Assembly: GCA_001275005.1 (NCBI GenBank) | Contig: JWZX01003212.1 | Location: forward strand, 1 to 50,359 | Direction of reading: 5' to 3' | Length of the DNA stretch: 50,359 bases | From: Chrysochromulina tobinii | Taxonomy: Eukaryota; Haptophyta; Prymnesiales; Chrysochromulinaceae | In this document: in pieces, positions 1 through 50,359 of the stretch | How the letters are laid out: each line of letters begins with the position of its first letter | How positions within the stretch are numbered: the stretch's first letter is position 1 | Notes under the pieces: model-generated | What the model saw: only the letters and a program-made list of their open reading frames with translations | Told to the model about the DNA's origin: nothing | The model's database searches: none | Position numbers and translations under genes: made by a program

Positions 1-1155
1 CGAAGGCGGTGGCGGAGTTGGGGCCGGGGAGGGCGGTGGCGGAAGCGGCGGGGGAGAGGGAGGCGGAGAGGGTGGTGGCGGACGCGGGGGTGGAGAGGGA
101 GGCGGAGAGGGCGGTGGCGGACGCGGGGGGTGGGAAGGAGGAGGTGGCGACGGCGGCGGTGACGGCGGCGGCGGAGACGGCGGCGGCGAAGGCGGTGCGG
201 GTGGGGGCGACGGTGGCGAGAATCCCAGCAGATAGCGATTGACGTACCCTGTGAAATCGTTAGTCACCATGTCCATCAGCCTGTACTCCGAGCCTACCAT
301 ACAGCGCAGCTCCCAGGAGACGGGCCCACGCGAGGGCGACTTGATGACTGAGTACGAGCATATTTCCGTCAGCGGCGTCTGCAGTGTCACGTTGATGTCA
401 AAGGTGGGGCCGGAGACGTTGTGCACAAGGATCCCGGTGCCGATGAGAAGGTCGGAGGCATTGGCAGCATATCGCCCCATGGTCGCCGCGGTGAGCACGA
501 CCGGCGTTGGCCAGCCTTCCCATGCGATCGGGGTGGGAAGGCAAACCGGCGACTGCACGGGATTGCACCACGTGCGCATCATCGAGATGAGCGGCGCTGG
601 CGTGCTCGGCAGGCCGCCGCCGAGCCGCACGCCATTCAGCTGCGCCGGGCTGAGGGCGACGTCCCACACCAGCAGGTCCTTCATCTGGCCCATGAACATG
701 GGATCACTGCCCCAGTGGCTCTTGCCCACGTACAGGTTGGAGCGGCTCACCGGCAGCGGGAAGCGCATCGACGCGCTCGTCGCGACGCTCGCACCATTCC
801 AGTAGATCTGGGCGGGCCCGTAGGTGTCGGCGATGCTCGCACGCGACTGCACGACCGCGACGTGAGTCCACACGTTTGCGGGGAATGATGGCGCCGAGCT
901 TGCATAGAAAAAGGAGGAGGAACTCCCATGAGTCACATAGTAATGCATTCCGTTTTGGAAACTCAGGAAGACGCTGTCTGCAGCTGCACCGTTGCCGAAA
1001 TCGATGATGCGATCATCTGCAGAGCCTATCTGCGTGCGGTAGACCCACGCGCAGAGCGTGAAGCCAAGCCCCCCGCCCACGAGTCCGGTGCGCGACGTGG
1101 CCCTCAAGTAGGAGGTCGCCGCCCCGGTGAAGCTGTATGCGCCGTCTACGGTGCA

Positions 1156-1187
<32 letters not shown>

Positions 1188-3726
1188 AGGGCGGAGGATT
1201 GCCCCAGCACTGCAACGTACCAGTCGTGAGGTACGCGCACGAGTGGGCGCGTCCGAGCGCCAGCCGCCCGACGGCGCCGCTGACATCGATCGTGGTCGGC
1301 CACATCCGAGTTTGAGTCGTGTTGTCGCCGAGCTGGCCTTCGGTGTTCCGGCCCCAGCACTTGAACGTACCGGCGGTGAGGTACGCGCACGTGTGGGAGC
1401 TTCCGAGCGCCAGCTGCCCGACGGTGCCGCCGATATTGATCGTGGTCGGCGTGTTGCGATGGATCGGTATCGGCCCCACCACGCCTGGCCCGCCATCGCC
1501 GAGCTGCCAGTCGTTGTTTTGGCCCCAGCACTTCAACGTACCGGCGGTGAGGTACGCGCACGTGTGACTTCCTCCGAGTGCCAGGAGCCCGACGGTGCCG
1601 CCGACATTGATCGTGATCGGCGTGTTGCGATTTTGATTTGTGCCGTCGCCGAGCTGGCCGTAGGTGTTCCAGCCCCAGCACTTCAAGGTTCCGGTCGTGA
1701 GGTACACACACGTGTGCTGGCCTCCGAGGGACAAGAGAAGGACGCGACCGCCGACATTGATCGTGGTCGGCCGCGGGGTATAATCAGATGTGCCTAAGCC
1801 AAGCTGGCCCTGGTCGTTCGTGCCCCAGCACTTCAAGGTGCCGGCCGTGAGGTACGCACACGTTCTGCCCTCGTTTGAACCACCTCCGAGGGCCAGGAGC
1901 CCGATGGTGCCGCCGACATTGATCGAGGTCGGCGTGTTGCGATCCCTAGACGCGCCGTCGCCGAGCTGGCCGTTGCCGCCTCCGCCCCAGCACTTCAATG
2001 TACCGGCGTTGAGGTACGCGCACGTGTGGGAGCCTCCGAGGGCCAGGAGCCCGACGGTGCCGCCGACATTGATCGTGGTCGGCATGTTGCGATTTTCATT
2101 TGTGCCGTCGCCGAGCTGGCCGTAGGTGTTCAAGCCCCAGCACTTGAGGGTGCCGGAGTACGCGCACGTGTGGTCGTGTCCGAGCGCCAGCAGGCGAGGT
2201 GTGAGCTCGGGTGGCGAGGGGGGGGGGCACGAGTTGAGCGTGATCCGATTGATCTCGATTGATCTCGATTGATCTCGATTGATCTCGAGATCTCGCCTGC
2301 TCAAGCCGCTGCCGGCGCCGTCGGCGAGCACTCCGTCGGTAATCTTGGAGATGGCGAAGGTGCACACGGACAGCTGCGGCGGCAAGGGCGGTGGGCATGG
2401 TGGGGGCGGTCGCAATGGCGGCGATGGCGGCGATGGCGGCGATGGCGGCGGTGGCGGCGAGAATGGCGGGCGCGGGGGCGGCGTCGACGGGGCAAACCAA
2501 ATTTGGTACCCACCAGAGGGGACGAGGCTGACGATGGGGAAAAAGAGGGTGTTGCTCGAAAACCAGTGGCTGCGGTTGCTGATGGCCTGCAGCAGCCCGA
2601 GGGCGGAGCCTGACGTGGGGGCGTTGGCCCCTGCCGCGCGCGTGTCGTAGATCCACTGATCATAGTACGCATCGGCACTGCTGGAGGGAGTCGAGTACAC
2701 CGAAAAGGCCGAAGGATGGAGGTAATTCCAGACGCCAACGGGTGCGGACGAGGCGCCAGGGATGTTGCTGAACCCGCAACCGCCGGCTGCCCGATTGCAG
2801 AAGCCGCACAGGAAAGTGGGGGCAGCCCGGGTGCCCCGATAGATGATGAGCTCGTCTCCACCGGAAGTCAAAGCAAACGGGCCGCCAACCCACGAGGCGA
2901 GCAGATCCGACCAGGCTAGGACGGTGCCGGCGCGCATCTGCGCGGTGGCCGTGAACTGCACATGGATGCCGTCGCTGAACCCAACACTGGAAGACCCGTG
3001 CGGGCCGCAGTCAAGGCAGTCGGTGCCTTGAGTACAAAGTGTGTACTCCGCGCCGGGGCCGCCGTCGTCGCAGTCGTTGTCGGAGGCGTAGTTGCACGTG
3101 TTGCTGCAGCTCGGGGAAATCGCAGCGTTGGTCGCGAATATCGTCTCGCCAGGGTTGAGGTGATTGAAGAGCACGACCGCAAAGTCCACGGGGGCGTCAT
3201 GCTTTAAGTAGATGACGGCGCACTCGCCAGGATCCAGGCGCGGAGCAAACGGTGGCAGTGGAGGTGGCGATGGTGGAGGAGGCGATGGAGGAGGCGATGG
3301 AGGTGGCGATGGTGGAGGAGGCGTTGGAGGAGGCGATGGAGGTGGGGGTGAAAATGGAGGTGGGAGTTTTGGCGGAGATGGAGGCGGTGGCAACGGAGGT
3401 GGTGAAGGAGGCGGCAATGGTGGTGGCGGTGACCGCGGTGGTGGTGAGGGCGGTGGCAATGACGGTGGGGGTGGCGGTGGTAATGAGGGCGGTGGCGATG
3501 ATGGTGGGGGTGGTGATGGTGGCGACGGTGGAGGGGGAGACGGAGGCGGCGCGGGCGGCGGTGACGGTGGAGGCGGAAATGGTGGCGGCGAGGGCGGCGG
3601 TGACGGTGGGGGTGGAGCTAAGGGCGACGGTGGCCAGGGCGGAGGCTCGGTTGCACTGGTCGCGGTGCTAGAAAAAGTGGCAAGCAGTCCTAGAAAAGTG
3701 GCACGCGGTGCAAGGAAAGCCAGCAT
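1..3726 (-). CDS. Secreted RCC1-repeat / LamG-domain protein, Pro-rich (C-terminus beyond window)
   Basis: An open frame of at least 1242 codons starts at the ATG complementary to 3724-3726 and is still open at base 1. Residues 1 to about 25 form a signal peptide (MLAFLAPRATFLGLLATF...). A Pro-Pro-Ser hinge follows, then a Cys/Asp-rich module near residues 205-235 (CNYASDNDCDDGGPGAEY), a domain of unknown type, a second Pro hinge, and about six and a half RCC1-like repeats (residues ~510-840). Each repeat carries TCAYLTAGTLKCWG and GQLGDGT signatures. After another Pro hinge comes a LamG/concanavalin-like domain (~855-1040; WVYRTQIGSADDRIIDFGNG, WTHVAVVQSR, LYVGKSHW). The visible end is again Pro-Ser rich. 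RCC1 repeats form beta-propellers and LamG domains bind glycans or proteins, so a cell-surface or matrix role is likely; the ligand is unknown. No intron is needed in the visible part. Confidence 0.85.
2251..2290. repeat. 10-nt tandem repeat (gatctcgatt) inside coding sequence
   Basis: About four copies of the 10-base unit gatctcgatt lie within the RCC1/LamG reading frame, encoding DLEINRDQSRSIEINRI just before the RCC1 repeats. The unit is not a multiple of three, so any gain or loss of a copy shifts the frame. Confidence 0.9.
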
Positions 3727-4047
3727 GGAACGGGAGAATGCTCGTGGTCTGCCGCGCAGCAGGTCGCCGGACGGGCGGGAATTCGCTCCCGGAGTACTGG
3801 CAACTTGCGAGTACAAGAGTCGAGTACACCGAAAAGGCCGCGAGTACGGCGCGCGCGTGCAGGCGCCCACTTGCGGCGGCCGTCCTGCCCCTGGAATCCT
3901 GCGACTCCTGCGGAATTCCTCGGAAAGGGAAGCGAGAGTGATCAAGGTGCGTGTTGGTGTTGTGAACGTTAACACGACAGACGCGACAGCCGGTGCTGTG
4001 TTAGAAGTCACACATACACCCATTCACATTCACACACACAGTATGTT
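3727..4047. other. Intergenic region between divergent genes, with a duplicated coding fragment
   Basis: This 321-base spacer holds the promoters of the divergent genes on either side. Bases 3824-3847 repeat exactly 24 bases of the coding sequence at 2687-2710. A short CA-rich tract (cattcacattcacacacaca) lies at 4021-4040. No TATA box is evident. Confidence 0.5.
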
Positions 4048-6171
4048 GTGAATGCAACTGACCCTTTCGCAAACATCATTACCACGCCCGATCACGTCCC
4101 AAACCTCGCGCTCTTCGCCGATCGCCCGGATAAATCCACCCCGGCAGGAGGACTGAACCCGGGTATCGCGATCGTCATGTACCTCCAAGACACCCGCGAA
4201 ATCCGCATCCAAACGCCCACGGTCCGAGCATGGCTCATGGACGATGTGTTCGAAGATGTGAATAAGGTGCTCGAGACGACGCGTCTCCAACCGCGCGCAG
4301 GCTTTAAGATCCAAGCGATCCTCGGCCAACCGGCCCGACTGGCCCCACGCACGCCCGGCGGCACGGGCATCGGTATCTCGATCAAATTCTGGTTGATTCC
4401 GCCACCGGACCTTGACCCGCGCGATCCTGAATCCATCAAGGGCGTGGTGCTTCCCGCACCCGTCCTACTGCCGCGTCGCTACGTCGAAGACCCTCAGTCG
4501 GGAGAATGGCTCCCTGACTGGCTACATGATCCCGACCCGACCGTATCCACGCGCCAGCTCACGCGTGCGGAACGCTGCCAAGGAGGCCTGAATGGCCAAG
4601 GCGATGGCGTTTCCGCCCGGTACATCGTCTCAGGCGGTGCTCGCATCGGTGGAACGCTGCTCGAGGCTGCCCATGATGGCGAGAGATTCTTCCGGCTCGG
4701 AGATGACTACGACCCAGAGTCGAATGGCATCGAAGGATTACAAACTCTCAACAACTCGCACAAACTCGGCGACACCGCGCGACGCATCGCTCAGCGCAAA
4801 AACGCTGTGCAAAGAGCGCAAAGAGCCGCGGCAGCAAAACTTGACCCAGAGGCGCTGACCGCCCACACGGCTGCTCTGGCGAAGAGCTTCCTACCCGCTG
4901 GCGTATGCCGCAAGGCTGCTGAACGCCTATCGACCACTGATTCTCCGTGCTACATCCCCGCATCCCATGCGGAGCAAGCCGCGGATGCACTGGATACGCC
5001 AGCACAATACATCACTGCTGCCTGCAAGAATAGCTCGTGTCGCACAGCCATGTGCATCAGCTTCAATAAGACGGGCGAAGCGGTCGTCCACTCGCTCTCC
5101 GAAACCCGCGCGAAAGCAGCCGCATCCATCGCGACTGCGAGGATGGAGGGCCAGATCCAATCCCAAGTTGAATCCCTCCGCCCTGCCCGCGCTGCCGACC
5201 AGTATGGCGCAGGCGCTGAAGGCCCCTACGCTGCACCTCAGTTTATCCCCCGTCAGTCGGAAACCACCGCCGGCAAGGGCGCTGGTAAAGGCAAAGGCGC
5301 CGGCAAAGGCGAGGGAAAAGGCGCCGGAAAAGGAGCCGGAAAAGGAGCTGGAAAAGGCAAAGGTAAAGCCTCAATACCGTCGCCCGTGTTCGCTGCTGAC
5401 CGCCGCTACGCTACCGATGGGTCGGGCGTCTTCGGACATGTCCCTCCTACTGCACGCGAGGAGCGCCGTTACGACTCCGATGGAGCTGGACCGTTCACGA
5501 GAGAACAATTCTACCAATTTTACAACGGATCCCTTCGTGAATGGGCCATCGCAGTTCCGGAGCACCCCACGGAGCCCCCAGGGTACGTGGCGCCACCAAC
5601 AGCGCCGCCAACGACGAGATCGACGCACCCTCTGCAGCAGCCGACTCCGCCAGCCCAGGGCGATGGGGCGACTCAGCCGAACGCCAAAGCAGCGCGCACG
5701 CACTTCACCCCGCCACACTCTCCGGGCCACTTGCTTGCCACCACGGCAGCGAGCCTCGGGCTTCAGGAGCACGGATCTCAGCTTCCCGACGCCCAGATGG
5801 CACCAGCAGCCAACCGCGTCGTCCATGGATGGAACTGCCCGATGCCAATTCCGGGCACTGTGCCTATTGGCCCGGTGATTGCACCTCCTCTTCTCCACGC
5901 AGCGACCCAGCTCGCCCGCGGACTTTACCAACTGATGTCCCTCTCGCAAGCGAGGACGGCCGGAGGACGAGTGCTCGTCGCGCATCAGCTTATCGCCGAA
6001 TATCTCTCCTCGGCAGAGGGCGGCTCCTTTAACCCCGAGGTGACCGAACGCCTCACGATTACCCTGGAGGAGTGCAACGTCGTCGACGTCACGACACACG
6101 AGCCCGGTGGGGAAGCAGAGACCCAATACTACTACGAGTTCCTAGTGGAGCCTAACCTCAACACCGCGTGA
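4048..6171 (+). CDS. Unrecognised protein with Gly-Lys-Ala repeat tract
   Basis: The open frame of 707 codons has no ATG before 4177; the codon at 4048 is GTG. Codon use from about 4075 on looks coding, so either translation starts at M (4177, about 664 aa) or an upstream exon is spliced in. I recognise no family. The first ~370 residues look globular and contain a few Cys (SPCYIPASHAEQ, CKNSSCRTAMC). Near residues 407-441 there is a strongly basic GKGAGKGKGAGKGEGKGAG tract, which in protists often marks nucleic-acid binding. A Pro/Thr-rich linker and a C-terminal globular part (TERLTITLEECNVVDV) follow. Composition is less GC-rich than in the neighbours (many AAA and AAT codons), so a mobile-element or transferred origin is possible. 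No CCHC, protease or polymerase motif was seen. Confidence 0.65.
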   Translation: MNATDPFANIITTPDHVPNLALFADRPDKSTPAGGLNPGIAIVMYLQDTREIRIQTPTVRAWLMDDVFEDVNKVLETTRLQPRAGFKIQAILGQPARLAPRTPGGTGIGISIKFWLIPPPDLDPRDPESIKGVVLPAPVLLPRRYVEDPQSGEWLPDWLHDPDPTVSTRQLTRAERCQGGLNGQGDGVSARYIVSGGARIGGTLLEAAHDGERFFRLGDDYDPESNGIEGLQTLNNSHKLGDTARRIAQRKNAVQRAQRAAAAKLDPEALTAHTAALAKSFLPAGVCRKAAERLSTTDSPCYIPASHAEQAADALDTPAQYITAACKNSSCRTAMCISFNKTGEAVVHSLSETRAKAAASIATARMEGQIQSQVESLRPARAADQYGAGAEGPYAAPQFIPRQSETTAGKGAGKGKGAGKGEGKGAGKGAGKGAGKGKGKASIPSPVFAADRRYATDGSGVFGHVPPTAREERRYDSDGAGPFTREQFYQFYNGSLREWAIAVPEHPTEPPGYVAPPTAPPTTRSTHPLQQPTPPAQGDGATQPNAKAARTHFTPPHSPGHLLATTAASLGLQEHGSQLPDAQMAPAANRVVHGWNCPMPIPGTVPIGPVIAPPLLHAATQLARGLYQLMSLSQARTAGGRVLVAHQLIAEYLSSAEGGSFNPEVTERLTITLEECNVVDVTTHEPGGEAETQYYYEFLVEPNLNTA

Positions 6172-7134
6172 CTCTGAGCACACACCTGTGCTCCTTCTGA
6201 CATACTCCTTAGTTGAGTCAGGTACAGAACCATGACACTCGAGACTTCGGACGTCAACCCGTCCGCGTGCTTGCTCCGATAGGCTACTACTATGAGCCCA
6301 AGCATGACTCTGAGAGGGGGGGGCACGGAGAGCATGGAATCTTCCCAGGGAAGAAAGAGAGCTTACCACGATGGACGGAGGGAACAGCCCAGTGTCTCTG
6401 TGCATGCCATGAGGTTTCGGAGCACCGTCGTCGTCCTGTCCGCGCGCCCGTACTGCACGCGTCCAAGCATGACCCGAGAGAGGGAGGTATCAGGAGAGGA
6501 GTAAATGGGAGTGTCGTATAGGCCCTTCGTGGCAAAGAGGGGGGACGGAGATCGATGTGTGCTATCATATCTGTTGTTACCACGTGCAATCACGCCATAT
6601 ACAACGACACCCCCGGTGTTCATTTACATGTAACCGGTCAGCAGTTTCTACTCATACAGTCTCTATAAGACTTTAATAAGAGCGACGACGCGCCCATCGT
6701 TACAAGCCAGAAGCCTCAAAAAGGATCAGTGCAATTAGAGGGGTGCTATAGCACACGGCACACCCCTTTCAGTCGACGATCAGTGTGCTCTTCATGTCCC
6801 CCAAGGGCCGGGCACGGGGGACAGGTCGTACTTGCTCGGGGGCACGGGGAGGCCAGTTATACGAACTACCGGCACGGGGGCCGATAGATGTAGTGTGGCT
6901 GGGACGGGGGGTGGGGGCCGGATCCTTGAAAATCCTCGCCGGTGTGTTAGTCCACCGAGCGACGCGACCGCGGTGACAGCGCCCGTCTGTCCTGTGTTTC
7001 GTGTGGTAGTGGCTGGTCGGTACCTTGTATGTCGATTCAACTGACCCTTTCTCAACATTTTTCTTCCACCGGCTTCCAGCAGTCACGCGGGCGGGCGCAT
7101 TCCAGATCACGACGCGCCTGTTCTCGAAAGGAAG
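6172..7134. other. Intergenic region, no gene seen
   Basis: This 963-base gap between two same-strand genes has lower GC than the genes. It holds two related short segments (ccaagcatgactctgagagg at 6298 and ccaagcatgacccgagagag at 6461) and several ggcacggggg-type G runs (6800-6920). A TATA-like ctctataag lies near 6660. Bases 7041-7080 (ctgaccctttctc...ttcttcc...ccag) look like a branch point, pyrimidine tract and 3' splice site, so the next gene may have a 5'-UTR intron. Short ORFs here look accidental. Confidence 0.4.
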
Positions 7135-10100
7135 ATGCTGAGCCCAATGAAGGTTAACTTCAAGGGCCTCCTCGCCACACCCTCGAGCGAGGCGACCGAA
7201 GCACAGAAGCTGAAGGACCAGCAGGCGGCGCAGGCGCTCACCAAAGACTACCTTACCCTCAAGACCTCAATGTCGCAGGGGGTTCGTGTGCTTGATCGCG
7301 CCGAAGGAAAGTCCATGATGATCTTCTCGCTCAAAGACCTGCAGGTCAGCCGCTCGTACTCAACCCCACTAGGAACGTTGGTGGAGCGAACGAATGAGCG
7401 CACTGTCGTGCTGAACGGCCGAACCGAAATCGAGATCGACCTGGAGGAGACGACGCCGGGCTCGCCTGCTGCGACACCTCCAAGCACGCCCGGTGCGGCC
7501 TCTCCTTCGAAGGCGAGCAGCAGCGCGAGTGGCTCCGCAGCTGGGCTGATCAAGGAGGGCGACATTTGCATGGTCAGTGGGCTTTCCCAGGCTGCTCATC
7601 AGAATGGCAAGAAGGCGCGCGTGGTCGGGTACAACGCCACCAAAGGGCTCTGGAACGTCTTGATCGATGGGCAGTCGAGCCAGGTGGCGCTGCGCCCCGA
7701 GAATCTCATTCCGCCACCGGTGATCCATGTGGGCGACGTCTGCACCATCACCGGCCTCGAAAAGGCGGCCGACGTGAATGGCAAGAAGGCGAACGTAGTT
7801 GGGCATGACCCAATTAAGGGTCTGTGGCACGTGATGATCGACGGGCAGCCAAACAAGGTAGCGCTGCGCCCGGAGAACCTGATTCCGCTGCCGACGACGA
7901 CAGAAGAGGGCCGCGACGCGTCGACCGCAACCATATCAGGCAACTCGTGGACTTCCTCTTGCCTCCTCGCCGCTGGTGGCTTGCTCCTCGTGCTTACCAT
8001 CTCTGGTCTCATGACGTCTACCGGTACCGTGAGCCCCTCGCCTCCACCGCTGCCGCCGCCGCCCGGGCTACCACCGCTGCCGCCACCGCCGCTGCCGCCG
8101 TCGCCATACGCTCCGGGCACCCTCATTCCACCACGAGCACCGCCGTCACCGCCATGCGCGCCCTCTCCCTCGCCTACCCCACCGCCACCCTCGCCCTCGC
8201 CCAAACCATGGCGACCACCCCCGTCGCCTCCTCCGCCGTCGCCGTCGCCACCGCCGCCACCGCCGCCCTCTCCTGCCCCACCCTTGCCCTCGCCACCGCC
8301 ACCATCTCCATCACCATCGCCACCACCGCCGCCGCCGTTGCCACCGCCGGAGGTGGTGCACGATCTCGATCTCGATCTCGGCGATGAGATCGCCTCTGCC
8401 CCGTTACCACCGCCGGAGGTGGATCCAGATCTCGATCTCGATCTGCCGCCGTTGCCACCGCCGGAGGTGATGCCAGATCTCGATCTCGATCTCGATCTCG
8501 GCGATGAGATCGCCTCTGCCGGCCAGCCGAACGCGGCACCGAGCTCAACGCCGAGCTCAGCTTCGAGCTCGACGCCGAGCTCGACTTCGATCTCAACGCC
8601 GAGCTCATCGCCGAGCTTAACGGCCGAGCTGCCGAATATAGCCGAGGCACAGGAAGAGCTAGCGCGCATGCAAGCGGAGCTCGCGCAGGCGGTCGATGCC
8701 GAAGACTACGCCAAGGCGGCCGAGCTCATGCCCCAGATCAAGCAGCTCAGAACGGCGCTTGCGGACCGTCAGCCGATGCCTCAACCGCTGCCGTTGCCGC
8801 CCGCACCATCGCCGCCCATACCATCGCCGCCGCCCCCGCCCCCGCCCCCGCCACCGATTCCTCCACCGCTGGGCACGTCACCGCCGCCACCATCGCCTCT
8901 CTCACCGACACCCCCATCACCGTCCCCACCTTCACCAGACCCGCCGCCCCCGCCTTCACCAGACCCGCCGCCCCCGCCTTCACCAGACCCGCCGCCCCCA
9001 CCTTCACCGCTGCCCGCGCCGCCACCTTCACCGCTGCCCGCGCCGCCACCTTCACCGCTGCCCACGCCGCCACCTTCACCGGACCCTCCGCCGCCGTCAC
9101 CACACGCCCCCTCGCCTCAGAGCGCCGCGCCGCCGTCGCGGGCACCCATGACGGTGACGCCGTTGCGGGCACCCACGGCGCCGTCGCGGGCACCCACGGC
9201 GCCGTCGCGGGCACCCACGGCGCCGTCCAACGGTTCGCTCGTCATTCTCGGAGCGGCCTTCGGCCTTCTCGTCTTGGTGGCGTCCCTGTGCTTCGTCATG
9301 CGGACTTTCTCCGGCGTCTTCCCCGGCCAAGTGTCGCCCAACATGGCGCCCAAGAGGGCCGCGGGTTCGTCGAATTCGTCAAATGGGTACAATCCGAGCG
9401 CGTATGAGAAGCTCGAAGAGGAGAGTGGCGAGCTGCCGGATCTGGGCGAGCTGGGCGAGACGGCCTTCTCACTGCACACGCTCGAGCCTACCTACGGTCG
9501 AGGGCACGAGCCTTCCTTATTAGGAAGCAGCAGCCCTATAGAGGTCATGTACCAGCGGCATAAGGAATCCACCTCACCACGTGGGAGCCCGACCGCAACC
9601 AGCTTAGGCAGCTCGGTCGAGAAGGCCACCGAAGGTTCAGTCCCGCCGTCGCGTAGCCGGCAGCCCAGTGTGGAGGCAACAACCTTCATCGACGACTCCG
9701 TCGTCGCCTCCCCCGCTGTCACGATTCTTCCCGGCAGCGCGGGAATCTGGGTCGGAGCGGTCTCGCCGCAGCAGCAGGGGCATGGAGCTCCCTGGAGCTG
9801 CAGTAGCGGTGGGACGGAGGCGGACTGGCTGGCGGCCGTGGAGGCGCGGAGGGTCGGGGAGGAGTCGGCGGACGAGGGCGCCGTGTCGGGCGAGGGCGCC
9901 GTGTCGGGCATGGAGCGCCGTGTCGAGGAGGAGTCGGCGGACGAGGCGGACTGGCTGGCGGCGGTTGAGGCGGCGCCGTGTCGGGCAGGGAGCGCCGTGT
10001 CGGCGGACGAGGCGGACTGGCTGGCGGCGGTTCAGGCGGGCAGTGCGGCGCTCGCGAAAAAGGAGGCGGCGGCGAAGCAGGAGGCAGAGGAGAAGGAGGC

Positions 10101-11786
10101 GGCGGAGTGGGCGGCCGCGGTGGAGGCGGCGGAAGCTCAGGCGGCGGCGGTGTGGGCGGCAAGGGCGCATGAGCCGGCGGCTGCAAAGGCGACGGACTTG
10201 CCTAATATGGCGACGGAACCGCTTGAGGAGTTGCCTAATATGGCGACGGAACCGCTTGAGGAGTTGCCTAATATGGCGACGGAACCGCTTGAGGAGTTGC
10301 CTAATATGGCGACGGAACCGCTTGATGAGGGCGTCTTGCGAGACTACGTCGTCGACGATCCCGCCGTCATCGACGACGAGTGGGCAGCGGCGGTGCAGGA
10401 GGCAGAGGCGCAGGCGGCTGCAGAGAGAGCGGCGGCGCAGGTACACGGGGGTCTGCGCGTGGGTGTGCAGACGCTGCCGGCGCCAGCGCTACCGGCCATG
10501 GTGCCCGACACGGCGCCAGTGATGCCGGCAACGGTGCCCGACACGGCGCCGGTGCTACCGGTAAAGGTGCCGCAGATGGCCTCCGACTTTGATGACGATG
10601 ATGATGTGCTTGAGGATTTGCCCGCGGAGAGCGGTGCCGCCGTGTCGGGCGAGAGCGCCGTCTCGGGCGAGAGCGCCGTCTCGGGCGAGAGCGCCGTGTC
10701 GGGCGAGAGCGCCGTGTCGGGGGGCTTTTGGACGACGATTGGTTGGGGGCGTGCCAGCAGGAGCTGCGTCGAGCCGCCGCCCATCTCAGCGCCCACCACG
10801 CCCCGACACGGCGCTCACGCCCCCTCTCACGCGCCCCATCTCACGCGCCCCCCCGCGCCCCCCGACTCGCCACCAACCTGCCACTCGGCTTCCCCACAGG
10901 CTTCCCCTTCTCGCCACAGACGCCCGCCGTGAACGCCGTGGTGAGCGTTCACACCGCCGAGAGGGAGGCGGCTGGTGGGGCCCCTTCCCTGGCGTCCTTG
11001 GAGTCTGCGGCGCCCACTACGGCGCCCCCGATGGCCGGCTTCGACGCGTATGTTGCCAATACGGCGCCTCCAACGGCCGACATGATGCCTGCGGCGCTCA
11101 CTGCGGCTAGGGAGCCGCCAGTGAGAGAACCGCGCAGTCTGCCCAGCGGCACCAGTACGGCGCCACGCGCTGCCCCGGGCAGTCTGCCCAGCGGCACCAG
11201 TACGGCGCCACGCGCTGCCCCGGGCAGTCTGCCCAGCGGCACCAGTACGGCGCCGCGCGCTACCCCGGCGTCCCCGAACGCACCCTCGGAGCTCGCGGAC
11301 TTTGCGGACTTCACGTCTCCTTCTTTAGAGGCCGCCGAGCGGCTCGTGGCAGACGCACTGCGCCCCGGCGCGAACGCACTGCGCCCCGGGTGTGAAAACC
11401 CCGGGTGTGAAAACCCCGGGTGTGAAAACCCCGGCGCGGCGGCAGGATCGCCCGGGTGTGAAAACCCCGGGTGTGAAAACCCCGGCGCGGCGGCCGGATC
11501 GCCCGAGGTACCGCCCTGGCCGCCTGTGTGGACGCTGCTTGCATGCAAGTGCTCACCACGGCGCCCCCCCTCCCCACAGGTACTGCCCTGGCCGCCTGTG
11601 TCATCCGCCTCGTCGACCGTGCATGCGTCCGTGCCTCCCGAATCTCCGGAGGGCGAGATTGAGGCCGAGGTCGAGGCGACGGACGAGGTCGAGGCGACGG
11701 ACGAGGTCGAGGCGACGGACGGAGCGACCTCGACCGGAGACGCGAACCCGAAGAAGAAGAAGAAGTCGCGTAAGAAGAAGGCTTGA
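7135..11786 (+). CDS. Two-span membrane protein with SH3-like repeats, Pro-rich ectodomain, UVR-like helix and tandem repeats (one frame break)
   Basis: ATG at 7135. Two tandem ~50-residue modules (residues ~140-255; NGKKARVVGYNATKGLWNV, VALRPENL) are small SH3-like barrels of a kind seen in many algal proteins. A membrane span follows (~278-300, CLLAAGGLLLVLTISGL), then long Pro-Ser stretches, three (DL)n acidic repeats, a UVR-like helix (~502-537, EELARMQAELAQAVDAEDYA), more Pro-Ser and a second span (~700-722, ILGAAFGLLVLVASLCFVM). The C-terminal half has ADWLAAVEA repeats, four LPNMATEPLEE copies, GESAVS repeats, SLPSGTSTAPRAAPG repeats, PGCEN repeats and a Lys-rich end (KKKKKSRKKKA). The first frame stops at 10932. 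The sequence continues from about 10725 in another frame (LLDDDWLGACQQELRRA), as if one G were missing from the six-G run at 10719-10724. A family-B intron lies at 11508-11579. Function is unknown; a wall- or matrix-linked surface protein is plausible. Confidence 0.7.
11388..11490 (+). repeat. Tandem 15-nt repeat (PGCEN)
   Basis: The unit cccgggtgtgaaaac is repeated, interrupted by a longer gcgcggcggc-ggatcg segment, and encodes Pro-Gly-Cys-Glu-Asn blocks. Unit length keeps the frame. Confidence 0.9.
11508..11579 (+). mobile_element. Introner-like intron, family B copy 1
   Basis: A 72-nt GT-AG intron. It begins GTACCGCCCTGGCCGCCTGT and the downstream exon begins GTACTGCCCTGGCCGCCTGT, a ~24-nt direct repeat that includes the preceding AG. 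The non-duplicated part holds GCATGCAAGTGCTCACCACG and ends CCCCACAG, matching the intron at 37874-38029 on the other strand in a different gene. Its length is divisible by three and it has no in-frame stop, so retained and spliced forms both stay in frame. Splicing is inferred from the shared element, not from RNA. Confidence 0.7.
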
Positions 11787-13148
11787 CAGATCGAAGGGTC
11801 GGCGCTCGGGACGGCGCTTGGTTAGCTCTTGGCCCTCGGCGGCCTCCGTGTCTACGAGGCGAGCCCAGCTACGTAAGTCGATAGGCATGCACGTGGTGAT
11901 TGGATTCTTGCGCATGGCGATTCTGGCAAAGTCCATGGCACAGTCATGGGCGCCGCGCGTGTGAGATGTGTGGCATGAGAGCGGAGGGAGGGGCGGGCGG
12001 CCCCCCCTGGACGTGAGTACCGTACGTTACATATGCACAAAGCATAAAGCGATTAGCGCGCCGCCTGCGGCCGTTCCGCGGTCGTGCCGACCCAGCGTGC
12101 ACCAGCTTCTAGCTCAGCTTCCCGTCCAGCGACCACGGCGCCTGCGGCCAGACCCCCCGCCCGCGGCGCCCGCGCATTACCGCGGATATGGTTTCTTCTG
12201 CTTCAGATTTGTCTTCTCGCCGAGGAGCGAGTTAACAGTGAAGGGCGGTTGGGCTGGGGTGAAGGTAACCCCGGCGAGTGAGGTATCAGAGCGGGCGAGG
12301 CTCGCTCCCGTAGCCAGCCGGAGGGTACGGTGGGAGAGCGCTCCACCCGTTGGCTGAGCACCCGCTGGGCAGGGTTGATATCCGATCAGTGGTATGTGCC
12401 TACAAGAACCAACCGAGACTATCGGTCTATTGCATAGGCACACACCAACGGTGAGACCTTGCCAAACGTCATCCAACGGGGGGAGCAGGGCCCTGCTGGG
12501 CGCCCCGGTGAAACGTTTCGCCGGCAGACGTTTCGTTCCGCCCAGGCATCTCTGTCTCGCCAAAACGAAATGGCGGCGCTCCCAAGAGCAACCCCACGAA
12601 GCTCAGCGCAGCAGTCAGGGCCAACACACGTTCGCGTGTCCGGCGACTTTTCAGCGAACATAGGGGGCTCGCGCCATGGCGAGCTCCCGCGGCTTTCAAA
12701 ATATTCAATCCCTTAACGAGCTCACGTACGAGAATTCTGAGTGTTTAATCCCGGCTCCCCGCCGCAACGGGTCGAAATCTCGCGCAGATGTGAGCCTAGC
12801 GCTTGTGGGTTCCAAGAATATCGCAACTTCCTCCATCGGTCACGGTTGCGCCACTGTGCCGGCCGGTGGCGGTCGTGTGGCCGGCCCCGCGCGCGTGCGC
12901 GGGGAGGACGTCGGAGACGGCTACGAGCCGAGCTAGCGTAGAGAGTCGGTTCGCTGACCCTGACGTACTCATTCGCACGCCGCTCGTTGTGTGCTCACTT
13001 TACACTGTGTGAAGACACATTTAACTTCGGGATAACAATGGTACTACCCGCAACCCGAGACGACTCTTTCGTCCGTCTCTCACGAGCCGCGCGCGCGCGG
13101 TAGGAGCGCAGCCGATGCACGAGTGACGAGGCCGCTTTTAGGGCCGAT
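11787..13148. other. 1.36-kb non-coding region between convergent genes
   Basis: Both flanking genes end here. No credible ORF is seen in any frame. The left part (11990-12180) is GC-rich; 12680-13070 is less so and includes atattc/gaattc-type AT patches. A cluster of nested inverted repeats sits at 12256-12446. Near-palindromes lie at 12507-12522 (ggtgaaacgtttcgcc) and 12557-12577 (cgcca...tggcg). No tRNA, 5S rRNA or spliceosomal snRNA could be recognised. Confidence 0.5.
12256..12446 (+). ncRNA. Candidate structured RNA (consecutive stem-loops)
   Basis: Read on the + strand: GGGGT(12256-12260)/ACCCC(12268-12272); AGCCA(12312-12316)/TGGCT(12351-12355) enclosing GGTGG(12329-12333)/CCACC(12343-12347); and a long arm pairing ggtatgtgccta (12391-12402) with taggcacacacc (12435-12446) at 11 of 12 positions, enclosing ACCGA(12412-12416)/TCGGT(12422-12426). 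The set resembles a folded RNA, but GC-rich DNA makes hairpins by chance. The strand is arbitrary and no family is recognised. Confidence 0.25.
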
Positions 13149-16100
13149 TCAGTCGCCATGGTCCGCGGCAGCTTGATAATTTGCGCGCACGAGGGCCTCG
13201 GTTTCCTCCTCGAGCATCGCGACTACATCGTCGCTCTTGGCCGAAGCACCACGCCGCCGCTCGTACTTCAGGACGGCCAGGGCGTACAGCCGGTCGTAGT
13301 GGGCCATCGATAGGTCGTCCGGGGGCCAGACGCGCATCGCGAGCACGGTGGCCGCGAGCACGCAGCCGCTGAGAAGCTGCAGCGTGAGCAGCTGGAAGCG
13401 GTAGGTCCACAGCTGCTCCACGTCGAAATGGACGAGCAGCAGTGGCGGCACGAGGAAGGTGTACGCGCGGCTGGCTAGCCACGTGAGCACCAGGTGCACG
13501 AGCAGCGCGAGCAGGAGCATGTACACCTTGATGAGGTAGATCATCGAAACGTCCGAGTAGACGGGCGCCGTACCGAGGAACAGGCAGCGCACGTACTCGC
13601 TCGAGGCGGCGCCCAGGCGCGCGCAAAAGGCGCTCAAGCCGAAGCTCGCGCGGTGACGAGCCCGGCCGAATCGGTCGAGTCCATCGCCTCCAGGCGCGGC
13701 ACGCTTCGGCTTGTCACTGCGCCGACTTCTTTCGGTCGCTCCACGGCTCTCGCGGTCGTCATCGTCTGAACGGCTGTCGTCGCTGTAGCCGTCGTCGCTT
13801 GCGTCAGTGGCGGCGGCGGCGCCGTCAGTCTCTCCCGCATCTGAACGGTCGGTGAGGCCCTCCTCGCGAGGCTCGTCGTTCGGAGTGACCAGGTAGAGGA
13901 AGTGGTAGGTGCGAGCGACGACGAAGGCGATGAGGAGTGCAGGAAGCATTGCATCGATCAGGTACACGACGAGCTCCGTCGGGTAATGCAGCAGCGTCGA
14001 GTCCCAAGAAGTGTAGCCGCGCAGGTGCAGTAGGCCGAGGAAGCCGCCGAGGGCGCCACCGTAGTCGATTAGCAGAGCGAGCAGCGCGAACGCAAAGGCG
14101 CGTCGGTTCGCGTACTGGCCGGGCACCGGATGGTACGCGAGCTGCAGGTCGGCAAACGAGCCGCGCTGCACCATGGCGAGCACCGTGATGCCAAGGGCGA
14201 GAGCGCCGAGGCCCGTGAGCAAAGAAGAGGTGGATGCCTCGCCCGATGCTGCGCGGCGTAGCAGGCGCTCATGCAGCGCGACGAGCTCCGCGGTGAGGCT
14301 TGCGAGCTCGTCGGGCTGTGTGGGCGCCTCCGCCTGCAGCAGAAGGGCCTCCGATGCGCCTAGCGCGATGCTCAGCTTTGCGGCGAGCGCCGCCCCGAGC
14401 CGTTGCCGTTGGAGGAATACATCACGAGCAGAGAGGTGGAGCAGCTGCTGGTTGGCGAGGGGGAGCAGCGGGCGAATGGGAACGCCCTCACTCTCGCGGG
14501 GCACGGGCAGACCGAGCAGCGCCGCAATCGTGGGGGCGACGTCAACGGTACGCCAACCGCCGCCGGTGCGCGTGCCGCTCGGGCGCGGCGTATACAGAGC
14601 TCCCATGCGAGGCGAATTCACATCGATGGCGTGCGCGGCGCCCTCGCCATGGGCGCCGAGGGCACCGAGCATCGAGCCCGGCCGGTACGCCACCAGAGGC
14701 ACCTGGGTCGCGAGCGGTTCGGCGCCGCCCGAGCCGCCGGCGTCCACAGAGCCATGATCGGAGACGATGAGGAGCGTCGTGGTGGCATCAAGCTCGCGGA
14801 GCAGGCTGCCGATGTGCTTCGCGGCCTCCTCGAGTGCATGCACGTACGCGCCACGCGGGTCGAGGCCGGGCGCAGCGCCCGAGCAGTGCGCCTGCACGTC
14901 CGCCTGCGAGAGCTGCGCCGTCAGCAGCTCGAACAGGTGGCCGTTGACGCCGGGCGTGGGCGTGGGCGTGATGGTGGGCACCCAATGGCTCGTCTCCTCG
15001 TTCTCCAGCCACCCTTCCTCTTCATCGAGCTGCAAGGGATGGAGCACGCCGCGAGCGGCTGCGGCCGCGCCCGACCTCGCCGACCACGCACCGCTGTCAC
15101 CGCTGCTGCCACCCGAACCGCCGCCACTCGCTGCCCCGCCGCGCGATCCGGCACTGGCGCCACGCGCGCCGCCCATACCGGTCCCGCTCGCGCTCCCAGC
15201 CCCGGTAGCGGCAGGCTTGTCGTGCGCGGCGGCAAGGGCACGGTGGAGGAGCTGCATGCGCGTCTGGTCGGCTTGGCGGCCCGCAATGAAACCGTCCCCG
15301 TGGACCTGCTCGTACGAGGGCTCCTTAGGCCATCCCGCCCACGTACCGAGCTCTGGGGCGACGGCGCCCTCGGCAAAGAAGCGGTGCGGCCGGAGCAGCT
15401 GGCTGTGGAATAGCTCCGTAAACCACGGGCTACCCGTCGCAAACGAGGAGAGGCCGTGCAGGCGCGCCTGCCGGAAGACCGAGTCAAAGGGCGTCTCTGG
15501 CAGCCGATGGTCGCCGTAGACGCCGGTGAGAGCCGCCGAGGCGCCCGTTGCGAGGGCAAGCCATTGGGCCGTTGACGTCGACGGTGGTCCAGCGGTGAGC
15601 GGTAGCACCAGAGAGTCGCGCGCGAGCTCGGGCGACGAGAAGAGGGTGCGGAGTGCGGGCACCGCGTGCAGTGCATCCAGGCGAAGCCCCGACACCACCA
15701 GCAGCACCACGCGTGACGAGCCTCGTGGCTGCAGTGGCAGGTCTCCAAAATAATTCTCCACCGGCTGTGGGGCGTTGAGCGCGGCGAGCTCGGACTCATC
15801 GAGCCGCGGCGGGTCGGCGCCGAGGGTGCGGCGGAGCTCGAGCGCAAAGTTGGCGAGGGAGAGCAGCACGAGCGCGCCACTCACCGCGGAGAGCGCGTTG
15901 TTCGAGCGGCGGAGCTGTGCGCGGATCGAGCCACGCACCGAGCGCACCTCGAGGAACCTCTCGAGCCTTTCGAGGGAGGGCTGCTTAGTGTCGGGCTCCT
16001 CAAAGTGCGCGCGGAAGGCGGGCGCGGTGCTCACCTCATCGAGTGCCATCGGCAGGTCGATCGCGTCCTGGCGCGTCAGCAGCGCGCGCAACCCCGCGAG

Positions 16101-16538
16101 CGTGGCCGCGGCCGCGTGCGTCCAGATCACGACGTGAAGTGCTTTCTGGCGCTGCTCCGAGCTCGGGCCGAGCAGGCCAGCCGAGGCGGAGATGCCGGCG
16201 AGCAGCTCAGCACCAAAGACGGCGAGCGCACGCTCCATGCGGCGCTCCATGCGGACTGGGCGCAGGGCGAGCGAGAAGCCCAAGAAGCCTAAAGCGACGG
16301 CGCTGAGCGCCGCCGCAAGCCGCACGTACACAAAGGAGACGTCGACGTAATCGACGGCCTCGCGTGAGGTGAGGCAGAAGTCGACGGGATCAACGACAAA
16401 GGTGAAGACAAAGGCCGCGTCAAATACGAAGGCAGTGACGAGGACGAGCAGGTAGAAGCCACGGACCGGCGACCGGTGACGCCCCGCCGGCGGCATCCCC
16501 GTCGGTGTGTCAGGAACGGAGTCTCTTGTGGACAGCAT
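13149..16538 (-). CDS. GPI ethanolamine-phosphate transferase-like multi-pass membrane protein (alkaline-phosphatase fold)
   Basis: ATG at 16538, 1129 aa, single open frame. N-terminal spans (residues ~28-48, 70-92 and others near 140-235) precede a large alkaline-phosphatase-superfamily domain (~275-720): VVLLVVSGLRLDALHAVPAL, then STSTAQWLALATGASAALTG (the place of the nucleophilic Thr), IVSDHGSVDAGG (Asp594-His595) and VDVAPTIAALLGLPVP. A C-terminal set of about eight spans (from ~765) is interrupted by a long acidic Ser/Asp loop (~905-960). This layout fits the PIG-N/O/G family, ER enzymes that add phosphoethanolamine to GPI-anchor mannoses. Two metal ligands expected in the family appear replaced: the Asp before GLR is Ser283, and the His in the G(D/S)HGG motif is Ser. 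A pseudoenzyme or divergent phosphodiesterase is therefore possible. It is followed at its 5' side by the transporter gene on the same strand. Confidence 0.75.
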   Translation of the reverse strand: MLSTRDSVPDTPTGMPPAGRHRSPVRGFYLLVLVTAFVFDAAFVFTFVVDPVDFCLTSREAVDYVDVSFVYVRLAAALSAVALGFLGFSLALRPVRMERRMERALAVFGAELLAGISASAGLLGPSSEQRQKALHVVIWTHAAAATLAGLRALLTRQDAIDLPMALDEVSTAPAFRAHFEEPDTKQPSLERLERFLEVRSVRGSIRAQLRRSNNALSAVSGALVLLSLANFALELRRTLGADPPRLDESELAALNAPQPVENYFGDLPLQPRGSSRVVLLVVSGLRLDALHAVPALRTLFSSPELARDSLVLPLTAGPPSTSTAQWLALATGASAALTGVYGDHRLPETPFDSVFRQARLHGLSSFATGSPWFTELFHSQLLRPHRFFAEGAVAPELGTWAGWPKEPSYEQVHGDGFIAGRQADQTRMQLLHRALAAAHDKPAATGAGSASGTGMGGARGASAGSRGGAASGGGSGGSSGDSGAWSARSGAAAAARGVLHPLQLDEEEGWLENEETSHWVPTITPTPTPGVNGHLFELLTAQLSQADVQAHCSGAAPGLDPRGAYVHALEEAAKHIGSLLRELDATTTLLIVSDHGSVDAGGSGGAEPLATQVPLVAYRPGSMLGALGAHGEGAAHAIDVNSPRMGALYTPRPSGTRTGGGWRTVDVAPTIAALLGLPVPRESEGVPIRPLLPLANQQLLHLSARDVFLQRQRLGAALAAKLSIALGASEALLLQAEAPTQPDELASLTAELVALHERLLRRAASGEASTSSLLTGLGALALGITVLAMVQRGSFADLQLAYHPVPGQYANRRAFAFALLALLIDYGGALGGFLGLLHLRGYTSWDSTLLHYPTELVVYLIDAMLPALLIAFVVARTYHFLYLVTPNDEPREEGLTDRSDAGETDGAAAATDASDDGYSDDSRSDDDDRESRGATERSRRSDKPKRAAPGGDGLDRFGRARHRASFGLSAFCARLGAASSEYVRCLFLGTAPVYSDVSMIYLIKVYMLLLALLVHLVLTWLASRAYTFLVPPLLLVHFDVEQLWTYRFQLLTLQLLSGCVLAATVLAMRVWPPDDLSMAHYDRLYALAVLKYERRRGASAKSDDVVAMLEEETEALVRANYQAAADHGD

Positions 16539-16913
16539 GGTGTAGGAGGTGCTGGATGCGAGTCAGAGCAGTTTGGACGCCAAACGGGCGGACTTCTCCG
16601 TCCTTGTGGTGGTCAGCAGGGACGAAAATCTGCCTGGGAAGCGTGCGTCGATATCCACAAGGCATATGTCTTCTGTTCAACACAACGCGTCGTCGAATCG
16701 CCACGGTAGGAAGATGCGAAAGTCAGTTTTCCCACAAAACTTTTTCACATCCCCAGTCAAGCATACGTATAAACTGTGGCCAGCACCTACCCGGCGCCCG
16801 CCACCCATAGCCACCCATAGCCACCCACACATCGACTCCCCCACCCTACGCTGTCTCTTCCGCCATGTTCCGCACGCACTCTGAGAGACTCAGACTCACT
16901 CACTCAGGTAGCT
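16539..16913. other. Intergenic region upstream of the phosphodiesterase-like gene
   Basis: 375 bases between two minus-strand genes, so it should hold the 3' end of the transporter gene and the promoter of the phosphodiesterase-like gene. A short repeat of agccaccc/ccacccatag lies at 16798-16830 and an AT patch (cgtataaact) at about 16765. Nothing coding is seen. Confidence 0.4.
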
Positions 16914-18524
16914 TCACTTGACCCTAGCGTTCACCGATGTTGGCAGTGCCTCGTTCTTCAGCAGGGACGTGGCTTCGTTGGCGCCCTTATTGGCCGGCGC
17001 AAAGGGCCACTTGCGTACCAGGCTCTGGCGGAACAGGAAAAAGAGCGCTCCAAAGAGGATGTAGGCCAACGACATCTCGAGCATCGGGGTTTTGCCCGAG
17101 AAGACGTAGTTGTCGGTGGTGACGAAGATGAACGAGAAGATCAGCAGGTGCGGGACGACGACGATGGGCAGGTACCGGATCCTCCAGACCCTCTTGTCTT
17201 CGGGGAGCTCGCCTTTCGAGATGCGGTAGCGCAAGATGATGAGGCCGATCGCCTGGCCCATGAACTGCACGAGCACGAGCATCACTGTCATCGCGCCCAC
17301 AACGGTCTCGAGAGATAAGAAGCAGAAGACGGAAGAGAGCGCCCCCAGCGCCAGGAGCGAGAGCATGGGCACGTCTTCAGAGCAGCCCAGGGTGGAGCGG
17401 CGGCCGAACGCCTCGATGAACAGGCCGCTCTCGGCCGCCGCCCCAGGCAAGTACATCATGCCGGCCATCATCGAGAAGACCGAGCCGAAGATGACGACGC
17501 ACACGACGATGGCGGTGAAGACTGCAAAGCCGCGGCCGACGAGCTTCTCCGAAAAGTCCGCCATGATGTACGCCGTCGACTCATTGCCGTCGGTCATGCG
17601 CGTGACGAAGCCGTCCTCACCATCCCATGGCAGATAGCCGATGATCGCAACGTACGTGAGCATGTACACGAAGAGGAGCAGGGTGCACGTGATGATGCAC
17701 GAGCCCGGGATCGTCCGCCGTGGGTTCCGCACCTCGCCGCCCATGGTACAAACGTCGTAGTATCCAGTGAGGTCGTAGATGCCAAACCGACACGCGGCCC
17801 CAAGGCTCACGACGAACGAGAGCGCCCCGTCGTTGCCAAACGGTTGGGGAGGCAAGTGGAAGTTTTCGCCGTGGAAGTTGGCCAAGCCGGCGACGAGGCA
17901 GTACAGGATCGATGCGATGGTGATCCCCCATAGCACGTACACCACGCTGCCCGTTTCGCCTGGGCGTCGCATCAGCATGATGATGGTCAAGATGTTCAGA
18001 CCGAAGGCCGTGAGAGCCTTTGTCCAGTAGTCATCACGGCCGTGCACGTATGTGAGATAGCTCGAGATGGCGATGAAGCCCGAGGCAACCTGAGCAGGCC
18101 CGCTAATCCACGACTGCCACAGGAAGATGAAAGCCCCCAGATCTCCCCATGAGCCCTTCCCGTAGCACTCGCGAAGGTAAACGTACGTACCGCCCGACAG
18201 AGGGAAGCGCGAGCCCAGCTCTCCCCATATGAACGAGTCGCAAAAGCAAGCTAGCATAGCTATCGAGTAGCCGATCATGGCGTGTGGACCCGGCGGCGTC
18301 GTCGACGCGAGGCAGTAGGGTAGTGTGACGAATGGGCCCGTCCCGAACATCATCATCGTGTTGAGCGCACACGCCTGTGTGAACGTGTATTTGTTCGTGT
18401 CGTCGTCTTCATCCTCTTTCTTTGCAGCTTTCGCTGGTAGATCTCCGATAAAGCGTTCAAGACATGAAGCCATTTCGCGACGTCCTGCTGCTGCAGCGAG
18501 CAAGAAGCCGCCACCTTGCCACAA
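16914..18524 (-). CDS. APC-superfamily amino-acid / polyamine transporter
   Basis: 536 codons; the likely start is the internal MASCLERF at about residue 18, since the first 17 residues look like leader. The protein has about 12 hydrophobic spans. The first (ACALNTMMMFGTGPFVTLPY) is the unwound TM1 substrate-binding region typical of APC transporters, with the G-x-G-P-F pattern. Then come SRFPLSGGTYVYLRECYG (TM2-TM3, with the conserved P-x-x-GG), WQSWISGPAQVASGFIAISS, YDLTGYYDVCTMGGEVRNP (the conserved acidic loop after TM6) and TTDNYVFSGKTPMLEMSLAY near the end. The nearest known groups are the polyamine-uptake (PUT/LAT-like) and YAT-type permeases; the exact substrate cannot be read from sequence. 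Membrane location could be plasma membrane or an organelle. It is divergently arranged with the glycosyltransferase gene, about 280 bases apart. Confidence 0.85.
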   Translation of the reverse strand: MWQGGGFLLAAAAGRREMASCLERFIGDLPAKAAKKEDEDDDTNKYTFTQACALNTMMMFGTGPFVTLPYCLASTTPPGPHAMIGYSIAMLACFCDSFIWGELGSRFPLSGGTYVYLRECYGKGSWGDLGAFIFLWQSWISGPAQVASGFIAISSYLTYVHGRDDYWTKALTAFGLNILTIIMLMRRPGETGSVVYVLWGITIASILYCLVAGLANFHGENFHLPPQPFGNDGALSFVVSLGAACRFGIYDLTGYYDVCTMGGEVRNPRRTIPGSCIITCTLLLFVYMLTYVAIIGYLPWDGEDGFVTRMTDGNESTAYIMADFSEKLVGRGFAVFTAIVVCVVIFGSVFSMMAGMMYLPGAAAESGLFIEAFGRRSTLGCSEDVPMLSLLALGALSSVFCFLSLETVVGAMTVMLVLVQFMGQAIGLIILRYRISKGELPEDKRVWRIRYLPIVVVPHLLIFSFIFVTTDNYVFSGKTPMLEMSLAYILFGALFFLFRQSLVRKWPFAPANKGANEATSLLKNEALPTSVNARVK

Positions 18525-18807
18525 ACAGAGGCCCGATTAGGTTCGGTCCGCACAAGGATTTCCCAAAAAGGGCACAAAACCCTTTTTTGGTGAAAGATCA
18601 AGTAACGCACCCCCAACACCTGGAGGCGCATAACACAGCATCCAGTTGCACAGGAGCCTTCACGCTTTCGACGCCTTCCTTCACGCTCACACCTGCGCGC
18701 GCGGGGCTGCCGTGTGAGCGAGTGTGGAGAGCGTCGTGTGTGAGTTCGTGTGTGTGCGTCGAGACGTGAGGTGCCCTGCCTCGACACGGGCGTGCGGGAC
18801 CTTCGCC
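18525..18807. promoter_or_regulatory. Shared divergent promoter with CArG-like inverted repeat
   Basis: The region separates the start codons of the transporter (-) and the double glycosyltransferase (+). Bases 18562-18572 (cccaaaaaggg) and 18580-18590 (cccttttttgg) form an inverted repeat with a seven-base spacer. The right arm contains CC(T)6GG, the form of a MADS-factor CArG box. Assignment as a regulatory site is inference. Confidence 0.35.
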
Positions 18808-21800
18808 ATGTCATGCCCACCCAACGTCAACCCGCTGGAATGGGCAGCGCGACAGCTCACCGCTGGCGGCGATCTCCGCGTGGCGGCTGCGTGCCTCGAC
18901 AGAGCGCCTGAGTCGGGCCAAAAGCACTATTTGCGAGGCGGCGTGGCGTTGCTGGGAAATGACCCGCTCAGAGCGATCGCCCAGTTCCGCGAGGCGGTGC
19001 GCGTTCAGCCGACGCACGCCGACGCGCACTTTGAGCTCGGCAATGCGCTCTATGGCCAGCACGATATGCCAGCCGCTGAGCGGGCCTTTCAAGCTGCGCT
19101 CGGTGCCGAGCCACATCGGCCGCTGTGCTACCTCAACCTTGGCAACGTGTACGTGGAGCAGCGGCAGCCGAAGCGTGCGGAGCGCCACTACCGGCTCGCG
19201 CTCACTCTCGCGCCGGCTGCGAGCTGGGACGCGTGCGCCGCCTCCAATGGGCTCTCCAACCTACTCGAGCAAGAAGGCCCGAGGCTCGACGAGGCTCGGC
19301 ACGTGGCGGCCGCGGCGCTACGCAGCTCGTCGCGCTGCCACTACGCGGCGCACAACCTCGGGCGGCTCGAGCGGCGGGCTGGCCGCACGGCGGACGCGGT
19401 GAACTTTGCTCGCCAGGCGCACGTGGCCGAGCCGAGGCAGCACGAGTACCTTGTGGGTCTAGCGGCGGCACTTCACTCGGCCAACCGGCTGCGCGAGGCA
19501 TGTCACCACTACCGGAGTGCAATTCAACGCAATCCGGCCGATCCTCGGCTGATGCTCGACCTCGCCAATGCCCTGCAGCAGGACGCGCTGTACGCCGAGG
19601 CGATCGACGCGTACGCGGCTGCGCTGCCTGGGCAGCTTGCGCAAGCCGCTGCCGCGCTGCCAGCAAGCGGCGGCGATACCCCGGGAGTTAGCGGTAGCAT
19701 CGGTAGCAGCAGCGGCAGCAGCAGCGGCAGTAGCAGCGGTGGTAGCAGCGGTGGTAGCAGCAGCAGCAGCAGCAGCAGCGGCAGCAGCGGCAGCGGTAGC
19801 GGTAGCAGCAGCAGCGGCAGCAGCGGCAGCAGCAGGAGCAGCAGCGGCAGCAGCAGCAGCGGCCCACGACGTGGCACACTCGGGCGCATCGTGATCTACT
19901 GCAGGATCCGCGCGCACGCCGGCGCGGAGAGCGTCCGTGAAGACGTGTGGGGTCCGACGACGCTTGCAACCAAGGGCGTTGGAGGCTCGGAGGAGGCGGT
20001 CATCATGGTGGCTAGGGAGCTCGCCAGGCGCGGCTGGGCAGTAGCGGTGTACGCCAACCCTCCAGCAGAGGATTGCCGCGGCGCCACGCCCGTGGGCGAA
20101 TTGGGCGGCAGTGTCGAGTGGCACGTGTGGTATGCTCTCCCACGCATCGAGGGGCGTGGAGAAGGCGTCGCGGTGCTCGTCTCGTGGCGCAACCTTGAGG
20201 GGGCTACGTTGCTCGAGGCGGCGACCTCACGCTACGTGTGGCTGCAGGACATAGTCGAGCATCCACCAGCGTACCACGAGGCGCTTCTCCAGCGCCTCGA
20301 TGGCATTCTCGTCCTGTCCGCCTTCCACCGGCGCGGACTGCCCGAGATCGCGAGCTCAAAGGCCGTGGTAACGTCCAACGGCATCGACGCGCGCAGCTTG
20401 GTGCCGCCTGGCCCGAACGCGCACTGGCGCTTCATGTATGCCGCCTGGCCGACGGCGGGGCTGCAGCCGTTGCTTGAGCACTGGCCAGCCATTCGCCAAC
20501 GGCTGCTCGGCTCGGCGCTGGCCAAGTCGCGCGGTGCTCAACTCGGCGCGCCGACCCTCGCCGTGTATTACGGCTTCCCGCGCTGGCTGGAGCAGATGCA
20601 CGGCGCCGAGCCGTGGTATGTGGCGTGGCGGCAGCGCATGGAGCAACTGCTACGTCACGAGGGGGTCGAGTACCACGGCATGGTGAATGCGAGTACCGTC
20701 GCGCGCGCGTACGCGGCGAGTGGCTTCTACGTGTTCCCGAGCGACAAGCCAGAGACCTCAGGGGTCAACCTGATGAAGGCACAGGCGATGGGCGCCATCC
20801 CGGTCACCTCGCGTCATCCGAACTCGTCCATGCCCGAGGTGTGCGGCAGATTTGACCTCGGCCCTCCTGTGCCACGTGGTGCGGTCGCCATTCAAGGGGA
20901 CCCGCAGTGGATGCAAAGTTGGACAGACGCCTTGGTGCGCGTCGCCAGTCGGCCACCCGAGGAGCTCACGCGCCACCGAAGGTCGATGGTGCGGTTTGCG
21001 CGCCGTCGTTTCGATTGGTCTACGGTCACGGAGGGCTGGCATCGCGCCTTCGGTGGCGCGCCCACTCTACCGCTCCGGGGCGCCCACGACGACGCGTTCG
21101 AGGACGCTGAAGACGACGAGGACGAGGGCGAGGACGAGGGCGAGCAGGGCGAGCAGGGCGTGGTGGAAGGTGCGGACGGTGCAGAGGGCCGCACGAAGGT
21201 CCAGGCTGCTACAGACTGTGAGATTCCTCCACTCGCCTTTAGCTTTGGCGACGTTGGCGCCATCTCCGGTCGACGCTTCGGGCCGATGCCAATCTCCGTT
21301 TCCTTGCTACCGCAGTCGTCATCCCCGCCCCCGCCCCCGCCCCCGCCACCAACGTCCACTCCCTCGCCGCTCTCGCCACCGCCACCGCCACCGCCACCGC
21401 CACCGCCACCGCCACCGCCACCGCCACCGCCACCGCCACCGCCACCGCCACCGCCACCGCCACCGCCCGAGCGTCCAGAACCCTCACGCAGCATCAGCAA
21501 CAGCCGCACCACTGGCGCCGCGAGCCCCACAAAGAGCCGAGCCGCCGCCACCTCATCCAGGGAGACCACGAGCGGCGACGACAAGTGCGCCGAGAAGGGC
21601 TCAGCTGCCGCCCGCTTCGGCGCAGGCGAGCGCGCCTACCAATCCGGCGACCTGCAGACTGGATTCCATTGCTTCCATTCAGCGGCGAGCCTGGATCCAA
21701 CTGATGCGGACGCGTGGTACATGGCCGGCGGCATGTTTGTGGTGGCTGGGCAGGCGGAGCAGGCCATCCCGTTCTTCGACAAAGCCCTCGCCGCTCGGCC

Positions 21801-24545
21801 CGACCACGCGAATGCGCTCTTCGAGCTCGCTAACGCGCATCTGGGCCGCGCAGATCCCCAAGCCGCGGAGCCCTATTATGTCCGATCTGCGGCAGCGTTC
21901 CGGCGGGTCCTCGCGTCGCCTACGGCACACGCACACGAGAAGCGGAAGGCGGAGTTGCTCCCAACGGTACTCTCCAACTTGGGCAACACGTATCTCGACC
22001 TTCAGCGGGCGCGAGAGGCAATCGCCGTGTATGAGGAAGCGGCCGCCTCACACCCGCCTACCTGCCTCCCATTCAACGGCCTGTCCAACGCCTACGAAGG
22101 GGAAGGGCGATTCCCCGAGGCACTTGCAGCCTCGCGGCGTGCCATCCGGATGCTCCCTTCGACGTGCCACCTCGCCTATTACAACCTGGGGCGCATGCTC
22201 AAGGCGAGCGAGCAGCACATGGAGGCGCCCGCGGCGTACGCAATGGCGGTCGCCATCAAGCCGAGCGACCACCAGTACGTGAACGGCCACGGCACCGCTT
22301 TGCATGCAGCAGGCAGGCTCGAGGAGGCCGTGAAAGCGTACAAGACCGCCACGCAGCTCGCTCCCACGTGGTCCTCGCCCTATCGCAACCTAGGCCTACT
22401 TGAGTATGAGCAAGGTGGCCGCAGCCGGCAGGCCATCGGCTGGTACCGCCAGACGCTTGCTCTGGACCCAACATCGGCCGAGACTTACTGTGACATGGGC
22501 ACGGCGCTGCTGGAGCTCGGCGAACTCGCGCCTGCCATGAAGGAATACAGCCACGCGCTCACTCTCAACCCGTCCAACCCGCTTGCGCATGCAAACCATC
22601 TGTATCTCGCCACCAAGTTGTGTGAGTGGCGGGATCACGAGGCACGGCATGCGACGCTTCGAGGGCACGGCGCCCAACTTCTGGCTGCGACTGCCGCCCG
22701 ACGGCTGCAGCCGCTGCAGCCCGCCCCGTTCCTCTTCCTGCCCCCCTACCACGCCCTCTCGTACGATGGACTGCGCCCCGAAGTGCTCCGGGAGCTCGCC
22801 CTTGCCTACGCCGAGCGCGCCGCCGAGCGCGCGGGCGGTACCGGTACCCGTACCGGTACCGTTACCGGTACGCGCCTGCCGCTCGCGCGCCCGTCGTCTC
22901 TGGACGTGGACGGGGACGTTGCGTCAGTGTCGACAGTTTCGTCTCTGGACGTGGACGGGCGTAGTTACGGCGAGGTGAAGGGCAAGGGCGAAGGCGAGGT
23001 GAATGGTGGTAAGGGCAAGGGCGACCGACGGCTGCGTGTCGGTTACCTGTCCACCGATTTGGGCGAGCACCCCACCTCACACCTGATGCGCTCGTTTTGG
23101 AGGCTGCAGCATGAGCACGGGCGCGTGCGTGCGACTTGCTTCGCGCGCTCGAATGACGGCTCGGAGCAGCGTGCGTTCTTGATGCAGACGTGCGAGGAGT
23201 GGGTCGAGCTCACTGGCTTGTCATGGGCGGCAGCTGCACAGCAGATCCGACAGCGGCGATTGCATCTGCTGGTCGACCTCAACGGCCACTGCGGTCGGCC
23301 CCAATTTGAAATCCTCTCGTTGCGCGCGGCACCCCTGCAGCTCACCTATATGGGCCATCCGGGCACGAGCGGCGCGAGCTACGTGCAGTACGTCCTCACT
23401 GATCCAATCGCCACAGCCCCTCGCGCGCGCACACACTTTTCGGAACATCTTCTCTCGCTGCCGCAGTGGCATGTGACGGACTACCGCTTCTCGCATGCAT
23501 TCAATGCGCGTGGCCCTTCCGACCGGCCGACAGGCTTGGGCGAGCCGCCGAAGGGCGCGCCGCCCGCTGGCCCACGCCGCCCGTGGCCCGAGCACGCGAC
23601 GCGCGCGACGCTTGGCTTGCCTCAAAACGGCTTCGTGCTGGCCACGTTCCTTCAGCTGTACAAGGTCACCCCGCGCGTCTTCGACACGTGGCTCAACGCG
23701 TTGCGCGCCGCACCCATCACAACGCGTCTCTGGCTACTCGAGTTCCCACGCGGCGCGGTAACGAACCTCCTCGGGCACGCGGCAGCGAACGGCATCTCCC
23801 TCCGACGGCTGCTGAGCGCCCCCACAGCGGAGCGCTCGTTCCACCTCGCGCGCGTGGCGTTGGCCGACCTGGTGCTCGACAGTCAGATTGACCTCAGATT
23901 GACCTCAGATTGACCTCAGATTGACCTCAGATTGACCTCAGATTTACCTTAGATGGACCTCAGATGGACCTCAGATTGATCTCAGATGGACCTCAGATTG
24001 ATCTCAGATGGACCTCAGATGGACCTCAGATGGACCTCAGATGGGCCTCAGATTGACCTGGTGCTCGACAATCGGAGCCGTTCCTCTGATGGCCTCAGAT
24101 TGCCTCTGAGTGCCTCAGATTGACTCTGATTGCCGCGGATTGCCTCCCTCACGGCATACAGGTGCTCGATACGGCGCCATACGCGGGCCACACGACGACG
24201 GGCGATGCGCTCTGGATGGGCACGCCTGTGCTGTCGCTGCCGGGTGAGATGATGCAGTCGCGCATCGCCGCGGGCTATGCTGCCAATGCGGGCTGCCCTC
24301 AGCCGCACGCGGACTCGTTGCGTGCATACGAAGCGTACGCGGCCGCCGTGGCCGCGCACCCACAGGTCGCAGATGCGATGCGTACGTGCCTTGCGCGCGG
24401 CCGCTGGACGCACGCCGCCTTCGACACACGCCGCTGGGTGCACGGCTTCGATGAGGGCGTGCGTCTCCTGTGGGAGATTCACCGTTACGGCCTCCAGCCG
24501 ATGCACGTGCTGCTTCCGTCCAGGCACACGATGGGCGGCGGCTGA
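18808..24545 (+). CDS. TPR - GT4-type glycosyltransferase - TPR - O-GlcNAc transferase (GT41) fusion
   Basis: Exon 1 is 18808-23871 and exon 2 is 24162-24545, about 1815 aa. The chosen ATG gives MSCPPNVNPLEWAARQL; the frame is open further upstream but without ATG. Order: TPR repeats (~20-275), Ser/Gly tract (~293-352), GT-B glycosyltransferase like family GT4 (~358-750; VGGSEEAVIMVARELARRGW, ASGFYVFPSDKPETSGVNLM), acidic linker, polyproline (~857-888), second TPR block (~932-1270), then an OGT catalytic region from ~1406. The latter keeps EHPTSH (His1421), YMGHPGTSGASYVQYVLTD, LQLYK (Lys1619) and, across the intron, GHTTTGDALW, matching the catalytic and UDP-binding motifs of OGT. OGT modifies Ser/Thr of nuclear or cytosolic proteins. 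No signal peptide is seen, so cytosolic action is likely. In the GT4 part the second Glu of E-x7-E is Lys657. Confidence 0.85.
19684..19863 (+). repeat. AGC/GGC trinucleotide repeat (poly-Ser/Gly linker)
   Basis: About 180 bases of agc and ggc triplets encode a Ser/Gly linker between the first TPR block and the GT4-type domain. The mRNA strand would be strongly purine/C biased and expansion-prone, with the frame preserved. Confidence 0.9.
21376..21469 (+). repeat. (gccacc)n hexanucleotide repeat (polyproline)
   Basis: About 15 copies of the hexamer encode a run of roughly 30 prolines between the GT4-type domain and the second TPR block. It likely acts as a stiff spacer; copy number is probably polymorphic and hard to assemble. 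Confidence 0.9.
23872..24161 (+). mobile_element. Introner-like intron, family A copy 1 (composite)
   Basis: A 290-nt GT-AG intron inside the OGT catalytic domain. It begins GTGCTCGACAGTCAG and the next exon begins GTGCTCGATACGG, an 8-nt exact duplication. The body is an 11-nt tandem (agattgacctc and variants with atgg) followed by cctctgatggcctcagattg units. The 3' end is GATTGCCTCCCTCA...CATACAG, shared with the introns at 41301 and 47767. The exon-boundary sequence gacctggtgctcgaca occurs again inside at 24055-24070. Splicing gives LADLVLDTAPYAGHTTTGD, the expected continuous OGT motif. Confidence 0.9.
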
Positions 24546-25545
24546 CGAAACTTACGAAGAGCCGTCGCCGGAGTGTGGGCGCCGGCGCAAGCGGTGAGGC
24601 GACCCCGACCCTTGGGCCACGGTACAGACAACAGAGAGCGGATCGGCAATAGGTGCCCGAATGTGCGTAGGGGCTAGGCCAAGGGCGCTTTAGTCCCGAT
24701 CGACTTCGGTCTTCGCGCCCGGCCGTGGGCCGCCCACAGCCGCACCAGACAGGCGACGAGGCGAGTAGTAGTCCTGTAGTTTTAGTGTGTTAGCTGTTAC
24801 AAACTGTAGTTACTTGTCAGTTACAGCTGTTACGGTACGGTCCGTGTTGGACGTCGTTGCGTGCGGTGCGAGTATAGTCGCGTCCCAGATTTGAGATTTT
24901 AATGAATGCATGTTTTAATTGCCAGACAATCAATTACCCGCGACCGTGCCTGGTACGCAGCTGTACGCACACACCAGTTACAGTTGTCTCGACCGGACGG
25001 GTGCGTCGGTGCGACGACGCGGTACGAGCGTCGACATCGTCTTCCGACATTCTTCTCCAGCTCTTTCAGTTCCTTCTCCGTCTTCAAAGGAGTAAAAATA
25101 GCGCGGTTGCCGGACCAGGAGCTGCCTGCGCTGTGAAATAATTCACACTATGAATCCCTTAGATATCGTATGCACCGCACGTCAGTCGGGAACCGTCCTT
25201 TGAGACGGTGGTGTGGTGAGCGCGGTGCTGGGACCGCGACGAAACTGACTTACCGGTACTGACTGTCGCGAGATCGTACCAGCGTGGTGCGTGTTAACGC
25301 GTATATCCTACGGTCGGGTCCGGGGGCTCCCCGGGTGCGGGTCGCTCTACTTCGAGAGGTGCGTCCTCGCTCTCGAGGGTCGCTCCGGTTTAATTTTTCA
25401 GCGTAACTATCTATAACTGTTGCGTGTTGCCGTATACGCCGCGTGCCACCTTTCCGCGCACTTGTCGTACTGCGGCATGTCGACACATACAAGTCCGTCA
25501 AAACACTTCGTTCTCTACAGCCATTGTCCACAGCTCGTCCACAGC
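24546..25545. other. 1-kb non-coding region between convergent genes
   Basis: 3' flanks of the glycosyltransferase (+) and the next gene (-). Base composition is mixed, with two copies of agctgttac near 24790-24835 in a tract of tgttac/gttac words. No ORF, tRNA or element boundary can be supported. Confidence 0.4.
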
Positions 25546-26508
25546 TCAGAGACACGTTGCGCTCAAGGACGGGCTCATGACCCTGGCAATCAGTGCATCC
25601 TCCTCATCCAACCCCGCGCCCACCTTCGGATACATGTATGTTTGCCCTTGCGCCCCTCGCCGAGCACGAGGTGACGCACTACAATCAGAACGGTCCGCTC
25701 GGTGACTTCCAGAAGGCTCTTGCCGAGAGCGTTGCGCCCGAGGGAGTGTCAGAGGGAGTGGGCCAACCTGCTGCTGGTGCTGCGAGCCAGCCTGCTGCTG
25801 GTGCTGCGAGCCAGCCTGCTGCTGCGGGCGAGCAGGCTGCTGCGAGTCTGCCGGCTGCTTGGAGGATGAGGATGCGGAAGGAAGTCGTGGATTTGGCTTG
25901 TGCAGAGGCACGTGCTTGCCCGTCGCCGAGTCATGCTTGCGTGCTGGCTCTAAGACCATCTGACCATCCTTGACTACCACTTCAGCCACTGTCTTCTGTG
26001 TCCAGCACGCCTCCTGCGCCTTTGAGAAGCTCGCTTCCATGATGAACCCGCTCGAGCTGAAGCCAGCCGCGCGCATTGTGGGTCCCGCGCAAGTCGACGT
26101 ATCAGCCGCCGCGCCAGCCGTCAAGCCAGCTTCATGCTGTCGCTCTGCCAACCGCGTCGTCACGAGCGCCTTGTCGGCCTCGTCCTTGGGCAGCGCCATG
26201 TAGAAGAAGGAGAGCTGTTCATTATTGAGTCCCTTCGAGGCATGCATCCCCTTCCCCTTGGCCGCGTCCGCTGTGCGCTGGTGTTCTCGCCGCGGCGCTG
26301 GTCGCAAAACGGGCCGTGCAGACCACTCCGATAAGAGACGCAGCCGCACGCTGAGCGCCTCTGATGGTGTTGCGGACCGGCCCCTCGTATCGCGATGGTG
26401 AGCGACAAAATCAGCGTTAGAAAACTCGTTGTCCATGATGGCCATCGCGAGCCCGCGCTGTGCGGGTGTGAGCAGAAAGAAGTCGCCCATCCGATTCTCA
26501 TCAGGCAT
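25546..26508 (-). CDS. Unrecognised 320-aa protein with Gln-rich repeat
   Basis: ATG at 26508. The N-terminal ~200 residues look globular and mixed (FFLLTPAQRGLAMAIMDNEF, LSFFYMALPKDEADKALVTT). The C-terminal third is low complexity, with SSSSKQPADSQQPARPQQQ and three copies of QQQAGSQH. No signal peptide, membrane span or known motif was found. GC content is lower than in most neighbours. It could be a lineage-specific gene or a relic of a mobile element; there is no flanking repeat to decide. Confidence 0.5.
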   Translation of the reverse strand: MPDENRMGDFFLLTPAQRGLAMAIMDNEFSNADFVAHHRDTRGRSATPSEALSVRLRLLSEWSARPVLRPAPRREHQRTADAAKGKGMHASKGLNNEQLSFFYMALPKDEADKALVTTRLAERQHEAGLTAGAAADTSTCAGPTMRAAGFSSSGFIMEASFSKAQEACWTQKTVAEVVVKDGQMVLEPARKHDSATGKHVPLHKPNPRLPSASSSSKQPADSQQPARPQQQAGSQHQQQAGSQHQQQVGPLPLTLPRAQRSRQEPSGSHRADRSDCSASPRARRGAQGQTYMYPKVGAGLDEEDALIARVMSPSLSATCL

Positions 26509-27071
26509 TTGTCCTTTTCAAGAACGGTTCTGACGGTTCTGTCTTGCATGCTGGCCTGTGACTATGCGGCGCAATATGCAGGCACTGGCTCGTTGGCGAC
26601 GCTCAATGGGGGCGTGTAGCGGACACTATGTAGGATGGGCTTTCTAAACAAAAACATGAAAACCCCCCGATCCCGATCCGGGGAGACCCGATTACATTCA
26701 TTGATTGGATTGTAGTGAAGTCCGGGGCGGATGTACGATGTTGCGATATTCAATATGGCCATATTCGGTTGAAATGCGCCAACGGTACTTAATCTCATGA
26801 CTATGTTAACTTCGCATATAATGTGCCCCGGGGCCGAGTCACCGATCTCAAAAGCACACGACACCATCAACACAAAGACCTCGGCAGAAGGGGACGACCG
26901 AATCGCTCCACGACATGTCCTCCATGATCATTATCGCACAGACTGAGGGCGCGTCCAGCACTTGGCTCCAGGCAATAGGTCCGGTCGTCGAGCGCGGTCC
27001 CAACCTTATGCCACGTGTGCGTTGTCTTGAAAGGCGCAACTCACTTACATCGTCACATGGTCATAGCGTCC
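26509..27071. other. Intergenic region, relatively AT-rich
   Basis: 563 bases between minus-strand genes. The stretch 26620-26830 is notably AT-richer than the rest of the window and has a palindromic ccccgatcccgatccgggg-like block at 26670 and a TATA-like catataatg at about 26815. No gene is seen. Confidence 0.4.
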
Positions 27072-27833
27072 TCAGATTAGAGGCTCGTCCTCCGGTGGTG
27101 GTGGCGGCGGCGGCGGGGGCTCCTCCAGGGCGACCAGTGGTGGCGGCGGCGGCGGCGGCGCGGGATCCTCCGAGCGCGAAGAAAAGCCGTCAGACGGCTC
27201 CGTCCTAGTGGAGTCGACAGCGAAGGTCGTCATGACTGGCGCGACGACCGGCTGAATCATGATCGCGTCGAGAGCGAACATGGAGTAGCTCATCGCCTGG
27301 CCCTTCTTAAACGAGCCCACCTTGCCCAACACTGGAGAGCCTGCTGAGAACGGAGATCCTGGTGAGGGCTGCTTGGGCTTCGAAGCACCTACCGCATCAT
27401 AGTTCTCTCCGACTAAGCTGGGCTCCGTGCCGAATCCGACCTTTGCCCGGCCGCCCGACGGCGACCGCTGCTGGGCAGCCCGAGCAGCCGCAATCTTGTC
27501 GAGAGCGTGCACCCAAAGTTTGATCTGACAAGCATCGCCAGGGACGCAGAACTCGCTGACGGGCCTCAACAGATCAGAGTTCGTCTGGTCCTCTCCGTTG
27601 ATCTGGATGTGCGTGCACGCTACCTGGATGTTGAGGTCTTCCATCATTTTCTGGAGGAAGGGCTCAAGGAGTGCCTGAGCGATTGGCTGCTTGAGAGCCC
27701 CGCCGGACAGTTGGCAACCAATAGCAAGATCCTGGTCACCAGCGATTGTAAGCTCGAAGCTCTGCGCACCCATCGAGGAGACTAATCCATCCTTGCGGCC
27801 GAAAGACAGTGCGCTGCTGAGCGCGTTGAGCAT
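27072..27833 (-). CDS. Unrecognised 253-aa protein with Pro-rich C-terminus
   Basis: ATG at 27833. Residues 1-110 look folded (SFELTIAGDQDLAIGCQLSG, LLEPFLQKMMEDLNIQVACT, PGDACQIKLWVHALDKIAAA). The middle is Ser/Pro/Gly rich with possible phospho-sites (KQPSPGSPFSAGSPVLG), then FALDAIMIQPVVAPVMTTFA, and two runs of Pro and acidic residues end the protein. No membrane span or known catalytic motif. It may be one exon of a longer gene, because the N-terminus lacks a clear leader. Confidence 0.55.
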   Translation of the reverse strand: MLNALSSALSFGRKDGLVSSMGAQSFELTIAGDQDLAIGCQLSGGALKQPIAQALLEPFLQKMMEDLNIQVACTHIQINGEDQTNSDLLRPVSEFCVPGDACQIKLWVHALDKIAAARAAQQRSPSGGRAKVGFGTEPSLVGENYDAVGASKPKQPSPGSPFSAGSPVLGKVGSFKKGQAMSYSMFALDAIMIQPVVAPVMTTFAVDSTRTEPSDGFSSRSEDPAPPPPPPPLVALEEPPPPPPPPPEDEPLI

Positions 27834-28270
27834 TTCTGCTTCTGTCTTATGCTGCTCCTCTCGAGCGGTCTCTGTCTAGAGATGCCCCTGATTCGAGGCG
27901 CGGCTTGGACTCGGCGCACACGCCGTCGGCGATACATAGTTTCCCCAATAGGGTCTCCCTAATGAAACAGTCATTTCGCCCAAACAACGCAACACGCCTC
28001 GACCCGTCGACCGGACCTCCCTAGGACCTCCCTCAGGGGTCCATCCGCACATGCACAACCGGACCCTCCGGCCTCCGCAGTCCGCACATGCACAACCCCA
28101 TTTGAAACCTGGAGCCATGCTCATCACCACACCTCTGAGCAGGCGATATGATATAGCTGAGATTAAGATTGACCATTGTTGATCTCCAGTTCATGGGGGA
28201 CAAGGAAAGAATCTACAGCGTCAGTAAGCATGCCCAATGAGCATATCCATTGAGCATAAGGAAAGCGCAC
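27834..28270. other. Intergenic region with a 17-nt direct repeat
   Basis: 437 bases between minus-strand genes. The 17-mer tccgcacatgcacaacc occurs at 28044-28060 and again at 28081-28097. It lies within about 270 bases upstream of the gene starting at 27833, so it could be a promoter element. Nothing coding is seen. Confidence 0.45.
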
Positions 28271-29701
28271 TCAGTTGCCAAGAAGCTTGGGAACCCCGAG
28301 CAAGTCGGAGATCTCTTCCGTCAGCTGGTCGGCCGTCGCCGTGGGGTAGCAACGACAGACGTGAGCTCCCCCCGCCGCAGACCAGTACGAGCTGCTTGTG
28401 TATATCGCCAGCAGCGAGGATGTAGGGATCGCCTGCTCGGGGTTCGCGATAAAGGCGGCTGCTGCTTCGGAGTCGCGCACGAGAAAGGTGGTCTTTGCGT
28501 ACTCAACCGCGGTGCCCGGTCCCTCGAACACATCAACGGCGGTCATAGCCGTACAGTCAGAGCACGCCGGCGCCAGCGGCGTGACGATCACGTCGGGCAC
28601 CGCCAAAGAGGTTAGAAACGCGAGCAAAAACGCGATCGCGAAGAAGAGCAGAAGGACAGAGAACGAGCTGCGGTGGCGCACGGGAGAGCTCGAAGACGTC
28701 GATGCGGACGACTGTGGCATCCTCGCCGCTCTCGGCCTTGGGGCGATCTCAGTGGTGATATCGGCAGTCTCGATGATCTCGGGGTCACTCGGTTTGACGC
28801 TTGAATTGAGTGGAGCACTCGACTTGAGGATCGGCTCTTCTTCGGCTGCAACTGCTTCCGGCAGCGTCTCCCCCTCGACGGCGGCTACTTCCGGCAGCGT
28901 CTCACCCTCGACGGGTGCACTGTGCAGTTGCAGCGTGCATGGCGGGAGCGGTGGCTGCGGACACTCCGATGCCGGCTGGTCAGCTGTCTGCGCCAGAGGA
29001 GCCATGAGCGTGGACACGTTGGCAAGAGTCGAGGTTGGCTCCGCGCTTGGCGGCACCTCGAGATCCGCTTTTTCGATGGCTGGGGCCTCGTCGGGCGGTA
29101 CGGGCAGTGCAACCGCCTGATTTTCCTCCTGGCTCACTTCCATGCACTCGTACATATAGGCCCGAAGTTCTGGACGAAGGAAGACTTTTTCCATAAGGTC
29201 GAGCTCAGCCGCAGCTGGAGCAGCCACCGTGGTGGTCTCCTCGGGCTTGGTGGCCACCGGATCAGCTTCCAGGGAGTTGCCCGTAGAATCAGCAACACCC
29301 ACTACGCTTCCTGGGAGGTTTCGATCGTCGCCACTCTGCAGCATCTCGTCGAGAGTTTTCGTTGTGGGTGAGCTCACGATTGAAACTGGGCTGTCAGTGG
29401 GACCGGTCTTCGGCTCTGGAGTCTTGTTTTGCATGCCATTCTCGCCTGATGGCGTGGACGGCTCGGATGCATCGAATGCAGCGGAACAGCTCGAAGCTGC
29501 CTTGGGCTTTTTGGTCGGAGAGAATGAGTTCAAGACCCTTCGTGTCATGCTTGTTTTCTTTGGCGATGGCGTCGCTGCCTCCATCTCCGATCCTCCAGAG
29601 GTCGGCTTAGAGGTCGGCTCCGAGGCTTGCATCTGTGGGTTCTTCCGCGCGAAGCTAAGCGACCGAGCCGCTTTCGCCCACGACGATCGTGGGGTAGCCA
29701 T
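28271..29701 (-). CDS. Unrecognised single-span membrane protein with long disordered N-terminus
   Basis: The likely start is the ATG at 29701 (MATPRSSWAKAARSLSFARK); the frame extends about 18 codons further. About 350 residues are Ser/Pro/Glu-rich and probably disordered, with two GETLPE(V/A)(A/V)A repeats. One membrane span follows (FSVLLLFFAIAFLLAFLTSL), and a ~100-residue C-terminal domain with several Cys (CSDCTAM, HVCRCYP). A tail-proximal span with a Cys-bearing lumenal or outer domain suggests a type II membrane protein. No family is recognised. Confidence 0.6.
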   Translation of the reverse strand: MATPRSSWAKAARSLSFARKNPQMQASEPTSKPTSGGSEMEAATPSPKKTSMTRRVLNSFSPTKKPKAASSCSAAFDASEPSTPSGENGMQNKTPEPKTGPTDSPVSIVSSPTTKTLDEMLQSGDDRNLPGSVVGVADSTGNSLEADPVATKPEETTTVAAPAAAELDLMEKVFLRPELRAYMYECMEVSQEENQAVALPVPPDEAPAIEKADLEVPPSAEPTSTLANVSTLMAPLAQTADQPASECPQPPLPPCTLQLHSAPVEGETLPEVAAVEGETLPEAVAAEEEPILKSSAPLNSSVKPSDPEIIETADITTEIAPRPRAARMPQSSASTSSSSPVRHRSSFSVLLLFFAIAFLLAFLTSLAVPDVIVTPLAPACSDCTAMTAVDVFEGPGTAVEYAKTTFLVRDSEAAAAFIANPEQAIPTSSLLAIYTSSSYWSAAGGAHVCRCYPTATADQLTEEISDLLGVPKLLGN

Positions 29702-30388
29702 TTCGGCAACGCACAGGCGGCGGCGAGCTGCGTGGACGTGTGGACGGCTCGACAATTTTTCGTTTCGAAGGAAAAATTCACTTGAGGATTACTCGATCGA
29801 CGAAGCTCGTTTCGTTGTCGCGCGTGGAGAAGGTACGTTGATAGGCCACACACCCCCTTAGTAGCCGTTCTCAAAGTGATGCAGAACCCCTTTCCCCCCA
29901 AACTCGCAAGTATTCCATTTATCGGTCTTCGTTCTTGCCCCCGCCGCCCTCCTCGCCGCCCTCCGGCGTCGGTGGTCGGAGGACACACCTCACAGACACG
30001 AGACAGCGTTTCCACTTGTTTGAAGTTTTGTCCGTACAGTATAGACCGTACGGCATTCCTGAAACATCGCTGTATAGGGTCGCTCGTTGAGATAAAACTC
30101 ACTCACCGAGGCCTCCGGCCCTCCGGCCCCCCGCCACCGCACCGACGCTCCGCATGGCCGAGGGGGGACGGGGGGCTGCCGACAGACCGCACACACGCGG
30201 CAAGCTGCACACGCGGGCGCGCGCCTCCTGTTCATTCCGTGGCCAAATTCAAGACGCGAGTAGCACATCTGGATTCGTAGCGCAACCGCTCCATGCGTTT
30301 GAGCGCAGCCTCGAAAGTAACCAGAAGATGTTGTTGGTGCTGTAATGCATGTTTCTTCTCGCACGTCCCCCATTTGTGGCAAGATGGG
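29702..30388. other. Intergenic region
   Basis: 687 bases between minus-strand genes; the right part is the 3' flank of the methyltransferase fragment. A run of ccctccgg/cctccggcc words lies at 30110-30130. Short ORFs on both strands look accidental. Confidence 0.4.
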
Positions 30389-31282
30389 TTAAAGAACCAA
30401 TCGTGCCTTTCGATCAGAGTAAGGTCTTATCCTGCAAACGATTTCAACCGCGTCGGGCAGTGTCGAGAACTCAGCGCCCTCGATATCCATCTTCATCACC
30501 ACACGGCGCGTGCTGTGCACTCCGACGTGCATCGCGAGCAGCCAAGTCAAATTGACGGTCGGTACTCTTGCCGTGGCTGTGTTGGTCATCCCAGTGCTGT
30601 AGTTGAGGAAACTGGACCCCCATTCATGAAATTTGGCGGCGTTATCACTCCAAAAGTCAGCCTCACCATTGCTAGACGCAATGGCCGCGTGAAAAAAGTG
30701 AACGCGTCGAAGCGACTGACGATGTAGTCTGCGCTCGATAGCATGCAAGCGCTCGTAATGAGCGGGGTTAGGCTCAAAGCCCCACGCACATATTTCGCCT
30801 GCCTGGCGGGTGATGCCATATACTCCCAAAGCGTTGTTCAACTCACCATTGAGCGACCTGTTTGAAAACAGAGCTGTGATCCAGTTCCCAATGTTCGAGC
30901 CAAGGTCGAGGTACGTCGTCTGACACCCAGCGAGAGCGTGCACGTCAAGTAATGGCCGAAGATTGACCGACTGAGCCCAAGACCCCGGCACTTGTTTGAA
31001 CTCGTTGGTATAATCGTAGCTGGTGGTTGTTGATGACGGCTTTTGCGGCCAACGCCGTGGGCTTGGCTCCTTGATGTAGTGTGTCTTGAATGTGTTGCTG
31101 ATCATTCTCATGTCGTCGCCCGGGTCCAGTTGCTTCAAAGCCTGCAGATCGCATTGACGGAACCAACTACAATCACCAGAGGCAGCCGAGAATGAAATGA
31201 AGCTGCATCCCGAGCATGCGGAACATTGTTGGCAGCACGCGTCCTCGGACCGCACTTGCCAATGCGCCAGCTTCATCCTCAT
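30389..31282 (-). CDS. PAN-like plus FkbM-family methyltransferase (both ends irregular)
   Basis: The 297-aa frame starts with MRMKLAHWQVRSEDACCQQC, a PAN/apple-like Cys pattern (CCQQCSACSGC...CSWFRQC). From about residue 110 it is an SAM-dependent FkbM-type methyltransferase: YLDLGSNIGNWITALF (SAM motif I), WGFEPNPAHYERL (acidic loop after beta-2) and VVMKMDIEGAEFSTL (the family's DIEGAE motif). FkbM enzymes methylate sugar or lipid hydroxyls. The C-terminus stops about 20 residues after DIEGAE, earlier than usual. A good signal peptide (MPLAWSIVAAAWANASAAAA, ATG at 31394) lies just upstream, but one base out of frame. The gene is therefore either intron-split at both ends or decaying. Confidence 0.6.
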   Translation of the reverse strand: MRMKLAHWQVRSEDACCQQCSACSGCSFISFSAASGDCSWFRQCDLQALKQLDPGDDMRMISNTFKTHYIKEPSPRRWPQKPSSTTTSYDYTNEFKQVPGSWAQSVNLRPLLDVHALAGCQTTYLDLGSNIGNWITALFSNRSLNGELNNALGVYGITRQAGEICAWGFEPNPAHYERLHAIERRLHRQSLRRVHFFHAAIASSNGEADFWSDNAAKFHEWGSSFLNYSTGMTNTATARVPTVNLTWLLAMHVGVHSTRRVVMKMDIEGAEFSTLPDAVEIVCRIRPYSDRKARLVL

Positions 31283-31968
31283 CGCATGCGCTTCCCACTA
31301 TAGTTACAGCGCAGAATCCGGTGGCTGTTACTTCGGCGGCCGCAGCCGATGCATTTGCCCAAGCTGCTGCTACTATTGACCAGGCTAATGGCATCGATCT
31401 CCCAAGCTCCGCCCGGCCGGAGCCCGGACTCGGCGCGGAGAGCGTGGAGACGCGCGGGAATCGCGCGGGCAGTTCTCACAATTCTCGGGGGAGTTCGTAA
31501 AACACCGCCCAATTCTCAGCATGAACCATGATCACCACGGGGCGTCCGTGAAAAACGACGAGACGCTTTCGCTAATCGCACGCGGCACGCGGCGTATACG
31601 CGAATGACGTTCCGTGCGGTAATCGGTATCCGTCGCGGACACACCTCGCGCGGCGCCGCCGGTAACGGAGATCTCACTGCTCCGCGGGTCCGTGCGCGCT
31701 GCGCTGCCGCATGCACCCAATGCATGCACCTCACGTAACGTGCCCCTAACACGCACAGACGCCCACGGCCACTCAGCACGCACGCACACGCGCGAGCACG
31801 TCACACGTCGCCACACTACGCCAGACACGTCAGCACGACGCACCGAAAACACAACCCGCAAACTGTACTCTCGAGATGGACACACGTATGCACATCGCAC
31901 GCGCATGCTAAGCGTTAGTATCACGGTGGTGGCCTCACCGAAATTGCCCACAGAGCCCGCGCCAGCCC
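31283..31968. other. Intergenic region, with a possible out-of-frame signal-peptide segment
   Basis: 686 bases. On the minus strand 31300-31394 encodes a signal-peptide-like segment one base out of frame with the methyltransferase gene. The rest (31510-31960) is rich in cacacg/cgcacg words and shows no gene. Confidence 0.4.
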
Positions 31969-33246
31969 TCAGTTGGCAGCCTTCATGATGCTGGCAGAGA
32001 ACTCGTCGTAGTTGATGATGCCGTCGCCGCTCGAGTCGACCTCGTCAAGCAGTGTCTCCACCACCTTGACGTCGAGGTCGCCTCGCTGCAGCCCTGTGTA
32101 GAAGGCGAAGTATTTCATCAGGTTGAAGTCTTGCAGCATCTTCTTGATCTCCTCGCGTGAGAGCACGCCGTCGCCCGAGTCGTCAATGTCCTTGAGAGCC
32201 GCACGCACGGTGCTGTGCTTCTTCATGAGCCGCTCGCAGATGAGCCTCTTGGCGAAGTTGACTTCGCCCACTCGCGCGCCACGCTTGCCCGTGGGCTTGT
32301 CCTCCTCCCTCTGTTTCACCGCCTGCTTCGCCCGCATGCCCTCGAGCGCCGCTGTCGTGTTCGACGATTGGATGAAGCCGCCCACGTCGAATCGAGAGTC
32401 GCTCGCAGTCTGCGCCTCGAACGCTTTGATGTCAGCCTGGTTCTTGTCGTACAGAGCCTGCTGCTCCGCGCTGAGCTTGCCGCGCAGCTGGATGTCGTAC
32501 TTCCCGCCGTCGGACATCTTCTGCACCGCGTACGCGAATGGCATCCACAGAATGAGCGGCTCTGGCTGACCGAAGCCCTGCACGTCCGTGCCCTGGCTGC
32601 CGTGCGCGGCGTCCAGTCGCATGTGCTTCTTGACGAGGGCGTCAAACTCGGCGCTTGTCATCGCGAGGCGCGTCCACTGGTCGCCCATGGCGTAGCAAAT
32701 GGCGCGGCGGAAGGTCGGCACGTCCAAGAAGGAACGGTTGCGGATGGGCATCCTAGAGTACTGCGGCCGCTTGAGAAAGTCGTCCATCAGATCGACGATG
32801 CTGAGGCTGCGCTCGCGCAAGATCATCGAGATGCGCTCCTCGATGGGCAACGAGTTGGCGGGGTGGCGCGGCGACTGCCCGAGCATGTCGCCCGGCAGGT
32901 TCTTTTCGTTCAACCGGATCACCTGAACCGCTGGGTGGCTCTCTGGCAGCTTCTCTCCTGGGAACTTCGTCGCGTGCCCGTGCGTGAGCAGGTCGGCCAT
33001 GTCAAAGGTGGCGCCCGTCCTCGCAGCTGTCCGATGGTGGGCGATGGTCGAGTCGTTGCGTAGGTCCTGGTTATTGGCATCCTCATTTCCAAAGTCATAT
33101 TTGAAGGCTGCACGCCCTTCAGATGGCGACGATGCCGCCACCTTGGCCAGGTACGCGCCCGCGCGTGCGCCCGACCCGGGCGTTGGAACGTAGCCGACGG
33201 CACCTGCCTTGGGTGGCGATGGAGCCCCTTGCATGCGAGGTGGCAT
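31969..33246 (-). CDS. EF-hand calcium-binding protein, probably ciliary/axonemal type
   Basis: The ATG at 33246 (MPPRMQGAPSPPKAG) gives 425 aa; the frame continues upstream without an ATG. The body holds helical segments (ERISMILRERSLSIVDLMDD, FRRAICYAMGDQWTRLAMT). The C-terminus has two canonical EF-hand loops, DIDDSGDGVLSREE and DEVDSSGDGIINYDEF, each with acidic residues at positions 1, 3 or 5 and 12. Proteins with this build, a helical front and terminal paired EF-hands, occur among flagellar and axonemal proteins; this role is inferred. It is divergently arranged with the coiled-coil gene, start codons about 300 bases apart, sharing a promoter region. Confidence 0.75.
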   Translation of the reverse strand: MPPRMQGAPSPPKAGAVGYVPTPGSGARAGAYLAKVAASSPSEGRAAFKYDFGNEDANNQDLRNDSTIAHHRTAARTGATFDMADLLTHGHATKFPGEKLPESHPAVQVIRLNEKNLPGDMLGQSPRHPANSLPIEERISMILRERSLSIVDLMDDFLKRPQYSRMPIRNRSFLDVPTFRRAICYAMGDQWTRLAMTSAEFDALVKKHMRLDAAHGSQGTDVQGFGQPEPLILWMPFAYAVQKMSDGGKYDIQLRGKLSAEQQALYDKNQADIKAFEAQTASDSRFDVGGFIQSSNTTAALEGMRAKQAVKQREEDKPTGKRGARVGEVNFAKRLICERLMKKHSTVRAALKDIDDSGDGVLSREEIKKMLQDFNLMKYFAFYTGLQRGDLDVKVVETLLDEVDSSGDGIINYDEFSASIMKAAN

Positions 33247-33543
33247 GGCGGCCGACACAGCAGCCGAAGGCACCCAGCGTGTCCCAGCGTCTTGCGGAAG
33301 GGTGATCGGCCTCGCAAAAGAGCCGCGTTTCGCCTCACAAACTTGAAGTTTTTTGGATGTTTGGATTTGTCTTGCCAAAAGAAGAATTATGGCCCTCGCC
33401 GACGCGACTCATCTCCAAAGTTTGCATCCTGTAGGCTCGAAATTGGGCAAAAGTGGCGCGAGACGAATTCTTCACTCTGTGAGTATGAAACTGCCAATTC
33501 TCAGGCTGCGCTTTTCCTGCAGCCGCCCACATATCTTTCCGTC
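33247..33543. promoter_or_regulatory. Divergent promoter region
   Basis: 297 bases between the start codons of the EF-hand gene (-) and the coiled-coil gene (+). No TATA box or known motif stands out; tttttt/aaagaag patches lie near 33345-33385. Called a promoter by position only. Confidence 0.4.
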
Positions 33544-34684
33544 ATGGCCTCTGGCTCCTACTCTTATCGCGCGGGATGGTCCACCACTTTAGCGCCTTCG
33601 CTGAAAGACCTGCGTTCATCCGCTGCGCAGGCCGCCGTTGGCCTCAACGCCGATCTGCTCGCAATCGCTGAACACTTGGACGTGGTCGACGTGACCAGCA
33701 ACACGCCTGTGGCTTTGAATAGCAACGGGGGCGACGAGTTGCTAAAGACGGCCTTGGCGTCCGCCATGCGGCGCAGCTTTGAAACGCTCGATACTGCCCG
33801 CGAGGGGATGCAGGAGGCGGCAGCCGAGTATCGGAGAAGCCTCGCTTCCGCGTCAGATGAGGAGAATCCATTCGAAAAAACCTCAGCGGCGGCGGCGGCG
33901 GCAGACGCAAGAGAAGAGGCGGCCCGAGCGGCGGACGCAGCCAAAGCAGCGGAGGCGGCCAAAGCAGCGGAGGCGGCGGCGGAGGCCAGCCGCCGCCGAA
34001 GCTGCCGCTAGGCAGCGGGCAAAGACGCCTCAGGAGCTCGCGGCGGAGGCGCAGCAGGAGGCGGCGCGGCAGAAGCTCGAGGCGGCGCAGAAGATCCTGC
34101 GTGAAGCGCAGGAGCGCCTGCTGGCAATCGAGAAGAAGAAGGCCGACTTATCGAATCGCCGCGCGACGGTCTCCGACGCAGAGTACGAGCGCATCCAATT
34201 TCTGCTCCTCGAGCGCGCTAAGGTGGCCGCTGCCGAGCAAGCGCAGCGCGAGGCGCAGCGCGAGGCCGAGGAGGCGAGTGAGAAAGAGGCGCGAGAGCTC
34301 GCGCAGCACGAGCGCGAGCAAATCTCGGGCAACCTCACCAGACGCGGCGGGAAGTCTTTTCGCGCCAAGGGCAAAAAGGCCTCGATCAGCAGCAGTACCG
34401 AACCCAAGAAGGACGGCAGTACCGAACCCAAGAAGGACGGGAACCGATTGATTGGGCTGATCAGCACCCGCGGCATGGGCAGCCGAAAGACTCTCGTCAA
34501 CCCAAACGTTGGCCTCCACGTGGACGAGCAGGACGGGCTGCTGCCGGGCCTCCACTCCGAGAAGCCAGCCGATGAAGGGAGGAGCAAACCCAAAGGGAAA
34601 GGGATTCTGGCCGGACTCGTGTCCACTAGGGGCGGGCCGGCGGCGGCGGCGCGGGGGCGTGACATGGAGCCGCTCGAGGCGTAG
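33544..34684 (+). CDS. Ala-rich coiled-coil protein (single-base frame break)
   Basis: ATG at 33544 (MASGSYSYRAGWSTTLAPSL). The first frame runs to 34011 and ends in an Ala-rich helix (AADAAKAAEAAKAAEAAAEA). From about 33985 the sensible sequence continues one base on in the next frame: RQRAKTPQELAAEAQQEAAR, KILREAQERLLAIEKKKADL, AEQAQREAQREAEEASEKEA, then two STEPKKDG repeats and two (I/L)ISTRG / LVSTRG motifs, ending at 34684. Dropping one base in the gccgccgcc run joins them. The protein is a long charged helix with heptad character, probably cytoskeletal. The paired G-L-(I/V)-S-T-R-G motifs are unexplained. No enzyme motif is present. Confidence 0.65.
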
Positions 34685-35036
34685 CGCGCCGCGCGCGCCG
34701 CGCCCATCCCCTAAGAGCGTGCGTGCGTTTTCATATGTAGAGATCTCTGTGCGTGCATGACAGCCTGCATCCACTCAGCCGGAAGAGCAGGGAAGAAGAG
34801 GGTCCACTGTCCCCGGTCAGATCATGTGAGATCCGCTTGTCATCTTTGACCGCGCTAGATCAGGCCCTATGCGTGGTTTACGTCGAAGTCGCGCGTCGCG
34901 AAGAGTCCTCCTCATATGAGTTCTGAACTCGCGCCGTGATGGCGGTACTTGACAAATCCTCTCGCCCAAGCGCAAAAACCGCAACCAAAAACGGAATTCG
35001 TGGGAGCGGACGCGTCCCTCCAAAGCGGGACCGCAC
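34685..35036. other. Intergenic region
   Basis: 352 bases between two plus-strand genes, holding the terminator of the coiled-coil gene and the promoter of the Myb-like gene. No recognisable motif is seen. Confidence 0.4.
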
Positions 35037-36809
35037 ATGCCCAAGACAGTAGCCTCCCGGAGGAGCGAACAGGTGGCACCAACGGCGGTGGCGAATCCTT
35101 ATGAGCGCCCCAAGGAAGTGGGCACCAGGTGGTCGCAAGAGGAAGATCAGGCCCTGAGGGCGGCCATCGAGCAGCACACGACACCCAAAGGTCCTTCATG
35201 GCCCCTCATCGCCCAAACGCTAGGGCAGCTGGGCTTCGATCGGACCGTTGCGATGTGCCGCAACCGTCTCAGCCGAATGAACGCAGACACCTCGAGTTCG
35301 ACGCGCGTCTGCAGCCTGTGCGGCTTCTCGCCCATCAAGGGCCACACGTGCACGGGTGGGCCGGACATCGCACGCCCCTCCGAAGCCACGTCGATGGGCC
35401 CAAGCTTGGTGATCACCAAGTTGCTGGCGCACTCGGAGAAGAGCAGTGTCGTCGGCGACCTCGACCATGTCATCATCTACCAGCGCATCTGCCCCCTCGA
35501 GGCGTGCGTACGCGGCGCTGGCGACGTGCCGGAGGTCGCACTGCGCGTGTCGCTCATCTTCGCCGACGACGGCGAGCCCGTGCCGGAGAGCGACGCGGAC
35601 AATAGCCCCCTCATTGCGGCGGGTGCGGATGCGATGATCAGCCCCCGCTCGGGCATCGCCGCCTTCCCCCGCTTTCGCCTCGGAAAGGCAGTGGTGTTAG
35701 TACCAGATCATAAGCGCCGCCGCTTCCGTCTGCGCTTGGCGCCGCGCGACGAGGGGATGCGGAAGGAGCTGCCCTGGCTGTGCGCCGACTCGGAGCCGTT
35801 CCAAGTGAAGGCCATAGCCCGCCACTACCGCGGCACGAGCGTCCTCCCCACGGCCAACTCCGTGGCCACCCATCCACCGACCTCGGCCGTCTCGTCAGTT
35901 GCTGCCGTCTCGTCAGTTGTGCAACTGTGGGAGGCAGCCGACGAGTTCAAATGGTGGGCGGCGCCGCCGCCGCTCGAAGCGCAGCTGCCGCCTCTCAGGA
36001 CGACGACGCTGCCACCGCCGCACGCGCGCCTCTCTGCGCTAGGGTACAACCTCTCTCCGTGCAAACTGCCGAAGCTGCAGCTGCACACCACCGGATTGTG
36101 GTACAACCTCTCTCCGTGCAAGCTGGATCATGCGACGCCGCCACTAGGGGCTCAGCCACTGAAGATCGCGCGCGGGCCGCCACTAACGCTTGCGGATGCG
36201 GGCCAGCGGCTGCTGTGCATCGAGCGGTCGCTGACGTGCAGGAAGGGCGGTGCACCCAAGGCCGAGCCCGAGGGCGGCATGCCGGCGCCCATCTCGGCGC
36301 CCGACGGTTTCGTCACATCGACGCCCATCTCGGCGCCCGAGGGCGTCGTGCCGGCGCATGGTGCGAGAGGGACATCCATGCCGGCTGCTCACGACGGCGC
36401 TCCGAAGGCGGCGCGCGGGCCCTCTGTCGCGAAAGAGGAGGACGACGAGGAGGACGAGGGGAGTGCCGACGAGAGTGTGTGCGTGGGTGGTGCGTGCGAG
36501 GGTGGTGTGTGCGATCGGGACGATGCGGACGAGGCCGAAGCCGACCCTATGAGCACCGATGCCGAAGACGACGCCGACGACGACGAGCAGGTGGACGTGG
36601 TGGACTTCGACTTCGACTCCGACGCTTTTGACCTCGACCTCGACACCGACGCCAAGGGCAGCGTGTGCCGCTCGTCGTCGCCCTCGCAGTGCGGCGAGCC
36701 ATCCGACGGTGCGGTCGCGGAGGAGGGCATGAGCCCACCCTCGAGCCAGGACAGCAGCTTCGATTGGCTCCCGACTGGCTCCCAGGTCGAAGAATTACTC
36801 GACTGTTGA
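35037..36809 (+). CDS. Myb/SANT-domain transcription regulator with Cys/His knuckle and acidic tail
   Basis: ATG at 35037, 590 aa, uninterrupted. Residues ~25-80 form a Myb/SANT-like helix-turn-helix (TRWSQEEDQALRAAIEQHTT, GPSWPLIAQTLGQL, RNRLSRM) with regularly placed Trp. A CSLCGFSPIKGHTC segment (~90-105) is a plausible zinc knuckle. Residues ~120-265 look like a folded, beta-rich domain (LVITKLLAHSEKSSVVGDLD, VALRVSLIFADDGEPVPES, KAVVLVPDHKRRRFRLRLAP) that I cannot name. The rest is low complexity, with two YNLSPCKL repeats, ISAP(D/E)G repeats and a very acidic C-terminus (DDEQVDVVDFDFDSDAFDLD) of transactivation type. A nuclear DNA-binding regulator is the best reading. Confidence 0.7.
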   Translation: MPKTVASRRSEQVAPTAVANPYERPKEVGTRWSQEEDQALRAAIEQHTTPKGPSWPLIAQTLGQLGFDRTVAMCRNRLSRMNADTSSSTRVCSLCGFSPIKGHTCTGGPDIARPSEATSMGPSLVITKLLAHSEKSSVVGDLDHVIIYQRICPLEACVRGAGDVPEVALRVSLIFADDGEPVPESDADNSPLIAAGADAMISPRSGIAAFPRFRLGKAVVLVPDHKRRRFRLRLAPRDEGMRKELPWLCADSEPFQVKAIARHYRGTSVLPTANSVATHPPTSAVSSVAAVSSVVQLWEAADEFKWWAAPPPLEAQLPPLRTTTLPPPHARLSALGYNLSPCKLPKLQLHTTGLWYNLSPCKLDHATPPLGAQPLKIARGPPLTLADAGQRLLCIERSLTCRKGGAPKAEPEGGMPAPISAPDGFVTSTPISAPEGVVPAHGARGTSMPAAHDGAPKAARGPSVAKEEDDEEDEGSADESVCVGGACEGGVCDRDDADEAEADPMSTDAEDDADDDEQVDVVDFDFDSDAFDLDLDTDAKGSVCRSSSPSQCGEPSDGAVAEEGMSPPSSQDSSFDWLPTGSQVEELLDC

Positions 36810-37062
36810 GAAGGCAACGCTCTAGCAACGCTCGGGTCGAGAGTTAAGAATGGAGTGCCGATGGGGGCAGTTTGTGGGGCGTCTCGCCAGTCTCCAGTCT
36901 GGGCACTGGGGAGCTCGGCGAGATGGGTTTGAGGTCCAGATCACCCGCGAGACGGATGGGTTCGAGCGATCGGGATCGCGAGGTACCTTGAGACGTTACA
37001 CTTTTACGATAGATACACGGGCGTCGGGTACGCGAGGTATAGCATGGCAATTTACGCGCGTA

Positions 37063-40000
37063 CTACGACAGTTGCTCACAGCTCAACACCTCATTGCTCG
37101 CGAGTTCGATGCTAAAGGGCCCCGTCTGGCCGGCCCCAAAGGTAGAAGGCACGAGCACGAGCGTGACGGGTCGAGGCTCGTGCAGCTCGAGCGCACAGCT
37201 CGCCTCGAGCGTGGGCGCGAAGCAGGTCTCGTGCACGAGGCGAGCGTGCGACTTGCTGCGTAGAGGCACGCGGCGCGCAGCACCGGGCGGACTGGCACCG
37301 GCACCGGTGCTCGGGCCGCGAAGCAAGTAGAAGCCTACCATGCTGTCCACCGGTTTGTCAAGCATCGGAAGGGTCCACTCAGCCTCGGGGCGCCGCAGCA
37401 CGATGTGCAGGCTCGCGGCGGCGCCCCGAGCGCCAGCCGCGCCGGCAACGCCGACGGTGATGGCGTATTGCGGATTGGTGCCCCACGTCTCTTCCAAATG
37501 ACAGCCGCCCGCGTTCGGCGCGCCGCCACCCGCATGGCTGCCGCGGCTGGCGCGGCTGGCGCGGCTGCTCCCGGAGGCCACTGACGAGGTCGAGTCCGCC
37601 TTGAGGCGCGCGGGGGCGGGGCCCATCCCCGATTGAGCGGCCGATTCGGACGGCCGGGGGCCACCGGGGGGGAGCGGCTTGCCATGCCAACTGCCCTTGA
37701 TGGTCAGGGAGTACGCCTCGTGCGCGAGCGGCACGCACGAGACAGGGGTGTCCGAGAGTACAGTGAGACGGAAGCGGCCGGGCTGACCAGGCTCAAGCGT
37801 GGACGGTACGAGGACCCGTGGCACAGTCGCTCGGAGCGCTATCAGGCCACTCGCGAGGCTCTCGGACACGTACCTGTGGGGACGCGGCGCCGTGGTGAGC
37901 ACGTGCATGCAAGGCAGGGCATCAGGTGGCCATCAAGATACCGGGCGGCGCCGTGGTGAGCACGTGCATGCGAGGCAGGTCATCAGGTGGCAATCACGAG
38001 ACCACTCGCGAGGCTTTCCGCTCATGTACCCAATGGACGCCTCGAGAGTGTCGGCCGACGCTGTCAGCATGCCACGCAAACTCCGAGCCGCCGCGTGCGC
38101 AGCGGCGATCGCCTCCGGGGTGGCGTGCGCGGCAGGCGGCCACACTTCTCGCGGCATCGGCGACAGTCCTCGTGGATTGAGGCCTACGCGGGCCACCGAT
38201 GCCGAACAACTCGAGCTCCTCGTCGGTCTTGGAGAGCGAAGGATGCGAGAGCACTGGCAGCAGCTGCCCCGACGCACCGCGCACGTTACCGCTCAGCCCA
38301 GCCAACACCACCACGCCGCCGGCGCCGCCGGCGCCGCCGCTAGGGGCAGCTGCGGCGCGTAGCACCTGCACCCCAATGGCTCGGGCGCGTTCGAATGGAG
38401 CTGCCAGGTCGTCCAGCATCACCACGTCGTCTTTCGCCTCCTCCGGCGCCTCCTCATTCGTCGCGGCCGGTGCCTCCGCACTAGAATGTGCCCAACACGG
38501 CGCGCTCGAAGGTGCGCCGTCAGCAGCTGCCGCGACGGAGGCCGCCTCCACCGTGGCGCGCGTCGGTGAGGCGCCCGGGCGCTCGACGAGTCGTTCTAGC
38601 ACTACGATCGCCCGCCCGTCGACTGCCGCCCCTAGGCCGTATTGCGGGTTGACCGCCCGCGAGACCGACGGCCAGCTGCCGCCATCAGAGCGCCGCGCGG
38701 CGGCCGAGTCTGCCGCCATCTGAGTGTCTGCCGCGGCGCTGGGCCCCACGCCCCGCCAGCATCCGATGAGGCTCGTGCGGTGGAGCGGCGCGATCGGCGT
38801 GAGCGTGACTGGAGCGTCACTCCATAACCGAAGGAAGAAACCGCCGCCGACCGCTACCTCCGCGGTGCTCGCAACCGCCGCCGCCGCCGCCGACGCTGCC
38901 GCCGACGCATCACCCGTGCCCTCTGCGCGTGAGGTGCCCATCTCGGCGCCCAATACGGCGCCCATCTCGGCGCCCGTCGGCTTCGTCACTTCGGCGTACC
39001 ACCACGGCACGAGCACAAAGCTCGCGGCCTCGGGAGCGAGCCAGCGCACGCTCACGTCACGGCTGAGCTGCGGGCCGGCTTGGGCCGCAAGCTGCTCCGC
39101 GTCCAGCGTCCACACGCGCGCGCCCGTGCCGCCTCCGCTTGTATTCGATGAGTTCCTGCCGGCATGCAGGACACTCAGAGCGAGCACGCGGGGTTTGCGC
39201 CCTGCCTGGCCGAGGCTCGCGAAGATCAGTGCCTTGCCCTTACAGCTCAGCTGCCACTGCGGGTTGGTGCACCAGGTGGGGGCGGTGGGCACGCCGCCCG
39301 AAAGTGTCGGCACGCGCAGCCGGTGCTGCAGCCAGCAGCTCGCCTCCAAGCCGCTCAGCACGGCGTCCTCATGGGCGGCCGGATGGAGCAAGGGCCTTGG
39401 AGGTGCCTCGGGCAGCGTGCGGCACAGAAGGACCTTGTCGAAGAGCTTGAGGAAGATTTCGAGGCGAACCCACGCGTCGCCCGCATCCACCTCGCCCACG
39501 TCCTCGTCCGCGCCGCGCGCCGCCGCCCCATCGCCACCGCCCGATTTGACTGCGGCCGTGTCACGGATGAGGATCGAGAGGCCAGCCGCCTGATTGCTCA
39601 CCTCGAGGATGGCGTACGCGTGATTGGCCGGGATGTGCGGCGCGTCGTCGGGCTCGCCCTTGGCGCGCCCGCGCCGCGTGCAGCACATGAGCGCACGCTG
39701 CTCGTACGCCTTCTTGAGCGACGTGCCCAGAAGCGACTGCGCCTCGGCGCCTTCGTCTGTCAGTCGGAGTTGCTCGCACACGCCGCCAGTCAGGTCGACG
39801 AGAGCCTCTATGCTCCGCCCACCCTCGAGCGCGGCGTACGAGCCGTGCAGCTTGGCAAAGGCCTTCTCCACCAGCGCCGCCCAGCCAGCGCCGCTCGTGC
39901 CGCAAAAGAGCGGCCTGCCAGAGGCGTCACACGGTAGCAACGTGTCGATCACCACCTCCCGCCACCAGCCGTTCGGGCACAGGCGGACGCGAACGCGGCC

Positions 40001-40288
40001 TGCTGCCCAATCTTCGGCGGTCGTGAGTGCAAACATCCCGCGCACGATCGCCGGTTGCCGCGCAGCGAGCGCCGCCAGCGAGCTGAGCAGCCAGCAATCG
40101 CCGAGCGTGCTGCCTTGCTGTACGACCGTGCCCACTGGAGTGCCAGCCGGCAGAGGCACCAGCTCGTTTGGCCACAATTCGGTAAAGCGGCGCCACTGTG
40201 CGGGCTCACTGCTATATGCAGTGTCGGACGAACCGGCTACCGAGGTCATGGACGCCGGATAGTCGAGGTCAGTGAATAGGTCCGCCAT
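37063..40288 (-). CDS. Calpain-like cysteine protease with C2-like (domain III) repeats
   Basis: ATG at 40288. Exon 1 is 40288-38030 and exon 2 is 37873-37063, about 1022 aa after removing one base. The calpain catalytic core spans residues ~15-300, with QQGSTLGDCWLLSSLAALA (Cys65) and NHAYAILEV (His223). The usual R-N-P-W-G Asn segment reads IRDTAA (Asp243), so the third catalytic residue seems replaced. Domain-III/C2-like modules follow, with WLSCKGKALIFASL, VLVPSTLEPGQPGRFRLTVL and VLVPSTFGAGQTGPFSIELA signatures; GTNPQYAI recurs. Near 38195 the frame must move by one base (ELELFGI to VARVGLNPRGLSP). Calpains are calcium-regulated cytosolic proteases; this one lacks an EF-hand domain and may be regulatory rather than catalytic. 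A family-B intron separates the exons. Confidence 0.8.
37874..38029 (-). mobile_element. Introner-like intron, family B copy 2
   Basis: A 156-nt intron, donor GTACATGAGC and acceptor CGTCCCCACAG on the minus strand. The exon side repeats the start of the intron imperfectly over ~28 nt, with an exact 14-nt core AGCCTCGCGAGTGG in both. The body is two ~60-nt units, each with GCATGCACGTGCTCACCACG, the block also found at 11537-11560 in another gene on the other strand. It contains in-frame stops, and removal fuses SIGY with VSESLASGLIAL in phase 2. Confidence 0.85.
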
Positions 40289-40649
40289 GATGGCGTTGTG
40301 GCGGGCGTCAATTCCGTCGACGTTCGGCGACTGTTCGGTTTCAGGGTTTCGCGCTCGTGGGGCCGTGCGTGCGCTGGAGGCGAGCGGGGGCGCCGTCGGT
40401 CGTTTGGGGTTATAAATTCAGGTAATGTCTGAACCGCGCAACCACCGGCACCGGCGAGTGCGCCCTGGCGCACGCCTCTTGCTCTTGGACCAAATGTTCC
40501 ACGTGACCCAGTGTTCAGACCGTGTTGTGGTTGTGTCCGGCCCAGCACAAGCCGGCGCCCAGCAAGCAGCTAGAGCCCGCGCGCCGGCATTTCACGGCCA
40601 GTGGCGGCGAGGAGACACGTCTGGCGCGCTGTGACGGGCAGAGCAGTGC
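40289..40649. other. Intergenic region upstream of the calpain-like gene
   Basis: 361 bases between two minus-strand genes. A tataaatt at 40411-40418 reads aatttata on the coding strand, about 125 bases upstream of the calpain ATG, and could be a TATA box. Otherwise nothing is seen. Confidence 0.4.
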
Positions 40650-42658
40650 TCACGAGTAACAGTCCCAAGTGGAAAGGTCGATGCCTTCGGCCTTGCACCA
40701 CTTGTCCATCCAGTACCACGCCTCGGGGGTGGGGATGGTGCGTGGATGCGGCCCCTCGGCTTGACGGATGATGTTCTCGTCGCGCATGTGCCACACCTCC
40801 ATCAGGCACAAGTGCTCGGCTTTGGTAGCGCCCGCCGCCTGGCGCGTGAGGCTCCAGAAGCTCGAGACACGTGCCCGCGCGCGAGAGAGGTACTTGGATT
40901 GCGAGCGGCGCGAGTCCTCGAGGCAGTTGCAGAGCTGCTCGCCTTCGTAAAAGAGGCGTGAGAGCGAGAGGATCTCGGCGATGCGTACCGTCGCCTTGCG
41001 CGAGCCCGGCTCACCCTCGCCTCCCAATTCGTACGTGCCGTCGTACGGCACTTTGACAGCCGTGCCTGCCGGGATGGTCGCCTCCAACTCAAAGAGCCCC
41101 TTGAGGCCACGGGGATTGGGCTGAAAGGCCTCATCATACTCGGCCGGCAGACCGCCCGCGCCGTCGGCGGCCGCGGGCGGCATGTTCGACGCGACGTAAG
41201 CTTCGAAGGCGGCTCCCACCGTTTTCGGGGTGCGCCCTACGCACGTGTAGCTCGGGTTGAGCTGGCGCATCTCGGCAAAAAAGTCGAGGTAAGAACGCAC
41301 CTGATGAGGGACGCAATCAGAGACGACCATCAGACGCAATCAGAGACGGCACTCAGACGCACTCAGACGCCCTCAGGCGCCTCTCGGCGAACAGGTGTGC
41401 AAGTGAGGAGCAAGTAGGAGCGCACGGTGTACGGATCCGTGAGCGCTTCCTGGTGGCGAACGGTCCAATCGAGCATGACAAGAGCAAACTCTTCGATGTC
41501 CGCCCGCCCGAGAGTGCTGCCGAGCCGACTCTCGCACGCGGCATCGGCCACCCAATCCGCGCCGCCTAAGCTGGCCACCTGCGCCCGCCGCAGCGCGTGC
41601 AGCGGGCTGCCGCTGCTGCCGCCGCTGCTGCCGCCGCTGCTGCCGCCGCTGCTGCCGCCGCTGCTGCCGCCGCTGCCGCTGCTGCGCTCGTCCGCCTCCT
41701 CCTCTGTTGCTTCATATTCGTCGTCCACGAGGCCCATGACGCCACTCCCAGCCTGCAATGCTGCTGGAGCGGAGACCCGAGCAGGTGCGCCCTCTCCGAT
41801 GCGGCCGGCGGGGAGCTGCACGAAGTGCTTCGCAATCGTCTTGGTGATGCTCGGCGCGACCGCGGCTCGCATGCCGTCGAGCACTGAAGCGCCTCGCCCG
41901 ACCTCCGCGTGTACGTGCAGGAAGGCCTTCGAGATCCGGTGCGCTCCTTCGGACACCGGGCTACCGTCTCGGTAGGTCAGCGCGCCATGCAAGGCGGGCG
42001 GCACGTCCCACTTCTCAAGCAAGTGCACGGTGAGGCTGCGCAGCATCTCCTCGCATGAGGTCGCCTCTGCTGGATGCTGCCATCCGTCCAGTGGACGCAC
42101 CCACTTGTCCGCGGAGGTCCAAGCCGCCAGCCGTGCGAGCGGCAGGCAGATGGCCATGTCAGGCGTGCAGAGCAACGGCACGCGCTCGGTGCAAGCGTCA
42201 ACCAGTGCATTGAGAGATGGCTGATTGCGCTCGTACTCGGCCTCAAGCTCGGCCTGCGAGTAGGCCTGCGCTGGCGGGGGTGAGCTTGGCCCCATCCAGC
42301 CGACGGGCGACGAAAAGGGCTGAAGGCCTTTGTCGCCAGACAGGGTGAGCGCGCATGAGAGGATGTACCAACGCTCTGTCGCCTCCCGAAAGCCTGCCAT
42401 GTTGTACTCCAGAGCGGCTGCGGCGGCCGCGGCGGCCGCGGCGGCCGTGGCGGCCGCATCGTCGGCGGCCGCATCCATGCGGTGATGAGGGATGCATCGT
42501 GCAACCGAATGCCTCGGCGTCGGTGGATGCGCGCGCGGCGCGGCGGCGGCGAGCATGAGTGCGAGCATGGCGCCGCCAAGGGGGGTACCCCGCCTTTTGC
42601 TTTTCACAGAATACACGTTCAACAAATGGGTCTCAGCCGAGAGGACGGCGAGATCCAT
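40650..42658 (-). CDS. PcfJ-like domain protein
   Basis: Exon 1 is 42658-41426 and exon 2 is 41300-40650; both junctions are phase 0 and the protein is about 627 aa. The N-terminus (MLALMLAAAAPRAHPPT from an inner Met) could be a targeting leader; the exact start is uncertain. A poly-Ala run, a helical middle and a GGSSGGSS repeat follow. The spliced C-terminus reads EALTDPYT-VRSYLDFFAEMRQL, then LFYEGEQLCNCLEDSRRSQS, ARARVSSFWSLTR, EHLCLMEVWHM and IIRQAEGPHPRTIPTPEAW. This order (NC(L/V) with a Tyr/Arg-rich turn, F-S-L, L-x-x-(M/L)-E-(V/L), R-Q-x-x-G-P) matches the PcfJ-like family known from bacterial plasmids and phages and from algal genomes. Its biochemical role is not established. Confidence 0.6.
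41301..41425 (-). mobile_element. Introner-like intron, family A copy 2
   Basis: A 125-nt GT-AG intron. It starts GTGCGCTCCTACTTG and the following exon starts GTGCGTTCTTACCTC, an imperfect ~12-nt duplication. The body has gcgtctgagtgcgtctgag and gatggtcgtctctgattgcg units and ends TCTGATTGCGTCCCTCATCAG minus the first base of that block. The end is almost identical to the intron at 47767-47894. The intron carries a stop in the exon-1 frame; removing it joins DPYT to VRSYLDFF. Confidence 0.85.
41604..41684 (-). repeat. Trinucleotide repeat encoding GGS linker
   Basis: gccgctgct-type units on the + strand encode repeated Gly-Gly-Ser-Ser in the PcfJ-like protein. It is frame-neutral and probably a flexible linker. 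Confidence 0.85.
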
Positions 42659-43008
42659 CCTCCTCGGCCTCGGGAGCTGCAGTGGGAGAAATCATGCGGC
42701 GGGCGGCCTTTTCGCTTTTGACGTTCGGACCTGCTCCTGCATTCAATTCCTACACTGTGTGAAAGAGATCGCTTTCAACTAGCGCGAATGGTTTTCTACA
42801 CGTTCCCATGCACGGTCCTCATCGACAAGGTCGGGGCGGCGTCGGCTTGAGCCGTCATTCATAGAGGCTCCTCGCAGTGCCCCGGGTGCCCGTCCCTAGG
42901 TGAAGGACCGCGGAGGGCGGCCGGCCGGCCGCGAAAGTCGGTGGTTCTATCTCGACACGCTGACCGTATACGTGCTGCTGCTGCTGCTTCTGTTGCTGCT
43001 CACGCAGC
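42659..43008. other. Intergenic region
   Basis: 350 bases between two minus-strand genes. A short ctg-repeat (42973-43000) lies just beyond the stop codon of the small coiled-coil gene. No other feature is seen. Confidence 0.4.
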
Positions 43009-43520
43009 TCACTCGGCGACTGTTGACATCGTGGCTGTCGATTTCATGCTCTTGGCCATCGATTTGGCTGTGGCCGCCGACTTAACGCTCATCGTGTACT
43101 CCGAGCCGCCCATCGCATCCAGCTGCGTCGACACCTCGTTCAGTGCCTCCTCGAGCTCCTTCTTGAGCTCCTTTAGCACTTGCTGCGCGCGCGCGCGCGA
43201 GGCCGATAGGATATGCTCAGCTCGGGACGCTTGCTCCGCAGCCGCACCATGCGTGCAACATGGGTGTGCGGCAGTGGTGCACGCGAACGCACCTTACGCG
43301 GCGGTCGTAGCATGGAGACGGGCGTCGGTTGTAGGTCGCATAGGTCGGCCACCTTATTCTTAAGCTTCTCGAGCCTCGCGTGCTCCTGCGAGTTGAGCGG
43401 GAAGACAGGGCGCGGCGCAAATGGCGCATCCTCGGCATGCTGCTGGCTCCACGAGAGCTTAGACTTGCCCTCGCGGCGGATGGTCTCGTTGTACACTTGC
43501 GTCTCGAAGGTAGTCGTCAT
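43009..43520 (-). CDS. Small basic coiled-coil protein
   Basis: ATG at 43520. The first frame codes MTTTFETQVYNETIRREGKS, FAPRPVFPLNSQEHARLEKL, then becomes implausible. A downstream frame codes EQASRAEHILSASRARAQQV, LKELKKELEEALNEVSTQLD, AMGGSEYTMSVKSAATAKSM and stops at 43009. A 59-nt GT-AG intron (43234-43292; donor aag|gtgcgttcg, acceptor gcggag|caag) joins them in phase 0, giving about 150 aa. The predicted helix has strong heptads, and the Ser/Lys/Met-rich tail is unusual. A cytoskeletal or flagellar role is a guess. The intron does not resemble families A or B. The gene is divergent from the kinase gene, 240 bases away. Confidence 0.6.
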
Positions 43521-43760
43521 GACGGCCTCGGAGCTGGCGAGCGACGACGCGAGCTTGGACCTAGGTCAGCGCGTCCGGCTGCTGGGAACGGCCAACCAAG
43601 CGCGCCGGTACGGCGCCTTCATACGAGGGGCAAACGATTATACGCACAGAGAGCCCGCGTCATGCCTGATGTTGCCTACATGTATATGCGCGCACGGCGA
43701 ATGTGATTTCGACCCTTTTCTTCGTCGTCGATCATCGTTCACACGACCGTCCAACCACCC
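43521..43760. promoter_or_regulatory. Divergent promoter region
   Basis: 240 bases between the start codons of the coiled-coil gene (-) and the AGC kinase gene (+). No TATA or repeated motif is evident; called by position. Confidence 0.35.
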
Positions 43761-44951
43761 ATGCTTCCCCCCTTCCGCCGGCTCGCTACCGCCCTCGGCC
43801 GCGCCCTGCCCTCCAAGGCCCTCAGCCGCGCACTGCCCTCAAAGAAAGCAGGGAGCTCCGAAACTCCGACGGTAGCCGTCACGCCGCCGCTGCCCGAGCC
43901 TGAGGTCGAGATCCCCAGGGACATAGCAGGCGTGAGCCTCGATGATTTTGACCTGCTCAAAGTGCTCGGCAAGGGCGGCTTTGGCAAGGTGATGCTCGTG
44001 CGCAAGAAGAATACGAGCGATTTTTACGCGATGAAGGTGCTCAAAAAGGAGGCTGTCATCAGACGCAACCAGGTGGCGCACACCAAGACCGAGACACACA
44101 TCCTAAAGCAGATCCGGCATCCTTTCCTGACTCACATGGCGTACGCCTTCCAGAGCGAAGGCAAGCTGTACATGGTCCTCAACTACCTGCCGGGCGGCGA
44201 ACTGTTCTATCAGCTCAAGCGCGAGGGGCGCTTCTCCATCGAACGCGTCCGGCTCTACACGGCTGAAATCGGCATGGGATTGGGGCACCTACATTCGCTC
44301 GACATGATCTACCGCGACCTCAAGCCAGAGAATATCCTGCTGGACGAGGTCGGCCACGTGTGCCTGACCGACTTTGGTCTGTCCAAGGAGATGATCAGCA
44401 CGCCTAACGCGGCGCACACCTTCTGCGGCACGCCCGAGTACATCGCGCCCGAGATCTTGCAGGGCGTGGGCCATGGCAAGGCCGTTGACTGGTGGTCGCT
44501 CGGCACCCTCGTGTTCGAAATGCTCACGGGGCTTCCGCCCTTTTACAGCCGCAACATTAACCAGATGTACGAAATGATCCTAAGAGCCGAGCTGCGCTGC
44601 CCCACCTACCTGCCACCCGACATCAAGGACTTGATTGAGAAGCTGCTCGTCCGCGACCCGCTGCGCCGGCTCGGCTCGGGCCAGGGAGACCTCGCAGAGC
44701 TTGAGAGGCACCCGTTCTTCCAGCTGCTCGATTTCAGCAAGGTCTTCAACCGCGAGTACACGCCCATCTACAAGCCCAGCCTTGGATGCGTCACCGACGT
44801 CGCCAACTTCGACCCCACCTTCACCAGAGAGCACGCCGTCGACTCACTCGTCGAGCCGAGCCATCAAGCAGGCCAACCAAACCATTTTGAGGGGTTCTCG
44901 TACCGGGCGAGCTATGGGGCGAGCGTGCGCAATCTCTTAGAACCGTCTTAG
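43761..44951 (+). CDS. AGC-family Ser/Thr protein kinase (Akt/S6K/SGK-like)
   Basis: ATG at 43761, 396 aa, no intron. After a ~60-residue basic, Ala/Pro-rich leader the kinase domain has all key motifs: GKGGFGKV (P-loop, ~71-78), YAMKVLKK (Lys92), MIYRDLKPENILL (Asp186; Tyr replaces the His of HRD, as in AGC kinases), LTDFGLSKE (Asp204) and HTFCGTPEYIAPE with activation-loop Thr220. The AGC C-tail follows, with FNREYTPIYKP, VANFDPTFTREHAVDS and a hydrophobic motif FEGFSYR whose Ser380 would be the TORC2/TORC1-type site. Activation by PDK1-like phosphorylation of Thr220 is expected from the family. No PH domain is present, which favours S6K/SGK or a protist AGC branch over Akt. Confidence 0.9.
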   Translation: MLPPFRRLATALGRALPSKALSRALPSKKAGSSETPTVAVTPPLPEPEVEIPRDIAGVSLDDFDLLKVLGKGGFGKVMLVRKKNTSDFYAMKVLKKEAVIRRNQVAHTKTETHILKQIRHPFLTHMAYAFQSEGKLYMVLNYLPGGELFYQLKREGRFSIERVRLYTAEIGMGLGHLHSLDMIYRDLKPENILLDEVGHVCLTDFGLSKEMISTPNAAHTFCGTPEYIAPEILQGVGHGKAVDWWSLGTLVFEMLTGLPPFYSRNINQMYEMILRAELRCPTYLPPDIKDLIEKLLVRDPLRRLGSGQGDLAELERHPFFQLLDFSKVFNREYTPIYKPSLGCVTDVANFDPTFTREHAVDSLVEPSHQAGQPNHFEGFSYRASYGASVRNLLEPS

Positions 44952-45496
44952 AAACGTGTGCGGTGAGTTCGGTTCTTGTAAATTTATGTCGTGTCAGAAC
45001 TGCGGCACATCAGAACTCGCCCGCACATCACACGATATGTCTTGGGCGATTACATTCGGCATGGGATGCCGCCAACGCGGCTCCGCACGCACCCGCGCGG
45101 GGATCTGTGAATGTGACCACACTGGACCCCTCAAGACCCGCCGCGACGTATACGTGCCTTCATGCCACGCTGCACTGAGGTCTGCTGCCGAGGGCGATAC
45201 GCATGTACTCACGTCACACCTCCTCGCGCTCGTCTCGAGCTCTCGGCGCGCACGCGCACGCTCCCCTGTGCCCCTGGCTGGCTGGGTGGCTCTCTGGCCG
45301 CCATCCTGCTCCCCACACGTCACAACCCCTTCTCTGACTCGCTGTTGTCTCTCGCAAGGTTCGCTGGCCCCGGTCCCCTCGCCACGAAAAGCCCCGAGCG
45401 CACGGCCCATGCTGAAGAGCGTGGCGGCAGCGCGCCGCCGCGCTCCGATGGCGCACAGACGCCCCTCAGTGAGCGCGGCTGCAAGCGCCCCGGGTC
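44952..45496. other. Non-coding region between convergent genes
   Basis: 545 bases of 3' flank of the kinase gene and of the large EF-hand gene. Short frames here are shadows. A tgtaaatttatg patch at about 44977 could be a polyadenylation area for the kinase transcript. Confidence 0.4.
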
Positions 45497-48400
45497 CTAC
45501 CGCTGATACGGCGGCACCAGCGCGTACGGGTCAGCGGCGGCCGCCGCCACAGCGCCGCCAGTCGCATGCGCTGGCGTGGTCGGCTTGCGGGCGAGTCGGC
45601 GCGCCTCGTCGCGCCCGAGGGTCCGACCCTCTGCCTCCGTCGGGCCGCCGCGGGTGGGCGAGCCTGCAGTCGGAGGACGAGGTCCGCTCAGCTGTGTCGG
45701 CTGGTAGCCTGGAGGGTACGCCGAGAAGCCGCTGCCGCCCAGCGCCGAGGAGGAGCCGCTCATAGGGGGCGGATAGCTCGAGGTGGCGGGACGGCCGTAT
45801 GGGTACGCCGCGGGCACCGGCTGCAGCTGCTGCGAGGGCGTGTACGAGCTCGGTGCCTCGAAGGCCGCGCCCGTGCCCGCCGCGCCTCCGCTGGCCGAGG
45901 ACCAGCTGGCGCCGGCGGGGCCGCCCGCGCCGGCGGAGGAGATGGCATGTGATATGCGTTGGAACTGGCTGAAGTCGAGCTGGGTCCGTGGCTGATCCTG
46001 CAGCGACGCGAAGATGGCAAGGGCGACGCCGCCAGTAGTGTCCACGCCCGCGCGCATGAGAGCGGGGCGCACATCTGCAACGGGGATGGTGCCCACACCA
46101 CGTGTGTCGAATGCCCGGAACGCTGCTCGAAGCGAAGCGACCTGGGCCGAGGGTGCGACGCCCTGCAGCGCGCGCAGCTTACGCAGCAGCCGCGCGAATT
46201 CTGCAAGGTCGAGCCGGCCGTCCGTGTCGCGATCGAACTCATGCAGCACCGAGATGGCCTGCGCCGAGTCGGCCTGCAGATGAAGGTCCTTGAGGGCCTG
46301 TCGAAGCTCGCGGGACGTGAGGAAACCATTCCTTTTTTGGTCGTGCCGATCGAAGATCACCTTGGCTTCCATGAGCTCGGCCACGGCCACGCTGTCACCA
46401 CCAGACCGGCCGCCGCCGCCGCCGCCGATGCCGCCGCCGCTGCCGCCGCCGCCGCTACCAGCGCCGCCACCCGGCAGGGCTTTGGTCGCTTCGCTCTCCA
46501 GAGTGGCGACGAGGGCGCGGAACTCACCCAGCCGCAGAGCGCCGTCGCCGTCGGCGTCCGCATCGGCAAAGTGCGCAAGGGTCTTGGGGGTCACCTCCAT
46601 GCCGAGGGAGCGCAGCGCCGCGGCCACCTCTTTCATCGACAGGTAGCCCGAGCCATCGCGGTCAAACTTGTCGAAGGCCTTATCGAGGGTTGCCATGCCT
46701 AGACTGCCCGACGCGGGCGCGCCCGACCTACCGCCGCCTTTTGTGCCGCCCTTGGCGCCCAAGGAAGGAGCAGCGGGCTGCAAGTTGAGGTAGACCGAGG
46801 AGGCGGGCGTGGCCTGGGACGAACGGTACGGGTCGTTGGGATTCGGGGCCGCCGCTGGGGCGGGGTACGAAGTAGACGAAGGCGCGGGGCGCGTGGCGCC
46901 GCCGTCGTAGCCCTTGATGTAACTGCCGTTGCCAGCCTCGTACTTGACGCCGGCACCGCTCGAGGCGCCTGGGCCGCCGGACAGAGACAGGTCGCGCGGC
47001 TCGAAACGCGAGGGCCGGAGCCCCGCCGCCGCCGGCCGTGGCGCCGCTCAAGTACTCGTACGCATCTCTCGTGTCCGGGCGCGAGGCCGGCGGCGAGTAC
47101 TGTGGCGGTGGCGAGTACCGGGCGCCGCCAGCGCCGCCGATGGCGCTCGCAAAGACCGCGGGCGGCGCGCGGCGCGGCGCCGAGACGAGCGGATGCTCGC
47201 GCGCCTCCCGCTCTCCCAATTGCTCGTCGACTTCGAACCGAAGCACCATGCGCATCTTGAGAGGCAGCGGCGTGGGCGGCGGGCCGCCGGGCGCGCGCGC
47301 GTTGACGAACTCGTACATGCACGGCCCGGGGAAGGACCAAGCGAGCCCACCCTTGACGGCGACCGCCTTCGCATGCGGCGCCGCCTCCACGTTGAAGTAC
47401 GCCCCCGAGTCGAAGATGGTGGCGTGCTCGACGCGCGTCTGCCCATGTGCATCGCGCGCGCTCATCACGATGCAGTGTCGGCTGTGTGAGTCGGCGTTCG
47501 CGGGCAGCGTGATCTCCGTAATCTCGAGCCGGCCGTGAGCGTCCACCCAAAACGAGTAAGGTCGCTCCGGCTCGAGTCTCTCGAGGGCCACGCGCTTGGC
47601 AAAGAGCACCGCGCCGTTCACGCCGCCCCCCGCGCCCGCGCCATCGGCGGCGCCGCCGGCGCCGCCGTACAAAGCGATGGCGCCCTTGCGCTGGGCCGTG
47701 GGCGAGCCACGGCCATCGAGCGCGAGCGAGCGGCGCGCCGGCGGGTTGTCAAATTGGCCGAGGTACCTAATGAGGGAGGCAATCAGAGACCATCAGAGGC
47801 CATCAGAGGCCATCAGAGGCCCTCAGAGGCCCTCAGAGGCCCTCAGAGACCATCAGAGGCCATCAGAGGCCCTCAGAGGCAGTCGAAGAGTTACCGGTAG
47901 AGCTTCTCGAACTCGGCGAGCGACAGCTTGCCGTCATTGTTGGAGTTGGCCGTGTGGAAGCCCTTCACGTCAAACTCGCTTGCGACGACGCCCAGCTTGC
48001 GCAGCCCCGGAAGCAACTCGGCCTGCGTGAGCGCGCCGTCGCCGTTGGCATCGATGGATGTGAACGCCTTGCGCACGGCGATGAACGGCTTGACGGCTGC
48101 GCTCGCACGCACCGTCAGGGTGATGGTGCCCATAGGACCGCCGTCCGCGCTCGAGAGGAGCGGAAACTCCTCCTTGCGGAGGTCGTGCCCACGCGCGAGG
48201 TCGATCTCAGCGTATGCGAGCTCGGCCGGGGGCGCGAGGGAGCCGCCTCCCCGCCCGGCATGCAACATCACGCGCAGCGGCAACGACGGTTCCAGGGCGA
48301 CGACGCTGCGGTCGGCCGCCTCCTGCGCGCGCCGGTGAAGGTCGATGACCATGCGATTGAACTGGCCGATGTCGATCTTGCCGTCCGCCGCGTCGCTGTA

Positions 48401-50359
48401 CTTGCTCATCACGGCCTTGATCTCGTCGGCCGAGGCGTCGAGATCGAGCTGCTTGAACGCCTCCCGAATCTCGCGCTCGTCGAGCAGGCCCGAGCGGTCG
48501 CGGTCGTACCGTTCAAACGCGTCGCGCACGCCAGACGAGACCACGCCCTCCACGGCCTCGAGCGCGGCGAGCGCCGCGTTGGGCGGTGGGCGGAAGATGC
48601 CCTGGCGCACCGCACGCAGCGCCGCCGACTTGGGGCCCAGCCGGTACGTGGCCGACCACTCGACGGCGATTGGCAGCGGCCCGCCGCCGTCGGCGCCCTC
48701 GGCCATCCGCACAGCGTGGGAGGCTTCGCTCATCTCGGCGGTGTCCTTGAGCTCGGCCAATCTTGTGCCCACCGAAATCGTGCGTACGCTCGGGTCGGCC
48801 GCAAGGGTCGACGCGGACAGGCGCACCGTGTGCACGGTCACCTCGATCCCCTTGGGCCGCCGGTGCGCCTTGGCGATCGCCTGCGGGGAATTCTCACGCA
48901 CCATCCGCCCCTTTTGAACGGCCTGGAGCTTCAGCGCAGCCGCCTCTCTCTTACGAGCTTCGAGCGGCGCGGCGCCGAGCGCTGTGGGCGCCGCAACGGC
49001 GCCCTTGCCCGCACCGCCGCCGGCCGCACTGGCCGCGCCGCTCTTGGGCTTGTTGTCACTCGAGCTCTTGGTGAACCTGGCCCGCATCTTGGCGATGTCG
49101 CCCACATCAAACGACTTGAGCAGCTCGTACAGCTTCTTGTGCGGCAGCGCAGTCTTCAGTGCGGGCTTCGGCTCCGCGTACAGGCGCGAGAGGCGCAGGA
49201 GCAGCTCGTCAAACTCCTTGCGCGTCACGCCCTCGTAGGTCGCGGGGGGCTCCCGGCTCGCAGCGTCGGGCGGCGGCGGATTTGCCGCGCGCAGCTGCTT
49301 GATCGCGGCGCGCACGTTGGTCTCGCCGAGCGAGCCGGGCACCAGGTTGAAGTCCTTGAGCATCTGCACGCACGTCTCGGGGTCGAGCCGGATCGACTTG
49401 CCCTGCAGCCGCGCGTATTGCTCGAAGAGCTCCGAGAGGGCCACCTTGAAATTCGTCAGCGCGTTGAGCACCTCCTGCGACTTCATCTGCTGGGAAATCT
49501 CCTGCGGCTTTACGGCGTCCGTCACCTTCCCCGTGGCCGCCGCCGCCGCCGCCGCCGCCGTCGCCGCCGTCGCCGACGGGCGCACACCCAGGCGCGCCTC
49601 CTCCTTTGCACGCTGCTGCTCGGCCTGCAGCTCGAGCACCATCGCGTTGAACTCGTTGATGTCGAGGTCCTTGTTGGTCGTGGCGGAGTCGTACCGCTCG
49701 AGGATAGCGATCGCCTCGGCAGTCGTGTAGTCCATCCCGAGATGCTTGAGCGCCGCCTTGAGCTCGGTCTTGTCCAGCGTGCCCGAGTTGTCCTTGTCAA
49801 ACGTCGCGAACGTCGTGCTCACCGTCTGGGAGACGCCCTGCGCCGGCGCCGGCTCCTGCACCTTCGGCTGGGCGCGCGCGACCGTGGCTGTCGCCGGTCG
49901 AGCGGCGGCGGCCGTCGCGGTCGCGGGCCGCGCCGCCGTCGCCGCGGCCGTCGCCGTGGGAGAACCATAGCTCACCGCCTTGCTCGTCGCCGCCACCGGC
50001 CGCGCCGCCGCCGCCGTGGACGTGGGAGAGGCTGACGTGGGAGAGGCTGTACGCACAGGTGAGGCCGTCGTCGGGCGCGCGGCAGCGGCCGTTGCGGGTC
50101 GTGCCGCCGTGCTAGTAGGCGATACGGATCCCGGCCGAGCCGCCGTCGCGGTGGTCGTAGCGGTGACCGGGCGCGCGGCGGTGGCCGCCGTCGTAGCGGT
50201 GGCGACCGCCGGCCGTGCGGCCGAAGCAGGCGAAGCACTTGCTGTCGCTGGCCGCGCCGCCGTCGCCGCCGTCGCCGTCGCTGTTGCGGGGCGTGCCGCC
50301 GTGGCAGTGGTGGCGGCGGCCGTCGCCGGCGCGGGTCGCGCCGCGGCAGCCGTCGCGGT
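45497..50359 (-). CDS. Large multi-EF-hand protein with Ala-Arg-Pro-Ala-Thr repeats (N-terminus beyond window)
   Basis: The frame is open from the right edge. Exon at 50359-47895, intron, then 47766-45497. The N-terminal part is ATAARPATA-type repeats (to ~49880). Then come EF-hand loops DKDNSGTLDKTE and DSATTNKDLDIN, a helical region, an IQ-like helix (ALKLQAVQKGRMVREN), a C2-like stretch, EF-hands DRDRSGLLDERE, SDAADGKIDIGQ, DANGDGALTQAE and NSNNDGKLSLAE, and after the intron YLGQFDNPP and a beta-rich unit (PYSFWVDAHGRLEITEITLP). Five more EF-like loops follow (DRDGSGYLSMKE, DADGDGALRLGE, DQKRNGFLTSRE, DRDTDGRLDLAE, a degenerate DTRGVGTIPVAD), then a Pro/Gly/Tyr-rich tail. One base must be dropped near 47005 (ggcggcggcgggg run) to pass from LSGATAGGGG to RFEPRDLSLSGG. 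It is likely a calcium-responsive scaffold, possibly ciliary. Confidence 0.75.
47767..47894 (-). mobile_element. Introner-like intron, family A copy 3
   Basis: A 128-nt intron starting GTAACTCTTCG; the next exon starts GTACCTCGG (about 7 of 8 bases duplicated, counting the preceding G). The body is a near-perfect array of CCTCTGATGG/CCTCTGAGGG units, ending TCTCTGATTGCCTCCCTCAT plus TAG. The unspliced frame stops at TAA two bases into the intron. Splicing gives EFEKLYR-YLGQFDNPPARR in phase 2. Confidence 0.9.
50080..50359 (-). repeat. Degenerate Ala-Arg-Pro-Ala-Thr repeat array
   Basis: The last 280 bases encode imperfect repeats of A-T-A-A-R-P-(A/V)-T on the minus strand, continuing past the edge. 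Units are of uneven length but keep the frame. Confidence 0.8.

Follow-up and report, generated by a model that had tools for sequence, protein, structure and literature searches.

The bulk origin of new spliceosomal introns is a long-standing question, and a stretch of 50,359 nucleotides from Chrysochromulina tobinii (contig C2053, here called the window) raises it in a specific form: how did three introns in unrelated genes come to share one sequence? The preliminary description of this DNA answered that they are introners, copies of a mobile intron-generating element with a minisatellite-like build. Here, we examined the three introns together with the genome around them (53,154,812 bases in 2,253 contigs). 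The best overall explanation, which we consider probable, is that they are introners built in an unusual way, as mobile 3′ half-introns that duplicate the exon sequence they enter.

The intron positions in the preliminary description are correct, as are the GT and AG boundaries, the common 3′ end, and the sense orientation relative to the host gene in all three cases (Table 1). Within the window, the 3′ block GATTGCCTCCCTCA has matches (at most one mismatch) in these three introns only. Each intron length leaves a remainder of two on division by three, and splicing repairs the reading frame, as had been claimed. Without splicing, the mid-intron frames stay open for no more than 47 residues in the first intron and 9 in the third; in the second, one such frame is open for 442 residues, so the case for its splicing rests on the frame shift. 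The host gene labels OGT and EF-hand were borne out by Pfam (Glyco_transf_41 in the OGT-gene protein and EF-hand in the 1147-residue protein), whereas “PcfJ-like” was not (0 Pfam families at E ≤ 0.001). Splicing of the OGT gene gives the junction ADL/VLDTAPYAGHTT (the slash marks the splice site), across which the protein aligns without gaps to solved O-GlcNAc transferases (5a01, 6q4m). A search with Rfam at gathering thresholds gave no match in the window.

Three features go beyond the preliminary description: flanking direct repeats, copies of a second family (B) in the window, and a probable double insertion in the first intron. The OGT-gene intron looks compound, with two stacked units, and the third copy of GTGCTCGACA inside it suggests a stacked second insertion. 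Around the three window introns themselves, the flanking repeats are short and have decayed, with 1, 2, and 1 mismatches over 10, 12, and 7 bp; their prefix scores of 8, 6, and 4 fall under the cut-off of 11 applied elsewhere, and it is other copies in the genome that provide the strong evidence on flanks.

Table 1. Window features read as introner introns and their parts (positions in the window)
Feature	Position	Strand	Details	Basis
Family B introner candidate	11508..11579	+	22-bp duplicate (GTACCGCCCTGGCCGCCTGTGT) plus 50-bp element ending CCCCACAG	
Downstream copy of 22-bp duplicate	11580..11601	+	1 mismatch	
Family A introner intron, OGT gene	23872..24161	+	290 bp, GT..AG; spliced ORF 1084 aa	
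Upstream exon duplicate GTGCTCGACA with donor GT	23872..23881	+	Partner 24162-24171 (GTGCTCGATA); first 8 bases same, 1 mismatch in 10	
11-bp tandem array (TCAGATTGACC, 16 copies), body of unit 1	23883..24059	+		TRF
Third GTGCTCGACA copy within OGT intron	24061..24070	+		Sequence reading
10-bp array of OGT intron, after the 11-bp array	24083-24146	+		TRF
Conserved 3′ end GATTGCCTCCCTCA...CAG including acceptor AG	24138..24161	+		Sequence, motif search
Two tandem 61-bp family B units (..GCATGCACGTGCTCACCACGGCGCC..), then GTCCCCACAG/GT	37884..38003	-		TRF and motif search
Family A introner intron, host gene without Pfam match	41301..41425	-	125 bp; spliced ORF 638 aa	
Upstream exon duplicate GTGCGCTCCTAC	41414..41425	-	Partner 41289-41300 (GTGCGTTCTTAC); 10/12 identical	
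Family A introner intron directly past EF-hand pair	47767..47894	-	128 bp; spliced ORF 1147 aa	Pfam EF-hand
Upstream duplicate GTAACTC, weak	47888..47894	-	Partner 47760-47766 (GTACCTC); 6/7 identical	
10-bp tandem array (CCTCTGATGG-type), intron body	47776..47880	-		TRF

A genome-wide search with the 3′ end, proposed in the preliminary description as a check, was run on both strands. The 18-mer CTCTGATTGCCTCCCTCA, with up to two mismatches, has 1282 + 1380 = 2,662 matches, compared with 0 + 0 for the reversed pattern; these totals, like those for family B, are motif counts and not intron counts, since tandem arrays give several matches per place. The exact 20-mer CTGATTGCCTCCCTCATCAG occurs 335 + 308 = 643 times and is followed by GT in 219 + 206 = 425 cases (66%), some of the other 218 exact ends being array-internal units. 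The family A search pattern catches two of the three window copies. When GATTGCCTCCCTCATCAG was searched exactly, viral_contigs gave 0 matches and the prokaryote genome collection one match in each of six contigs, which we read as chance.

Pairwise comparison located the right-hand edge of the common sequence. For the 102 cross-locus A pairs whose left score reaches 30 or more, the common sequence continues for only 0–9 bases beyond the AG, much of it donor-like GT. More than 14 bases after the AG were shared by 52 of 130 pairs, 48 of these being neighbors within 700 bases and 4 lying in locus L023; that locus is an array of 22-bp units. On the 5′ side, similarity among copies ends at the duplicated exon stretch, typically 11–43 bp inside the donor. 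Of 28 A copies, 10 have the motif CTGAY starting between −3 and +1 of the element start (against a background of 8 in 2000 window positions), and in 18 it lies farther off or is absent. Nearly constant 5′ ends are ruled out by these CTGAY offsets and by those of GCATGC in family B, where 8 of 26 copies have this motif no more than three bases from the element start. Introners are expected to share sequence, at many unrelated sites, to near both splice boundaries; here this holds at the acceptor and, at the donor, only in a loose sense.

Family B was discovered in a search for other repeats flanking AG/GT, which gave 231 places, 42 of them with an A end; among the matches listed, many of the other 189 resemble tandem-array artefacts. 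B copies have the core GCATGCAAGTGCTCACCACGGCGCC and the end CCCCACAG. With up to two mismatches, the 19-base core has 1061 + 1132 = 2,193 genome matches (control, 0 + 1), and complete B 3′ halves number 259 + 262 = 521, with GT next in 217 + 232 = 449. Most B copies have no tandem array. The B candidate of 72 bp in the window has a length divisible by three and a frame that is open spliced and unspliced alike, so the frame is uninformative on splicing there. Between GGCGCC and CCCACAG, B copies vary greatly, and simple copying is no explanation for this variation. A 41-bp B element, TGCATGC...CCCCACAG, is identical in contigs C37 and C421, whose stretches are otherwise unrelated; the two were ruled out as alleles, having only 44 bp in common (the B element plus GTA). 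The repeat of the C37 copy is 35 bp long with one mismatch. Recent activity is suggested by the near-intact duplicates and by the occurrence of this 41-bp element, unchanged, in two unrelated stretches; if so, an RNA or DNA intermediate can be sought directly.

To score flanking repeats, the base after the AG was taken as the start and the same sequence was sought upstream (match +1, mismatch −2, cut-off 11). The sample comprised 248 kb, that is, the window and loci nearly all picked by motif matches, with 158 A ends; loci L001–L008 stood outside the counts on the assumption that they overlap or repeat later loci, which some do not. A first control, drawn at random from these loci, scored high because they are rich in repeats (62/504 vs 90/158 at score 9), and it was therefore replaced by a swap of upstream regions between loci. 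In the swap test, 45 array-internal ends were dropped from 158 A ends (one from a later-fetched locus, edge cases removed) to leave 113, and 4 of 37 B ends with ACAG were dropped to leave 33, cores without a nearby ACAG being excluded. Repeats scoring at least 11 start from the acceptor at 50 of 113 A ends versus 18 of 2260 swapped, and at 20 of 33 B ends versus 0 of 660. At the remaining 63 A and 13 B ends, either the repeat has decayed or the duplication is absent.

Repeat lengths are 11–36 bp in 28 non-array A copies and 11–43 bp in 26 of 65 B cores (a few of the latter being tandem artefacts); the lower bound is the cut-off, above which the spread is continuous. Among copies shorter than 140 bp, the repeat extends leftward past the acceptor by only 0–3 bases in 24 of 26 A and 16 of 23 B copies, which places the repeat boundary at the splice site. 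Of 50 repeats, 19 start right behind the end of another copy. Repeat length and element length are inversely related in family B (rho −0.79, n = 23) and in the two families together (rho −0.53, n = 49), and not significantly in family A (rho −0.15, n = 26, p 0.46); the correlation omits introns above 140 bp (2 of 28 A and 3 of 26 B). Of these 49 introns, 41 are 60–100 bp long and 2 are shorter than 60 bp. In our reading, this compensation arises because duplication lengths vary broadly while introns must keep to a minimum length; in family B it may let the minimum spliceable intron length be read from genome data.

The upstream duplicate carries the donor, and its surroundings resemble those of working donors. 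In 34 clean GT copies, the base at −1 is G in 25 (26.5% at the GTs of three window genes), AG precedes the donor in 13 (background, 5.4%), 28 have a purine at +3, and 19 have G at +5; all these counts exceed the exon background. Such a donor-like target context is explained by selection for donors that work, and a preference of the inserting machinery may contribute. For a test of frame, the best coding frames of 150 bases on either side were compared. Where the donor of an A copy resolves to GT or GC, the frames agree in 23 of 27 copies when spliced versus 8 of 27 unspliced (a third being expected), and in 9 of 19 remaining copies (other starts or unresolved array donors). Ten of the 27 are free of stops across the 300 spliced bases and 1 of 27 is when unspliced, the low number of stop-free copies probably being due to other introns that adjoin. 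A second selection gave agreement in 15, 14, and 15 of 20 A copies at three flank lengths. The corresponding test of family B was not significant (7, 5, and 5 of 13).

Protein evidence comes from a Lon gene (locus L014) that holds three A copies and whose spliced product reads VLMLDEIEKLGR...ALLEVLDPAQN...VDLSKVLFLATANATD...; residues 2–89 match mitochondrial Lon (7ksl) without gaps. One copy lies at the start of the stretch, directly after the acceptor of another intron, and one lies wholly inside (E/VLDP). For the third (K/VLFL), the donor GTAACG, from an adjoining older stretch, was chosen because the frame was then joined. Insertion into exons with the coding sequence restored, another mark of introners, was found in the A frames and in the OGT and Lon alignments.

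Some copies carry more than their own element. At L014, two copies bear all of CCGATTAC or only its tail; this sequence belongs to the host Lon gene and lies within the repeat of a third copy 0.3–0.4 kb off. One B copy at L018 bears TGATGGAGCG from the repeat of another B copy, and copies at L016 bear GTGCTCCTCACC, which is host sequence of L024. Source copies can apparently pass on their upstream flank; the direction from source to daughter is suggested by the position of the sequence in an exon of the source locus.

The body of the element was examined by comparing contigs and by RNA folding. Contigs C101 and C235 agree at 4414 of 4418 aligned bases (99.9%), apart from a 72-bp gap that amounts to six 12-bp units of an A-type body; the other gap in their alignment is simply where one stretch ends. 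The 72-bp difference marks the A body as a variable number tandem repeat (VNTR) with labile expansion. In this one near-identical pair (4.4 kb), an introner present in one contig and absent from the other was ruled out as the cause, since the length difference lies in the VNTR. Compact A copies of approximately 30–70 bp exist. These, the mostly array-less B copies, and the 72-bp VNTR indicate that the array is not an essential element. Of the preliminary description, the introner reading stands as the best one, on the genome matches, the adjoining GT, the repeats at the acceptor, and the frames; the minisatellite-like build needs correction. Stacked arrays of repeat plus element accompany long flanking repeats at L021, L022, L024, and L028. 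Two compact A copies and one of the window introns fold better than most shuffled sequences, unlike a second window intron and two B elements. In the two compact A copies, the ends CTGATGA and TCATCAG pair in a hairpin (z −1.97 and −2.30) as candidate terminal inverted repeats of 7–8 bp; the B elements that were read have none.

The copies share an element that contains the acceptor, are flanked by exon duplicates of which the upstream one contains the donor, and, in family A, restore the frame. They are very probably mobile 3′ half-introns, with the element as the back half of the intron and duplicated exon as the front half, a reading drawn from sequence comparison; splicing would seem to restore the host gene exactly after insertion. 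Removal by the spliceosome, a staggered cut, and an RNA template are steps that we infer. In the course of events we envisage, the element (typically 30–70 bp) would supply a branch-point-like motif, a pyrimidine tract, and CAG; the branch point is presumably CTGAT in family A and CTCAC in family B. It would enter an exon at a donor-like site, most often G/GTRNG, at a break whose two strands are cut approximately 10–45 bases apart, and filling of the ends would duplicate the exon stretch. The upstream duplicate would become the front of the new intron with its GT donor, the downstream duplicate would continue the exon, and splicing from this GT to the AG of the element would give back the original mRNA. 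Later, the body would behave as a VNTR, gaining and losing units of 10–12 bp, and stacked arrays would result from recombination between long repeats.

As for the source of the insert, excised intron RNA, whose 3′ end is CAG, may be copied into the target by a nick-primed reverse transcriptase. Such copying from the CAG end would fix the 3′ boundary and leave the 5′ boundary and the repeat length variable. The constant 3′ end, variable 5′ end, and variable duplication of target-primed retroelements were all found here and, with the upstream transduction, fit target-primed copying of intron RNA. Hints of an RNA step are the carried repeats at L014 and L018, the 102 A pairs with no more than 9 common bases past the AG, and the loose 5′ ends. 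Separately, RVT_1 matches number 26 genome-wide. Survivor bias could itself account for the fixed 3′ boundary, clean splicing being achieved only with the AG beside the exon, so reverse transcription of excised introns, the most likely chemistry in our view, is proposed only tentatively. Local 5′ transductions are also expected from template switching on DNA. That nuclear spliceosomal introns move as RNA, with a long duplication becoming the front half of the daughter intron, is possible but doubtful. If true, it would mean a working retro-intron cycle in a free-living alga, open to any intron with a good 3′-half template, and would account for the sharing of one architecture by two families whose 3′ halves differ.

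Other origins were weighed against the same data. That old introns were later colonised by the same minisatellite or transposable element, and not made by it, would agree with the VNTR body and with the repeats that start directly after the end of another copy; similarity that runs exactly to the acceptor, duplicated flanks that start at the splice site, and the conserved OGT and Lon blocks split by introns make this very improbable. The hairpin-pairing ends of two compact A copies, and one L016 copy that resembles a composite moved by its outer ends, are what a non-autonomous DNA transposon would leave, that is, a MITE-like introner served by a transposase in trans, as proposed for other introners. 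Cut-and-paste transposases set the length of the duplication, and the spread from approximately 11 to 43 bp disfavors an enzyme of that kind: the fixed length expected of a DDE transposon or MITE was found neither in the 28 A nor in the 26 B copies. As the B elements folded or read are also without inverted ends and the 5′ boundary of A is loose, we regard a DNA transposon as unlikely.

The chief rival is break repair with template switching, as proposed for introns in Daphnia: exons would suffer staggered double-strand breaks, which repair by template switching or end joining, with no dedicated machinery, would fill from abundant intron 3′ ends, and only fills with a terminal AG next to a GT-bearing duplicate would survive. 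Variable repeat lengths, the loose 5′ boundary of both families, and local copies that bear the flank of their source all agree with it, and repeats of 4–12 bp at gained Daphnia introns are ascribed to staggered breaks in the available text of PMC4202315. The repeats here mostly exceed those lengths, and thousands of matches to just two sharp-ended 3′ halves are unlike random filler. The force of this argument is limited by possible survivor bias at the 3′ end and weakened by the looser 5′ ends; we consider break repair rather unlikely, and mobile 3′ half-introns remain our preferred reading.

In the tandem-duplication model of intron gain, the duplicate supplies both splice sites; here, unlike in that model, the insert supplies the acceptor and the branch-point-like motif. 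What is alike in gain by tandem duplication of AGGT-bearing exon sequence is the donor from duplicated exon (PMC4974935 and PMC3443670, in the text available). The introners of Symbiodinium microadriaticum contain a 3′ splice site and obtain their 5′ splice site from a 4-bp target duplication, and the present families resemble them in having dispersed similar introns, an acceptor in the element, a donor in the upstream duplicate, and a restored mRNA; the 4 bp and inverted ends there contrast with variable duplications of 11–43 bp here, which form a large share of the intron, and with B elements without inverted ends (available text of PMC9860276). In the same text (Gozashti et al. 2022), most introners are consistent with DNA transposition, duplications of earlier introners are cited as 3–9 bp, and the pipeline excludes most microsatellites evolving in preexisting introns, so copies with array bodies may have been passed over.

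Gained introns in Daphnia are likewise flanked by variable direct repeats at opposite ends, and young ones contain internal repeats, but their repeats are 4–12 bp long, and we found no sharp-ended high-copy family described for Daphnia in the available text of PMC4202315. Fungal introner-like elements and Micromonas introner elements share high copy number and co-linearity with transcription, and a transcript-based or RNA route has been proposed for them; they are described without marks of transposable elements, whereas long duplications flank the copies here (PMC3443670, in part). Amoebophrya introners, also of high copy number and with direct repeats across the exon/intron borders, have direct repeats of 3–5 nt, inverted repeats of 8–20 nt, and noncanonical splice sites, whereas the introns here are mainly GT-AG (PMC7789003, available text). 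A survey of 213 introns of several classes gives direct repeats of 4–30 bp (mean 11.4, 71–100% similarity), a range that overlaps the lengths here and that the available text of PMC11782384 does not tie to a mobile family. Introners with long variable duplications were not found described among the papers listed and the available text of the open-licence intron literature, though supplementary tables elsewhere may list these families, and the available portions of PMC12768974 and PMC4580454 held nothing decisive on them. We file A and B as introners; what seems new is the 3′ half-intron joined to a long, variable exon duplicate, a design that two families with different 3′ halves share in one genome.

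As a separate observation, the chlorophyll-binding family has 58 matches in this genome, and one of them, at L037, makes a haptophyte host likely; another light-harvesting protein gave no useful indication. The chlorophyll-binding protein at locus L037 best matches 9jj8/9uen (318 bits) and 8z11 (299), then 9uh3 (269) and 9kz9 (180); according to the available text of PMC12716418, 9UEN is from Emiliania huxleyi and 8Z11 from Isochrysis galbana.

Throughout the genome-wide motif matches, GTGCTCACCACGGCG and CCCACAG are constant among the copies of introner family B, and the stretch between them varies widely in length and letters. This internal stretch is copied, because it is common to local B duplicates and also to the two otherwise unrelated stretches (on contigs C37 and C421) that carry an identical 41-bp element. 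Junctions between families A and B that resemble the one in the window (Table) are present in three other loci (L018, L020, and L026), which hints at recombination between A and B modules or at a common ancestry of both.

Among the 50 direct repeats at family A ends, six have GC as their first two bases (e.g., L011, minus strand, 8235; L018, minus strand, 7939; L020; and L021), and these could possibly be GC–AG introns. In the Lon gene, two A copies begin exactly behind an existing acceptor.

Table. Additional repeat and introner arrangements.
Feature	Location	Strand
Pair of 61-bp B units in tandem, with A-like units of the CTGATGACC type ahead of them	window 37884-38003	-
Several A-type introns in a 0.6-kb part of the Lon gene	L014 2930-3530	-
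Longer tandem repeats (33-, 45-, and 150-bp units)	window 10194-10329, 11130-11268, 1492-2156	

Within the assembly, C101:7000-11421 and C235:2250-6800 (L039 and L040) are 99.9% identical, suggesting retained alleles or strain variants; these contigs offer material for presence/absence tests.
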